Assembly: GCA_963693305.1 (NCBI GenBank)
Contig: OY855903.1
Coordinates: forward strand, 52,289,150-52,353,149
Origin: Meandrina meandrites
Lineage: Eukaryota; Cnidaria; Anthozoa; Scleractinia; Meandrinidae
DNA length: 64,000 nucleotides
Direction: 5' to 3'
The translations under genes were made by a program, and so were the position numbers. Of this stretch, positions 1 through 64,000 are shown piece after piece (the stretch's first letter is position 1; each line of letters starts with the position of its first letter). Under the pieces are notes generated by a model. It saw only the letters and a program-made list of their open reading frames with translations, did not search any database and was not told the origin of the DNA.

Positions 1-1011
1 AACGCTAAAAAATCTGCGCAATGTCATTCATGTTATCACTAAAAGTTTTTAAGACAACCAAACAAACTGGCCAAGGTGAAATTCAATCAAGAATGTGCAA
101 AGTTTAAGCTTTAAGATCTTTTTGTTTTAAAATGCTGTACGCCATGTTGGCACTGAGACATGGTAAACGCTACAATGGCAATTTTGTAATTTCAGATGTG
201 AAATTTTAAATTAGCATTTTAAAAATTTTACGCCAAAATTAAAGAGAATCTTTCTCCCATGATATTATACATTTAATTTTGATATGTCAGATTGCTCAGT
301 CAAGGGAATCAGTCACACTCAGCACTAATGGAAAATTCAGCTTTTGCTTTTGAAAAAAATCTACATGTATTTAACAAGCAGACTTTTTGCAGTTAGGTTT
401 GCAGTCCCTGATCCTGAAATCATTGCAGAGATCAGGACGCTAGAATAATAATTTAAGGATCAGTTTTGTCTTTTCTGACAATGTGTGACTGCAAAAGCAG
501 GGCCTGCAGCAAGTCTGGGATAGGGAAGGGAAGTTTGGTGTCAAGTCTAGTATAGGGTTGCAAAATCAGCTGAACATGGTCTGGTATAGGGTAAGGGTTT
601 CAGAGTCTCAGCAGCACACTCCCACCCAAAAATATGCAGAGTGCCCCCCCCCCCCTGGGGGGGGGTTGTGTTCTTGTTTAAAGGTTAATATATTTTTCCA
701 GATTAATCTGATTTGCAAATAAATCACACACCGAAAAGAAATACACTTCTGTCCTGGGAAGGGAATTTGATCTCCAAACGGGACCATTATGTGGGGCATT
801 TGAACACTATTTTTTGCCTAGGGGATGGGAATTTGAACCAAAATTTCAAAAGTTCAAATACCAAGGGGTTGGCAATTTTATCAAGTATAGAAGCTAGTGG
901 GAAAAATGCTTTGATTGAAATTTGTCTAAGTAAGATGGAGAAACTGAGGTTTTATTCATAATTTCTTAAATGAAGCCCGTCCCCCCATTGTCCCCTTACA
1001 TGTATTTCAAA
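1..1011. other. Gene-free flank
   Basis: No supported gene. It contains a C/G run (about 647-667, ccccctgggggg) that is self-complementary. Confidence 0.6.
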
Positions 1012-3020
1012 ATTGAAGGCGTGAGGGCAAGACGCGCAGATTAAGTTTTTGGCTAAATTGAACATTGTCAAAACAACTCCAAATTTCGCGTGCGAGTTTG
1101 TTTACGTGTGTTAAACACTGTCCTGTATTTTTTCCCGCTGTTGTCTGCCTTGTTTCCAAAAAATTACGCATGCAAAAACTGGACTTTGACGAAAGAAACC
1201 TTTTGTTCCACGAAACAATGAAATCAGCGAAGTTGAACCGATTACTGTTTTAACTCTACAAACATTAACCCTAGGGGTTAGGGCAACGTTAGGGTTAGCA
1301 TAGGGTTATCCTAGCAAAAATAAAGAAATCGCTTCTTTTGAATTGCATAGCATGAGTCGGTATCTAAATAAAGTCAAGGATTAGTGTCTAGAGAGTGAAC
1401 GTTTTGCAATCTGTAAATTTCGCTAAGCGAAATGATTATTTTTTGTGAATAACACTGCCGTTAGCAAAGCAAATTCAGTCCGTTTCACTAAAAAAGATAC
1501 TTCCATTTTCGAACTACCATGAACGGCGAACTTTTTTCCGCGAATTTTCACGCATAAAGCATTCAAGTTTGCCTAGACAAACCGTCGCGTTTGGAGCGTA
1601 AACATGTCAAGTTTTGGCAACTCAGCCTGTGTGTTTCTGGTCATGAAACACAGGTTTCGAAAACTTTTCCGTCGACGTTTTATGTTTCTTCAATGAATGT
1701 CGACAGCAAATGGCGGCTTTATATTTCTGGTAAATGCTGAGACAGCGATCTTGATCTTTGGTTCACTTGCAAAACGCGACAGTTTGTCTAGACAAACTTG
1801 AATGTTTTGCTCGATCGTGAAAAAACGCGCTAAAAAGTTAGCCGTTCACGGTAGCTCGAAAATGGCAGTAAAAGTCTGGTTTCATAAAACGGTTTTTTCA
1901 GACAACACAAAAGAAGTTAGTTTTAAGCTGAATAGGCTGTTTCTCCTACAGGCATGTTATGAATACACTGAATCGAATTTAAGCTGGCTGGAAAACCGAT
2001 GGAAAAGAACAAGTCAGCTAAAACAAACAAAAAACTTACATGCGAGCCCGAGTTCAGTCTTGTCCTTTCATTCCTCTCGACAGACAGCGATGAAGCAATC
2101 AATGGAATTCCATGATGTGCACTCACAAAATCTAAACGGTTGATTTTCATTCCGCTTGACTTGCAGTAAGCTCCTATTCTGTTCTTTTTGCACACGTGAA
2201 ATGAATGAAGACTTTGCCGCCCCGCCTTTCGCTGGACTGTCAAGTCACGCTCAAAAATAACGCAATAATCATGATCAATGCATTAAAGATTATTATGGGA
2301 TATCCCTGAGTTTCTTCGACATGGACAGTCCTACACTCAAAATTCAACAGAAAATTATACAGTCTAAAAGCCAGTCTTCATTTCCAAACATTCAACACGC
2401 CAAATCATGGCAAATGAGCCCAAACAAACGAAGGTGAACTTGGTTTGGAAGAGAAGTGCGTTTAAACTCTTTCCGTCTGGAATCAGAGTCCCGATCATGG
2501 AACAAACGAACCTCACTTCTTTGAGGCTCGCTAGCGATCTTGCGGGTATTCAGACTTTATGATGTCCTTCTACCACCAGACAGGCGCAAATATATGTCAA
2601 ATAAGCGAGAATCAGTGGAGAGAAGTGCACTTCATGCGCGAAGGTGAGCATTCAACTTGTCCGATTAAAATCTGAAGAGGCTTTGCGCGCGAAAAGCTTA
2701 CGTCACAATATTTGCTGTACCGACCATTTCCAGATCTCCCAACTGAATTACAAAAACAGGAAGAGAAACAAAAACCTTTTGTTACTCCGAACAATGAAAC
2801 CAGCATAAACATTTAGATTCGTTCTGGAACAATGATTCGCTAATAGTAATTTTCTCTTCTTGTTTTCTCCAAGAACAAGCTCAAACTAGCGAAAATAAAT
2901 GCAGGACAGTGTTTAACACATGTAAACAAAGCCACATGCGAGTTTTGGAGTTGTTTTTGACAATTTTCAATTTTGCCAAAAACTCAATCTGCGTTTCTTG
3001 CTTTGACCCCTTCAACTGTT
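1012..3020. repeat. 2-kb foldback with about 120-bp inverted arms
   Basis: 1012-1135 and about 2880-3020 are inverted copies at roughly 80 percent identity by eye (shared cores ttgtcaaaacaactcc and tgttaaacactgtcctg). No coding sequence is recognised inside. A second inverted pair lies within it at 1565-1592 and 1771-1799. It is probably an old non-autonomous DNA element; target duplications were not found. Confidence 0.55.
1565..1799. repeat. Inverted repeat pair (tgcctagacaaaccgtcgcg)
   Basis: aagtttgcctagacaaac at 1565 is mirrored by gtttgtctagacaaactt ending at 1799, with matching gcgacg/cgtcgc cores inward. Arms are about 28 bp with a loop of about 180 bp. Likely a small MITE inside the larger foldback. 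Confidence 0.5.
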
Positions 3021-3390
3021 TTTCTGCTAAGAAGTTAGAAGCAAAGAAAGAAGCGGTGTGTGACACTACAGACTGCTTGCGGTTAGTTTTCACTGCCGTT
3101 TGCTTGTGGTTAGCCTTCACTGCCATTTGCTTACGGTTAGCCTTCACTGCAGTCTGCTTGCAGTAAGCTGTTGTTTGGCTGTTTGGGGCAACACTATTTT
3201 GCTCTGTAAACTGCTTAAAAAGCAATCGTGGTCTGCAGTCTGCAAATGTCAGACACTAAAAAATGAAGCAAGGTGTTTTGCAACTTGTGTCCCAAATTGC
3301 ACCGCTTCTATCTTCCATTTGTAAATATGAGCGTGAAATATAAGATTATTACAGTTTGATGCTCTTTTGTTGAGTCCTCCTATATAGGAG

Positions 3391-4378
3391 CACAGGTAGA
3401 CCAAGCATGATATTTGCATATATCAAAATGGCGGTCTTTATATAAGAATTTGTATGGGTTTTTAAACGGGGAACTTTGCTAAATAAATTGCTAAATAAAG
3501 TCGATGAAACATAACACGGGGTTGTTTGCTAACGTTACAGCGTGTTTGCAAGCAATTGCGAGCTATTTTGCGTCTATTTAGAATTAGCTACTATTACCTT
3601 GCATAATAATATGACAAGGTAGGACACTTCAGTCGCTTCTAGCGTTCAACATGCGTTGAAATAGCTCGAATTTCACCCACAAAAATAGTTCTGGCTGTCA
3701 TTCGGATCCGCATGTGAATGAAACAATGTTTTTCTGAAAACGTCTTGCTCATACCTCGCATATCCCGGCAACTAGTTGCTTCTGAAAATCAAAAATCTGT
3801 TCAAAATAGCCGCCATATAGGCCGTGTGGCTCACGACAGTAACAAAATAGCCCGATATAGACTGGACACTAGTCAAATTAAACCCCAGCGGAGAGGGTCA
3901 TGCTATTTTTGCTCGTGCTTCAATTTATTTCCACTATCACACGGTGAGGACAAAATTGACGCCTCGTCAAATCGTCCACGTGTGACAACAGGCACACGAG
4001 ACGTGGAATCGCGTGTCTGAAGATAATGCTTTCAAAACAAAAAATGCTCTCTGCCAGAATTAAGAAGAAGCCAAATGCTACAAGCCAGGAAATAAGTGAG
4101 GGACTCGTGTAACTATTTCCTGCTATGATTCAATCCGAGCGTGAAAAAAGTCGTACTTCTTATACGAAAAAAGGGTTATCGAAGCGTATCAAAGCACTAG
4201 GGTGCTTACTAATTTGTTTGTGACGATAAATTTTTCCACTGTCAGGACGGGAAATGAAACTGGACTTTTTCGGCGAACAATAACACAACTTGGGGGAATT
4301 AACTCTTGAGCACTCGCTTGTGCGGGGACAATTTCCTGTACACAAATGTATGCAAATATCATGCTTGGTCTACCTGTG
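3391..4378. mobile_element. Non-autonomous DNA transposon, 988 bp, perfect 30-bp TIRs
   Basis: Positions 3391-3420 and 4349-4378 are perfect inverted repeats (outer end CACAGGTAGACCAAG). Both sides are flanked by ATAGGAG (3384-3390 and 4379-4385), a 7-bp target duplication. No transposase is recognisable inside; the longest frame (3718-4020, plus) matches nothing I know. Identical TIRs suggest fairly recent movement. The 7-bp duplication would suit P-like elements, but the superfamily is unresolved. Confidence 0.8.
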
Positions 4379-4385
4379 ATAGGAG

Positions 4386-5476
4386 CTCTTGGTGCTGAAA
4401 CAGACGCTGTTTGTGCTCAGCACTATGCGAGGTATGCAAATATTTGATCTAATGACTACAGCTTGTACAGCTTGCTTATTTATATTCTTCGATTCAGACT
4501 GAGGGCATTAACACAAAAATAAGTACACAGAGTTCAACTGCTAACAAGAAACCCCATCAAACTTTAACCACATTGCAAAAGGGAAATTATGCAAGTGCAG
4601 CACATTTTTATGCAGATCATAGTTAATATGTGCAGATCGACAATTCGAAAGTAAAAGTTCTCGTTGCCTGCTCTTCTGGAATGTATTGTTATTAAACTGA
4701 AAATGCGACTTCAGCTGTAATCTACGATGCGACTAAAGTCATTGTTACTACAGAGATAAAGAAGGGAAATGTCTCAAAACTGAACAAAGAAAAACCACGA
4801 TCGACTCGATTCTCAAAACACAAGCTTACCTTGTCCTGACTAGTTCGGATCCATGTCGTCACTGGCTTGGCGGAAGCAAAAACTTCTGAAGTTTTCACTA
4901 AACACGCGTGAAAACACCAAGCTACATCTTTGATAATAAACTCATCAATCCTTTGAACTTTTTAGTCGGTTTGTTTATCACCCAAAAGAACACTTAACGA
5001 ACAAGGAGCTGCAGATCACAGCTGAAACAAAAGCTTGTATGGTGCAGGAATGCCCGGGAATGTATCCTGGAATCCGGATCACATGATGTAAAGCCTCGTC
5101 CCAGCGTTTCCCTGTTGTCGGACAAGCAGACGTTGCGTGACTTACCAAACTCATTTGAATTTATAGTCACGCGAGTCACGCTAAAGTCTCTTTTCAGTTT
5201 TTTTTTTAACAATTGAGAGACTAAAGGAAGGAATTTAGACTAGTTTCATTGCTTTTTGAAAGTAATTGACAACGTTAACAAAAAACAATCAGCAAGCCTT
5301 TTGCGTGAGAAGCAAAGGAAATAGGAGGTACACCAAGAGAAAATAGTCCTGATGGAACACAAGACTCCAAAACAGACTATACCTTATAATCCGTATGCTT
5401 GACAATGAATAAATATAGCAAGGAGACTTGAAATGCCAATCGATCATTTATGGGAGTTATAAAAGGGAAAAAGAGG
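4386..5476. other. Gene-free stretch between two mobile elements
   Basis: I see no coding homology, RNA gene or clear repeat here, only short chance frames. Confidence 0.55.
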
Positions 5477-5492
5477 TATGAAACAAGAAATG
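5477..5492. repeat. Left target-site duplication of the LINE
   Basis: tatgaaacaagaaatg, identical over 16 bp to 7813-7828. Confidence 0.85.
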
Positions 5493-7056
5493 TTACCTGT
5501 TACCTGTCTTCTTTGTGCCTCGTGGCACATAAGGCCTCCACAGAATGCCTCCAATTTTCTCTGTTGGCTGCAGCAGCCCTTGCCTCATCCCATGTACGCC
5601 ATCCCGCACTGTTCCTCTCTTTCTCGACTGTTCTACGCCAGGTGGTCTTAGGCCTTCCTCTCCTTTTTCCTTCAGGTGTCCATGATAGGGCTATGTTGGT
5701 ATGGCTGTTTCTGTTTCGTCGCAGGATATGCCCTATCATCTTCCATCTTCTCTTCTCAACTTCTTCACTAAGCAACCTCGTCTCTGCCTTCTCAAGGAGC
5801 TCCCTAGTGGTAACGTGATCTTGCCAGTTTATTTTGAGAATCCTCCTGAGGCATTTGTTGTGAAACACATCTATTCGTTGGTCATCTCCCATGTTCATCT
5901 TCCATGTCTCACATCCATACAGTAGCACCGGCACAACTAAGGTTTTAAACAGTCTAAGCTTGGTCCTCTTCGTGATGCTCTTTGATCGAGTTCCATATTC
6001 TTTTGAGTCTGGCAAATGTGCCTCTTGCCTTGGATAGCCTGTTTTTCAGATCTTTCATTCCTCCTCCCTCTTTACAAATGATAGCTCCCAGATAATTAAA
6101 CTCCTCAACTTCATCGATATCTTGCCCATCTATTGCAACCTTCTCCTGACTCTTCCCGTTAATCCTCATCACTTTTGTCTTTCCTTTGTTGATTTTCAGC
6201 CCGACCCGTGTTGCTTCCTCATTCATTTTAGTAGTCTTGTTCTGTATATGCTGTTTAGTAGAAGACAAAAGCGCCACATCATCTGCAAAATCTAGATCAT
6301 CAAGCTTAGATGTAAAGTTCCACCTGATTCCGTTTTCTCCTTTTCCTACAGTCTTTCTCATAATCCAATCCATAGCTATTAAGAAGAGAAATCCAGACAT
6401 ATTGCATCCTTGTTTGACGCCTGTTTTGATGTTGAACCACTCACATGCTTCTGCCTGATCTTCTACAGCGCAATTAAAGTCCTCATAGAACACTTTTACC
6501 ATCCTTACTATCTTGTCTGGGATTCCGTACTTCTGCATAATTAACCATAGACTTTCACGGTGGATGGAATCAAATGCTTTTTCAAAGTCTATGAAGTTAA
6601 TATATAAACTTGCCTGCCACTCATTTGCTTGTTCAACAATGTTCCTTAATATGAAAATTTGTTCTGTTGTTCCCCTGCCTTTTCTATACCCTGCCTGCTC
6701 ATCCCTCAGTCTGATATCAACTCCATTCCGTATTCGATCAATCACAATCCGTCCAAGTATTTTGCCGACTACTGAAAGTAGAGTAATTCCCCTCCAGTTC
6801 TTACATTCTTTGAGGTTTCCCTTCTTTGGCAATTTGATGATCAACCCTCTTTTCCATTTGTCCGGGATCTTTTCATGTTTCCATACTTTCTCCAGTAGCT
6901 GATGTACTTTCGCTGCCGAGAGTTCCTTGTGCGCCTTTAACAATTCAGCCGTGATGGAGTCGACGCCTGGAGATTTCCCATTCTTTAAACGCTCAATTGC
7001 TGCTTTTATCTCGCCGATTGTTGGCTCAGTGATCACGATTTCTTCAATCAATCTTG
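5493..7056 (-). pseudogene. Reverse transcriptase part of the RTE-like LINE, frameshifted
   Basis: The frame from 7051 encodes RT motifs in order: LKNGKSPGVDSITAELLKA, WRGITLLSVVGKILGRI, EQAGYRKGRGTTEQIF, FIDFEKAFDSI, GVKQGCNMSGFLF and DDLDFADDVALLS. A frameshift at about 5975-5995 separates it from the C-terminal part (KLRLFKTLVVPVLLYGCETW, then GHILRRNR and GRPKTTWRR), which ends at about 5500. The 5' end is cut at the inversion junction, so about the first third of the ORF is missing. Confidence 0.88.
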
Positions 7057-7303
7057 GGTTGCCACCTTGCCGTGGTGGTGAAGCTTGTGTGTCTCAATGA
7101 CCCAGAGAGCTGTGCCGGCGGGGACTTTGGTCCCTGGCAGGTCTAACCATGCCGGATTGGTCGAAGGGTAGAGGCCAGACGAAGAACAGCCCCTGGTCCT
7201 CCAGGTTGGGGGTTGGGCTGCGGGCTGATAACCCGCTCCTGTAAAAAAAAAACATTATTACCGAAACCAGAAGCAGAATAATTTCAAATGATCTGGGGAC
7301 GTA
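7053..7303 (+). mobile_element. 5' leader of the RTE-like LINE
   Basis: It begins gttgccaccttgccgtgg, a leader sequence I recognise from RTE-like elements of several animals, and runs into the endonuclease frame at 7304. It sits directly against the 5'-truncated RT part in the opposite orientation, marking the inversion junction. Confidence 0.7.
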
Positions 7304-7812
7304 GTGGTCACTCCTCACACCATGAGAAGTTCGATGATGCATGGGGGTGAAAGCCACACGGAAGCCCTTGGGCAGATGAGACCACTAGTCCACCCAAAGA
7401 ACGTCATGAAGATAGGGAATTGGAACGTGAGAACACTATACCAGAGCGGTAGCATAGCACAGGCATCAAGAGAGATGAAGAAGAGGGGTATTGACATCAT
7501 GGGAATTAGTGAGACACATTGGACAGGACAAGGAAAAGTAGTACTGCAGAGGGGAGACACTATCATACACTCTGGCAGAGAAGATGACAACCACAGAGGC
7601 GGAGTAGGAATACTGATGACCAGATTTGCAGCAAGATCACTCATGGATTGGACGCCAATAAGCGAAAGGATAATTACAGCAAGGTTCTATTCCAAGCATG
7701 TTAAGATGACGATTGTACATGTATATGCACCAACAGAGGACGCAGAAGAGACTGTAAAGGATGAATTCTACGAGAGGCTACAGGATGTGTTGAATAACAA
7801 AAAAGAACATGA
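7304..7812 (+). pseudogene. AP-endonuclease N-terminal part of the LINE ORF, inverted and truncated
   Basis: It encodes MKIGNWNVRTLYQSGSIAQA, DIMGISETHWTGQGK, GGVGILM and VHVYAPTEDAEE, the start of an AP-type endonuclease of an RTE-like ORF. It is truncated after LQDVLNN by the right target duplication, so catalytic residues further downstream are absent. The 5' leader (about 7053-7303) precedes it in the same orientation. Confidence 0.85.
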
Positions 7813-7828
7813 TATGAAACAAGAAATG
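7813..7828. repeat. Right target-site duplication of the LINE
   Basis: tatgaaacaagaaatg, identical to 5477-5492. The element's own sequence probably ends in the same tatg (the family encodes His-Asp-Met here), giving 4-bp microhomology at the junction. Confidence 0.85.
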
Positions 7829-7854
7829 GCTGAGTTATTTTGTTGCTCGTGTCA

Positions 7855-7925
7855 AAAGCGCATGGCTGAGTAGTTTATTTTAGGGCGCTGGATTTGAAAT
7901 CGGAAGGTCCTTGGTTCGTATTGCC
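7855..7925 (+). repeat. tRNA-derived SINE-like fragment
   Basis: It has an A box like TGGCTGAGTAGT and, 48 nt later, a B box like GGTTCGTATTGC, with a gctggatttgaaatc anticodon-arm region resembling tRNA-Ser. It is too degenerate to be a functional tRNA and lies just outside the LINE target duplication. Confidence 0.5.
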
Positions 7926-7929
7926 CCGA

Positions 7930-9303
7930 ATGAGCATTCTATCACCAAGTTCTGTAAAAAATGGACTATATAAAGTCTTTTTCGCAAAAGAAGATTTTGC
8001 CGTTTATTCACGGTAGATGCCACGGCATCCCCTGAAGAAAAATGTGTCCTCGCCTCGCAGCTTTGTATCAAATGGCAACCCGAAATTATTGCCAAAATAT
8101 GGCATCCAATGCTAGTCCATAGAAGGTCAGTCACAGTAACCCCAAGCATTAATTAAAATCAATACAAATATTAACAGACGATTTAATAAGAATAAAACGT
8201 TCTACAAACCACAATATACAGTCACAAATATTATCAATGCCATAAAATACCCCAGCATTAGACTGGTAGAAATATCATGTTGCAGCCACTGTCCTATCTA
8301 AAATACCGTTACTTTGCTCTACAACTAAAATATGCGCTACGAGCTTAAATTAGGAAAAAAATTCAAATCTCTTTGTTATACTGAGTTCTGTACAAAGAAC
8401 TTGATTTGTTTTACACCGGTGCAAAATTTCACGTGCCACACAATATGACACACTGACAAATATATCAAAACTACACTTTGCAAAAAGCGAGCTACTGGTC
8501 AGGCGAGGTCAACTCGCCTGGTGCAAAAATACTTCACTTGAACAAGAACACAACGCACAACGAAAGCAAATACCCATCAAACTTCGAGCACTTTTCAAGT
8601 GCAGATTTCTATTTTCATTGTGTCAAATCAACTTCGTTGTTTTCAATTATTTGCTTTCGTTGTTGGAGTTTGTGTTTTGGTTTGTTGTTGGGGGAATGAT
8701 TAATTTTCCCTTTGTTCAAAACCACTCCTTTACGATGGAGCAGTTTCGTTGTGTAGGCAGTTTCGTGATGTAGTGTCAATTTCTCGACTCTGGCATTCAT
8801 AGAACATCACCGAAACCAAGTAAAGAGAATTAATATGTAAATCCCGAAGTCACAGAAACCAGGAATAAGTTTAAATGTAGGGTATCATTTCGAAAGGAAA
8901 TAAGTTTCTGTTGTCTCGCAGTGCAATAATAAGTTCAACCGTGCGATAAATCCAATCTTAACAGGCACTGAGGAAATAAACCTGGGTTATACTATTATAA
9001 TTTAGTACTACTTGCCTGTTGTTTAAAGTTCATCAATGAGATCGCGTCTGAAGTGACTAGTGAAAAGCGAATTCCTGCCTAACGTTATCAAAATTCCCTA
9101 TTTTGCAAGAAAGTAGGGAAAAAAAACTTTTCCCAAATTACCGGCCTGTACATGAATGTAAGGGTTGGCCCAGCAGTATTATTACAACCAATTTGTTAAA
9201 AGGTTTTGAACAATGCGAATTTTCGAGCTCACAATTGCTGTTCATACTTATGTACTTAGCAATACAACTTGTTTTTAGTCACACCATACCCTCCCCCACA
9301 GTC
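7930..9303. other. 3' flank of the fusion gene
   Basis: This is downstream of the stop at 9304 and presumably contains the 3' UTR. No clear AATAAA is visible on the minus strand within the first kilobase. No other coding sequence is recognised. Confidence 0.5.
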
Positions 9304-9825
9304 TTACACCCATAGATCGTCGTCCTTTCCACCCCCACCCCCACTGTCCTTTAACCGGAGCGTCCTGTCATTGGGATTGTCATTCTCGTCTCGCACTGAA
9401 TTCGCGGCTGACGGTCTTGAAGAGGTCGACATGACTTCCATGGGAAGGTCATCTCGTGACCGACTCCCCCTGGAATAGTTATCATCCGATGCGTATGGAG
9501 GGGGGATCTGATTCAAGCTCTCCCCCCAGCTACGTTGTCTGTCTGATTCCGAAGAGATGTCAGTCCCCCCTGACGGCTCGCCATTGACGTTTCCCCAGTT
9601 ATCCCTTGGCCGACGACTGCCGCTTCGCCACTGATCGTCATCATTCTCCAATCGGCTGCTGTTCGGATCTCTTCGGTTCCGTTCGTCGGGTGTTCGAGGG
9701 AGGGAGGTGGCTTCGTAGTCCATCGGCGCGCGAGCTTGTTCGGAATTTCTGTTAGGATCGGGCTGCCAGCCTTCGTTCTTTATTTGTTGTTGCAGTGGAC
9801 CATTGTTCCACAGATTGTTCAAAAC
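9304..9825 (-). CDS. Terminal exon: last Arm helix and C-terminal tail with DLWV PDZ ligand
   Basis: A 522-nt exon with acceptor TCTGTTGCAG, opening VLNNLWNNGPLQQQIKNEGW (p120: VLQTIWGYKELRKPLEKEGW) and ending at TAA 9306-9304. The rest is a disordered tail of about 150 residues rich in Ser, Arg, Asp and Asn, with a PPPY motif, a Gly5 run and C-terminal KDDDLWV. ARVCF, CTNND2 and PKP4 end in DSWV, which binds PDZ proteins such as Erbin and Scribble family members, so this looks like a conserved PDZ ligand. The upstream open frame to 9927 is intron. Confidence 0.93.
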   Translation of the reverse strand, partial: VLNNLWNNGPLQQQIKNEGWQPDPNRNSEQARAPMDYEATSLPRTPDERNRRDPNSSRLENDDDQWRSGSRRPRDNWGNVNGEPSGGTDISSESDRQRSWGESLNQIPPPYASDDNYSRGSRSRDDLPMEVMSTSSRPSAANSVRDENDNPNDRTLRLKDSGGGGGKDDDLWV

Positions 9826-11599
9826 CTGCAACAGAAAGTAGCGCGTTCTTACACCATGTTCCATAACGAACACCCAAAAAGTGTCAAATAACCAGCTTTC
9901 AATCTGGTCGAGTATCGCAATGGCCACTTAGCCATGATATATTAAAGTTCATTTTTTGTTTGAAACCTTTATTGTTCACGAAACTGCGTACGATTTAAAG
10001 ACGTTAAACGTCACGAAATAACTGAATTTATTTCTAACTGCCCATCAGATCCTTTATACTTAGATCAGATTCTAATTGGTCTTTATTTGCAAGGTTCTTT
10101 GACCTTGTGTGACACTGTAACGTTCAATGGTCGGTGGCCAAGAGTAGAGGAAATTGTGCTGTAAACTAGGAGTTTCAATGTGAAAGTGGGTGCTGGCGTG
10201 AGAGCTGAAAGGAAATACTGATAACACGATTTGAAATAGGTGGGAAATTAGGGGTTGGTGTGCCTTTTTAAAAGAGAATGACGATTTTTGCGGCATACTT
10301 TCAACGGACGCGCGCGCTGGTTAAATTTCTCCACCAAATGAGGAATTCAGTTGCGCGATCAAAGCCATTTCAAGGTAATAAAAAGTATGAAAATTGTGCA
10401 CGATTTTACAATTTGATGCGAGTAACAAAAGGAAATGTTGCTCTACAATGAAACAGTATATATATCTTATTAGACGTTTTGTTGTGTAGTATCGCCGAGT
10501 ACTTTTACGAATTGTGCCGTATTTTGACGAGCCCGTAGGGCGAGTCAAAATACAAACGACGAGTAAAAATTCATTTTTTCGTAACTTCAATCCAATTCGT
10601 CGCTTGCGCGTTGCACGAAACCTGTCTAACCAGTTCTCTGGAGTACAAATATCGTGTGATATTTGTACTCGTTTTGGGCGTTATTTGTACTCTACGAAGC
10701 AGTGTTGGATAATAATAAAATGTTATCATATCTTCAGTTAAGCGCTCGTTTAAAAGTTATTTCCATATTTCGAAGTTACTGCAGGTCGCGTAATTTACGC
10801 GTGATAATTTCGTCATTTGGTTTTCATTTTCGTCGTTATTTGGCGCGATCTTTTAAAACAACTACCAGAAGTCTTTGCGCATTTGACGTAATAATGCAAA
10901 CGGCCTTACCCCGAATATACAAAACGCAATCGACTGCGCATGTCCACGATCTTACATCCGACAAATTTTGGCTCTTTCCCGGATTGTAAAGAATATGTCT
11001 GCTGCCTCGCTTGGCCTCGCCACCAATAGACCTTTTTCGCTTGGGCGGTTTGTTTTCCCATTACAGACCACGTGATATTCTCTAGAGAATTTTTCTTTTA
11101 TCCACATAAAATTTATTCATTCATATACACGCGACCATTTGGAAATTTGAAAGCAAGAATTCTCAAGAGTATCATCACATGGTCTGTAATGGGGCAACAA
11201 AACGCCCAAGCGAAAAAGGTCTATTATATTACACAAACTCAGTTCGAAATATATGAGAAAACATCAGGTAGAATTCCGCTTAGTATGCTTCGAACCACTT
11301 TTTAACGCATAAGAGATCCTGACCCTACCGAGGGCAGGTTTAAAGATGACACAATCCCATAGTGCCCCTGTACAAGCACATGGTCCCATGATCCTCTAGC
11401 ATCTTTTTAACGCTGTGTGAGGAAGGTATTAACTAGGTTTGAGGGTTGGGTCTCATATATTTCTCACTTCGCTTCTTTATATAATTTCAATTATACTGGG
11501 AGGCCTCTGGCCCTGCTATAATTGGGATTATGACGCCATGTTCAGAGAGCACATGAAAAACCCATATAAAGTCGACTGTTTTATTCTTTCAAAAGAGTA

Positions 11600-11664
<65 letters not shown>

Positions 11665-14600
11665 CACCTTGCTTACCTGGTTGGCTATTTTTATGACTCG
11701 CGGCGAGTACTGTTTGTTCTGATCTGTCGCTATCTTCACTATCTTTTGAATGCCTTTGGTCTTACGTAGATATCTGCAAAAACACAGTCATATAAGAATG
11801 CGGACAAAGACTGTTAAGACAGGGTCGACCATCAAGAAAACAAGACACTTTCGATGGTGCAATAGTCTCCTTCGCAACCGGTGTTTGGAGGGAGCGTCGC
11901 GTGAAGAGCCCAAACAACGGCTGCGAAGGAGGCTAATGGTCCAAATGCTTTAGCTTGCCGATGTTTTCGGGAGATGTTAGCTTGTTTAACATTGGTGAGG
12001 AACAATTTAAGAATGAAAAGAAAACAACAAAAACACCACTAACTTGCAGTTCTTTTCGCTCTGGTTGGTGAGCTGGTAAATGGCACACAGGAGCGAAGCT
12101 ATTGTTGGATCCTGTACAAGCCGCTCCTCCTCCTCTCCTGTGGGGAGTCTGAACACGAGGTGTATAATCGCTTTGTCGCCTGAGAAATAAAACAAGCATT
12201 CAAGAATAAAACTTAGCTACAAAATAGCTTGGGATGTCTTGCAACGATGAGCTAACACTTTAGGAAGGAAATCTCAACATTTTCGTGATTGGGAGAAACT
12301 GAAAAAATGGAATTACAACATGATTGTAATACAACTTAATATTACTTTGCTATAATTTACGTAATCTAAATGAAGGTAAAACAAAGTTGTAACACACGCG
12401 AAACAGGGTTAATTGTTTGCGTATTACACATCATGTTATCCTGTAGAAGACTGCTCAATAACAGCTGAAAATTTGGAAGATGTGTCCTTGTGACACTGTC
12501 CGAGGTAGTCTCCATTTTCAGAGAGGAGCAAAGTTTTTTTGTTTCGTGGATCTCGAAAAAGCCCATTAAAAAAAAACGAAAAAAATTAGAAGCCGCAAAA
12601 ATTGTGTGCCCTACACTAGCTCCTTCGACAGTTCCGCATTCAAACCAATAATTAAATTTCCACTCACCAAATAATTATATACATGAAGATGATTTGTTTT
12701 GAAGGTATCAATATTGCTCTAAGGCAAAACATGAAAGGACAGCCTTACCAACAGTTCTCTTGTTTTCCGAGTCGACGCACAAGTTTCGAAGAGCGATGGC
12801 GGCTGCACGGATCGTTGGATCGTAATCGATTCGTAACAGCTCCACAATCTGAGGAATGACTTGTGCTCGTCTCGTGTCTCCACGGATCTTGATCGCCCAC
12901 TGTGCGGGGTAAATAACAAAGTTATTGTATTGGATCGGAGGTAGTCAGATATATAATTAAAAATCGAGTTCGAGGTCCGTTCTGTAATGTCGAATTCAAC
13001 GGGGAAATGAGGAACCGCATCTTGCAGTAGCGACCGAGAAAATGACGCTAATAAGATATTTATTACCTCGTGTTTTGAAGCATGGAGCACATTTCGAGTC
13101 AAGAGCGCGGGAATCGGGCCATACGAACTTGAAAATTACTATCCGGAGACTTGATAAAGACTAAATCAAATAAATACACCAAAATTACGCACCTTCCACG
13201 AACAAGCCGTCAAGTTGTGCAAAGCCCCTGCCGACCCCTCAAGCGTTTCAGTGTTCTTGGCCTTACGTAATAGCGCGTAATACTGTTGCACTGTCTGCGG
13301 TTGCCATATTAACTCCACTCCTTGAGGAGGCCCCCTCGGTCGGTCCATGGGCCTTTTATCGTTAGGGACCTTTTTCTTCTTCCTGCCACCGCACCCTGCG
13401 AAACAGCCCTGGCTTTGTTGTTCCTTGACTGCCGCGGGATCCACGTCCACGTCAGCGTCATCATAACGATCCCTGTCAATCTCGCTCTCAAGCCGATATG
13501 ACAGGTTTCTCAGCGTGCACACGCAATGCTCAAGACACTGGAAAAAGAGAAAAAACGGAATTATAACTCCATGTAATATATAATGAGGATTACGGTACAT
13601 TCTTCAGTCACAAAAAGTTAAAAAACAGGGGCTAAACAGCTTCATACGGTGATATTTTCGTGACTGACATTCTACGCCAAAACGTTATCAACTGAACATG
13701 AATATGATCCACTGTAGTTGTGAAAATGTTAGTATTTGTCTTCAACAACGATAGAAATAAACTTATGTACAAATTAACCATAGGATCAAAAGAAACTTTG
13801 TAAATTCAACATTCAAGCTGACGAGTTAGCTAATTACATTAGGGTGACCTCAAGTTAGTGATTTATCAGCTTATAATTTTTCAGATAGCCCACTGGGCGC
13901 AATTCACTCCGAGCAATCTAGTGTAGTGAAGATTTAAATCCGGCGCACCCGTATTTCAAGTCATTTAGTTACCTTGTTATCGTACTGTTCATTCTTGACG
14001 CCAACTCTAGTAATCCACACTAGACAGTCGACCAAGTCTTTCTCGTCCCTAAGCTCCTGCCGGGCCCTGGTACCAGCTGAAGACAGATTGCGCACGAGTC
14101 TGGTGGCATGGACGAGCACCGCTGCCCAGGGTTCGCTCCTGACTGGCAGCTGGCCTCTAGCGGCTATAGCTGTCCACTCGGAGTACGGTATGATGATGAT
14201 AATGACGATGATATGGAGACATACGAGAAGGATTCTTAGACGAAGCGACTGCAAAAGAACGCAGATAAGATAAACCGACCTGTATTGCGTGGATTTTAAC
14301 AATCCGTAGCTAAAGCGTTGCCAGCACCTTCAAAGTAAGTCTTTGTAAGTCTTGATGCTCACAGCTGACGGTTACAGTAGCATGAAGCGCACAGAAGCAC
14401 TGCTACGCCACCCTCCCCTCCCCCGGATGGGATGCTAGGCGTAAGTCCATCACAGGTTACTCTCCAGCATTCTGTCAGGTTGCCCCAACAATTCACCAAA
14501 ACCCATTTATACACCTGGGTGGAGAGAAGGACTCTGAGAATAAAGTGTCTTGCCCAAGAACACAACGCAGTGCCCCGGCCAGCACTCGGACCAGGACAAA

Positions 14601-17600
14601 TTCATCCGGACTCCACTACGCTAAGTATCATAAATACTACTTCTTTAAACATATTATTAAAGTCAAATATGAATAAATTTCTCACCTCAACGGACGATAA
14701 ATTGCATAAAACGCCTAAAATTGCTTCTCTGTACTAAAAGAGAAAATGATACGAGGAAAAGTTAGATTATCGTTCGAAAAGAACAAGAAAAATGTCGATG
14801 GCTGTTCTTACCTCTGTCTTTTCGGTTTCTTGCAAGATTTCAATAAGGATTTCAATTCCACCACAATCCGCAATGGCCAACTATCAAAATAAACACAGTT
14901 TCAAAGTCAGCGGATTCATTTTCTTTCTTTCAAAAGTTCGAAGCTACAGAAAGTTAGTGATTCAGTCCACTCCACTGGTATAATTTCTTATGCGCTACAG
15001 TCCTCAAAAATGCACTTTTCCAAAACGTCGAGCTTCATTTGCCCGAGGATCAGAAAGTTGTTGGGGCGCGGGGAAAATGACGTCACGTGGAAAGTCACGT
15101 GGTTAACACCAAGTGGAGTCAATCCCGTATTCAGTGGAATGTGCAGTTTTCATACCCTGTTAGCGTCGTTTCTCATACTAAAAGAGAGATTCCTCAGCAG
15201 ACAGATGGCTGCATATCTAACGCGCCATTCAGAATGCCTCAACAGCCTCACTATGACACGAATACCACCGAGCTCTCTGCAAGACACGCACAATGAAAAC
15301 AGCAATCATTAAATAGTTCAAACAGTTTTCCAAATAGCGAGCAACATTGATACCCCAGAACACGCGACGCAAGGCCATGAAAAAAAAAAGAAAAAAATTG
15401 CGAGGATATGCAAATCGACTGAGCAATTGCTGGGTACGGCGGGGTAAAATTCAGGCTACTTAGATTTTCTACAGGGGACTATTTTTTGGCGATTCCAAGA
15501 TCATTGACATTTGAAACAAGAGAAAAACATTCTCAGCTTTCATTGAATAAATAGCGCGTGAAATTTAGGATACCTTGCATTGCTATATAATCGAGGCTAG
15601 CGCTTGTTTTTTGTCTTAGAGTATGAGCTTTAAGGATAAGTAAAGTCAACTGCGGGAGTTACTATGAACGAGACTCAAAATGCGAGCTAGAGATAGTTTA
15701 AATTGGTCGTTTTGCACTGGAGTCAATGTTTGCTGAAGATAATTTTCCGGGGATTTTTCTTTTCATTTGCCAATCTTGAGTTAAGTCGCGAGGAAAATAC
15801 AGCAATAAACTGTCAAAAAAAATTATGCTGATCGGTGGTGATACTTGGACAAAATAGAAGGTATTGCAATCATAACAGAATGTACTTAACCCGATGTGGG
15901 GGAAAGACTATAGGAATAGGACGGGGATGCTCGTAAGGAGTGTTAAATTCGGATTTTTGGCTCAGTGTGATCAGGACAGAACGTTACATTTTTCGCCATC
16001 AAGGTCTCATTTAGCGTTGCCAGCGAAAAAATGAAAAACGCTGACATACTGTGTTAGCTGCCTCGATCGACTAGGATTGGAAACTGGCATCTTTAAGGGA
16101 TCAAAAAAGTAGTAAAAAAGCTTGAGCCACGCGCCCAGATTTGTCTTATTTATTAGTAGTTTAATTCGAATATCCTGACAAGTATTCTGTTTCTCATATA
16201 TGGGAGTCCCTCTTGGGGCACTGAATACCTGACTTTATCCTTGACGGATTCTTTACTGTAGCACAAATGTTGCAGGTATCCGGCGGCGTTGATAATCTTG
16301 AGTTCATCTCCGGACTGCATAAAATCAATTAGATCTGGAATATCCGGCTCTTGACCAACTAAAAGGACCACAAAGAGAAAAAGGATGAAAAAGAAAAAAA
16401 ACAACAACACATTGCAACAGAGGCACAATGCTGACGCACTATCACAAAACTATTCCCATACGAATGACGAAACAAACCAGCCAGCCAAGTTTTGTAACCG
16501 GTTGCTATCCTGCGAACAGTTGGTTTCTCCGACGACGAACTCCCAACGTCCCCCACACCGAACGAGCGCTGCGTTCAGCGTAAGGGTAACCAACTGCTCA
16601 CAGGGTAGCCTCTGGTAGGCGTGGTAAGAGCTGTTTCGTCATTTGGCCATTGGTTTAAGGTTTGTACTTGAGTGGTCAAATTATAAGGGGCACTAAAACG
16701 CGACACTATACAAAAGGTCGTGCATGGATAGCCAGATAGGGGACTACAAAAGAAACGAGAATATTACAGAGGGGAGGGGTGAGTAGGGTTGTGAAAAGGG
16801 GCACCCTATCAGATGTCAAGGTACATTCTATATCCAGTATAACGCTTTAATGCCACCAAGAGTCTAACAAAACAACCTCCAAGTAAAGACCATTTTGGAG
16901 CTGGCGACTTAATTGGAACCAAAGTCGCCAGCCTGGCGACTAAAATTGAAAAGAAGGATTAAAAGCATGAGCTTAATTTAGTGCTAATTTAGAGCTAAAT
17001 TTTTCACTGGCGACCAAACTTGAGCAGTCAGTGGCCAAATGGCCACTAAGGAAAAAATAAGCTTGGAGGGTTGCAAAATCACTATAGGAAATAATGTTTA
17101 CTGACCTAGTTGGCCGTAGTTCCAAGAATCTGAAGAAAATGAAAAATAATACATATTTAATTAGTCAAGGATTTTAATAGTATTTTTACGAGCTAAATAA
17201 CAACAATCAATGTCAAAATGCTTCTAAATTCTACACCTCACCTAATGGAAGGTCAACTTCATTGTTTCGTTCACCGATCCAGCGACCACCTTTGAAGACG
17301 TAACGCTCACCACGAGCCAACGAATAGATCACAACTTCGTCTAACAACCATCGAGAGTTCGAGCCAGAGTTGTCATGTCCCACACGCAGCATCTTCAACT
17401 GCAAGAGAAGAAGGGAGAGGAAAAACAACCAAAGATTTTTACGAGTCTGAGGTGTACTTGTATGATTGAAATGTCACGTGACAAGCTGAGTCAAAGAGGT
17501 CCTTCACTGACAAAACTGAAGAAATTGCTTTCCAGTTTTACAACGAACTAGGAACGATTGAAATAAGGAAACACTTTTACACACATAACACTTTTTATCA

Positions 17601-20600
17601 AACTTGTAATACCTTTGCCACGTTTGGGCGAGAAGAATTAAACAAATTTTGACAAAATGCAAATCAAATTCTTTCATGATTTCACGGGCACTCAATTGCC
17701 TGCCTATTATTACAAAGCAAAAAAAAAATACTTCTACCCTTAGCAAGGCAGCTACATTACGCCGAACGTAAACCTCAGACTTCGATACTATTTTTTTCAG
17801 AGTTTGAAATGTTTTCAAATCGTCCCCAATGTTGTTTGGACGCCATATTGGAAGTGGACTGAACTAACTTTAGAAATCCGAGAGGGTTGTTAGTAATCCG
17901 TGGAACGATGGAACACGGAACGGCGGAACGACGGAACGAGAAACAGCGGAACGGGATTTTTTTTCTGTTTTTTTTTTTTTTTTTTTTTAAACAAAAAAAC
18001 AACAACAAACAAACAGTAAATATATCTCACAAAATAAAGGGCATGCATATATTCTCTATCCTTCGAGGTCGATCTAGAGCCAAGTTGTCGAGTTTATTTC
18101 GAGTGAGGATTTCGAGAAGCGTGACTGCCCTTCGGACTTGCTTGGGCCATCCCTTTTTTTTTCTCTGTTTAGCGTCGTCCGACCGACCCAGATTTTCGCG
18201 TTTTCAAAAAAAAAAAAAAGTTATGTAGAAGGCAATGACACATTATTTCAAACAAATGTTACTTTAATCCGAAACATAGGCAATTATTTGCCATACAGTT
18301 TTGGTCGTTCATCCTTTTTGCGCTGTTCTCGCTTGAATTTAACCACGACGTCGATTTTTCCTTCTTCCATTGCCGCCATGTTGACTTTATAACCACGTCT
18401 TGTTGTTTCCAGGCTCCACGGATATTACGCTGAGATACCGGGCCTCCTAGTTCCAGACTCCTTTTCCAATTTTTTTTGGTTTCTTTTTTTTTTCTTTTCC
18501 GACCGACCGACCCAAAATCAGAAAACGCATTCGACAGTAAACGAAAAAAAAAGGGATGGCCCAAGCAAGTCCGAAGGGCAGTCACGCTTCTCGAAATCCT
18601 CACTCGAAATAAACTCGACAACTTGGCTCTAGATCGACCTCGAAGGATAAAGAATATATGCATGCCCTTTATTTTGTGAGATATATTTACTGTTTGTTTG
18701 TTGTTGTTTTTTTGTTTAAAAAAAAAAAAAAAAAAAAACAGAAAAAAAATCCCGTTCCGCTGTTTCTCGTTCCGTCTTCCGCCGTTCCGTGTTCCGTCGT
18801 TCCACAGATTACTAACAACCATCCGAGAGGTCTGTTTTAACGTTAAAACTCTATTACCCATCCCCTCCCTTAACTCTAAGTTCCCTTCCCCTCACCTCCC
18901 CACACAGGTCATTTATTTTTAACGAGACCCTTCCTCCATCATGGCAATCTTTGCACAGATAAACAATCTGCCTGGGAAAACCGCACCATGCTTTTTCCCA
19001 GACAGAACGTCGTCATTCCTGCCTAGCAACGTCTGTCATTTTGCCTCGCAACGCAATCAATTCAACCGTTACAACGAACGCGACAACTGAGGCCATTAAA
19101 CGCTCAACCTGAATCCGCTGTATGTTAACATTTTGGGGAGATGAGATATTAAACAGCAATAAACATTAAAACGGCAAAATCCGTAAATTCTTATGTATGC
19201 GCCCTTGCTGATGTAAGACTTGATATACACCCTACACACCTCTCTCGTAAGCCCGCTTCAAAGGTCTGTCGTCCACCCACCCCTAAAAGGGAATTTTTCC
19301 AGTAAGTAAACTTGAAATTTCACCCCCAAAATTCGCGAGTTATTTGTCAGTCATTATACCCCAAATCAGCAGTATTTTCTCACCCGACCAACGTCCTTAG
19401 CTCTAATCCTGAATCTGTCCAGTTGTCCTCGATTGAAGTATCCCTTTCCTTGGTTCTTGAGGTCGATTTCTTGAGTCTCGCCGTCCTCTCCAATCATTTG
19501 GAAATACACATTGGCATCCGTACCAGCGTCTTCTTCCGCGGCAGTCTTGAATTCCACGTCATATTCTGAATCTGATGCAAACATGGAAGAACTGTCAGCG
19601 AGAAGTGGGTAACTGTCATGCGGAACCTAACTAGCACGTCTATTTATAACCCCTGAATCAGAACACACTTGAAACGCGCTCCAACCCTCCTCTCCCTCCA
19701 AAAAAAATCCCCGGAAAAGACTTTTTATACCGAGAAGAAATACTTTAAAAACATTTAAGTTTTGACTCTCTGTGGGATCTCACTAATGGTTAACAACGAA
19801 AAAAAAGTTTTCCTTATCGAGCACACATACAAAACGCAAGAGGAAAACCATGACCGAACGGCCAACAACAAACCAGGAATAAATATCGAAATTGCTAACT
19901 TACCGAGTGCAGCTCCGGTTTCTGTAATTAGAACAAAGAAAAACACGATCAGCATCCGAGAAATAATGACAAGTTAGGGACGAGTGTTATTGTTAAATTA
20001 ACTGAGCAATTTTAGGAGAAAAAAAAAAACAACGAAAACCTTTTAACTGTTAGAAGAGGACTTCAAATGTCAATATTAGTAGACAAAACTCGATTCAGAT
20101 ACAGAAATCTTAAAATAACTATTTTTTAGACAAATGCCGCAACCATGTGTCAATCGAGTTGACATTCCTTAGCTTAAAATCCTTTTCAACGTTGTTACCT
20201 TAAACTTCGGAATGAGACAGTAAATTTCTATTAAGCGCCCCCCCCCCCCCCCCCTCTCCTCCCCCGTCACAACAATTACCGGAAGACACAACAATATAAC
20301 AACATAACGTACCTTGTAGATTCTCTATTCCAATAGGCGTGACAGGTCCTTCAATGTCATCCACTAGAATAAAACGAAACACACCAAATAGCTTGGTTAA
20401 AATGTTTTCACGCGACTAAATTACAGGAATTAATTTATTTATAGAAAATACTTTGTGAGAAAGCGCGCGATGCAAGTTGTATTCCACAAAACTAGTGCGA
20501 ACTGTTGGCACGATGATCGCTGAAACAAATCGAATTGAAATTTTGATAACTGCAAAAAACGAGTGGTTTTCCTTACTGTTCCTCAAAGTACCTTGTATAA

Positions 20601-23600
20601 GAAATAGAAAACACTTTCTTTGTGTTTCTATTGTGCTTTGACAAACATGATTCAATTGATTACATATTGAATGTGGATATCAGAACGATGTTCAAAACAT
20701 ATCAGGAGCAATGCTTGTATCACTTTTCGAAGATCATCCGAGCCCTACCGATAATTACAGAACATGGTCCGTAGTTTTCCGAAGTCTCCCGACGATTATT
20801 CAAGACTTCGGAAGATTTAGGAAGTTTAACCGAAAACTTTCGAAGATTTCCGAGGATAATCCGAAGATTTCCGATTGGGTACCTCGACAAAATCAAAGTA
20901 TTCATTACCAGGGAATAGCACTGCCTCTTTCCGCTGACCAGGCCGTTCACCTCCGAGCCATCCGCCACATCTGAATCTATAATGTTCATCTCGCACCGGG
21001 ATGTCAACATCCACTTCTTCCAAGTACCAAGCAGGATCCTGTCCTTTATTGTCATGACCGATGACAAGCTTGTCGAGCTGCAGGGAAAATGTTTGAGATC
21101 ACATTTGATCAACATAAATTTCGAAAATAACTGCCTTACAAATGCAACACAAGAAGGAAAAGTAAAGTTTCTACAACTTGGCTCCGAGGCTTGAGTGAAT
21201 AGAATGAAACAAATAATTGATTCATCTGCTTAACCTCGATGTGATATCTTTTGCTTTATTCTCCCAAGCCTCGCCTGCGATATTTCTGGTGTTTTCTAAA
21301 ACTTAATAATAGTTCGCCAAATTAAAACAAAGGAAATCAGAGCCGTGACGTTGGTTTCGATGTGCGATCTTAACTAGCACAGATTTTTACTATGTTATTT
21401 CCCGATTTCTCCGTAGTTCTTGTTTCGATTAGTAAGATATATCAAAAACTCGAGAGAGTGTTTCATCACATTTCCAAACACCTCGAATTTCGGCAAAAAT
21501 ACTCCGCTGCGTATCGTATTTTCAACTCTCTTCTAGGTGTTTGGAAATGTGATGAGACACTCGCTCGTGTTTGACGTATTACTTTCCAAACCATTTCTCT
21601 CTTTCTTTTTTAAGAACTACTTTTGAGTGTTAAATTAGACTTTTTTATATAACAGGACATTCAACCACAATAAAGGACTAAAGTGGTTTTGACACTCCCT
21701 CCCATTCTCCTATCCGCACTCTTTTTATTTCACCCCCCCCCCCCCCCCCCCTCTCTCTCCCCGTCCCTGTAACCACGTGAAAGTGTTGACAAAGCGTGTT
21801 TCAATATTGTCTGGGGATATAAGTTAACTTCAATTTTCAAGGAGAGAAAAACCAACCGAAAGTTTCTACGCTTTTCCATTTGTCTAGACGCCGTACGTAC
21901 AAACAGGAGAACAAAAACACCTCAGGTCCTCACCTTCCCAACGTCGGCTGTTTGCACAACAAACTTATCAGCTCTTCCAGGTTCAAATCGTTTAAACGTT
22001 TGACTTTCGTCCTTCAGGGCGATTCTCGGCGTTTCTCCTTTGTCGCCATGTAGCGCGAAATAGACATTCGCGTCGGTTCCTGCATTCTGCTTTTCACCTG
22101 TTTTTATTGTCATGTGGTACGAGATGTCTGGAAAAAAAGGTGACAAAAAAACTAAGCAATTGATAAATGCAAATGGATAGAAACAATCAGGAAGGCAGAA
22201 ATGCTGACAACCAGTCAGAACTTGAAGCAAAATCATGTTAAAGAGAGAGCGGAAAATAATATTATGTAGTCTGTGGAAAGCGTGAGAAAACATGTAGCTT
22301 AGTGAAAAGAGCGGCAAAGCATGTCGCCCGTTGTAAGTGCGGGAGAACTTGCCACCATTGGAAAGCGCGGGAAAACACGTAGCAGATAAAAAGCGCGGGT
22401 CAACCTGAGGTCACTTGAAAGCGCGGGAAAATATGTGGGAGGCAAAAGCGCGGGAAAACGCCCTACGACTGTGAAGCGCGGAAAAGCACACATATAGACT
22501 TACCATCCCATTTAGAAAGCATCAGAATACTGATAGAGGTTTCAAATAGTTAATATTCAATTTTGTCGATAAAGTAAGATAAACCACAAGAGGCTGATAA
22601 GTGCCATATCTACCTTCGATGTCCTCTGGCACTGGTTTTCCGGGGATGAGCTCTCTGATAATTCTGGTGTCGTTGTCATCTTTTCCCAGCCAGCATCGAC
22701 ATGGGAACACAACTGTATCTCCTTGCTTGTTCGTAACTGTCACTTCCTCAACAAACATCGTCCTGCCACGACCGTAGCCGTCATCTCCAATACGAAGCTT
22801 TGTGATCTGCAAGCAAACGGAAACACAAATTATCAGAGTTATGGTCGGATTAACTGCCTCAGTTGATGTTTTAACAGTGAAGGGACGATTCAATAACAAA
22901 GCAAATGCAATGGAAGGTACAGGTGGACAAAAATTGAAGAATAGTAAAACAGATTGCAATATGGGTCTTTGAAAAACTGTAAAGCTGGCTTGTTTGTAAC
23001 TTTCTATAAAAATGCCCGGGAGACATTTTTTTTTATTATTGTAATGAAGCTGTGGTTTAGTCATTTAGATGCACAAAAGTAATTTCTTCGCTAACATTAA
23101 GTTTCATAGCGAGAATTTGGCATATCTTAATAAATAGATTATACACAACCATTATACAACCATTATAGAGACTGTCCCCCTGTTATGAATTCCTGGGGAC
23201 AGAAACCCTTGGAGTCTACAGGAAGCGAGAAAAGAGAAGGCGGGAAGCAAGACCCCCAAGATGGCGGGAAGCAACATAAGTAGAACTAAATAATTATGCA
23301 AAATAAGTCATAAGAAGGGGAGGCGGAAATTTGAGACCCCCCCCCCCCCCCCCCACCCCTCACAGAATCATCAGGTTCAATTTTTCGTTGAAAACAATCG
23401 TCATAACCCTGCATGCACAGTATGGTCAAGTATGGATGCCTACCTCGCCTACATCCGGGCTCTTAACAGACACTTTGTATGTGTTTCCTTTAGTGAACAC
23501 GTGTGACCTTGAGTAGCCTTCTCGCAGTCTGATCTTGTTAGTCTCGCCATTTTTACCAATGATCTGATAGAACGGGTTTACTTCAGGGTCCAGGACTTCT

Positions 23601-26600
23601 CCAACTTTGACGCTCACTGCAACAAATTAACGACACGGTTGAAAACTAATCACTTTCAAGCTCGACACAAACAAATTTAGCAAAATGCTACAATATTAGC
23701 TTGTTCCAGGCGTTCATTTAGGTGGTGAAGCAGCGAAAAGAACGGCAAGTGAAAAAATAGACGAGCTTAGTCGGAGAGACGCCTAGAACCCCTCCAGGCA
23801 TTGTTTTTTTTTTTCAATCACCATTCTTCGCGCTTATCCTGTTTTTCACGCTGCTTCCCAACTAAAAAGGCCTGGATATATATTAAACATATACGGTAAC
23901 ATTTCGAAATTAAAGAATACCGAAAGTAACAATTCTCGGAGAGGAGAGATAACATTTCAAGATTGTTCGGAAATCTCGAAAGAAATGATGCTGCAAAAAT
24001 AGCGACCATAGTGACTTGTTCATTAAAATATACAGTAGAAGAAAAAACAGATACAGCAAACGGTTTACCAAAGTAATCTGATGCTTGCTTTAGATGAATT
24101 GGAAAGGCAACATTACTCGTTCCTTGTGCAATACAAATTAGTTTTCTGTATGTACAAAACAACAACAACAACAACACAAAAACTGATTCCTTCCGAACAA
24201 TTTAGTCAAAAGCACAACAGGTACGTGTTTTCTCCACCTGAAGCTGCAACGATAGGAAAAGGCTGCTTAATCCGAATCACAACGGTGGGCACAATTTCAA
24301 GAGTAAAGTAAACTGAAAAAATACCGATACGAAAAAAAAAAATATATATATATATAAGCAACGGTCCGTTTTTGACTTCAAGTTGCACAAGTGGACAATT
24401 AATGACTAGACACTTTTAAAAAGTAACAAAAATAAAAAATATATGAAGGTCAAATACAACCTACGGTCAAACGTTTCGAGAAATCAATACCTGTATACAT
24501 TCCATCTTGTCCTGGTAAAGATCCTTTTTCTGAAAAGCAAAGAGCAATTTTTATAAGCAAACCACCTTTTAGAAACCACCACCACCCGTAAAAGAATTGC
24601 AAACATAACGGAATCGTTTCGTTGCGCGAAAACGTACAGTTCTATTCGTGTAACTAACAAACAGGTCAGAACATAGCTATCAGACCAACATTTCACAGAT
24701 GACTGCTGGAGGAAAGTTTACGTTGCAGTCAAATTAAAATTCTATAATACGCAGATAAAACTCACCCACGATGTTTTGGTTGCTTTTTGCTAAACAATAA
24801 AAGGCACTCAAAATCACATCCGTCCTCCACCAAATCCACAATTTAAGCCTATCATTTTTTCTTATAACTAGTTAATTTACCCTATTTAATTTTATCTCAT
24901 GGTTTACGCATGCTCAGTACAGTTTGAAGAATCACCTGGGGTAAACTCGACTGCAGTGTCGGAACTTGCAAGCCAGCGGTTACAGTAGAACACATAGTGC
25001 TCGTCCTTCTCATCCACATCAATTGTTATCTTATCCACCAGCCAGCCGGGCTTTACACCCTTATTATCCCGGCTGATACGAACTGAGCTAAGCTGGATAT
25101 CAAAAAGAAAAGGAAAAAATGTTTCAACAATTTATATCTTGCACTGGCGTCCGAACACTCGATGTAAACAGTCGAGCGTGGTTAAGAAAAGTTTCAAAAG
25201 TGTTTCTTGGAGACACTTTTGACTCGTTCCAGCCCTCTACGAGCTACTCATCCAAGATGGCGGTCGTAATACGCAGTCAGTGCACGCGCCGAATAAATAC
25301 GCCTGTACTGAAGGCTACCGATTTATTTCTTCTTAAAAAATAGTCAGCCTGGAAAAACATCCATCCAAAGAGAAAGGTCTCCAGCATTCTTCCTTTATTG
25401 TCCATTTCTTTACACTTTGACTTGATTTTAATTGATGAGTTTGTTACATGCCACAAGTCATTTTTTCAACACATATTCTTTGAGGAGAATCATGTTTACA
25501 ACGTCCGTGAACGTAAAATTGTGTGACAACATCACGGAAACACTGATAATTCTATATGAATCCAAAAAAATGGAATTAAATGGGGAACCAAAGGACAGAA
25601 CTGGATGGATAAAATGATGACAAAATACAGATAAAAAACAACCAAATTTTGAGTTATCTCAAACAATTTTCCTTGCTTCTTTAACAATGAAACAATTCCA
25701 CAATGACAAGTTCTGCTCGAGAAAAACACACAAAAAATTAAATGGACAACATACGAACAAGGTTAGTCTCACCTTTCCAATGTCTTGTGTCCGGATCAGA
25801 AATTTATCCATCCGTCCTGTCTCAAACCTCCTTTTATCTCCTTCCTCTCTGAGAGCGAAGTTCTGCGTCTTGCCCTTCTCGCCGAACATCTGAAGATAGA
25901 CATTGGCATCTGTGCCAGCGTCGCTTTCGTCTCCGGTCTTAACCATAATGCGATAGTCGACTTCTGTGGAATAACAAGTCATCAATCAAGCCCAACAAAT
26001 ATATCATATTATTAAAGCCTAGCCGTGGTATGTTGCAATTCCTGAGTTTTAATTGGTTTACTGGCCATGGTATCTGAGCTCATATGCCATGGAGGTGTAC
26101 GCGTCAGAGAACAGCCGCGGAGCTCAAACGATTGCAATTCTTTGGGTGTTTTTTTTTTAATAAAAATACAGATAGAACTGAAAGAACCTAGATTTTGAGT
26201 AATTTAAAAAAAATTATTCCACTCGCGGTTGTTGGATATGAGATAGTTATAGATATGAGATAGTTACAGATTTGGATATCTACCAGCTAATATCAAACGC
26301 GCGCGAGTGTCGTACCATGCTACTGAGTGGTAGGTCTTGGCAGTAAGAATAGAGCGCAGAGTGCACCGTAAAGGAAAGACGGAGGGTCAATAGTTCCCCA
26401 GAACATTTACATGTGCATCTGGTGAACAAGTAACTCGTTCCGTACTTCTATAGCTAGTGTGACATAATCCCGAGCCCTTCAACTGTTTCTAACTGGAAAA
26501 CAGGACTCCTGGAATTCCTTAACCAAAGTTTTTCAAAAATGGAACTTGTGTTCCTTTACTAGAACAGATAAAAACACTTATGTTAATTACCTTGGGACAA

Positions 26601-29600
26601 ATCCTTTGTTTCGGCTGCAAAAAAAATTAAAGCAAAAGCATTCAACTAACTGAATACAGTATCACAAACGACGCCTATTTTTAAACAAAGGAAAAAGCAA
26701 CATGAGCAGCAAGAAGTCGACTTTTAACGTTGGAGAACTCCTGGGTATCTCGAGGAACTCTCTCTATGGTTAATTTTTTCATATAAATCTACCTTCTTTA
26801 TTTATTCACTTTTTCTTCTTCTGGTATCCTTCAAGATATAGCCTACAATTCACTGTTATAATAATATACATGTGTCTCTTATCTTTAATGAAAAGTGCAA
26901 TGTGGTTTTAGGCAGCGTTAACAGTTGGTGCCTGGGCATGGTGCCCATGCCTACTCGCGCACTCAAGGGAACTTGGGTACTTTAGTTCCCAGTGTCTGAG
27001 CACGGCACTTTTTTACCGGTGCCAAGGCACCAGTGCTTGGGCACCAATTGTGAACACGTCACGGCCAAAGTTAAGTGACCCCCAGCTACCAAGTATCTGT
27101 TTAAAAAATGCCCTTGATGTAAGAATCATAGAAAATATGCACAAACATACCAGGAACTAGATCAACATCTCTTTGACTGCCCACGAGCCAACGGTGACAG
27201 GGGAAGATGTACTGCTCGCCTTTATCAGGCACGTCAATTGTCACTTCCTCTAGGTACCAGTCCGGATCACGGCCAGAGTTGTCATGGCAAACATGCAGCT
27301 TCTCGATCTAAAAAAACAAACCCAAAAATTAAAAAAAAAAAACCATCCCGGAAATTGAGTAACCAGCTAACCTGGCCCTGGGCAACTCAAGAACCCAGAC
27401 CTCTCGTTTCTAAGTGCAACACTAAACCACGAGGCCAAGTCAACTCAGTCAAGATATATCAATAAGAAATCTTACACTTTTTACTGATACGATAAGGACC
27501 TCACGGTCCTCCTTTTCAAATACTTCAATACCGCATGTTTTGTATGTTTGGATTTGAATAAAGTATTATTATAACAACATATATCGGTATAAAACTCAAT
27601 GACAGTGCATTTTAATCACCAAAGTTTCGCAGCAGTACGAAGTAACATAAGGTTTTACAAACCACACGATAGTAAGATAAATGCATTTTTGAAAGCACCG
27701 CGTGGTTTGTTTAAACCGTATTTTTATTTTTTTTTCCAGTAAATCCAGCATCTTACGAGTATCTAAGTAATTAATCTTCTATCATTTCTAGTGTAATTCC
27801 CATTGCTTGTAAGTTAGGACATGACCTCTAAGCAACTCTCGCAAGGTCTCACATGAATGGCTCGCTCCTTTTCGAGAAAACACTGAATTGCACAAACAAC
27901 TAAAACTAAAATACTCCTATCCCCCCAAAAAACAAACAAGGCACTGCTTTTCTAGGTTGTGGAACAGACTTTAATAGAGAGATGTTTTATCTAAAAACTG
28001 CAATACACACCTTTCCTACATCCCGTGTGTCCACTTTGAATTTATCACTGTTTCCTCTCTCAAAGAGGCGCAGACTTCTATCCTCGCTCAGCTGAATGGC
28101 CTCGGTTTTGCCATTGTCTCCAAATAGTTCAAACTGAACTTTAGCCGTTGTACCGGCGTTGGGCCTATCCCCAGTCTTAAACGTCACTTGGTAAGTTGTA
28201 TCTGCACAAAAAAGACAGAAATATCACTTCGTTGTAAAAACACTTATGGGAACGGACAGTAACACTAGAATCAATAGTCACTTTGTTTACACGACATTTT
28301 TCCCGCGCTAGCCATCCGTTTCATTTTCCCGCGTTTTCCACCAGTTGCATATTTTCCCATGCTTTTTTCTGAGTCTATGCTTTCCCTCTTGTTCCACTAG
28401 TTCCACGTTGTTCCACGTTTCTGCTTTCCCGTTTTGATTGGCTTATTAGACTATTTCGAGCAGCTCATTTTATGCGTGAATTGTCCAGTAATTTCCATCA
28501 TTTTTCTTTGCTAAATCGGGATAACATTGCCATGTTCTGATCTATTTCTCAGTTACCCAGTACCAACAGCACAGCACTCCCGACAGCTAGTTATTTTACA
28601 AAATGGCCCTCTTTTAACGGTACACTGTAACGACCTACCGAGAGGCACCTCCTGCTCAGTCTGCTGGACGTGTTCCACGGTCACTTTGTCCTCGTCCCCA
28701 GTCCAGCAATGACAAGGAAACACCACTCCATCTCCACGTGATGCTGTCACCACCACTTCTTCTACGTAGAGGCCCTTACTGGGGGCGCCACCGACATCCT
28801 GCCCGACTTTAACATCCATGATCTATGTAAGGGAGGAAGAAGGAGAAACGTTAATTTTGAGGATGACACCTGTGCGTGTGCGAGTCTGTCAGTTCCTCCG
28901 GCTGCCCATCTGAAGCAGCAGATGCATTGCGTGACGACACACAAAAAATCAGAGACTGGGGCCGAGAGGCTGGAGAGAAAAATTAATCAGGAAGTCAACA
29001 ACAAAGAAAGTCGACAAATTAAGAAAGCTTTGAAATTGAATTACATTCATCCCAGGATAAACTCACTCGGTTTAACAACGGCTTGAAGAACATTGCCATT
29101 TTAAATAATTTTAATCAAGGTGTAGTGTGCAAGACATTCCGTTTTGTGGTGGTTTCGCCTCTTCTCGTTAAAAAGAGCTCGGCAAAGCCTTCGCGCGACG
29201 ATGCTGTCTTTCCTGTAGGTTGTAAACGACGAGATGAAATAACCGTAAACCAGGTGAATTTATCTCGGAATTAGGCAGATGGATTCTTAAAGAAACAATT
29301 CAAATACACTCGGGAAATTGGGCGTACAATAATCGTGTCTCAGAGGTTCACTTGACAAAAACAAATAACAAACACAATGTGTTTATAAAGTGAAACGCAA
29401 CACAGTGATCCCACCCCACCACAGATAGGACACAAGCGGCGACTCCCCTACCTCTTCATAGGACCCTCCTGGGGGCAAATTATTTATATCCTGACCCACT
29501 CGAACATCAACAATCTGTATACAGGGGAGAGGGGAGCGGTTACAATTAACAGCGTGCAATTACATGACTGCCGTAGGTAAGGCATTAGTGTTTGCAAGCT

Positions 29601-32600
29601 CAACATTCATTATTTTAATTACAGTTTAATAGCATCCGTAACGACAATTACTTGCAGTTATTTTCATGTAAACTAATAGAATTATAGCAAGACAGCTTAG
29701 TATGCAGCATAATAAACCTTAACAGCTTTTATTACAGTATCCACAAAGCAGCAAAATGGACAGAACTGCTCGAAAGTAATGCGCAATAGCTTTCTTTTCA
29801 ATGGTCACGCACTAGGGTTTCATCCACAGACTTTAAAGTTGGAACCACCTTGTGCAGCGTAATAAACAGTACCACATGAAAGTACTGCTCAATAGCTTTC
29901 AATTGAATGGTCACACATTAGGGATTGGTCCACAGACTCAAAAGTTAGAACCACCTTGTGCAGCGTAATAAACAGTACCACATGAAAGTACTGCTAAATA
30001 GCTTTCAATTAAATGGTCACACACGAGGATGTCATCCACAGACTCAAAAGTTAGAACCACGGTGTACAGCATAATAAACAGTACCACATGAAAGTACTGT
30101 TCAATAGCTTTCATTTTAATGGTCATACACTAGAGTTTCACCCACAGACTTAAAAGTTAGAACCACATGATTGTACAGCACAATAAACAGTACCACATGA
30201 CAGTACTGCTCAATAGCTTTCATTTGAATGGTCACACACTAGCGCTTCATCCAGACTCAAACGTTACAACTGACACTAAAGACAATGAACGGGTAGGAAC
30301 TCTATTCTCTTCCCCGTCTATCCCTGGGAATTCCCTCCCCGTTACTTACCCTTCCGATATCAGCAACTCTAGCTACCACCTTGTAAATGCGACCTTTCTC
30401 AAACTTATCCTTTGGTCCATAGCCCGGCTTGATCTGGATCTGTCCGCTCTCTCCCTTCTCACCGACAAGCTGGATCCAAACTGGAGCATAAGGGTCCGCC
30501 ACTTCACCCAGCTTGAGATGTACTAGAATAAAACCCAATAACTTCGCTATAGAGCAGTTTTTCGGTTGATTATCGTAAAACCAAAACCAAAGCAATCACT
30601 CTAGCCAATCACAAAGGACACAGATCTAATCAAAACTCAATGGCAATATTCATGAGGCCAGAGCAAAGCGCGGGAAAACGCGTGCGAGCGCTTTACGGTT
30701 GGTTTTAGTTTTACTTCTGATTGGTTTAGAACGTGGCGCGAGTTTTTTAAGCCAATCACTGAGCGTAGTAATGCAAAACCAAAGCAAACGCGAATCACTT
30801 TCGACATCAAGTGAAAACCGCTCAATTACCGTGCTAAATACATTGACACTTACATAAAGTGATTAATTTTTTATTTATTTTTATTTACCCACAGGGAAAC
30901 AACGCGAATGAAATCCCCCCAGGCTACGATCCAGCTAGGATTTTTGTACATGCAACAACTTATTTCGAACTGGTCGCGACAGCTGATGTAAAGTCTCCAA
31001 TTCGTTTCCAGTTTCGGCAGGGCACGGAATAACACATCTACACGAAAAGTTAACTTACTAGTGTACAGTTCTGTTCTTGTCTTTTCATCCACTGTACAAA
31101 AACAAAAGCAAACGACAGCAACAACTGAGTAAAATGCATTGGGCTGTAGCATTTTCAAGCATGCAAGGGCACAAGGTCTCACATGAATGGAAAATTAGTT
31201 CAATAGCAAATTGAGTGGGCATAAATATCAAATGAGAGAATGACCTAAACACTGAGATTCTCGAGAAGCAAGCGTCGTTGCACTTTTACCCTCTGACGTC
31301 AAAGATTTTGCAATGTTGCCCGCTCAGAGACTTTTGGCGGGAAACAGTTTTATTGTTAGATGTCATGTGACGTCAAAGTAGCCAATGACAGCGTGCCCTG
31401 TTGCGGAAAAAGTTCCAGCTACATGACAATAAAATTACCTGGATCTAAGTTGACTTCTTCTCCAGCAATCCAATTGTTGTACTCAAAAACATAGGTTTCG
31501 TCTCTTGATGGGACTTCAATGGACAGTTTCTTCAGATACCATTCGGGATTGCGTCCAGTGTTGTCATGGCCCACACGAAGCTTAGTGAGCTGAAACAAGC
31601 CATCGAAAACGTTCTGAGCACTTTACTTTTCATTATTTCATGGTTACCACAGACACGAGTTTTCAAAACTTCCTGATAAAAATAAAGCTTCCCTGCCCAA
31701 ATAAATTATACAAAATTTCAGATAATGGCAGCGGCGTCCGCTTCCAAATAAACATCGCTAAAATCACATTGACTGAAACGTTTTGATCCAACCACTTGCA
31801 ATGGTGTTGATTCAGCGGCGTTATAATTTCAATTTTCCCTCATTTCTTCAAAATGTCAATTTTCCCTGAGTCAAAATAAAATTCCCTGATTTTCCCCTTC
31901 CCTCAAGAATTTTATTTTCCCTAAACATTTCCTGATCTATGGCAACTCTGCTTGAAGACACTTGACTTGCCTTGTAAACAGTAATTTTCGAATTTCATTT
32001 ACGGAACTGAAAATGTAGCATTCTTTCCCGCTATCTCTACAAAATGCTGATCCTAGCAGTATGCAGGACATGTATCATATGCGAACAAAGAATATTGAAA
32101 TGGTCTAGCTGGCCACCAGTCTCTCTGTAGCTAAGTGGTTAGAGTATCCTCCCAGTGTGCGGAAGGTTATGACTTCGATTCCCTCAAAATGTTTTTCTTT
32201 GTCAACGCTTGTAACAAAACCAAAACAACATCTTTCTCACAGCACGTTGACGGTTAAGTCGTCCTGTTTTTTCACTTTCTCGCCACCTTTCTCTCTGTTC
32301 CTTAAACCGTCAAAGGTTTTTATTACAAAAATTACTGAGGTAAATCACATCGCTTTTAACAGCACGTCAAGGCTGCAAACTGGTCAATGCTACTGAACAT
32401 TCAATTAGATTACCTTCCCAACGTCAGCCGTTTCTACTGCAAACTTGTCGATTCGTCCCCGTTTGAACTTTGGTGCTTCTAGTTTGTTTTCACTTCTGAA
32501 CTCAATCTTTTCTGTTTGTCCTTTCTCTCCAAACAGCTGCACGTACACTGTGGCGTCCGTTCCGGCAAAAGGCACGTCCTCTGTCTCGAACGTCATGTTG

Positions 32601-35600
32601 TACAGAGTACCTGAAAGACAGGAAAATAACGAGTTACTAAAACCTGCAGTACAGGTATTTTTGGTGAACGACACAGAAGAACGAAGAGTACTGGGGTGAG
32701 CACAAAGTGGACTCGCCCCAGTACTCTTAAATACCTTGCTACGTCACGGATGGCGATAGCAATATTGCAACCCGCCTCAATCTTTCTCAAATTTAAGTTT
32801 GCGTAGCCGCCTGCCTGTGTCTCGCGCCTTCCACGTTTCCCAAATGCACGCCTAAAAGCTATACAGGCGCCCGCGTAATTTTGACTATCCCTATCCCTTT
32901 GTTTCCAAGGGTAATTTTGCATTTTACAATATGGCCGTAAGTTATAGCACTAGAGACGCGCGAATACGTCCAGACGAATTGTGCTTCAGTCTGTTTTTTT
33001 TTTGTTTAGTTTAAACAAGTACCCAGGATATACATAATCTGTTTTTGTGCCCAAGCTCACCCAAACAGTTCATCTTTCCCTAGAAAGAAACAGCCGTTTA
33101 TTTATAATAGAGAGCACATCTCCTTACTGTCTAGCTGTGGTTGAATCGTTTCACCAGGCACCAACACTCTTGCGGTTTTTCCGTCTCCTTCATCTTCAGC
33201 GAGCCAGCAGCGGCACGGGAAGATCACAGGTTCTTCGTCCGCACACTGCACCTCGATTTCTTCGACGAAAATTCCACGGCCGCGTCCATGGCTGTCATTG
33301 CCCAGATACACTTTGTTGATCTGTGCATACAACAAAACATTTTGTATATACTCGTTCTAACGGAACCGTTCTGCATGCTGTGTTAACGGGAAAATGCAAC
33401 ACTTGGTTCGCTATCAAATGGAAAATGATGAATTGAAAGTAAGATATCGTAACGGATCATGTTTAGTCTAAATTGGCAGTTTGCGTACTTAAGAGATGAA
33501 GAAAATAAAATACATCTCCTGTTTCGAATAAGCAGCCTCTTGGAAGCTACCGAATTTAATAAGCGCCCAGGACGCAAAGCTAAAATTGTCTAGTGTAGAA
33601 CAAAGGAAATGCTGAGGTGAAAACATGAATTCGCAAAGGGATCAAAATATTCAAGGATTCACTGTACCTTTCCAATATCCTTGATATTGACCGACACTCT
33701 GTACTGCTTTCCAGGTTCAAATTGAGTTCCGTCAGAGGGTGTGAGGTATATCTTGCCAGATTCCCCCCTGTCGCCGTACAAGATCATGTACAGCTTGGCC
33801 TTAGGGTCCAGTACTTCACCGAGACGGAACAGAACTAGAAAGCAAAAGGATCACAATCGGTTAAAAACTAATTTAAAAGAGAGACGATTACACATCCAGT
33901 GGAACGTAGTAGTGTCAATTCGGAGAAAACGTGTAAAATGTCTAGATCCTAAATCTGAAATTGTAACATAACGGTTGAAAGCAAAACGCTAGCCGCCTGC
34001 GAAAGCTGACGGTGATTCGTCTGTTGTTTTGGCGGGAAGATACAACAGTGAAAAGACCTGGCGCTCCATAGAAGTCCAGCAGAACGACATAAACTGAACG
34101 CAACTTATTCATACACTCGCTGGTTTTCTTTCCCCATTAAACGAAATTTAACCGCTAATAATTCCACAAAACTATATAAAAGTGAATGTTCCTGAGTACC
34201 TGAAAACGAAGTTTTGCATTCGCGCGAGCGAGTTACGAGCCCGCAGCGAAAAATCCAAAACAAAACATCTCGCACGCTATGTTGTCTGCACTTTTACCGC
34301 GGACAATGCTCGCACTGCGCAAAATTCGTATACAGATTTCGTCACATAACATTGTCTGACGCTACGATCGTCATGGGAATTTAAAAACAGTATCAAAATC
34401 CTAAGACATTCTTCGTGTCATACATACATACACAAGTTGTAGGTGTGATCTACACGAAATTTGTGTCGTAGACTGGCGAGGGGGAGAGAAGGGTCAGGGG
34501 GGGGGGGGGGGGTGAACCTCCCGCCCATAGTGGTTTCCTCCTCTTTGTCCCATTTGTATTGCGAAATTTAACGAAATGTCGCGAAATTTTTCTCAATTTC
34601 TCCCGGTTCCCGCCGTCTTTTCTTGCCACACGAGACAAAGTTTTCCCGCTCAAGTTGGCCGTTTTACTTACTGTCATACGAGGGTTGCACAGTTTCTCCG
34701 GGTTGTAGAACCCGAGCACTTTGACCATCTCCTTCATCTTCGGCCAACCAACAGCGACACGGAAAAATGGCGGGCTCTTCATTGGGCGCTGCCACCTCGA
34801 CTTCCTCCACAAAAACACCATGACCCGGTCCACGACTTTCATTTCCAAGATTAATTTTCTCAATCTAAACACACCACATTAAGAACGTTAGTATTGGCCT
34901 GGACACCATTGTGGTAGGTCTCAGAGCACTCAGTTACCATTAGTCAGAACTGGCCAGCTGGCCTGGTGGTTTTAAATGTGAAATGGACCTTTCCCACGAG
35001 ATGTTCCCACAAATCCACCATAATCTGACCAACGACGGTATTCCGTTGTCGAATATCCTGGTCTGGCCGGCGAGTTCTGACTGATGGTAAGCGCTCTCAG
35101 TTTTGGGTGAGGTATTACTGGACTTTCAGATTTGAATACTCCTTCATACATGAGGATTTGTCAGTTTTTTCTTGGCTAGATAAAACTAGACATTAATTAG
35201 CATGCCTCGTCGAAGTCACAAAATATGAAGTAAAACCCATCCCTTATGCTATAATGCAAGCTAATTGAAGATATTAAGTATTTAAGGAGAATCTAAGCAC
35301 AGGATAAAGTTGTTTCAAATTAAAAGCTGGTTTGATCTTCAAAACTGACAAGAAACAAATGAAATAAGCGCTTAAACGAGGAAATACCGCAAGGCAAAGT
35401 TAAACTATGCATCGTGATTCATCCTTGTGCTAATAAAATCAACAATTCAGTATACACATCAATTGTTATCAACTCACCGGTCCGATATCTCTGATATTTG
35501 CTGATACCGTATACAGCCGTCCCGGTTCAAACGTCTTGCCGTCGGATGGTGCCAGGTAAATTTTACCAGATTCGCCTTTTCTTCCGTAAAGAATCATGTA

Positions 35601-37437
35601 CAACTTTGCACGAGGATCGACCACCTCGCCAAGACGGAAAGCAACTGTTAAAAGATCACAACAAACAAGCATAAGGGAATTATCGTGAGGACTATGGAAA
35701 GCTTGCAGCGCTTTATACCTTGGATTCGAGCTTATTACAAAAACCTTCGAGCAACACGCATTATCCAATCAAAGTTTCGGTTTCTTAATCAACACGCGAC
35801 TTTTCCGTCGCTTTCCATAGGTTGCATGTCTAAATTCTCACCAGAGGTTACAATTTTTCCCGCGCTTTCCACCAGTAACATGTTTTCCGCGCTTTCCACA
35901 AATTACATGCTTTCCTGCGCTTGCTACCGTTTGTTGAATTCCGAATATAACTGATGGCTGATCAAACTGTTTAGCCGTTCAAGCTGTCAGCTTAAAATGA
36001 AGAATGCATGAATACTTAGGCTAAATCACGATTGGCATGAATTTCGATTTCAGTTTTAGAACTTTTCAGCGAGATTTTGTGGTTTATTTTTGCTCCTTTT
36101 TACAACACCATGGGTTCGTTGCTGTCTCTCAAGTGTTCCTTCCCACGACCGAAATACAAAGAATCAGCGATTGTTATTGCACTTACTATCGTAAGGCTGT
36201 GTAAGCGACTCCCCTGGCTCTATCACACGAGCAGTTTTACCGTCATCTTCGTTCTCTGCGAGCCAGCAGCGACAAGGGAATATCACCTTAGGCGCGTCAG
36301 GTGCAGTGACTTCGATTTCCTCGACAAATACCCCTTTGTTACGGCCCTTGCTGTCGTGACCAATGTGAACCTTTTGTACCTGTCGAGTTAAGAGAGTTTG
36401 TCATGAAATTTTCTGATGTGCAAAAGGTCTTTTGAATAAAAGAAAACCCTAAAAGTAGTTTTAAAGGTAGGAAAATCCCAAAAAAGTAATATTAAACCAA
36501 AAATGAACAGAGATGTCACAATTGACAATTGATTAAGATTAAAATGGATCGTGAACAAAAACTTGCCATAAAAAGTGTACAATTACTGTAAACAGTAAAA
36601 TTATGTTACGTTAACAGTTGGCTAAGTTATCACTGCTTTCGCTGCTACTCAACTTTCCTCTACTGTTGAAATTGTAAAAGGCTTCTGTCGCTCAATTATA
36701 CTTTGGGATGATTTCAATAGTGGAACTTTGTCGCATGCGACAATCTTACAACAGTATTACAACACGAATTGTATCGGATGATGTAAAACAAACTTACAAC
36801 TTACAACTTGCCTGCGATTGCCGTGTACATATGAAGCCAAGAATAATGTAGGATTTTGAAATGCTTTTATCATAACCCTACAGCAATCACGACCACAGAC
36901 AAAACTTTACGATTTAAAAAATTGTACATGAAAACGATTTTTGCATGTGGCCAGTAGCTCGAGCTTCAAAAGACTTACAAAATTCGCATGCGACAATGTT
37001 GTACCGTCTAATGATATGAATAACTTACGTTTCCAATATCCTTAATGTTGACAGAGACTTTGTAGAACTTGTCAGGTTCGAACTTAGATCCATCAGGCGA
37101 CAGATAAATTCTCCCAGACTCCCCTCTGTCGCCATACAGCACCATGTACAGTTTGGTATCAGGGTCCAGGACCTCGCCAAGTCGAAAACCAACTGTATAA
37201 GCAAGTTTAAAGGGTTTTAGAAAACATCCTGCAAGAAAGCACGCGCTAAAAGACGTACTTCTATAGCTCGATAGAAACACGGAACATGTTTTCTAGTTCT
37301 TAAACATCACAGTTTGCAGGCGATTCTGTGGCATTATATGCTGTCACTGTTTGCCGGATGTACAAAATTACTTTGAATTCGAATGAAATTGAAAGGAAAA
37401 ATACAAGACGTAATAATAAGCACCAACAATATTATTA

Positions 37438-37480
<43 letters not shown>

Positions 37481-40400
37481 GATTATTAATATTAACACGG
37501 CAAGCAGAGCAGTCCAATCATAAAGTATACATAAGCGTACACTGTAAATCGCTTCGCTAGACATTTTTTCTCTCTCGCGCGTTATGATTTACATTTTTTA
37601 CGGCAATGTTATAAAATAATTGGTTTATGCTTTTAGCTGTGCACAATCAAGTTATGGTGCACTTGGCAGAAGTTTCGATAGCACTCAAGAAGCTAGATTT
37701 ACTCTCAGTCGTTCGTGCTCTTTGAACTTCCCGCGTGCACCATGACTCGGCAGTGCAAGGCTAAAAGCACGAAGTAAAACTTGAAAAATGTTGTCTCTGT
37801 TTTTCAGGATGCAGGATCCATGGCACCCTTAAAGTGTTGAAAAATTAAATAGCACGACAAAGTTTTTCGGTATTCATCCTTACTGTCGTATCGTGAAGTC
37901 AACGATTGCCCAGGGACTAAAACCCGTGTTGTCTGTCCGTCATCCTCATCTTCCGCCAGCCAACATCGACAGGGAAATATCACAGGGGGACCCTGGGGGG
38001 CTGTAACTTCCACTTCCTCGACAAACACCCCTTGGTTGGGGGACACGCCATCCTGGCCCATGCTGATGTTACGAACCTGGAATTCATCAAGGAAACTTTT
38101 TTATATTTATAAAATAAATATCTAAGGCAAAGTTACATGCTAATTGTTTGCTAAAAAGCTATAATACAGTAAATAGATGTGTTGAGCTCTGTATGCTACT
38201 GATACTACAGAATCAGTCAAAATATAGTGGCTGCAAGTTGCTGCAACATAATGTTAACATTATATCCACAGGGACGTATTCATATAAATTTCTAGCAGGT
38301 TTTCTTAAATTCTCTGCAGATTGACAAAAAATAAAACAAACTTTTTAAATCTAGCAAAATGGTTTGTCCGCATTAAAAAAGAATTCACTATCCTTATGTT
38401 GACTTTTTCAGCAAAAAAAGAGAAAGAAAGAAAACGAAAAAAATTTAAATTATTTCTTATACAGGACACATATTTTGATAAATTTTCCTTCATTTTATTT
38501 ATTGACGAAGTATATCACTACGTATGAAAAAACAAATATAGAAAAAAGAAAAAAAACATGAAACTCAGAAGATAAATATACAGCGGATTCAGGTTGAGTG
38601 TTTAATGGCCACAGTTGTCACGTTTGTTGTAACGGTTGAATTGATTTGCGTTGCGAGACAAAATGACAGACGTTGCTAGGCGGGAATGCCAACGTTCTGC
38701 CTGGGAAAACCACAACGTGCTTTTTCCCAGACAGAACGTCGTCATTCCTGCCTAGCAACGTCTGTCATTTTGCCTCGCAACGCAAATCAATTCAACTGTG
38801 ACAACGTATGCAACAACTGAGGCCGTTAAACACTCAACCTGAATCCGCTGTAAGTCGACTGAATATTCCTATTCAGATTGTGCTTACTTTCCCCACATCA
38901 GTGGTCCTGACATTGACAGTGTAGAGCTTCCCAGGTTCCAGTCTTCCTCCTTCAGGTGTCAGGTAAATCTTCTCTGTGTCGCCTCTGTCGCCGTGAATAA
39001 CCATGAACAGCTTTGTACGAGGGTCCAGTACTTCTCCTAGCCTGAATGACACTGTTGTTGATGAAAGTGTATCATTAATAAATCACGGATACACAAGCTC
39101 AGGTTTTTACAAGTACTGAGGAGGTGAAAAGTGGACGTTCTGGAGGTATGTCCTTACTAAGCCACAAAAACTTTAGATTTTTAACGTATGTCAGAGTCAG
39201 TTTCATGCAATTTTGTGGTAAGAGTGCATGCATGTATGTACACCACTAGCATAATATTATTAATGTAGCTTGCATTCCATTAACAGCAATAAGCCACTCT
39301 TCACTCTCTTGTGGTAATTTGACAGCTATAAAGGTAGACCACAGTCGTGTACACTCAGCTCCAAAACGACATCACAGATAAATCTCTTTTTAAGGTGTTT
39401 TGCAGTTCCCCATATGCCCCCTGATGGATACATGCATGTACATGAAAGAAATTTATAAAGATGGTTGGCATGACAAACAGACAGACAGGCAAGACAAGGA
39501 GAAACAGACAGGCAGGCAGATTGAGACAGACAGACAGACAGACAATCAGGCAGGCAGTAAGTAAGCCAATCGGTAATCATCTGAAAATCAATGTTTTAAA
39601 AATTAGTGTTACAACAACAAAGCAAGGTTTCAGTACACAGTATGTCCCATACCTTGGTATTCAGCCATCTCTGGTTCTGGTTCTGGCTCAGGTTCTGGAG
39701 CTAATTTAAAGGAGGAAAGATGATAAAATTTAATTCAAGACTTTGCAAGATATGGTAATAACAGTTTACTTATCATGATCAATAACTTTTCAATAAACCA
39801 AGACTTCCGTAGTACAGCCAAAGAAATTGAGACAGTAGGTCTGTCTTAGAAAAAAGTGCAAGACACCAAGAACTTTGAAATTTGACTGCAAAATGTATAT
39901 TTTCTGAAGGAATATTCAGCACCCCTAGCATGTCCTCCACAAACTAAACAGAAATTCACTCACCTGCAGACACCTGGGAAATCTCTGCAACAGTTATGTT
40001 CTCCTCTTGAACTTTACCCTCGTCAACTATAATTTGGAAAGACAACAACATAACAGCTGCCATGAGAAGCTGAACTGCAGTCAAGAGACACGCCCAGTTT
40101 CTGTTGAAAAAACATTGTATAATTTAAGTTTAAGTTAATGCCATACCGGGATAAACTTCAACTTCAACTCGTCTGTCCTCATCACCAGTAAGCCAGCGGT
40201 TACATGGGAACATGTATTTCTCTTCACGGGATGGAATCTCTATTCTTAATGACTCTAAATACCACTCCGGGTTTGGACCTGTATTGTCATGACTGAGACG
40301 AATCCTCTCAACCTAGAGATGTTTGGAAACAAAAAAAAAAGATATTTACGCAGATGTCAATTTAATAAGATGTACAACATCAGTGTACTGTCATGTACAT

Positions 40401-43400
40401 ATGACAATCAAATTGTTTATTTTTTTCAACTTGTGCATGAAATCTTCACAGAACTATAAAACAGCACATTTCTACCAAGGCGACACTTTTATATCATACA
40501 CTGCAATCAGCAATTAATTGACATCATGATCACTTGCATGTTGGCACGATCTCTTATTATTCCTTTAAAAAGCATGCATAAACACAAGCATTGTATAGCC
40601 TCATCCAAAAGATTCAACCTCAGAATGACTATGTAGGTTTCATTCTTACAAGCCTCAAATGTTCACACTCCTAAATAAAATTGACTGTAAATTTGAAAAT
40701 GGCAATGTGGCGTGCATGGCGGGACTCAACACTGCACTGACTGCTAGATTAACATGCTGATGTGGTGACCTTAAAGTTTCACCAATCTGCATAAAAGAAG
40801 CTTGGTTTTGATCTAATTTTTATACATAATAGGTGATCACTGCGTTCAGTCTAAGCTCATACACACCAGCCAAATAAAGACCTCTCACTCAGTTTATAAA
40901 TTAAAATACATTAAGAATGCAGTTACACACTCACTTTGCCCACATCCATGGTCTGCACAGTAAACCTGTCTGTGCGTCCCCGGTCAAACCTCTTCAGGGT
41001 TTTGCCGGATTCTTGCCGCAGCATGATCTTTTCAGTCTGACCTTTGTCTCCAAATAACTGCAGAGTCACGTTAGCATCTGTTCCCGCATACGGCATGTCA
41101 CCAGTCTTGAATGTCAAACTATAGGCAACATCTGGGGAAACAGATTTAAAGAAAAAAATTCTGTTTACACTTATCACTGTAGCACAACATCTGTGATCAA
41201 TATATCACTTCGCTTTACACTATTAATACATAAATTAAGGAAAGAAGGAAGGCGAATTAGGAGATTCATCAACCACATGCAGGAGTCATTGCTTGATGAA
41301 CTTTTGCACAAGCTACTGGTGCACAATTCCTAGTGAAACCCCTGGTGCAAAAATGGCTTTTTTTCTTGTAGTTTGAAGCAGTTACTGGGAAATTTCGACC
41401 ATTTGTTTTCTCATAATTATATTTTGAACAGATAGAGTCTGTGAAATATAATTACTACCAACTAGTAGATGTACATCAATAAGAAACATACTTTCTGGTC
41501 TTTTGACAGCCTTTCCAGGCAGCAATTCTCTCTCTGTTTTACTATCCCACACATCCTCTGCCAGCCAGCAGGCACAAGGGAACTCAACTGTCGGGTCGCC
41601 ATCTGTTGGCACCACTTTGACGCTGTCCACAAACAGTCCTTTGCCATAGCCTCTACTGTCCTGACCCAGACGGATTTTCTCAATCTGCAAACCAAGCATA
41701 ACTTAAAGTGCATTTTTGATGCAATCAGAAGGGCTTAATTCTGCATTATTACTGTGACTCATTTATTGAAGGTGGCGAATGGTGAATCCCTACTAACTGT
41801 ATGTTTCCCCTGCCATGTTGGATAGTGCAGTTCGTTCAAATTTCTTGTGCAGTGTGTTTTAATTTGAAAGCAAAATAAGTAGCAATCAGAGGCATTATTT
41901 ATTTTGCATGTTACATAACACTGTAAAGGGGGAGAGGGGGAATTAGAAACAGGAGGTGCGCCAATATTTTGTCACTGATTGTTGGACTTGAAAGTATAGA
42001 CTGAGTGCAGCAAGGTCTGAATACTTAATTAAAGCTCTCTGCTGTGAGGTTGGTTGATTTTAGGTATCACCCATTTCAAGTTTGCCTTAATCGTCTAATA
42101 AATTGTATTTACATATAATGCACATACCCTTCCTATATCAACAGTCAGGGCGAGTGTAAACTTGTATGTTTTCTCTCTTTGTAATGGTTCTTCTGGCCTC
42201 AGGAAAACCTTGCTTGTTTCACCTCTCCGACCAATCAAATAGATGTAAAGTGTTGCTTCGGGGTTCAGCACCTCTCCAAGACGCACGGAAACTGTGTGGG
42301 TTATGTCGGAGTCTAAAGAAACCATACTTATTATTGTCATGAGATACTGACAGTGTAATTATAAACCATTTTAATTACTCATCTCCAATCAGTAGAAGTG
42401 AGGGTCAGCAAGGTTGTTTTGATTTGTTATTTGTTAATGATTGGTTGCTATATTTTTGTGGTCCACTTATTGTGAAAAACCATTCTGGATATCATGATGA
42501 CTCTTGTGTGACTCTGGCGACTTTTTTCTGTATTAGTGACCCCTTAGGATCAAGCCCAACCCTTAGCAGGGTTTCGTTATAAGCGATATATGACGGCTGT
42601 GACCACAAAAGGGGTGTAAGGCCCCTTTCCCCTGGGGGGAGGGCCTGCTCCTCCAGAAAAATTTGAAATCTAGAAGCTTGGAAAGCAATTTCCAGCACTC
42701 TGGGCATCAAAAAGTATGCTGTTGATGAGTGTTTTTATTAACAACAGAACAGGTTTTTTTAACAAACTAAATGACATCTTAACAGATGGCGGTATGAGGC
42801 CGTATAGCTAGTGGTAGACCACCGGTAACTGGCTCTTATTCAATCCCCTGCAGCTCCTAACATCATGTCTATATTGTTCTTTACTATTTACAAAAAAAAA
42901 AATTATGCCAAAATTTCAGGTTGGAAATTTATTGTCTGTTTGGGAAGAATGTGTTCCATTTAATACTTCCTCAAAGAACCCGACATTTCTTTTAAACCAC
43001 AAAATTTGGCGTGTACAAGCAGAAAGGCTGAAATGTAAATTTCCATTCAGGATGTCACAACTGGGACAAGTTTTTTGTGAAATTAATAACCTTGGACTTG
43101 ATGAACTTCTAAGCAGTGTACAATATTAGAAGCTCAAAAGGTTCATTTAAAATTTTTCTACAGGAACAGTTGGCAAGTAAAACAGTCACAATGATGTTAT
43201 GTCACTTATAAAGTTTACCCGATGTATGTGGAGTTCTTGTTCCAGGATAAATCTCTCTCTCTAATTTGCCATCTCCAATATCTTCTGCTAACCAACAGGA
43301 ACAAGGAAAGTATAGTGGTTCTTCGTCATCAGGAGCAACTTCAATCTCATCCACAAAAATCCCCTTGCCACTCCCGTGGCCGTCATGACCAACACGAATT

Positions 43401-46400
43401 CTCTCCACCTTACATAACAAGGAAAACAATCAATTTAGTGTGAGCCATCATTCCCATAAATGTTTAGAAATCCTAGGTTTCCTGATTAACGACCATCCTG
43501 TGGTTTCCAGAAAAGAACCTGTGCACACTAACAACATGAAACATCACCCTTAACAACATGCTGTCTACATTAACATTAGATCTTGTTTAGAACTCTCTTG
43601 AAAATTACAGGGTTATTCTGCAAAATTTAACTTTCACCATAAAGTAGATTTATGTACCTTTCCTATATCTGGCATCTCAACTGAGAACTTGTAAGTTTTT
43701 CCCTCTTGAAACGTATCTGCCGCAGTCCCTGATGGGCGGAGCACAATTTTGGTACTCTCTTCGTGTTCTCCACATAGTTGCAGGTACAGCTTGGTGTATG
43801 GGTCCAACACTTTTCCCAGATGAACAGACACAGTGTAGCCCTTGTCTAAGTTTCAAATAAACAGTAACATTGTATAATTAAATTATACTTCAATTTCATC
43901 ATCATAGTTACGGGTAACCGATTGACAAAAAAATAAAAATAATATCAGTTAAATCTCTTTACGGCCAAGAGTGCAGCCATGAGTCAATTTATGAATGTAG
44001 AGTACATGTATTGGATTTGAAAGACAATTTTATTACCCACTCTATTCTTGCAATAAAAACCTTGTATTTATTATTTATGTTAAGTTCCAGATTTCAAAAA
44101 ATGTTTCTTGCTTGGTATAAAAAAAATATTTTGACAAAATTTTAATTATCGCTAATAGCAGGGTGTCCGCAAGGCAAGAGTTGACTGTAGCTTTTAAATC
44201 CTGGGTGCCAAGATATTTTTTATCTTTAAAGACACAGTCTCACATATACATACTGTATTGTTATGTTTATGTTTTAAAATTTCAAATTCTTACTTGGTGT
44301 AGGAGTTGAGGAATTCAAATCCTTAACTGTCATTTCCGTTAGCTGATCCTGTGCCAGCCAGCAGTTGCAAGGAAATGTGTAGTGGTTGCCATATGATGGC
44401 ACATCGATTTCAACTTCTTTTACATGGAAGCCTGTTCCATACTCCATGTGATCATGACTGAGCTTAATTCTCTCAACCTGCAAAGATGATTATAATAATG
44501 AACAAAAAATAATCCCTAGTGCTCCATCTTGTTCTAGTTACAAAACTTTTTGCAAAAATATTTCCGTTATTGTTAAAATTCACCATTGCTGTTTTTAACT
44601 ACTAACAAAGGGATTTTTAAAAAGTGCTGATTAGCTAGATTTCAACCTCCCTTTTTTAAAACGTAGGTAATCAAATAGTCCCCATTCTGCCACCCATTCC
44701 TTGTGCAGAGGTTCCACCTGCTAAGAGAGGCAGGGGGCTCTGGGAACAAATTAAATTAGTGGAATATACAATACATTATGTACAAAATTTATGTGTTGTT
44801 CCATTATATCAATTCAAGTTAATATTCATACTTTTCTCTATTAACAAGACTTTCTAGACTTCCGTCCACCCCATCACCTCAGGGTTTCTCTCTGTGGGGT
44901 GGGTATGGATATTTTCTGGAACCACACAATAAATTAAACTTGAAGTACCTTTCCGATATCCAAGGTGGTGACCATAAACTTGTACTCTTGACCAGTTTCA
45001 AACCGGTTTTTCTCGTCCCCTGCTTGCCGTAACTGTATTTTTGCTGTATTTCCTTTAGATCCAAACAACTGGATATACACGTTTCCATCTGCGCCATTAC
45101 CCTTCACTTCGCCAAGTTTCATTTTCATATTGTACATTACTGGAAAAAGAATTTGAGTAGGTTTTTAAAACTTTGAGCCCCTAAAAATAAACCCACTTTG
45201 AACAAAGATGCAGTGCAGAAGCAGTGTTTGTACTGTTGTTTGACAAGCTGGGTTGGGCCTGCTAAGGCCAGGTTTGCTTGTGTGCTACCTAGGGAAGGTA
45301 CTTAACCCTCCACCCTCAGCAGGTGTATAAAATTTTAAGTGGTTGCCAGTAAATTTAATGCTGGAGTTCATGTGACCCTGCAATGGTCAGACTAGCATCC
45401 CATCTGGGACAGGTAGGAAAGGGGGAGTAGAAAATAAATACTCCAAATGCTGGGGCAGGTACAAAAGTCGGACTAGATCAACTCGGATAACTGATTTGAA
45501 TAAGAATAGCACCATTGTGTATTTCCTCGTTCTTGAATAGCTGCTATACTTATTCAAATCAGTAATCCGAGTTGATCCGGTCTGACTTTTGTCGGCCCTG
45601 CCTTTAATGCTGTGGAAACCAGAATACATCAGAGTCTCATCTCTCAAGATGACTCTCGACCCTCAAGATGAGACGAGAGACTCATCTCACATGAGGGTGG
45701 TAGCTTACTTTTGAGCGTCACTGTAAGTTGTGCACTTTTATATACACCTTACACCTTCACATTACACATCAGTGGCATACAGCACAAGGTCCTTTAATTT
45801 AAACGTGACCTTAGGTTGGAACATCTACTTTTATTAATTATTTTTGGCTGCAAGCAAACGCTCACTGTTTTCCCTTCAGTCCATGTCCTCAAACCAATTA
45901 AAATGCTGAATTTTATCCAGCCAGCCTTGGGGGCAAGAATTTATTTCAACACTGTTCCTGGGGGAGGAGGATTTCAAAAAATTATTGAATAATGACTTTC
46001 GACAAGGGATGTACTCATGTTTTTGTTACGTACCATTTACTTCAGGAATGCCAGATTTTGGATCTGATGGTGTGCGTTGCTTTACTAAGGATGATGTACG
46101 GGGAAGAGTTGACGGCTTTGCTGGAGAGGACTCTGTACTGGCAGAACGACTAGCTTGAACTGCAAAATATGGACACAGTGACAGGTCAGTGTTATTACCA
46201 CAGATAATAAATATTATTTCATTATGTAAAAAATAAGAATGTTAAGTGAGTTTGCATTACATGGGGCTTACATATGCAGGTATTAGGTAAAGGGTAGCTA
46301 GGTTAAGTCTGTATTCAGGCCTAGTGAAGTCATAGTCATAGGCATACCAATTTTTCTTGGGAAAAGGCGCAATGAGTTTAACCCTATGTGAAGCGCCAAC

Positions 46401-47427
46401 CCATGAAACAAGGCCAGACCACAACACAGGGAACTCCGTGCCCTACTCTTTGCGACAAGTGTGTGGGTTCTTTAGTTAAATTTACAGTCCTTATCCGATG
46501 AGACCAGAATGTCTAACCATTTGAAGATATAGTCACAAAGGCAGCATGCATGTTCTCCTCGTGATCAGTTATTTTAGGCCCCTGAGTGTTGGTCCGGTCT
46601 GGGCTTGAATTCTTGACCTCCCGCACAAAAGTCTGACACTCAACCAATTGAACTTACCTGTTGTACCACTAGGCTAGAGCTTATCCCTGTTTCTATAGCA
46701 TTAGACAACCTGCTGTCATACTATCCAGGAGAGGGGTGGGCAGAGAAATACTCCTTAGTCATGTTATAGTACTGTAACTGAAGACACATGTCAGCACCAT
46801 GCCAGCCTGACTATTGGCCTTTCAGATGCAGACTTACCCTACATCACCCAAGGTTTGATTCAGAGTGAAGGGATCTTATCGACATGCTGTTAGCATATCA
46901 TGTACTGTACATTCAACGTGACAACATTTAATATTTAACATTATAGCTATTATGTCATAGATGTATTAACTACCTGGACTTTCCCTGCCGTTGGAGGTTT
47001 TACGACCAGTTGAAAAGGATGAGGATCTTATGGGCATGGTTACGCTAGATATCTTTGTTCCGCTTCCTGTCGAACCAACTGAGCTGCCACTCAGCTTCCT
47101 TCCTGTACCACTACCACTGCTGTATGTCCGCTGCAAGGAACCTTGATCACTTGCATCTGATCCGCGCTTCTTGTGTTGGAATCTGTCACCTGTACTCTCT
47201 GAGCCAGTGTCCCCATTCATCATATAAATTGTTCTTTTGGTACGAGATGTGTCATGCGATGTGTCAATTCCATTTGTAATAGTTCCATTGACATATCGGC
47301 CATATCTGTCAGGGCTTTCTGCATACTGCCGCTCACTCCTGGTCTCGTGCGTGTCTTCACTTATTGTATGAACTTGCCGCACTTCTCTTCTTGTGAAGGA
47401 TTCGTTTCTTGCAGTTTCCCACTGCAT
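9304..47427 (-). CDS. 15x PLAT (LOXHD1-like) - p120/delta-catenin armadillo fusion protein, 51 coding exons
   Basis: Reconstructed by hand from splice sites: 51 exons, 8202 nt, 2733 residues plus stop, all junctions in phase. Residues 1-193 are Ser/Gly/Arg-rich with no signal peptide. Residues about 194-2095 hold fifteen PLAT/LH2 beta-barrels, and about 2103-2560 hold the Arm repeats of a delta-catenin. The last 173 residues are a tail with a PPPY motif and C-terminal DLWV. PLAT domains bind membranes or protein partners; LOXHD1, also an all-PLAT protein, is needed in hair cells. Delta-catenins bind the juxtamembrane tail of classical cadherins and regulate Rho GTPases. A fusion would plausibly link cadherin junctions to membrane lipid or other PLAT ligands; this is inference. 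The alternative is two adjacent genes, but I see no terminal PLAT exon that must be used and no separate first exon for the catenin before 16358. The start ATG at 47427 has an in-frame TGA 9 nt upstream. No poly(A) signal was identified. Confidence 0.75.
10497..10670. repeat. Palindromic element in the last intron
   Basis: It contains gtattttgacgagccc facing gggcgagtcaaaatac (10519-10553) and a second palindrome gagtacaaatatc/gatatttgtactc (10641-10670) with perfect 13-bp arms. Probably MITE debris. Confidence 0.5.
11029..11221. mobile_element. MITE with TA duplication in the last intron
   Basis: The ends gacctttttcgcttgggcg and its inverse form TIRs extending about 50 bp with few mismatches, flanked by TA on both sides (11027-11028, 11222-11223). 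At 193 bp with a TA target it looks like a Tc1/mariner-type non-autonomous element. Confidence 0.7.
11599..11664. repeat. (TGAT)n microsatellite beside a splice donor
   Basis: About 16 copies of ttga/attg. On the minus strand it begins about 6 nt past the donor of the Arm repeat 9 exon. Confidence 0.95.
11677..11773 (-). CDS. Delta-catenin Arm exon (repeat 9)
   Basis: A 97-nt exon, phase 2 in and phase 0 out (CAG|GTAAGC). It encodes YLRKTKGIQKIVKIA and SPRVIKIANQ, equivalent to LRETQGIEKLVLI of p120. A (TGAT)n microsatellite starts 13 nt past the exon end, just inside the intron. Confidence 0.9.
11875..11933. repeat. Hairpin MITE fragment (GTCTCCTTCGCA family)
   Basis: gtctccttcgcaaccg faces cggctgcgaaggaggc. 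A longer relative lies at 59619-59718. It sits in the intron upstream of the Arm repeat 9 exon. Confidence 0.6.
12044..12179 (-). CDS. Delta-catenin Arm exon (repeat 8-9)
   Basis: A 136-nt exon, phase 1 in and phase 2 out, with acceptor TTTCTCAG and donor AA|GTTAGT. It encodes DKAIIHLVFRLPTGEEEE and ASLLCAIYQLT, equivalent to HAIPNLVKNLPGG and the following helix of p120. Two overlapping reading frames are open here; this one matches the family and the phase. Confidence 0.9.
12749..12899 (-). CDS. Delta-catenin Arm exon (repeats 7-8)
   Basis: A 151-nt exon, phase 0 in and phase 1 out (GTTG|GTAAGG). It encodes VIPQIVELLRID and IRAAAIALRNLCVDSENKR, equivalent to AASGALRNLAVDARNK in p120. Confidence 0.93.
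13193..13537 (-). CDS. Delta-catenin Arm exon (repeat 5-6 with basic insert loop, repeat 7)
   Basis: A 345-nt phase 0-0 exon with acceptor TTTTTCCAG and donor AAG|GTGCGT. It encodes CLEHCVCTLRNLSYRLESE (p120: ENCVCLLRNLSYQV), then an acidic stretch and a Cys/Gly/Lys loop GRKKKKVPNDKRP, then GVELIWQPQTVQQYYALL and EGSAGALHNLTACSW. The Lys-rich loop corresponds to the polybasic insert of p120, implicated there in Rho binding and nuclear entry; that role here is by analogy. Confidence 0.95.
13973..14248 (-). CDS. Delta-catenin Arm exon (repeats 4-5)
   Basis: A 276-nt phase 0-0 exon with acceptor TTTTGCAG and donor AAG|GTAACT. It opens SLRLRILL, runs through a hydrophobic Ile/Val stretch to IPYSEW (p120: IPHSGW), then has LVRNLSSAGTRAR and ELRDEKDLVDCLVWI, as in other delta-catenins (LRNVSS, LRECDGLVDALIFI). 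The Ile run is encoded by an ATC/ATT microsatellite-like tract near 14190-14215. Confidence 0.93.
14380..14620 (-). repeat. Dispersed SINE-like repeat fragment in an Arm intron
   Basis: It holds acccatttatacacctgggt and aagtgtcttgcccaagaaca, motifs of a dispersed repeat I know from marine invertebrates. Fragments of the same family in opposite orientation appear at about 45240-45440 and 46720-46860. Confidence 0.5.
14686..14733 (-). CDS. Delta-catenin Arm exon (repeat 3 end, GVLCNLSS)
   Basis: A 48-nt phase 0-0 exon with acceptor CTCTTTTAG and donor GAG|GTGAGA. It encodes REAILGVLCNLSSVE, aligned to GTLWNLSS in p120; the almost invariant Trp is Cys here. It is small but required to complete the Arm repeat. 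Confidence 0.88.
14812..14880 (-). CDS. Delta-catenin Arm exon (repeat 3 start)
   Basis: A 69-nt phase 0-0 exon with acceptor TTGATAG and donor GAG|GTAAGA. It encodes AIADCGGIEILIEILQE, matching the p120 segment with IAIKNCDGVPALVRLL. Confidence 0.92.
15156..15276 (-). CDS. Delta-catenin Arm exon (repeats 1-2)
   Basis: A 121-nt exon, phase 2 in and phase 0 out, with acceptor CTTGCAG and donor AGG|GTATGA. It encodes ELGGIRVIVRLLRH, YAAICLLRNLSF and a NDANR end, equivalent to the p120 helices around GACGALKNISFGRD. Correct Arm spacing is kept with both neighbours. Confidence 0.92.
16229..16358 (-). CDS. Delta-catenin Arm repeat 1 exon
   Basis: A 130-nt exon, phase 1 in and phase 2 out (GTCAG|GTATTC). 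It encodes IPDLIDFMQ followed by INAAGYLQHLCY and VKDKVR, closely matching the first Arm repeat of p120 catenin (NAAAYLQHLCY). This is where catenin homology begins, one codon-pair after the splice from the PLAT side. In p120 this groove contacts the cadherin juxtamembrane core. Confidence 0.93.
17106..17129 (-). CDS. Linker exon joining PLAT 15 to the armadillo region (8 codons), with possible alternative stop
   Basis: A 24-nt phase 1-1 exon after CTTCAG, ending CTAG|GTCAGT and encoding SWNYGQL. It splices in phase into the first Arm exon at 16358. If the donor is not used, the frame reads only Gly-Gln and then TAA, so the exon could also end a PLAT-only protein. GTCAGT is a weaker donor than most in this gene. 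Confidence 0.6.
   Translation of the reverse strand: MLGTTAN
17242..19571 (-). CDS. PLAT module 15, AGTDANV class (exons 19384-19571 and 17242-17398)
   Basis: Residues about 1980-2095. The N-half exon (188 nt) has YDVEFKTAAEEDAGTDANVY, GEDGETQEIDL and AKDVGR at donor GTGAGA. The C-half exon (157 nt) begins LKMLRVGHDNSGSNSRWLLD and has FKGGRWIGERN in place of FPCxxWL, ending DLPLG at donor GTGAGG. The 2-kb intron between the halves holds a Mutator-like long-TIR element (17885-18820) and half a palindromic MITE (18969-19120). Confidence 0.92.
17885..18820. mobile_element. Mutator-like non-autonomous element, 936 bp, TIRs about 300 bp
   Basis: It starts ggttgttagtaatc and ends in the inverse, with long inverted arms (17885 to about 18200, and about 18500 to 18820) including gcttgggccatccc and gagtttatttcgagtg. 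It is flanked by a 9-bp direct duplication ATCCGAGAG (17876-17884, 18821-18829). Long TIRs with a 9-bp duplication are the hallmark of Mutator-like elements. Internal sequence (about 18220-18480) shows no transposase. It lies in the intron between the halves of PLAT 15. Confidence 0.75.
18969..19120. mobile_element. Truncated copy of the 270-bp palindromic MITE
   Basis: It matches the right half of the element at 38581-38850 (cctgggaaaacc, tgcctagcaacgtctgtcat, end cctgaatccgctg followed by ta). The left half is missing. Confidence 0.75.
19904..19921 (-). CDS. Micro-exon (6 codons) before PLAT 15
   Basis: An 18-nt phase 1-1 exon with acceptor AATTACAG and donor G|GTAAGT, encoding TGAAL. The strong donor and exact phase match are the only support. 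Confidence 0.45.
20236..20254. repeat. Homopolymer C run
   Basis: About 19 consecutive C. Similar intronic or flanking C/G runs of 12-25 bases occur at about 21733, 23338, 34498, 55560, 59051 and 61119. Confidence 0.9.
20313..20363 (-). CDS. Linker exon (17 codons) after PLAT 14
   Basis: A 51-nt phase 1-1 exon with acceptor TTATTCTAG and donor G|GTACGT, encoding DDIEGPVTPIGIENLQ. Its start resembles the EDIEG at the end of PLAT 13. It is an acidic spacer. Confidence 0.6.
20909..22127 (-). CDS. PLAT module 14, AGTDANV class (exons 21934-22127 and 20909-21077)
   Basis: Residues about 1836-1957. The N-half exon has YHMTIKTGEKQNAGTDANVY, GDKGETPRIAL and TADVGK at donor GTGAGG. The C-half exon (169 nt) begins LDKLVIGHDNKGQDPAWYLE and has a divergent core FRCGGWLGGERPGQ, then LFPG at donor GTAATG. 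A hairpin MITE sits in the intron between the halves at 21451. Confidence 0.92.
21451..21569. mobile_element. Hairpin MITE in the PLAT 14 intron
   Basis: cgagagagtgtttcatcaca at the left faces tgtgatgagacactcgctcg at the right, with further pairing over tttccaaacacct. It is about 119 bp. Confidence 0.65.
22280..22495. repeat. Cluster of AAAGCGCGGGAAAA motifs (E2F-like)
   Basis: Six or more degenerate units of about 30 bp each carry gcgcgggaaaa or close variants in the intron between PLAT 13 and PLAT 14. The reverse complement TTTTCCCGCGC contains the E2F consensus TTTSSCGC. Related motifs occur at about 28295-28370, 30664 and 35848-35915. Confidence 0.6.
22614..23616 (-). CDS. PLAT module 13, LDP class (exons 23444-23616 and 22614-22806)
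   Basis: Residues about 1714-1836. The N-half exon (173 nt) has SVKVGEVLDPEVNPFYQIIG, KNGETNKIRL and SPDVGE at donor GTAGGC. The C-half exon (193 nt) begins ITKLRIGDDGYGRGRTMFVE and has FPCRCWLGKDDNDT and ELIPGK, ending EDIEG at donor GTAGAT. Confidence 0.92.
24491..24529 (-). CDS. Linker exon (13 codons) before PLAT 13
   Basis: A 39-nt phase 1-1 exon with acceptor GCTTTTCAG and donor G|GTATTG, encoding KGSLPGQDGMYT. It is a flexible Gly-containing spacer, skippable in frame. Confidence 0.5.
24766..24789 (-). CDS. Micro-linker exon (8 codons) after PLAT 12
   Basis: A 24-nt phase 1-1 exon with acceptor TTGTTTAG and donor G|GTGAGT, encoding KSNQNIV. The perfect donor and phase agreement support it. 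Confidence 0.5.
24936..25963 (-). CDS. PLAT module 12, AGTDANV class (exons 25773-25963 and 24936-25092)
   Basis: Residues about 1577-1693. The N-half exon has RIMVKTGDESDAGTDANVYL, GEKGKTQNFAL and TQDIGK at donor GTGAGA. The C-half exon begins LSSVRISRDNKGVKPGWLVD and has FYCNRWLASSD, with Tyr for Pro in the usual FPC, ending TPG at donor GTGATT. Confidence 0.92.
26591..26614 (-). CDS. Micro-linker exon between PLAT 11 and 12 (8 codons)
   Basis: A 24-nt phase 1-1 exon with acceptor TTTTTTGCAG and donor G|GTAATT, encoding ETKDLSQ. It is supported only by splice consensus and phase fit. Confidence 0.5.
26911..27060. repeat. Palindromic element (gttggtgcc...ggcaccaattg)
   Basis: aacagttggtgcctgggc at the left faces gcttgggcaccaattgtg at the right, with more ggtgcc/ggcacc pairs inside. 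It is a MITE-like hairpin in the intron between PLAT 11 and its next linker exon. Confidence 0.55.
27151..28201 (-). CDS. PLAT module 11, AGTDANV class (exons 28011-28201 and 27151-27307)
   Basis: Residues about 1453-1569. The N-half exon has YQVTFKTGDRPNAGTTAKVQ, GDNGKTEAIQL and TRDVGK at donor GTGTGT. The C-half exon (157 nt) begins IEKLHVCHDNSGRDPDWYLE and has FPCHRWLVGSQRD and VPG at donor GTATGT. Confidence 0.92.
28639..30522 (-). CDS. PLAT module 10, LDP-like class (exons 30350-30522 and 28639-28822)
   Basis: Residues about 1334-1453. The N-half exon (173 nt) has HLKLGEVADPYAPVWIQLVG, EKGESGQIQI and VADIGR at donor GTAAGT. The C-half exon (184 nt) begins IMDVKVGQDV, continues GLYVEEVVVTA and has FPCHCWTGDED. 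The 1.5-kb intron between the halves holds a 106-bp minisatellite and a partial duplicate of the C-half exon (29452-29514). Confidence 0.9.
29452..29514 (-). CDS. Possible duplicate exon: partial copy of PLAT 10 C-half
   Basis: Between acceptor GTATACAG and donor GAG|GTAGGG lies a 63-nt open segment encoding IVDVRVGQD, then 10 residues, then YEE. It matches the start of the next exon, which reads IMDVKVGQD and then YVEE. It is phase 0-0, so it could be included without a frame shift but would duplicate a strand of the barrel. It cannot replace the 28639 exon, because the next acceptor needs phase 1. It may be a real alternative exon or a decaying relic of a duplicated exon. It is not counted in the 2733-residue product. 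Confidence 0.35.
29709..30270. repeat. Minisatellite, period about 106 bp, about 5 units
   Basis: Units start with aataaacagtaccacatga at 29861, 29967, 30073 and 30182, plus a diverged unit at 29709. Each also has caatagctttca, tggtcac and ccacagact. It lies between the N-half exon of PLAT 10 and the duplicated partial exon. Confidence 0.85.
31059..31091 (-). CDS. Linker exon between PLAT 9 and 10 (11 codons)
   Basis: A 33-nt phase 1-1 exon with acceptor GTACAG and donor A|GTAAGT, encoding DEKTRTELYT. It is short, charged and skippable in frame. Confidence 0.6.
31439..32610 (-). CDS. PLAT module 9, AGTDANV class (exons 32414-32610 and 31439-31589)
   Basis: Residues about 1207-1323. The N-half exon has YNMTFETEDVPFAGTDATVY, GEKGQTEK and TADVGK at donor GTAATC. 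The C-half exon (151 nt, the shortest) begins LTKLRVGHDNTGRNPEWYLK and has a divergent core EYNNWIAGEE instead of FPCxxWL, so the Phe-Pro-Cys signature is lost. The intron between the halves contains a tRNA-like SINE at 32127. Confidence 0.9.
32120..32200 (+). repeat. tRNA-derived SINE-like fragment
   Basis: It has A box TAGCTAAGTGGT and B box GACTTCGATTCC about 40 nt apart. It is in the PLAT 9 intron and too degenerate at the ends to be a tRNA gene. Confidence 0.5.
32684..32727. repeat. Short perfect hairpin
   Basis: agagtactggggtgag and ctcgccccagtactct are inverted (one mismatch) around a 12-nt loop. Confidence 0.6.
33128..33834 (-). CDS. PLAT module 8, LDP class (exons 33668-33834 and 33128-33320)
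   Basis: Residues about 1087-1207. The N-half exon has LFRLGEVLDPKAKLYMILYG, DRGESGKIYL and IKDIGK at donor GTACAG. The C-half exon begins INKVYLGNDSHGRGRGIFVE and has FPCRCWLAEDEGDGKTARVL, ending QLDS at donor GTAAGG. It is the last of the near-identical quartet 5-8. Confidence 0.93.
34672..35644 (-). CDS. PLAT module 7, LDP class (exons 35478-35644 and 34672-34864)
   Basis: Residues about 967-1087. The N-half exon (167 nt) has AFRLGEVVDPRAKLYMILYG, RKGESGKIYL and IRDIGP at donor GTGAGT. The C-half exon begins IEKINLGNESRGPGHGVFVE and has FPCRCWLAEDEGDGQSARVL, ending SYDS at donor GTAAGT. It is a tandem sister of modules 5, 6 and 8. Confidence 0.93.
34920..35100. mobile_element. MITE-like inverted repeat (ctcagagc...gcgctctcag)
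   Basis: ttaccattagtcagaact at the left faces agttctgactgatggtaa at the right, with ctggcc/ggccag inside. It is about 180 bp in an intron. The target duplication is unclear. Confidence 0.6.
36187..37192 (-). CDS. PLAT module 6, LDP class (exons 37029-37192 and 36187-36379)
   Basis: Residues about 848-967. The N-half exon has GFRLGEVLDPDTKLYMVLYG, DRGESGRIYL and IKDIGN at donor GTAAGT. The C-half exon begins VQKVHIGHDSKGRNKGVFVE and has FPCRCWLAENEDDGKTARV, ending PYDS. It is nearly identical to modules 5, 7 and 8, which points to recent tandem duplication of two-exon units. Confidence 0.93.
37436..37479. repeat. (TTA)n microsatellite
   Basis: About 14 consecutive tta units in the intron of module 5-6. 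Confidence 0.95.
37884..39051 (-). CDS. PLAT module 5, LDP class (exons 38888-39051 and 37884-38076)
   Basis: Residues about 729-848. The N-half exon (164 nt) has SFRLGEVLDPRTKLFMVI, then GDRGDTEKIYL and TTDVGK at donor GTAAGC. The C-half exon (193 nt) begins VRNISMGQDG, continues GVFVEEVEV and carries FPCRCWLAEDEDDGQTTRVL, ending YDS. It is the first of four closely similar tandem modules (5-8). The intron between the halves holds the 270-bp palindromic MITE at 38581. Confidence 0.92.
38581..38850. mobile_element. 270-bp near-perfect palindromic MITE with TA duplication
   Basis: It begins cagcggattcaggttgagtg and ends in the inverse. The two halves pair almost throughout, including gacagacgttgctaggc with gcctagcaacgtctgtc. 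TA flanks both ends (38579-38580, 38851-38852), as for Tc1/mariner-type non-autonomous elements. It lies in the intron between the two halves of PLAT 5, and a half copy is at 18969. Confidence 0.85.
39475..39560. repeat. GACA/GGCA microsatellite
   Basis: Imperfect gacagacaggcaggcag repeat in an intron. Confidence 0.9.
39653..39700 (-). CDS. Linker exon with Pro-Glu repeat (16 codons)
   Basis: A 48-nt phase 1-1 exon between acceptor AAATTAG and donor G|GTATGG. It encodes a PEPEPEPEPE repeat followed by MAEYQ, a stiff acidic spacer between PLAT 4 and PLAT 5. The underlying repeat (ggttctggttctgg on the plus strand) may vary in copy number. Confidence 0.65.
39964..40026 (-). CDS. Linker exon between PLAT 4 and 5 (21 codons)
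   Basis: A 63-nt exon between acceptor ATTATAG and donor G|GTGAGT, phase 1-1. It encodes an acidic, flexible segment (DEGKVQEENITVAEIS). It is skippable without a frame change, so it could be a cassette exon. Support is the good splice sites, open frame and exact phase match. Confidence 0.65.
40147..41131 (-). CDS. PLAT module 4, AGTDANV class (exons 40935-41131 and 40147-40312)
   Basis: Residues about 571-692. The N-half exon has the classical LOXHD1-like loop FKTGDMPYAGTDANVTLQLF, with acidic residues at the usual calcium-binding positions, then GDKGQTEK and a MDVGK end at donor GTGAGT. The C-half exon begins VERIRLSHDNTGPNPEWYLE and has FPCNRWLTGDED and VYPG at donor GTATGG. This is the first clear member of the second PLAT class. 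Confidence 0.92.
41492..42312 (-). CDS. PLAT module 3, LDP class (exons 42128-42312 and 41492-41684)
   Basis: Residues about 445-571. The N-half exon has HTVSVRLGEVLNPEATLYIY, then GRRGETSKVFLR and a VDIGR end at donor GTATGT. The C-half exon begins IEKIRLGQDSRGYGKGLFVD and carries FPCACWLAEDVWDSK and RELLPGK. LNP replaces the usual LDP. The intervening intron is 443 nt. Confidence 0.9.
43219..43845 (-). CDS. PLAT module 2, LDP class (exons 43658-43845 and 43219-43408)
   Basis: Residues about 319-445. The N-half exon (188 nt) has YTVSVHLGKVLDPYTKLYLQ, then GEHEES and a MPDIGK end at donor GTACAT. The C-half exon (190 nt) begins VERIRVGHDGHGSGKGIFVD and carries the YFPCSCWLAED core before an acidic IGDGK loop. 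Phases are 1-0 and 0-1, so the module is a symmetrical 1-1 cassette. Confidence 0.9.
44294..45139 (-). CDS. PLAT module 1 (exons 44949-45139 and 44294-44477)
   Basis: Residues about 194-319. The N-half exon (191 nt, phase 1-0) carries LGEV, GADGNVYIQLFG and FETGQEYKF, and ends TLDIGK at donor GTACTT. The C-half exon (184 nt, phase 0-1) begins VERIKLSHD, continues GFHVKEVEI and has the FPCNCWLAQD core that closes a PLAT barrel. The module is intermediate between the two PLAT classes of this protein: it has a GADGNV loop like the AGTDANV class but a C-half of the other class. Confidence 0.88.
45240..45440 (+). repeat. Dispersed SINE-like repeat fragment
   Basis: It contains ctgcaatggtcagactagcatcccatc and cagcaggtgtataaaat in the order seen in a dispersed invertebrate repeat. 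It is opposite in orientation to the fragment at 14380. Confidence 0.45.
45453..45605. mobile_element. Hairpin MITE in the intron before PLAT 1
   Basis: actgatttgaataag faces cttattcaaatcagt, and gatcaactcgg faces ccgagttgatc. AATGCTG occurs immediately outside both ends (45446-45452, 45606-45612) as a possible 7-bp target duplication. Confidence 0.6.
46034..46159 (-). CDS. Coding exon 2: Ser/Pro-rich linker before the PLAT array
   Basis: A 126-nt phase 1-1 exon between acceptor TTTTGCAG and donor G|GTACGT. It encodes 42 residues rich in Ser, Pro, Thr, Lys and Arg (SPAKPSTLPRTSSLVK), probably disordered and a likely phosphorylation target. Because it ends in phase 1 it can join either PLAT 1 at 45139 or, equally in frame, the first armadillo exon at 16358. 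Confidence 0.7.
46310..46660 (-). repeat. tRNA-derived SINE
   Basis: On the minus strand it has an A box region aagttcaattggttgagtg, then tttgtgcgggaggtcaagaa with a B box, followed by a body with ggttagacattctggtctca, cggataaggac and gagtagggcac. I recognise this head and body as a common anthozoan tRNA-derived SINE. It lies in the intron between coding exons 1 and 2. Confidence 0.65.
46720..46860 (+). repeat. Fragment of the dispersed SINE-like repeat
   Basis: tatccaggagagggg, agaaatactccttagtc and gatgcagacttaccc match the tail of the family seen at 45240. Confidence 0.4.
46974..47427 (-). CDS. Coding exon 1: disordered Ser/Gly/Arg-rich N-terminus
   Basis: The exon opens at ATG 47427-47425, in context CCACAATGC with an in-frame TGA 9 nt upstream, and ends phase 1 at CCAG|GTAGTT. 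Its 151 full codons are rich in Ser, Gly, Thr, Arg and charged residues and look disordered. There is no signal peptide or membrane segment, so the product should start in the cytoplasm. The first half has several Arg/Glu/His-rich stretches and the second half is Ser/Gly-Thr repeats (SSVGSTGSGTK). I do not recognise a family. It could be the original N-terminal regulatory region of the delta-catenin, which is similarly disordered in other animals. A good donor (AAG|GTGAGC) lies just upstream at about 47438, so alternative first exons are possible. Confidence 0.7.
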
Positions 47428-50400
47428 TGTGGCTCACCTTGATCTGGTAAAGGGGCAGTGCTTACTGGGATTGCACAAATACAGATGACTGTAATTAAAA
47501 AGAATAAAATTAAATGATGACCTTAACTTAAAAGTAATTCAAAATACCCTCCTCTGATATATGAGATAAGCATGCAAATACCCAGGGGAGGAAAAATTCT
47601 ACAGTGGCTTGGCCAAAGGGCAAGCTGGAAATTATTCGCTTTTTTGAGCGCTGACCATTGAAAAATGGCATTAATATGTGAATCCAATGTACATGTATTG
47701 TTTATCAAAGGTGAGGACAATTGTCTATTCTACACAACATGTTGCAGCAATATTTGACAAGGTAGACAAGAGTCCTTGGAGGTCTGTATGCAATACTACC
47801 AGGAAAAAGGAAGACAGATATAGAAAGTATAAAATTAAGGGTGCATGAAAAAAGGATCGTACACCTTGCAAAACAAGTCACGTACTGTATTAAACATTCA
47901 CCAATAAAATCGTTCATAATAATTATTAAAAAACTATTTAATCAACATGAGTTTAATTTTCTGTACATGCACATGATGCATATAAAAATAAAATAGTTCT
48001 GTTCTCTTCAATTTAGAAATGTATTTCTCAGTGAGAATTGAAACTGGTTACACCAGAAATTAACGAAATAAGCGTTGCCTCATAACACCACGATAAATAA
48101 GCTTTAGTATAATTTTGACCGGCAAAAATAAAATATTGTTGGCAGTGATCAGGAACAAAGATATAAACTGACCTTGAAAACTCAAGACTTGAGATGCAAT
48201 AATTCAAGTTGTTTGTTTACCAAGAATATTAATGGCTCAGATCTGTAAGTGCTGAAATTATCTGAAGCCAATTTAAATCAGATCTAGCGTATCTTTGTAA
48301 AACATTATTATATAAACTCCTGTTCGCCAAAGATAAGAAACCTACAACCGTCACGTTTAGTGCATTAGTAACCGTAAATAAAGCAAAGAACCTTAACTTG
48401 CACCAAGAAAATAGTTTTAAATACCAACTTTATATCGAAGTCGGTTTGATCTTAACATTTACAACACCATTTAAATGTGCAATTCAGTTAATTAAGGAGG
48501 TTTTAAAATTTAAGCTTTAAACTGAGCGGGAACAAAATTATCTATAGCAGATAAGATCATTCTTAGAACATTCTATTTCTTTCTCTTTCAAATAAATTAA
48601 AACACCAAGGGTTGTTGGCGCGCCCGAAATTTAAAAATAGTACAGCTTCAGTAGATAAAGGTCACGACATTCTTTGTTCGTTACGAGTTCGAAGTCGTAA
48701 ATTATAAAATAAGATTAAGCTCATTAAAAATGCTTATAATGCTTGAAGTCAACAATCGTCGGTTCAGTGCAGGAAAATCTGTCCCGAATAAGAAGATACT
48801 CGCTGGGAAATAAAGTAAACAACCATACATAATTTTAAACATATAAAGCATATATCTCCGTACGTACACCTCCATCATCAACGATCGAACACACGATCAA
48901 AACACAATTCCAAATTGTCCGATGCTAAAACTCGAGGAAAAACTTTCTATTCCGCCGGGGTACTCCGAATTAGCTGATGTAGCGTTCAATTTATCTTTTA
49001 ATCCACGCAAACTAAAGCTGTTAGTATTGATCCCACCGCTTTTAAAATTGCCGTTAGTTCAGTTTCATTTTATCGTTTGAAGACATCTCAATCGAGCTTA
49101 CAATTACAAAATTAATGCGAAATTACGCTAGAGTGGCACGTACATAGATAATCTTCGTTAGTTTTACAGCATAAACGCCGAAACGACAAACGATAAGAAT
49201 TGTGTGAAGCGCCCGAGATTCAAAGGTTGATAGCCTGCTTTTTTGGAAAGGAATTGTGATTCTTCACACAGTCGAACGGTTAATGAATTCGAATTGTTTC
49301 CGCACAGCAAGGTAGCGCGAAAAATGTTTATAATACACGTTCACTTTCTCGTTCGGTGCAAAAATTTAATTAAAACTACCGAAAGAGACGATCTGGTCCC
49401 TGCAGAAAGCAAAGTGTACCGAAAAAAATGAGATGTGGCTCAATTGGACAACAAGATACGTTGGTTATGCATAACAGATTACCTTCTCGGTGCACGACAG
49501 CTACTGACGACACCACAGAATTGTTTCTCCCGCCGGAACACAAAACCTTCTTCAACTGCGCTCTTCGGACTAATAAGATAACTCTGCCGCGGTTGCCAGA
49601 CAAGGCGTTTTAAATTTCTTGACAGCTAACACATATCGAATGACACCGCAAATCGACGCTTGATCTGCAAAAGCCCGCCGAGAATCGACACCATTCGAGT
49701 CTGTTTTTAAGTGGGTCTGTTTGTTTTGAAAGTGGATTTACATTTCCGTCGCCATCTTGGATTCGGCGGAAGGGCGCGGTTACATTCCTCCTTGCCTTAC
49801 GAACGTTACACAGACTTCGAGTAAAAAAATAAATAACAGGGGAGGGGAAAAGTTACGTTTGTCCTGGTTGACGCCACCCGCAAAAAGTTAAGCATGTTTA
49901 GACTGACATGTCAATAAATTTCCCCTATTGGCCAGAAGCCTTGTGGGCGTTTGAGGTGAAAAAAATGTACTTCTTTGTAAAAAAAAAAAAATACTTTATA
50001 AGACACCGAATATTTCTATTTGGCGCCTTTAAGACATTTTAGTTATTTCAGTTCAAAAGCGTTATACTATCGACTAAAAGAAACTCGCTAAAAGGAATAC
50101 TGAAATACGTCAGTTGACTTTAAGTCCGCAAAATTCATAATTTAATTACAGGCCTTGAAATTTATAATTTTTGTGAGGTCATTCTAGCTATAGTCTATCT
50201 CAAGTCAACCCAAGTCAGTATTCGTCTGTAAATGGCTAGTTTCGATTAATTAAGAAAGCACCTTTTTAAAAAAGTTTGAATCTCTTTCTTTAAGGGTCAT
50301 TTTCAATTATCATCAGCGTTCCATCCGCAGAGAGGAAACTGCGCTGTAAAACTTCGATGTACTGATTTGACAAAAGCAGCCGATTGTAACAAATTGAAGG

Positions 50401-52270
50401 CATGTGTTCCCACGGTACCAAAGAAGTCGATAAAAATTGTAAACCAAAAGAGAACTGTGCAAACAATGGCATGGTACTCTAGGGACAAAGCGCACTGTAG
50501 TGACAATTTCTTTACATTTTTGGTCTTCTTTGTGAAGCTAATTGCGCGAGAAAACGTCACGCCTCGATAAAGTCTAAACGAAAGTTATTAATTTAATTCA
50601 AGAGAATAAACTTCATTAGGAATACAGTTAGATTAAGTAATCGAAAATCGACCAACTTAAAAACAATTAGCAATTGCAAAACATTAGTAAAATAACTATT
50701 TAAATCGTTTTCATACTGTTTTAAATTCCGTCGCGATCTTGTGAAGTTAAGAGTTGTTTCCACGTAATGAACTGGGAATTTAATTTGGACAATTTATAAT
50801 CTGCTTAACTTCAAACTGTGCATGTGACCAAACTGTTGGAACTAACTCGTGAGTACGTCGACTGTATGTGTTCCAACTTCGGGAAACAGGCTCAGCTATG
50901 GTCGACCTGATATTTCGAGTTCGAAATCTGTTTAAATATACGGCATGGTTTCATTTAAATAGCATCTTGAATCTTTCGTACAAACATTTGTTCAGTGGTT
51001 TCGCTTCAACAGCTCCGCTTCTTGAATGGCTAGTCAGTGTACTGTTCTAATTTGAATTCTCTAGGCAAACTTCAACAGCTATCTTGTCTCTCTTCGAGCT
51101 AGCAAAGCTCAATAGTACCCTCCAAAAATCTTCTCAAATTCCCAATCAAAACTTCTTCAGACGAAGTAAACAAAATGCATTTAGATTTCAATCATGTCAA
51201 AGGCATTGAGTCAAAATTGTGATTTTATGCAAAACACCGTGGGAATTGTGCTGAGCTCAAACAGCCCTCTCGTTTCTTTCCTACAGGTTAAAACGTCAGT
51301 CTTCGAAGACAAACTGCATAGTTAAACAATCTCTTACCTTTTTGTCTTTCAATAGGCTCGCTTGCGTCGTTTTTTCGTGGAATTTTTGCCTCATGGAATT
51401 TTTATTCCCGAAGGTGGAGTGATGCACTGTGTTAGACGCTAGTTTCTAATGCATTTTTCATGAGCAGATTATTAGATTTATGACAGAGCACTTGCTGGGA
51501 AACAACTGGTTGCCTGCCACTCGGAGAGAAATTTGTCATTGCTGAGTTATGTCGCAGTCTGATTGAAATCTCGCCAATAAAAGGATGACTTCACTGCAAC
51601 ATGTAATGAGTGAAATTAGACTAAATATTGACTTTTTATGCGTGAAATTCCTAATGCAGGTGATTCATGCACCATTAATTGCAATGATTTAACCTTGTCT
51701 AGTATACAGTCTAGACAATTCAATGTACAGTGAAAATACGTTCAGAAAGTAAGGCATTATAGAAAAGATGAGAAAGTGTGGCAAATGCGTTTTTTTAATG
51801 GAATAATTATTGTGCGCACAATCACTTCGCAACTGCTAGCTCGGTTTCACTTGTGTACACCTGTAAATCTAATAAATTAACGCGTCTCCTAATTGGATTG
51901 CCAAGTTAAACACATTTCGTGGCTAAACCACCACCAATAAAAATTAAACTCTGGCCCAGGTTGGCTCCTTAAGTCGCATTTCGAAAAAATCTCCAAGTTT
52001 CTATCGTAAATATTTTCATCCTTTTACACGTGGAAGACATTTGAGGCGGCAACATGCAAGTTTAAAATGAATTAGCGAAACGTTTAATTTATTTTAGTGA
52101 ACTACAGATGCAACTGCCGCTCAACAGGACAATTATTAATATCAACAGGACAATTATTTCTTGCCTACTGCGTTTCCCGTGATGTCGGGCCGTGAATATT
52201 TAGCATTTCTGTCGCGATGTAGACATATCACATGTTATCAGACAAAGAAGATTTTTAGAACGGTATAAGA
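47428..52270. other. 5' flank of the fusion gene; no gene recognised
   Basis: It should contain the 5' UTR exon(s) and promoter, but no TATA box or first exon can be fixed. A good donor (AAG|GTGAGC) lies at about 47438 on the minus strand. Only short chance frames are open. Confidence 0.5.
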
Positions 52271-52314
52271 AGGAAGCAATGGATTTTTATCATAGAAGCT
52301 ACACGTACCAAGGT

Positions 52315-52338
52315 AATAATAATAATAATAATAATAAT
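52315..52338. repeat. (AAT)n microsatellite
   Basis: Eight aat units. They create a run of Asn in a chance frame. Confidence 0.9.
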
Positions 52339-52647
52339 TGTTTAACTGAATCAAAGTGTAAAAGTATGGCGACACTCGAAATCAAATTAAAACCCCCGCG
52401 GAGACTTCAAAAAATATTCAACACCGAAGGTGCCAGATTACAACGGCGACTTTGCCATTTTAAGCATTTGATTGGTCCGTTATATCGGGATACTCAACAC
52501 TATCTATGTCCCAGGAGGTGAATGCCTGTCTTATCCACATTTTAGTGTGTAGAATCGCTGTATTTTTTTTTACAAGTAAAATTAAGTGTACAGCGATACT
52601 ACACATACTACACTCAAAACGTCTTGTAAGAGAATTATAAGAGAATT

Positions 52648-52846
52648 GCTCGATTTATACTATAGGGACGAACTCGGATAGCTCGTCTCACAAGACGAAC
52701 TATCCAGTTAGTTCGTGTGGACGAATGATCCGTCTGTTTGGCCGTAGTTATACACAAACGAATAACTCGGACGAACTAAAAACTGCTTCCCTTATTAAAA
52801 TGCAAGTTCGTGCAGACGGATCACCCGCCTCTAGTACAAATCGAGC
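52648..52846. mobile_element. MITE-like element with gctcgattta ends
   Basis: gctcgatttatactat at the left faces ctagtacaaatcgagc at the right. Internal gacgaact/agttcgt motifs are repeated in both orientations. About 199 bp; target duplication unclear. Confidence 0.55.
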
Positions 52847-52849
52847 CAT

Positions 52850-54429
52850 AATATTCAAAAATGCAGACTTTCTGCTCTTTTTAAACCTATTGCACGGTCA
52901 ATAAGAGAAGAACTCGGCATAAATTTACTTTTGTACTCGTTTCGCGCTTCATTTGTCATGAAGCGGCAGTGAGTTGCCGAGAAAACTAAATAAACAGGTC
53001 GAAATAAATTTCAATCTGCTCTCAGTACTTGTGCTAGGCTCAGAAGAAAAAAACCCTACGTAGCTTGTGAATTCATAAGAATTCTGGCAGGGTCGTAAAC
53101 AGACTTTTGGCATAAACACGGCAAGATCTGCGATCCCCGAAGGCGCGAGCCGCCAGGGGGTCTGGGAGCATGCCTTCTAGAAAATATTGAAATTTAAAAC
53201 TTCTGAAAAACAATTTTCAGCATTTTCCAAACGTATTTTGGTTCTAATTTTTCGGTCAAAATCTAGATGAGACAACTGCCTGGTCTGCCTCTAGATGGCT
53301 ACGACTCTGTCTGTAAAACTGAATATATACGAGATGTAGGCTTCATTTTATCTTAGACATCGGCTCACGGTTCAAATTTTCTTATTTTTATACTAACAAG
53401 CACATTGAAGCAAATCATGGTAGACTAAAGGAGGTCAAAATTTTTCTAGCTCAAAAAGTCGACATTCAATTTACAGTTATTATGGCGGGGGTAAACGTGA
53501 ATTTGAGTGAAATTTTAAGAGGTTTAAAGAAGGGAGAGAAGAAAGAAAATATTTTTGAAACACCACCAGACAGTTGACCCCCATATCCCCCGGCCCCAGG
53601 CAAGAGCACCCCAGGTTGTCAGGGACTGTTTTGGTGTCCATGTGCTAATTTTTAACTTCAAATTCTAATTTTAAAATCACATCAAATCTTTAATATTTCT
53701 TATTTCTCCCAAATATCCCCAAAAATCACCAAAAAATTTACAAAACACCGCTAAACATGGCTTTTTGGGATGAGCTGAGGATTTTGGGAATGCTTGAGGT
53801 AGCGAGATATTGGCATTAAACCCAAGTTAAGCGGTGGAAAAACGGGCTTCAGGTGTATCCCCGCCTTAAAAGTACACTTTGAGTAAACGCACTTAAATGC
53901 ATTGACATCCTGCAATGCCAAATTTTCATTTCTACGTGCCCTTTTCCCCATATCTAACTTTCCAGAAGACAAGCCTCCAAAGTTATCGACATATTTTAGA
54001 TTTCTGTTGTCGGTGCTAACGGAAATACGTCAGCATCTGATTGTTTTTCGCTGGTCCGGGGCTTAAACTCCACCCATTCTTGAAGATTATATTAGTATGA
54101 TGATAAACTTGAACTGGCATACGATGGTCACGATGGGCGATCGTTAGAAAAGAAGGTTTGTAAATTAGTTGATCAGTTTTGTTAGCTATCGTCAAAATCA
54201 ACGAAGCCTCGAAATTATAACAATCTGGAAGGGACGAGAAGGAAACTTGGAAATTAATAACAAAATGATGTAACAGCAACCCTTTCCGTTTTAATCTTTT
54301 CAATTTTAACCTTTGCTCTTTTTTGTTCGTGCATCAATGTATTCATTTTAATTTTCGCCTGATTACGTCTTCATGAATCACCCCAATTTGACCTCAGATA
54401 CACGCAGTATATATTACATTCTCTAATTC

Positions 54430-54433
<4 letters not shown>
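52850..54433. other. Gene-free stretch
   Basis: No coding homology or RNA gene recognised. Confidence 0.5.

Positions 54434-54490
<57 letters not shown>
54434..54490. repeat. (AT)n microsatellite
   Basis: About 28 consecutive at units. Confidence 0.95.
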
Positions 54491-54493
<3 letters not shown>

Positions 54494-57400
54494 CTCGGTT
54501 TCGTTCTTGTTTCGTAAAGACTAGAGAGGAGTCAAGTATATGTTGGTACTCTGGAAAGTTACGTTTCTAGATATCATTCAGCGAGATAAATTTGTCTATT
54601 GTTCTTGCGAAATAATTCAAATTTTCGTGTGGTTTACGGCGGTACGATAGTCAAAATACACTGTAAATAGGTAGTCAGTCATATCATATCACTTAGTTTA
54701 TCGTACGGATAAATGGCTTATAAAACGTACCAGTATACAGTGTAAATGGAGATAATTTTTGGTATTCTTGGTATTTACATCTGTAACAAAGCTTTTTTTC
54801 CGACTGTTAACAAAAATATGGAGCATTTTTCGTAGTTCCATACTAAAAGTAAAGTTAATAAATTTATTTTTTTATTTTTTTTTTTATTTCCTTTTTGCGC
54901 TCCAGCGCGGCTGTTTTCGATCTGTTTTATAAACAATCAGCGATATGTACAACTCTTTAAAATTGTTCATGGTCAGCCTCAGCGGAGTTCGACAGAACTA
55001 ACTGAACATTTTCCCCTTGGTAATAACGTAGTCCCTTAGTAATAAAATAAACAAATCGTTTTATTTAGTGTCATAGTATTTAGCACTGTTGTACTTATTG
55101 TGGACACTGTAAATAAGCAAACAAATATTACAAATAGAACAGAAATTTGTCAAAAATCCAAACTGTGAAGTTTAAAAGTTTAACGGCCCTCCCTACTTTA
55201 GGAATTAGCAGTCCTTTTTCTGACGCTCCTTTTGGAGGGTCGCTCCTATCTGAGGAGGGGGTTGCTACTGTCTTTGTCTTAAATCTAGAGATAAATTGAA
55301 TGGACAAAATTTGTTTAAAAGATTTTTTACTACATCGGAACAGAGTAATATACTGCTTTTAGAGCAAGGGTGCTTGACCGGCCGTCGCGCCCAATCAAAA
55401 ACCAACCACATCTCAAAACAGTTTGGCGCGTACTATACAGCTTGTTCAGCATCAGTTTATTTTCATTATTTCGCTACTTTCCAAATTTTGCATTTTTATC
55501 GCTACTTCTGGGCGAAGGTTCGCTCCTTTCAGAGATGGAGTAGAGATCCTTCGCTGGGAGGGGGGGGGGGGGGGGGGGGGGGAGAGGTCGTTACCAGGGG
55601 TTACATTTTTGGATTCTAATGGTATACACATGAAAAGCTCTAAAACGTCATATTGACTAGAGACAAAGTAAAACCTATGTTTTTGCTTCCTTTGTCGCGT
55701 ATGATATATATGCCAGGCCGCATACGACGGGAAATAATTCCAAAATAGAACCAAACACTGCTGAAGTTCCCGTGTGAACAAATTGAAGCTTCTGCTTTGA
55801 CCAGCGTAAATAAAAAAAACCAACAAGTTACCGGTAAAAGGTCGTAAAAAGTCATTGTAATTTCCACCTATAATAATTCACCAAAAAAGATCTATTGTCT
55901 CTATTCGAGTAGGCACTTCAAAAAAAATATATGCAAAAAAAATATTATATTTGCAAACAAGCACCGAACGTATTTTACTATATAAAGCCATCCTCAGGGT
56001 GAATTGTTAATTTTTAGCCCTTTGAGAACTTTTACATATAAAATATACTGAGCACGATTCTCATTTGTAAACGAGAAGTCGATTGTTTTTTTCTTTTTTT
56101 GCATATTGATTAATACATGATGGGGTGGAAGGAAGTTCGCACCATGCGGCGTTTGAACATTCATCGGGGCTGATTCTGTTGGCATGGAACTGTAGAAAAG
56201 TTTTCCGGAGAAAGGGCTAGTTTTCTGCTCCACTTTAACGAAACGAAAGTGAACCGTGCGGATTTTGCCAGGATTAGTCGCGAAGGAACTGACTTCCATA
56301 TTTTTAACAGGTGTACTTGTAAATTGCACAAGCGAACTTAACGAAATTCATATTGCATGTTGCAAATAACGTACGAATTAACGACATTAATGGTTCTAAT
56401 CTTCTTCATATGAAGCAGATGATATCTGTCAGCTGAAACATCATCTCTGCTAAACTAGTTTGGTGAAGAAAATTCTAATTTTACATTTCGTGAATCACGT
56501 ATTGCAATCGATCAGCGTTATAACTACAAACCCTGTTATTGTTTTGTTGACGTCGGTTTCAGTCACCACAATGCCAAATAATACAAGGAAACACAGACTT
56601 ACTTTGGCTTTTATAAATATTTAGTGGGCTTCAAATCATACTTTACCTCTAGATCAGCACATCTAGAATTCTGCTCACCGGTTAAGCCGAACGCAAATGA
56701 TATGGTACTATAAGAAGTATGACAATTTTAAGAGCAGGAACAAAAATATTGACAACGTAAATAAAGAATAATTTATCAGAAAGTTATGCCAGGACAAAAA
56801 TAAATAGTGCGGCGATTGTAAGAGAGGATATGTGAATTTATCAGTCAGATAGACAGTGAAGAAAGAACAGGCAGTTGAAAATAGTTGAAGTCACTGCCAG
56901 TCCCATTATTTAGAAACCCAGCAATCAGCTCGTGTAGTAGGATTACTTTGTGCCAACAGAATTCCATAAACTTATATCAATTTACGACCACAAATCGACG
57001 TTCGCTCTGAACCCTCTGTAGCTCTTTGCCGGAATACTGAAATGAAATCTGCTTCTGTTGGCAGAAGCATACATTGGTAGATACGGTAATCTAATTTTAG
57101 AACCAGAGAAAAAGAACACTTCCATGTACAAAGTTATAGATTATGACTTTAGCAGAGAAAGTAAGCCAAATGTCCTTCAAAGTGATAGCAGATTATGGAA
57201 AACAGACACGAGGCCTGCCTGAGATACGTCGTAATGTTACGTACTTTTTGCCTCATAAAACCGGCTGATATTTGAAGACTATTCGAAAGTTAAACTCGTA
57301 TTTGTTTAAAAGGATTAAAGAGGGAGCTTTGCTCGTTAATTGAGCGAACATGTCCACTTATCCACGTTTGTATCTTCACTGAATCGAATATTGCTGGTAT

Positions 57401-59618
57401 ATTAAACGGAAGCCATTTTTGTTTTGGTGTTAACTTTCAGCCACTTAGCAATATTCATGCCCAAATCTTTGAATGTTCTTTCTGAAAAAATCCTTTCCAC
57501 CTACCTGTAGGAATCTTCGATCCGAAATTCAACTGCAAAAGTACATGCCCCTGAGCAAATCCACGCCGAATTCGACGACTGCACGACTTGTAATAAAATC
57601 AATCTACAGGCGTCTGTTATCGATGAATATAAATGAGTGCATCAAGTCGTTATAAATAAACAACTTAACACTGGGACTGGATATGAATTATTTATAATAT
57701 TCACGGCGTTTACGATACCCCCGGTAGAGCTGTAACAATAACAAATGCTATTTATTTAATATTCCCAACAACGACAATGAAAACCTAATTTGCAGCAACC
57801 CGTTGGCCCTTTTGGGCTTTTGCTCTCCACTCCCAACTTCTACTGATACAAAGACTTAGCCTGCGTGGCAACAGGGACGGACAGAGCCTATTTTCAACTC
57901 AGCGGGGGTGGGGGCTTGAAATCGAGCTCCGGCGCGGCGGCGCGAGTTTGTCAGGTGCTTTTAAGCTCCCTTTTGTGGTGGAGGGGGGAGGGGTCAGAAA
58001 TCTAGAGGCGCGGAAAATGGTATTTGTAACATTCTCTATGGATAATTGACAGGTATTTTGAGTGCTTTCAGCAATATTTTAGAGGTTTTATCAACTTGAT
58101 ATATATTTTTCAGCCTTCCATGATATATCCCGTCCTTTGTACACTGACCGGCGTTTTTACGCAAGCTTCCCGTGCGTGGAAAGGAAGCGCATGCTAGGAA
58201 AATGTTAAAATTAGGTAAACACGAAATTAAGTTTCCGACAGGTTTTGACCAAGGTTGTAACTTTGTCAAATTTCGTCACTAAATAAAGCAAGTACGATTC
58301 AAAAACTAGTTTTACCTGTTGAATACCTTTAGTTTTACCATCCCATAGAAAATACAGCCAATCAGAATACAGGAAAGCCGTTGTATATTCGACGCTATTA
58401 AACCTAACCTTCCCATCGTGGGCTGCGATCTTATTCCAGACGAAGTTAAGTAAGCATATTTTCTATGGCATGGTATAAAATAGTTATTTCTCCTTTTCTC
58501 GAGGTATACCACGCAATATCCCACTTGTCACTTGCATTTTCTTTAGGATCGTGTGTATACCGAGAAAAAGCGATGCATAACTAGGATATATCATATATTA
58601 TCATTTCCATATTATAATTATTAGTCGGTAGTTCAGTTTAGTGACGGCACTCTTATGGTTCCTCTTATATCTTAACACAATAGTTAATGAAAAACGGCCA
58701 TCGTGAATTTCCCACAATTTTTCTAGTGACTGTCACTGAGCGTTACAAAAGCATTGGCAATTGATACCGGGCAAATTTCTTGCCGCGTGAGTGTCTAGGA
58801 TGAGTAAATGAGTTAACATGCTTTGTGCATTTGAGGACGAAGCCAGGTATTCACTCGTCTAGCGGTAGAAAACGAACGCTCCCCAGGTGGCAGGAATAAC
58901 GTGCACTAGTTTACACAATGTTCGTGTACACTCAACCTCATCTCGGTGGATAATCTGTGGTGAGCCAGACTTTTTTCGTTTCCTTTTTCTTCTCCTTTCC
59001 TTCGTCATACGTTCCTCATACTAAGACGAAATAAAATGTCATCCTCATAAAAAGTGGGGAGGGGGGGGGGGGGGGGGGGTTAAAGCTCCTCCCGCGTCCA
59101 AGCGGGTGAAGCGAACGAAGGAAACTGCGTGCGAACGAGCGCGCCTGTGGAGCTACAAAAAAAATGGGGAGAAGATACTCCTCATTTTTTCGCTCGCATG
59201 TTTGTTCGTTCGCTTTAGTTCGCGCCCTTGGAAAGAAAACGGCTGCTATGCTGAGCTACTCAAGGTTATTTCAGTTTATGAGCCTTTGTAAGCCCTCTTG
59301 GACAGTCCTACCAGTTCTTGTTTCATTTTTGTTAGATATTGGTATCCCTCTATCTTGCAAATAACGTTTAAGCACTAGAGCCTGATAGCCTTTACAATTT
59401 TTCTGGTTTTTAGACAACCAGGCTTAATTTTCTTTTTGCCTTCACTGTATTACCACCGTCGCATTCATGTTCAGGGGACCCTCCGCCCCGGACTGTCAGG
59501 AATGCAAATAATACCTATTGCATGCAAGATTTCGCGCAAAAGATTCTTGCAAGTTGCACAAGGTTACAAAACGGATGAGAAGTGTGCAAAATCGAAAAGG
59601 AATGTTAAAGCTTGTATT
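54491..59618. other. Gene-free stretch with G runs
   Basis: No coding homology recognised. It contains a run of about 24 G at 55560-55583 and one of about 19 G near 59051-59080. Confidence 0.5.
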
Positions 59619-59718
59619 GTCTCCTTTGCAGCCGTTGTTTGGGCTCGTTTCACAACGCTCCTTAGTGAAGAGAAGCGTTGCGTGACGAGCCAAATAGCGG
59701 CTGCAAAGTTAAGGAGAC
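59619..59718. mobile_element. Hairpin MITE (GTCTCCTTTGCAGCCG family)
   Basis: gtctcctttgcagccgttgt faces gcggctgcaaagttaaggagac, with gggctcg/cgagcc pairing inside. It is a 100-bp palindrome related to the fragment at 11875-11933. Confidence 0.7.
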
Positions 59719-60283
59719 TACAGTTTGTACGACCGAAAAGAAGATTGTTGAACACGTATGACAGGAGCTAATTACCTGGGCCGCGCATGTCTCCTACTAC
59801 GTCTATATCACAACGGTTTCAGACTGGGTTATTTTTAGACTAGACTGGTGGTCACGTTTCACGTCACAGTGGCGCTAACTTCCAATTAGCTGGCGGAATA
59901 GGAGTTGGCGAGAAACGGGAGTTTGACAATACTGGCGTGCGGCATGTGGCAATGCTAACTTTCCATTCATCGTTTCTTCTTTAATGAAAGGAGAATAAGT
60001 AAAAAACTGCACTTAAACCTAAAATTCTGCGAGGCGTCTTTGCAGACAATTCGATTAACCCGTCACCTAGTTACTGTACCATTGCGGACCGTACCATGAC
60101 CACTGGGCGCGGAATCATTAATCACCATCCTTTATTGCTTTGCTGTTATTCAATAAAACATTAACAATGTTTTAAATCATATTCTCTGGCAGTTACATTA
60201 TTTAAACTCTTGAGTCTCTTAAGTAATCTTTATGCTTGTGTTTACGGGAAATATGCATATAGTTTCGACAGCTTGTTCATGGG

Positions 60284-60358
60284 TCAGTCGTTCAGCTTCA
60301 TTTCGTCACAATCCAAGCTTCTGGCTGCCTCACACAGGCTCCTGGCTGTTATTTCAAA
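60284..60358 (-). CDS. Second exon of a small secreted peptide, copy A, stop-shortened
   Basis: After acceptor TTTCTCTTTAG the frame encodes 24 residues beginning FEITARSLCEAARSLDCDE and stops at TGA, exactly where copy C (63469-63585) has a Cys codon TGC. In phase it can follow the signal-peptide exon at 62582-62698. It may be a truncated but expressed exon or a pseudo-exon. Function unknown. Confidence 0.45.
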   Translation of the reverse strand, partial: FEITARSLCEAARSLDCDEMKLND

Positions 60359-60699
60359 CTAAAGAGAAATTAAAGAGAAATGTTAGTGGGCCGTGTGAGA
60401 TGTAAGTTGCTTGGGCGATCAGATAAAACACCAATAAAGAAAGCGATAAACGCGAGTTAAGAAAAGACTTCTTTAATAGTTTGGTTTGGGAAACCTTTTG
60501 AGTATTAGGTGTTTATAAACACAAAACCTGACCACCAATACTTGTTTGACGTTCGAACTTTTTGCCAAGCAAAATAAAATTGTTAACGAAACGCCGGCTG
60601 CCATTAGGAAGATGCACTCGTTCTTTTTCATTCTTGTTTGTTGAATTTATGACCAACAACACCCTTGACATCACACTTAGTTTCTGTATAAGCTAGAGA

Positions 60700-60860
60700 G
60701 ACAGTTTCACTTCAACCGTTCTTTTATCCCAGAGATGCAAATTTTTTTCGTCAACTCTCTTCTCCCAGGCTGAAATCATCCGGTATCTTAAAATAATGCC
60801 GTGAACAGTAACGAGCTGGGCAGCGATGAATAAAAACGCTTGAAAATTTATTTTTGAATA
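60700..60860 (-). pseudogene. Decayed signal-peptide exon, copy A
   Basis: It aligns along its length with the exon at 62582-62698 (shared caagcgtttttattcat and gggagaagagagtt), but the ATG is replaced by ATA and the donor GGTTTGT by AAATTTG. The frame is still open, so loss looks recent. Confidence 0.55.
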
Positions 60861-60899
60861 GCTTTGAATCACGTTTTAATTAACGCTGCCTAACAAAGG

Positions 60900-62500
60900 G
60901 CAGTTAGGTAAGCTTATGAAGGTGTGGTCTATCCTATCTCGTTATTTATAACATTATCTGGGGGTAACTTATTTATTTTTTAGGTGCCATGTTAAACAAT
61001 TTACTACGAGCAACTGAATTTACTTTTGATGGATCAAAAAAGACCTTTAGCCGCTCAATTATACGATTTGATACGTGTTACTTTAAGAAAGACTAAATGT
61101 GTGGATGTGTGTGCGTGTGGGGGGGGGGGGGGGGGAGGTGGGGGGAAGGGGATTGAATATTGAGACTTATCGTAAGAGTACAGTGAAATCTGTTTTGTCT
61201 TTGCTATGAAATTTATACGCAACAAAAATCAGCTTCTTTTACTCGCTGAAATTCTATTTGCACGAAGTGGCATGTTGGGTCGTGGAGGGTATACTACAAG
61301 GACACGAATCTCGAACGAATCACTAGCTCTGACTTGTCAAGTTCACACGAGAATTACATGCGTTTTTTGGGACATTGTACCTTATGTTTTTGCCTTCTTT
61401 TAATTGTTAACGAAGGCGTGTTTCACCAATAGGTACCACAACGGGAGAATTGCGTCCCAGTCCATCTTTTTCTCTTAACCCATAAAATGAAATGGTGCAG
61501 GTCGCAGAAAAAAACACTTCAGACATGTGATTGATAGATCACACGAAGAAACGCCCACCTTGTCATTTGTGCAATGCCATGTTAAAAGCTAAACTCATTT
61601 TCGTTGGGCTTTTAAACGATTTTTTTTTTACCTTTTCCTTGAAATAAAAGATAGTGACCTTTTTTAATTTACCGAACCTCTCGGCAATACAGTCTCACTG
61701 TTGTGTGTTGTGTTTTGAGATCCAGATAGAATGATATTGTTAAATTGAAACTGAGTTGTGGCGTTAATCTCTACTCGCAAAAACCACTGTGTTTATAACA
61801 AATCTGTTGTATTTTAGCGTAGATTGAATTCCTGGGAAGGAAGCCTTTTAGAATCTTTTGCGGAGCTGTTACTTAAGTAGTTTGGGGAAGTTTCGAGAAT
61901 GAGATAGTTTACTTGTTAGCGCAACCTTCGTAACCAATACTTGCAATTGTTTGCCGCTCTTTGCCAAGCAAAACTAAAATTCCAGTCATTATATAATAAT
62001 ATTTTTGTACCAGATATATGACAATTTTTGTAAATAAGAAATATAATGGACGGATAAAAAAATCCCGATGGTCTTAAAGATCTGTTTCATTGATCAAATA
62101 GGCGTTGCCTCTTATTGACTCAGGTATTTATTTGATTACTTTAAATGATTGAAAATCTTGATTGAAAACTATCTAGACATTGAATCAAAAGCGTCAGGTT
62201 ATTGTATTTCATTTCAGTTCAGTTCAGTAAATCGGATGTCGAAGTAAGAATGAAGTTATATTTTGCCGTCACTGTTAAATACGCTAACCAGTTTGAGAAT
62301 TTGTTAGGGAAGCTAACCTAATCACGACATTTAAAGGTACCTCTCTTAGATCGAATAGCTTTACATTAAAGCTTGAATTTGGTATTATGCGGTTTGTGGT
62401 GGTCGTCTTGTGAGTCTGGATGACCAGTTCCAAGAGGAAACAAGATCTTCTCATTGTATTTAACCAACTGGCGCAACTGCTGGGCTGATAATCAGCGACA
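60900..62500. other. Spacer of the tandem duplication; no gene recognised
   Basis: Parts match other units of the tandem array, for example ccaatactt...tttgccaagcaaaa at 60534 and 61936, and gactta/acacttgtcgtaaga at 61165 and 63885. There is a run of about 17 G at 61119. Confidence 0.5.
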
Positions 62501-62581
62501 CCCTTGACTTCACTCTTAGTTTATGTGTAAGGTAGAGAGACAGTCACATTTAAACCTTTCTTTTATCCCAGAGATACAAAC

Positions 62582-62698
62582 CTTTCTCGCCAACTCTCTT
62601 CTCCCGGGCTGGAACACTCCTAACGCTCCGTCGGTATCTTCAACGAAAGTGGTGAACAGCAACAAGGCAACAATGAATAAAAACGCTTGGATCTTCAT
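62582..62698 (-). CDS. Signal-peptide exon of a small secreted peptide, copy B
   Basis: ATG at 62698. The 39 codons start with MKIQAFLFIVALLLFTTFVE, a typical signal peptide, and end in a basic GRRELARK segment that could be a processing site, at donor AAG|GTTTGT (phase 0). If unspliced, the frame runs to a TAA at 62516. The only downstream partner exon found is 60284-60358. No known family recognised. Confidence 0.5.
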
Positions 62699-63468
62699 TT
62701 TAGAATCAGTTTTCAGAGTTTTCCTCGAGTACTGGCAGTCTTATGATGCTGTGGTCTATCCAACCTCGTTATTTATAACTGAAGACAGCCCTCGGTAATT
62801 GTTTTCTGAGTTTCTAGACTTCATATTTACCACTTTACCATGAGTGATCCCTTTTGAGGGAGCGAAGAAGGCCATTAGCCACTTACATCGACATTTTGAT
62901 GCGTTTTTCTCTTAAAGAAACACTAAATGGGGGTTTTAAATGTTGACTCCTGTTTTCAAGGGGCAATATCACGAGAAGTCTTCTAGTTTTTGTGTAAACC
63001 ATGCTTGAATTATAAAAGTGCACTCACTGATCAACAAAATAGCCTTTAAACGACAAAAAAGGCATAAATTCACTCTCTAAGATAAGAACAACCATAATCA
63101 ATGTTTTTTTATAGTGATTTCCTCCCAATAATATTGTCAAAGAAAGAAGTGGTCTAAGGCTTGAAAACGTCGGGCCGGCGTTTTCAAGCTTCGTCCGTAG
63201 CCACACCAGTTTTAAACATCTTTTGTGACCAGGAAAGTGCGTTTTAGCAACGTTAGGCAACTCTTAGTGGATTTCCAATAAATACAAACACCTTCATTGG
63301 GTTTTGAAGTAGCACTAAATCTTGGTGACACTGCCCCTTTAAGACCCTTTTACATATTTTACTACTTTTCTGACATTCCATCAAATATACAAAATGTTTT
63401 GTAGTATTTTCTCTGTAAGATAATTATTTAAGCGCTTGATTCTTTTTATCAAACTGTACTTTTCCTGT

Positions 63469-63585
63469 TCATGGGAAAAAGGCACCAAGTTTTGACAGTT
63501 TGTTCATAGGGCAGTCGTTCAGCTTCATTTCGTCACAATCCAAGCTTCTGGCTGCCTCGCACAGACTCCTGGCTATTTCTTCAAA
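63469..63585 (-). CDS. Second exon of a small secreted peptide, copy C (first exon outside the window)
   Basis: After acceptor TTCTCTTTAG, phase 0, it encodes 38 residues beginning FEEIARSLCEAARSLDCDE and continuing past NDCPMN to a TGA at 63471-63469. It has three cysteines. Its signal exon should lie beyond 64000. It is about 90 percent identical at DNA level to copy A by eye. Confidence 0.5.
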   Translation of the reverse strand, partial: FEEIARSLCEAARSLDCDEMKLNDCPMNKLSKLGAFFP

Positions 63586-64000
63586 CTAAAGAGAAAATTG
63601 AAGACCAGTGTTAGTAAGCCGTGTGAGCCTGTGATTCAGATAGAATTATTTCATTCAAATAAACCACTAAATTAGATGTTGTGTTAATGTCTGCTAGCCA
63701 AAGTTGTTGCATGCTGCAGTAATTAATATTATACACCTTGCGGTAAATAATATTTTTGCGCGCGTCATACTTAACACCTTCACCTTCTTGAGTGATGGAC
63801 AAAGGCCATTATCCACTTGATTTAACATTTTAATGCGCTTTGCACTTAACGACAGACAGACTAAACGGGGGCTTTGAAAGCTGACACTTGTCGTAAGATT
63901 ACAGTCAAATCTATAATGTGTTCGCTATTAAATTTCTGCAGTGATCCTTTTGAAGTTGTCCATATTGTAATGATGATATTGTTCCAAGCGACAGTCAGCT

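Follow-up and report, generated by a model that had tools for sequence, protein, structure and literature searches.

A fifteen-PLAT array in one frame with a delta-catenin armadillo domain: a Meandrina meandrites gene and an overlooked anthozoan protein family

Among non-bilaterian animals, Nematostella is a standard model for the cadherin-catenin complex, and PLAT domains, which are known to bind membranes or other proteins, are familiar from coral lipoxygenases and polycystin-1, in which a single PLAT stands beside an enzyme or a channel, without an armadillo (Arm) domain. The PLAT loops of lipoxygenases bind calcium, and one loop is thought to insert into membranes, as a passage of PMC7436259 describes. 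Long PLAT arrays are represented by LOXHD1, which, in passages of PMC10802736, is described with 15 PLATs in the mouse and is reported to bind TMC1 in vitro, as well as CIB2 according to a section heading. Nematostella p120 or delta2/ARVCF catenin is spoken of without PLAT domains in passages of PMC3141441, PMC5968619, PMC13245172, PMC4265756 and PMC11613877: PMC3141441 has no word beginning with PLAT, PMC4265756 has no 'PLAT domain', and the passages of PMC5968619, PMC13245172 and PMC11613877 do not mention PLAT domains. In passages of PMC4890752, PLAT is named only in a polycystin-like skeletal protein. In this report, we describe a gene of the stony coral Meandrina meandrites in which a PLAT array leads into the Arm domain of a delta-catenin. 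Judged by sequence comparison, what is new is the PLAT-delta-catenin architecture within the known delta-catenin family, and the proteins that share it are a real, overlooked protein family.

The gene lies on the minus strand, from 47427 to 9304, of a window of 64,000 nucleotides (contig OY855903.1, positions 52,289,150 to 52,353,149 of the forward strand), which is the whole stretch of DNA analysed here. It extends over 38 kb with 49 introns, and its model comprises 50 exons and 8172 nt including the stop codon, which encode 2723 amino acids, the PLAT array passing into the Arm domain in one frame. The model was derived from splice-site and codon scores and then revised, by inspection and by comparison with Oculina patagonica P0001, its closest relative; exons were removed if relatives had no counterpart or if they interrupted a PLAT or the Arm domain, and the GT-AG intron ends, which the predictor imposes, carry no evidential weight. 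The model and P0001 are identical at 2582 of 2720 residues, and gap-free exon junctions (within 4 residues) were found at 48 of the 49 positions in P0001, 47 in P0003, 48 in P0004 and 47 in P0005, the last two being on transcript-size contigs. Between exon 1 and the first Arm exon, all 25 introns between modules are in phase 1 and all 15 introns within PLAT domains are in phase 0. A preliminary description of this locus had given 51 exons and 8202 nt with matching phases; the phases hold, and the count is revised by one exon and 30 nt. Its fifteen two-exon PLAT domains on the minus strand are borne out, as a similarity search places 15 first-half and 15 second-half PLAT exons in alternation from 45139 to 17242, and Pfam reports 15 PLAT stretches (E 3.8e-244) and the Arm domain (E 2e-23) on the joined model.

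The protein begins with a disordered N-terminus (47427-46034), continues with the 15 PLATs and short linkers, a 24-nt exon and the Arm domain, and closes with a tail ending in DLWV. Exon 1 (46974-47427) opens at the start ATG with MQWETARNESFTRREVRQVHT..., a start identical in P0001 to P0004, and ends in phase 1; exon 2 (46034-46159), located by tblastn of P0001, holds the remainder of the disordered segment (VQASRSASTESS...SGIPEVN). The PLATs, recognised by similarity and each made of two exons, lie at 44294-45139 (PLAT 1, exons 45139-44949 and 44477-44294), 43219-43845 (PLAT 2), 41492-42312 (PLAT 3), 40147-41131 (PLAT 4), 37884-39051 (PLAT 5), 36187-37192 (PLAT 6), 34672-35644 (PLAT 7), 33128-33834 (PLAT 8), 31439-32610 (PLAT 9), 28639-30522 (PLAT 10), 27151-28201 (PLAT 11), 24936-25963 (PLAT 12), 22614-23616 (PLAT 13), 20909-22127 (PLAT 14) and 17242-19571 (PLAT 15, exons 19571-19384 and 17398-17242). 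PLAT 4 is followed by an acidic, EP-rich linker at 39653-40026 (exons 40026-39964 and 39694-39653), the length of which differs among relatives. Further linkers, placed by the gene model and alignment to relatives, follow PLAT 9 (31059-31091, VDEKTRTELYT), PLAT 11 (26591-26614, AETKDLSQ), PLAT 12 (24491-24529, EKGSLPGQDGMYT) and PLAT 14 (19904-20363, exons 20363-20313 and 19921-19904). The joint between array and Arm domain is formed by the 24-nt exon (17106-17129, DSWNYGQL), which is kept in P0001 to P0005, and the first Arm exon (16229-16358, VGQEPDIPDLIDFMQS...) is entered in phase 1. Eight Arm exons follow within 11677-15276 (15276-15156, 14880-14812, 14733-14686, 14248-13973, 13537-13193, 12899-12749, 12179-12044 and 11773-11677), and the last exon (9304-9825) carries the Arm end and a disordered tail with PPPY, up to DLWV (9307-9318), which is of the same type as the PDZ-binding DSWV with which delta-catenins end, and the stop codon (9306-9304). 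For the Arm exons and the 24-nt exon, as well as for the junctions 19384/17398, 17242/17129 and 17106/16358, the first description holds. By sequence, PLAT 14 has the PLAT fold (2fnq, E 2.8e-10; polycystin-1, E 1.8e-5), and the Arm domain is of the p120 type, homologous over its whole length to the p120 structure 3l6x (E 9.3e-77). The PPPY of the tail, which we take to be a possible WW-domain ligand motif, is kept in Nematostella P0006 and Actinostola P0007.

Several other elements were noted in the window. A retroelement fragment occupies 5500-7873, with a reverse transcriptase reading frame on the minus strand at 5954-7093 (RVT_1, E 1.6e-35), a continuation of that frame at 5500-6045, and, on the opposite strand, a reading frame at 7292-7873 that is endonuclease-like by eye and has no Pfam match. 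The intron of PLAT 15 holds a perfect 234-bp inverted repeat (17930-18163 and 18543-18776, 379 bp apart), perhaps a fold-back element or an assembly feature; that of PLAT 10 holds a tandem array at 29772-30270 (106-bp unit, 4.7 copies), and the last intron of the gene a perfect ATTG microsatellite of 16 copies (11600-11664). Outside 9300-47430, neither P0001 nor P0012 gave a tblastn match at E 1e-3 that would point to another family member within the window. Rfam gave no match at gathering scores, and none of the ten flanking reading frames (three at 1.8-3.2 kb, seven at 52-63 kb) has a Pfam match.

A search with the Arm part as query and whole-protein length as a filter, limited like the others to about 8000 candidates, returned 25 proteins, 16 of which (P0001 to P0016) carry PLAT and Arm domains together; the other nine, one long fish plakophilin 4 and eight other armadillo-type proteins, are all without PLAT. 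Eleven of the fused proteins come from named species, namely Oculina patagonica (two), Stylophora, Pocillopora, Porites, Acropora, Nematostella (two), Actinostola, Dendronephthya and Xenia. A lineage lookup places Oculina and Nematostella in Hexacorallia and Dendronephthya in Octocorallia, all within Anthozoa; the other hosts are likewise anthozoans, so that the named species comprise stony corals, sea anemones and soft corals. The five further fused proteins, of 1,736-2,725 aa, are on contigs of 5,981-9,533 bases, which look like spliced transcripts, since a gene such as that in the window, with its 38 kb and 49 introns, would be too long unspliced. The C-terminal ends of the sixteen relatives are DLWV, DVWV, NDLV, NDWV or DSWV. 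In the Actinostola P0007 model, a long low-complexity Ile/Val/Thr stretch lies within the Arm domain and is probably a retained intron. In the databases, members of the family are named 'lipoxygenase homology domain-containing protein 1-like' or 'uncharacterized protein' (P0001, P0014 and others).

On this comparative evidence, the PLAT array and the delta-catenin Arm domain are one gene. The preliminary description had proposed a single fused gene and a search for proteins with both domains, and both proposals are upheld, by the eleven named anthozoan and five further proteins and by a shorter kind of relative in which a delta-catenin N-terminus precedes the PLATs. It had also known of no described protein that combines the two; in the literature, no description of a PLAT or LOXHD1 architecture with a catenin or armadillo part was found in the titles and abstracts of the open-licence papers listed, and in the databases the gene has its place in a conserved anthozoan family. 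The window protein has a PLAT array directly before a delta-catenin Arm domain in one frame, and its Arm domain belongs to the anthozoan clade described below; the gene is very probably the 15-PLAT member of an anthozoan PLAT-delta-catenin family.

The family comprises two kinds of proteins. The long kind has 15 PLATs in the window protein, P0001 and P0004, with counts of 13 in Nematostella P0006, the model of which starts late, and 14 in Actinostola P0007, which is partial. The shorter kind has nine members, seven of hexacoral type (1,736-1,961 aa) and two from octocorals (1,610 and 1,642 aa), and the six of these nine that were counted (P0008, P0011, P0012, P0014, P0015 and P0016) have six PLATs each. 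Both kinds share one contig size in Oculina (P0001 and P0010, 64,437,903) and in Nematostella (P0006 and P0014, 20,793,841), and the two paralogues are probably on one chromosome in each species. The N-terminus of the 6-PLAT protein P0011 matches all nine bilaterian delta-catenins given, coiled coil included (E 2e-35 to 2e-4), best in amphioxus (60% over 106 residues, E 2e-35) and Glandiceps (58% over 107, E 4e-33), so that in this kind the array sits between a delta-catenin N-terminus and the Arm domain. The N-terminal part with coiled coil and regulatory region is present in P0011 and P0012 and absent from the window protein, the N-terminus of which aligns weakly, with no low-complexity filter, to the region after the coiled coil in five of eight N-termini (E 5e-8 to 3e-7). 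The delta-catenin earlier called 'complete' is therefore not so, its N-terminal coiled coil being missing. The coiled coil is also missing from some p120 isoforms and plakophilins, and its absence is not decisive for membership of the subfamily.

In a tree of 26 Arm domains, 18 fused and eight without PLAT, the fused rows form one clade (100/100) with the octocorals outermost, and within it the 15-PLAT clade (100/100) stands beside a 6-PLAT hexacoral clade (95/89). Removal of the two longest rows leaves this arrangement intact, with the 6-PLAT clade at 94/92, just below threshold. As the fused clade includes both octocorals and hexacorals, the fusion most simply arose once before their split; the simplest reading of the sequences is thus a single PLAT insertion at that stage, followed by a duplication in the hexacoral line. 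By reciprocal best matches, window PLATs 1, 2 and 4 correspond to units 1, 2 and 3 of the 6-PLAT paralogue, PLAT 1 being orthologous to unit 1, and in a PLAT tree the other twelve group with type 2 (seven, 100/98) or type 3 (five, 83/91). From this grouping, the 15-PLAT array seems to have expanded from the first three units.

The PLATs of the window are not uniform. As read from the alignment, the first loop is shortened in eight of the fifteen (2, 3, 5-8, 10 and 13), and the second-loop tryptophan, present in PLATs 4, 9, 11, 12, 14 and 15, is missing in nine (those with the shortened loop and PLAT 1); with these differences, the window PLATs cannot all bind alike. By analogy with the described PLAT proteins, both lipid and protein ligands are possible. 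The one structure model is of a Desmophyllum fragment belonging to the 6-PLAT kind (P0026, 776 aa) and was computed together with nine relatives. The model (mean pLDDT 77.4, pTM 0.51) shows three beta-sandwich units, with the last strand at 358-361 and the first Arm helix from 367, and does not fix how PLAT and Arm are angled to each other. Among PDB entries, it matches p120 with E-cadherin best (3l6x, E 1.3e-21, 40% identity). The short joint of the model suggests a close coupling of the PLAT and Arm parts.

Taken together, these features lead us to propose that PLAT-delta-catenin is a cytoplasmic scaffold. Its PLAT array would dock at many points on membrane lipids or membrane proteins, the Arm groove would grip a short peptide from a transmembrane partner, and the C-terminal DLWV would bind a PDZ adaptor. 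In the 6-PLAT form, the partner in the groove would most likely be the juxtamembrane tail of a cadherin, and the array would hold the cadherin complex in place at the membrane; the changes in the groove of the 15-PLAT form suggest that its partner is weaker or another one. As an explanation of gene identity and function together, we consider this account the probable one; its functional steps, taken by themselves, are tentative, and we would not give them even chances.

The groove can be compared residue by residue in p120 numbering, which was anchored on R364, Y389, Q391 and H392 as named in passages of PMC5968619; according to that paper, the electrostatic contact residues range from Q391 to K574. 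All eight 15-PLAT sequences replace W477 (Cys in six, Arg in two), N529 (His) and G532 (Arg), which plakophilin 1 and all the other aligned delta-catenins have in common; in the window, the W477 position is a TGC (Cys) codon at 14704-14706, where the other delta-catenins aligned have Trp. Ishiyama 2010 is reported to place W477 and N478 in the lining of the pocket for the cadherin glycines. The bilaterian, octocoral and 6-PLAT rows are invariant at 87 columns, and all eight 15-PLAT rows depart from them at 16 of these, in several cases conservatively (Leu to Ile, Lys to Arg); in the reverse control none of 59 columns differs in all 6-PLAT rows. A plainer count starts from the 107 columns at which bilaterian and octocoral rows do not vary, and of these the 15-PLAT rows have all lost 20 and the 6-PLAT rows five. 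Since the 15-PLAT branch is long (0.82) and several changes are conservative, the Arm changes may partly be general divergence.

The strongest rival to the account of a changed partner is that the 15-PLAT paralogue retains ordinary cadherin binding, and that both paralogues are p120-type cadherin stabilisers with an array added. Y389, Q391, H392, K401, N434, N478, R535 and N536 are kept in all eight 15-PLAT sequences, K574, at the end of the contact range given in PMC5968619, is kept in seven of eight; with these positions kept, cadherin binding may survive. K444 is Arg in six of eight. The replacement of W477, N529 and G532 in all eight sequences weighs on the other side, and because positions that are invariant elsewhere have been replaced, coupling to cadherin by the 15-PLAT paralogue appears doubtful. 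We regard unaltered cadherin binding as a serious minority reading. The earlier proposal that the protein couples cadherin-bound catenin to PLAT ligands is kept for the physical link between catenin and array, and is doubtful for the cadherin-bound state, in view of the three replacements, other contacts being kept; the junction or stereocilium-like setting that it named, like any PLAT ligand, is putative.

A LOXHD1-like role, in which ciliated or stinging cells would use the protein to anchor a mechanosensory channel complex and the Arm domain would give additional hold, is unlikely. It would agree with the number of 15 PLATs described for mouse LOXHD1, with the in vitro binding of TMC1 and CIB2 noted above (PMC10802736, in part), and with the expression of jellyfish LOXHD1 in hair cells, as stated in a passage of PMC11250803. 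The arrays themselves do not correspond. By our own PLAT profile, LOXHD1 has 17 units in Trichoplax, sturgeon, oyster and Glandiceps, and the Trichoplax units pair reciprocally and in order with those of sturgeon (15 of 17) and oyster (14 of 17); the window PLATs give only 4, 3, 1 and 1 reciprocal pairs, scattered, with the four LOXHD1s. Orthology of the array to LOXHD1 was therefore rejected, LOXHD1 being collinear from placozoan to fish and the window array not, and the label 'LOXHD1-like' in the preliminary description, if meant as orthology, has to be given up. P0147 is a 20-unit LOXHD1, largely collinear with those of Trichoplax and Glandiceps, with extra units.

Among LOXHD1 units, 7, 10 and 13 are nearest in likeness to the PLATs of the family. 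In a tree with the Trichoplax and Glandiceps LOXHD1s, 27 fused PLATs fall on one side of a branch (98/91) and are joined to units 7/10/13 (98/84). With those of sturgeon and oyster, the fused PLATs are not one group (AU p 0.21), because two long-branched unit-16 rows fall inside; when these rows are left out, the fused PLATs form one group (87/84) and the link to units 7/10/13 has 72/0. An origin of the PLATs from LOXHD1 units 7/10/13 is thus unsettled on these trees. With the first 700 residues of P0012 as query, the best 120 of 161 matches comprised 13 fused proteins, all known from the Arm search, and 107 without Arm, and no LOXHD1 among these 120 has an Arm domain; the known members P0006, P0015 and P0016 are not among the 120 listed.

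It is also conceivable that alternative promoters or splicing yield mainly separate PLAT-only proteins and PLAT-free catenins, the full fusion being a minor product. In its favour, several entries are named as isoforms (X1-X3). Full-length frames of both kinds on transcript-size contigs speak against this, as does a search for PLAT-free relatives with a 6-PLAT Arm query among proteins of about 467-1487 aa, in which 4767 of 8000 scored proteins match at E 1e-20: the best 120 of the 4767 hold one Desmophyllum PLAT fragment and 119 proteins without PLAT, which, where named, are from amphioxus, hemichordate, vertebrate and centipede, and no version of the 6-PLAT kind that lacks PLATs. The ranks below these 120 are where a distant anthozoan delta-catenin, or a product of the 15-PLAT gene without PLATs, would fall. 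We consider a predominantly split gene improbable. That gene prediction chained two neighbours, a LOXHD1-like gene and a delta-catenin, has in its favour, as a matter of reasoning, that the halves resemble two known families, and is ruled out but for a very slight chance by the delta-catenin N-terminus ahead of the PLATs in the 6-PLAT kind, the transcript-size contigs, the conserved joints with the joining 24-nt exon kept in P0001 to P0005, and phase 1 on both sides.

For the PLAT-delta-catenin family, a bolder reading may be considered, namely that anthozoans have no ordinary delta-catenin, all of theirs carrying a PLAT array, and that the later hexacoral 15-PLAT paralogue, its groove re-tooled, links membranes or channels to a new partner other than cadherin. 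We place this reading somewhat short of an even chance. If it is true, the anthozoan cadherin complex has a p120 arm that comes with a docking array of the hair-cell LOXHD1 type, and if the anthozoan delta-catenin is a PLAT protein, then results from knock-downs, antibodies and interaction screens call for a fresh interpretation. For such genes, the automatic name 'LOXHD1-like' misleads. The family is also a clear case in which phase-1-bounded modules were shuffled into a core adhesion protein, which then duplicated, enlarged its array and diverged in its binding groove.

Compared with known systems, the window protein shares its Arm domain and PDZ-type C-terminus with the delta-catenin or p120 subfamily (CTNND1, CTNND2, ARVCF and PKP4), which has the coiled-coil N-terminus in common with the 6-PLAT paralogue; it differs from this subfamily in having 15 PLATs before the Arm domain, in lacking the coiled coil, and in the replacement of W477, N529 and G532. 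LOXHD1 likewise has a long PLAT array, but one that is not collinear with that of the window, and the window protein, unlike the LOXHD1s among the matches listed, ends in a catenin Arm domain. With the PLATs of coral lipoxygenase and polycystin-1, it shares the PLAT fold by sequence. The anthozoan entries named 'LOXHD1-like' or uncharacterized belong to the same family as the window protein, and their names omit the catenin half.
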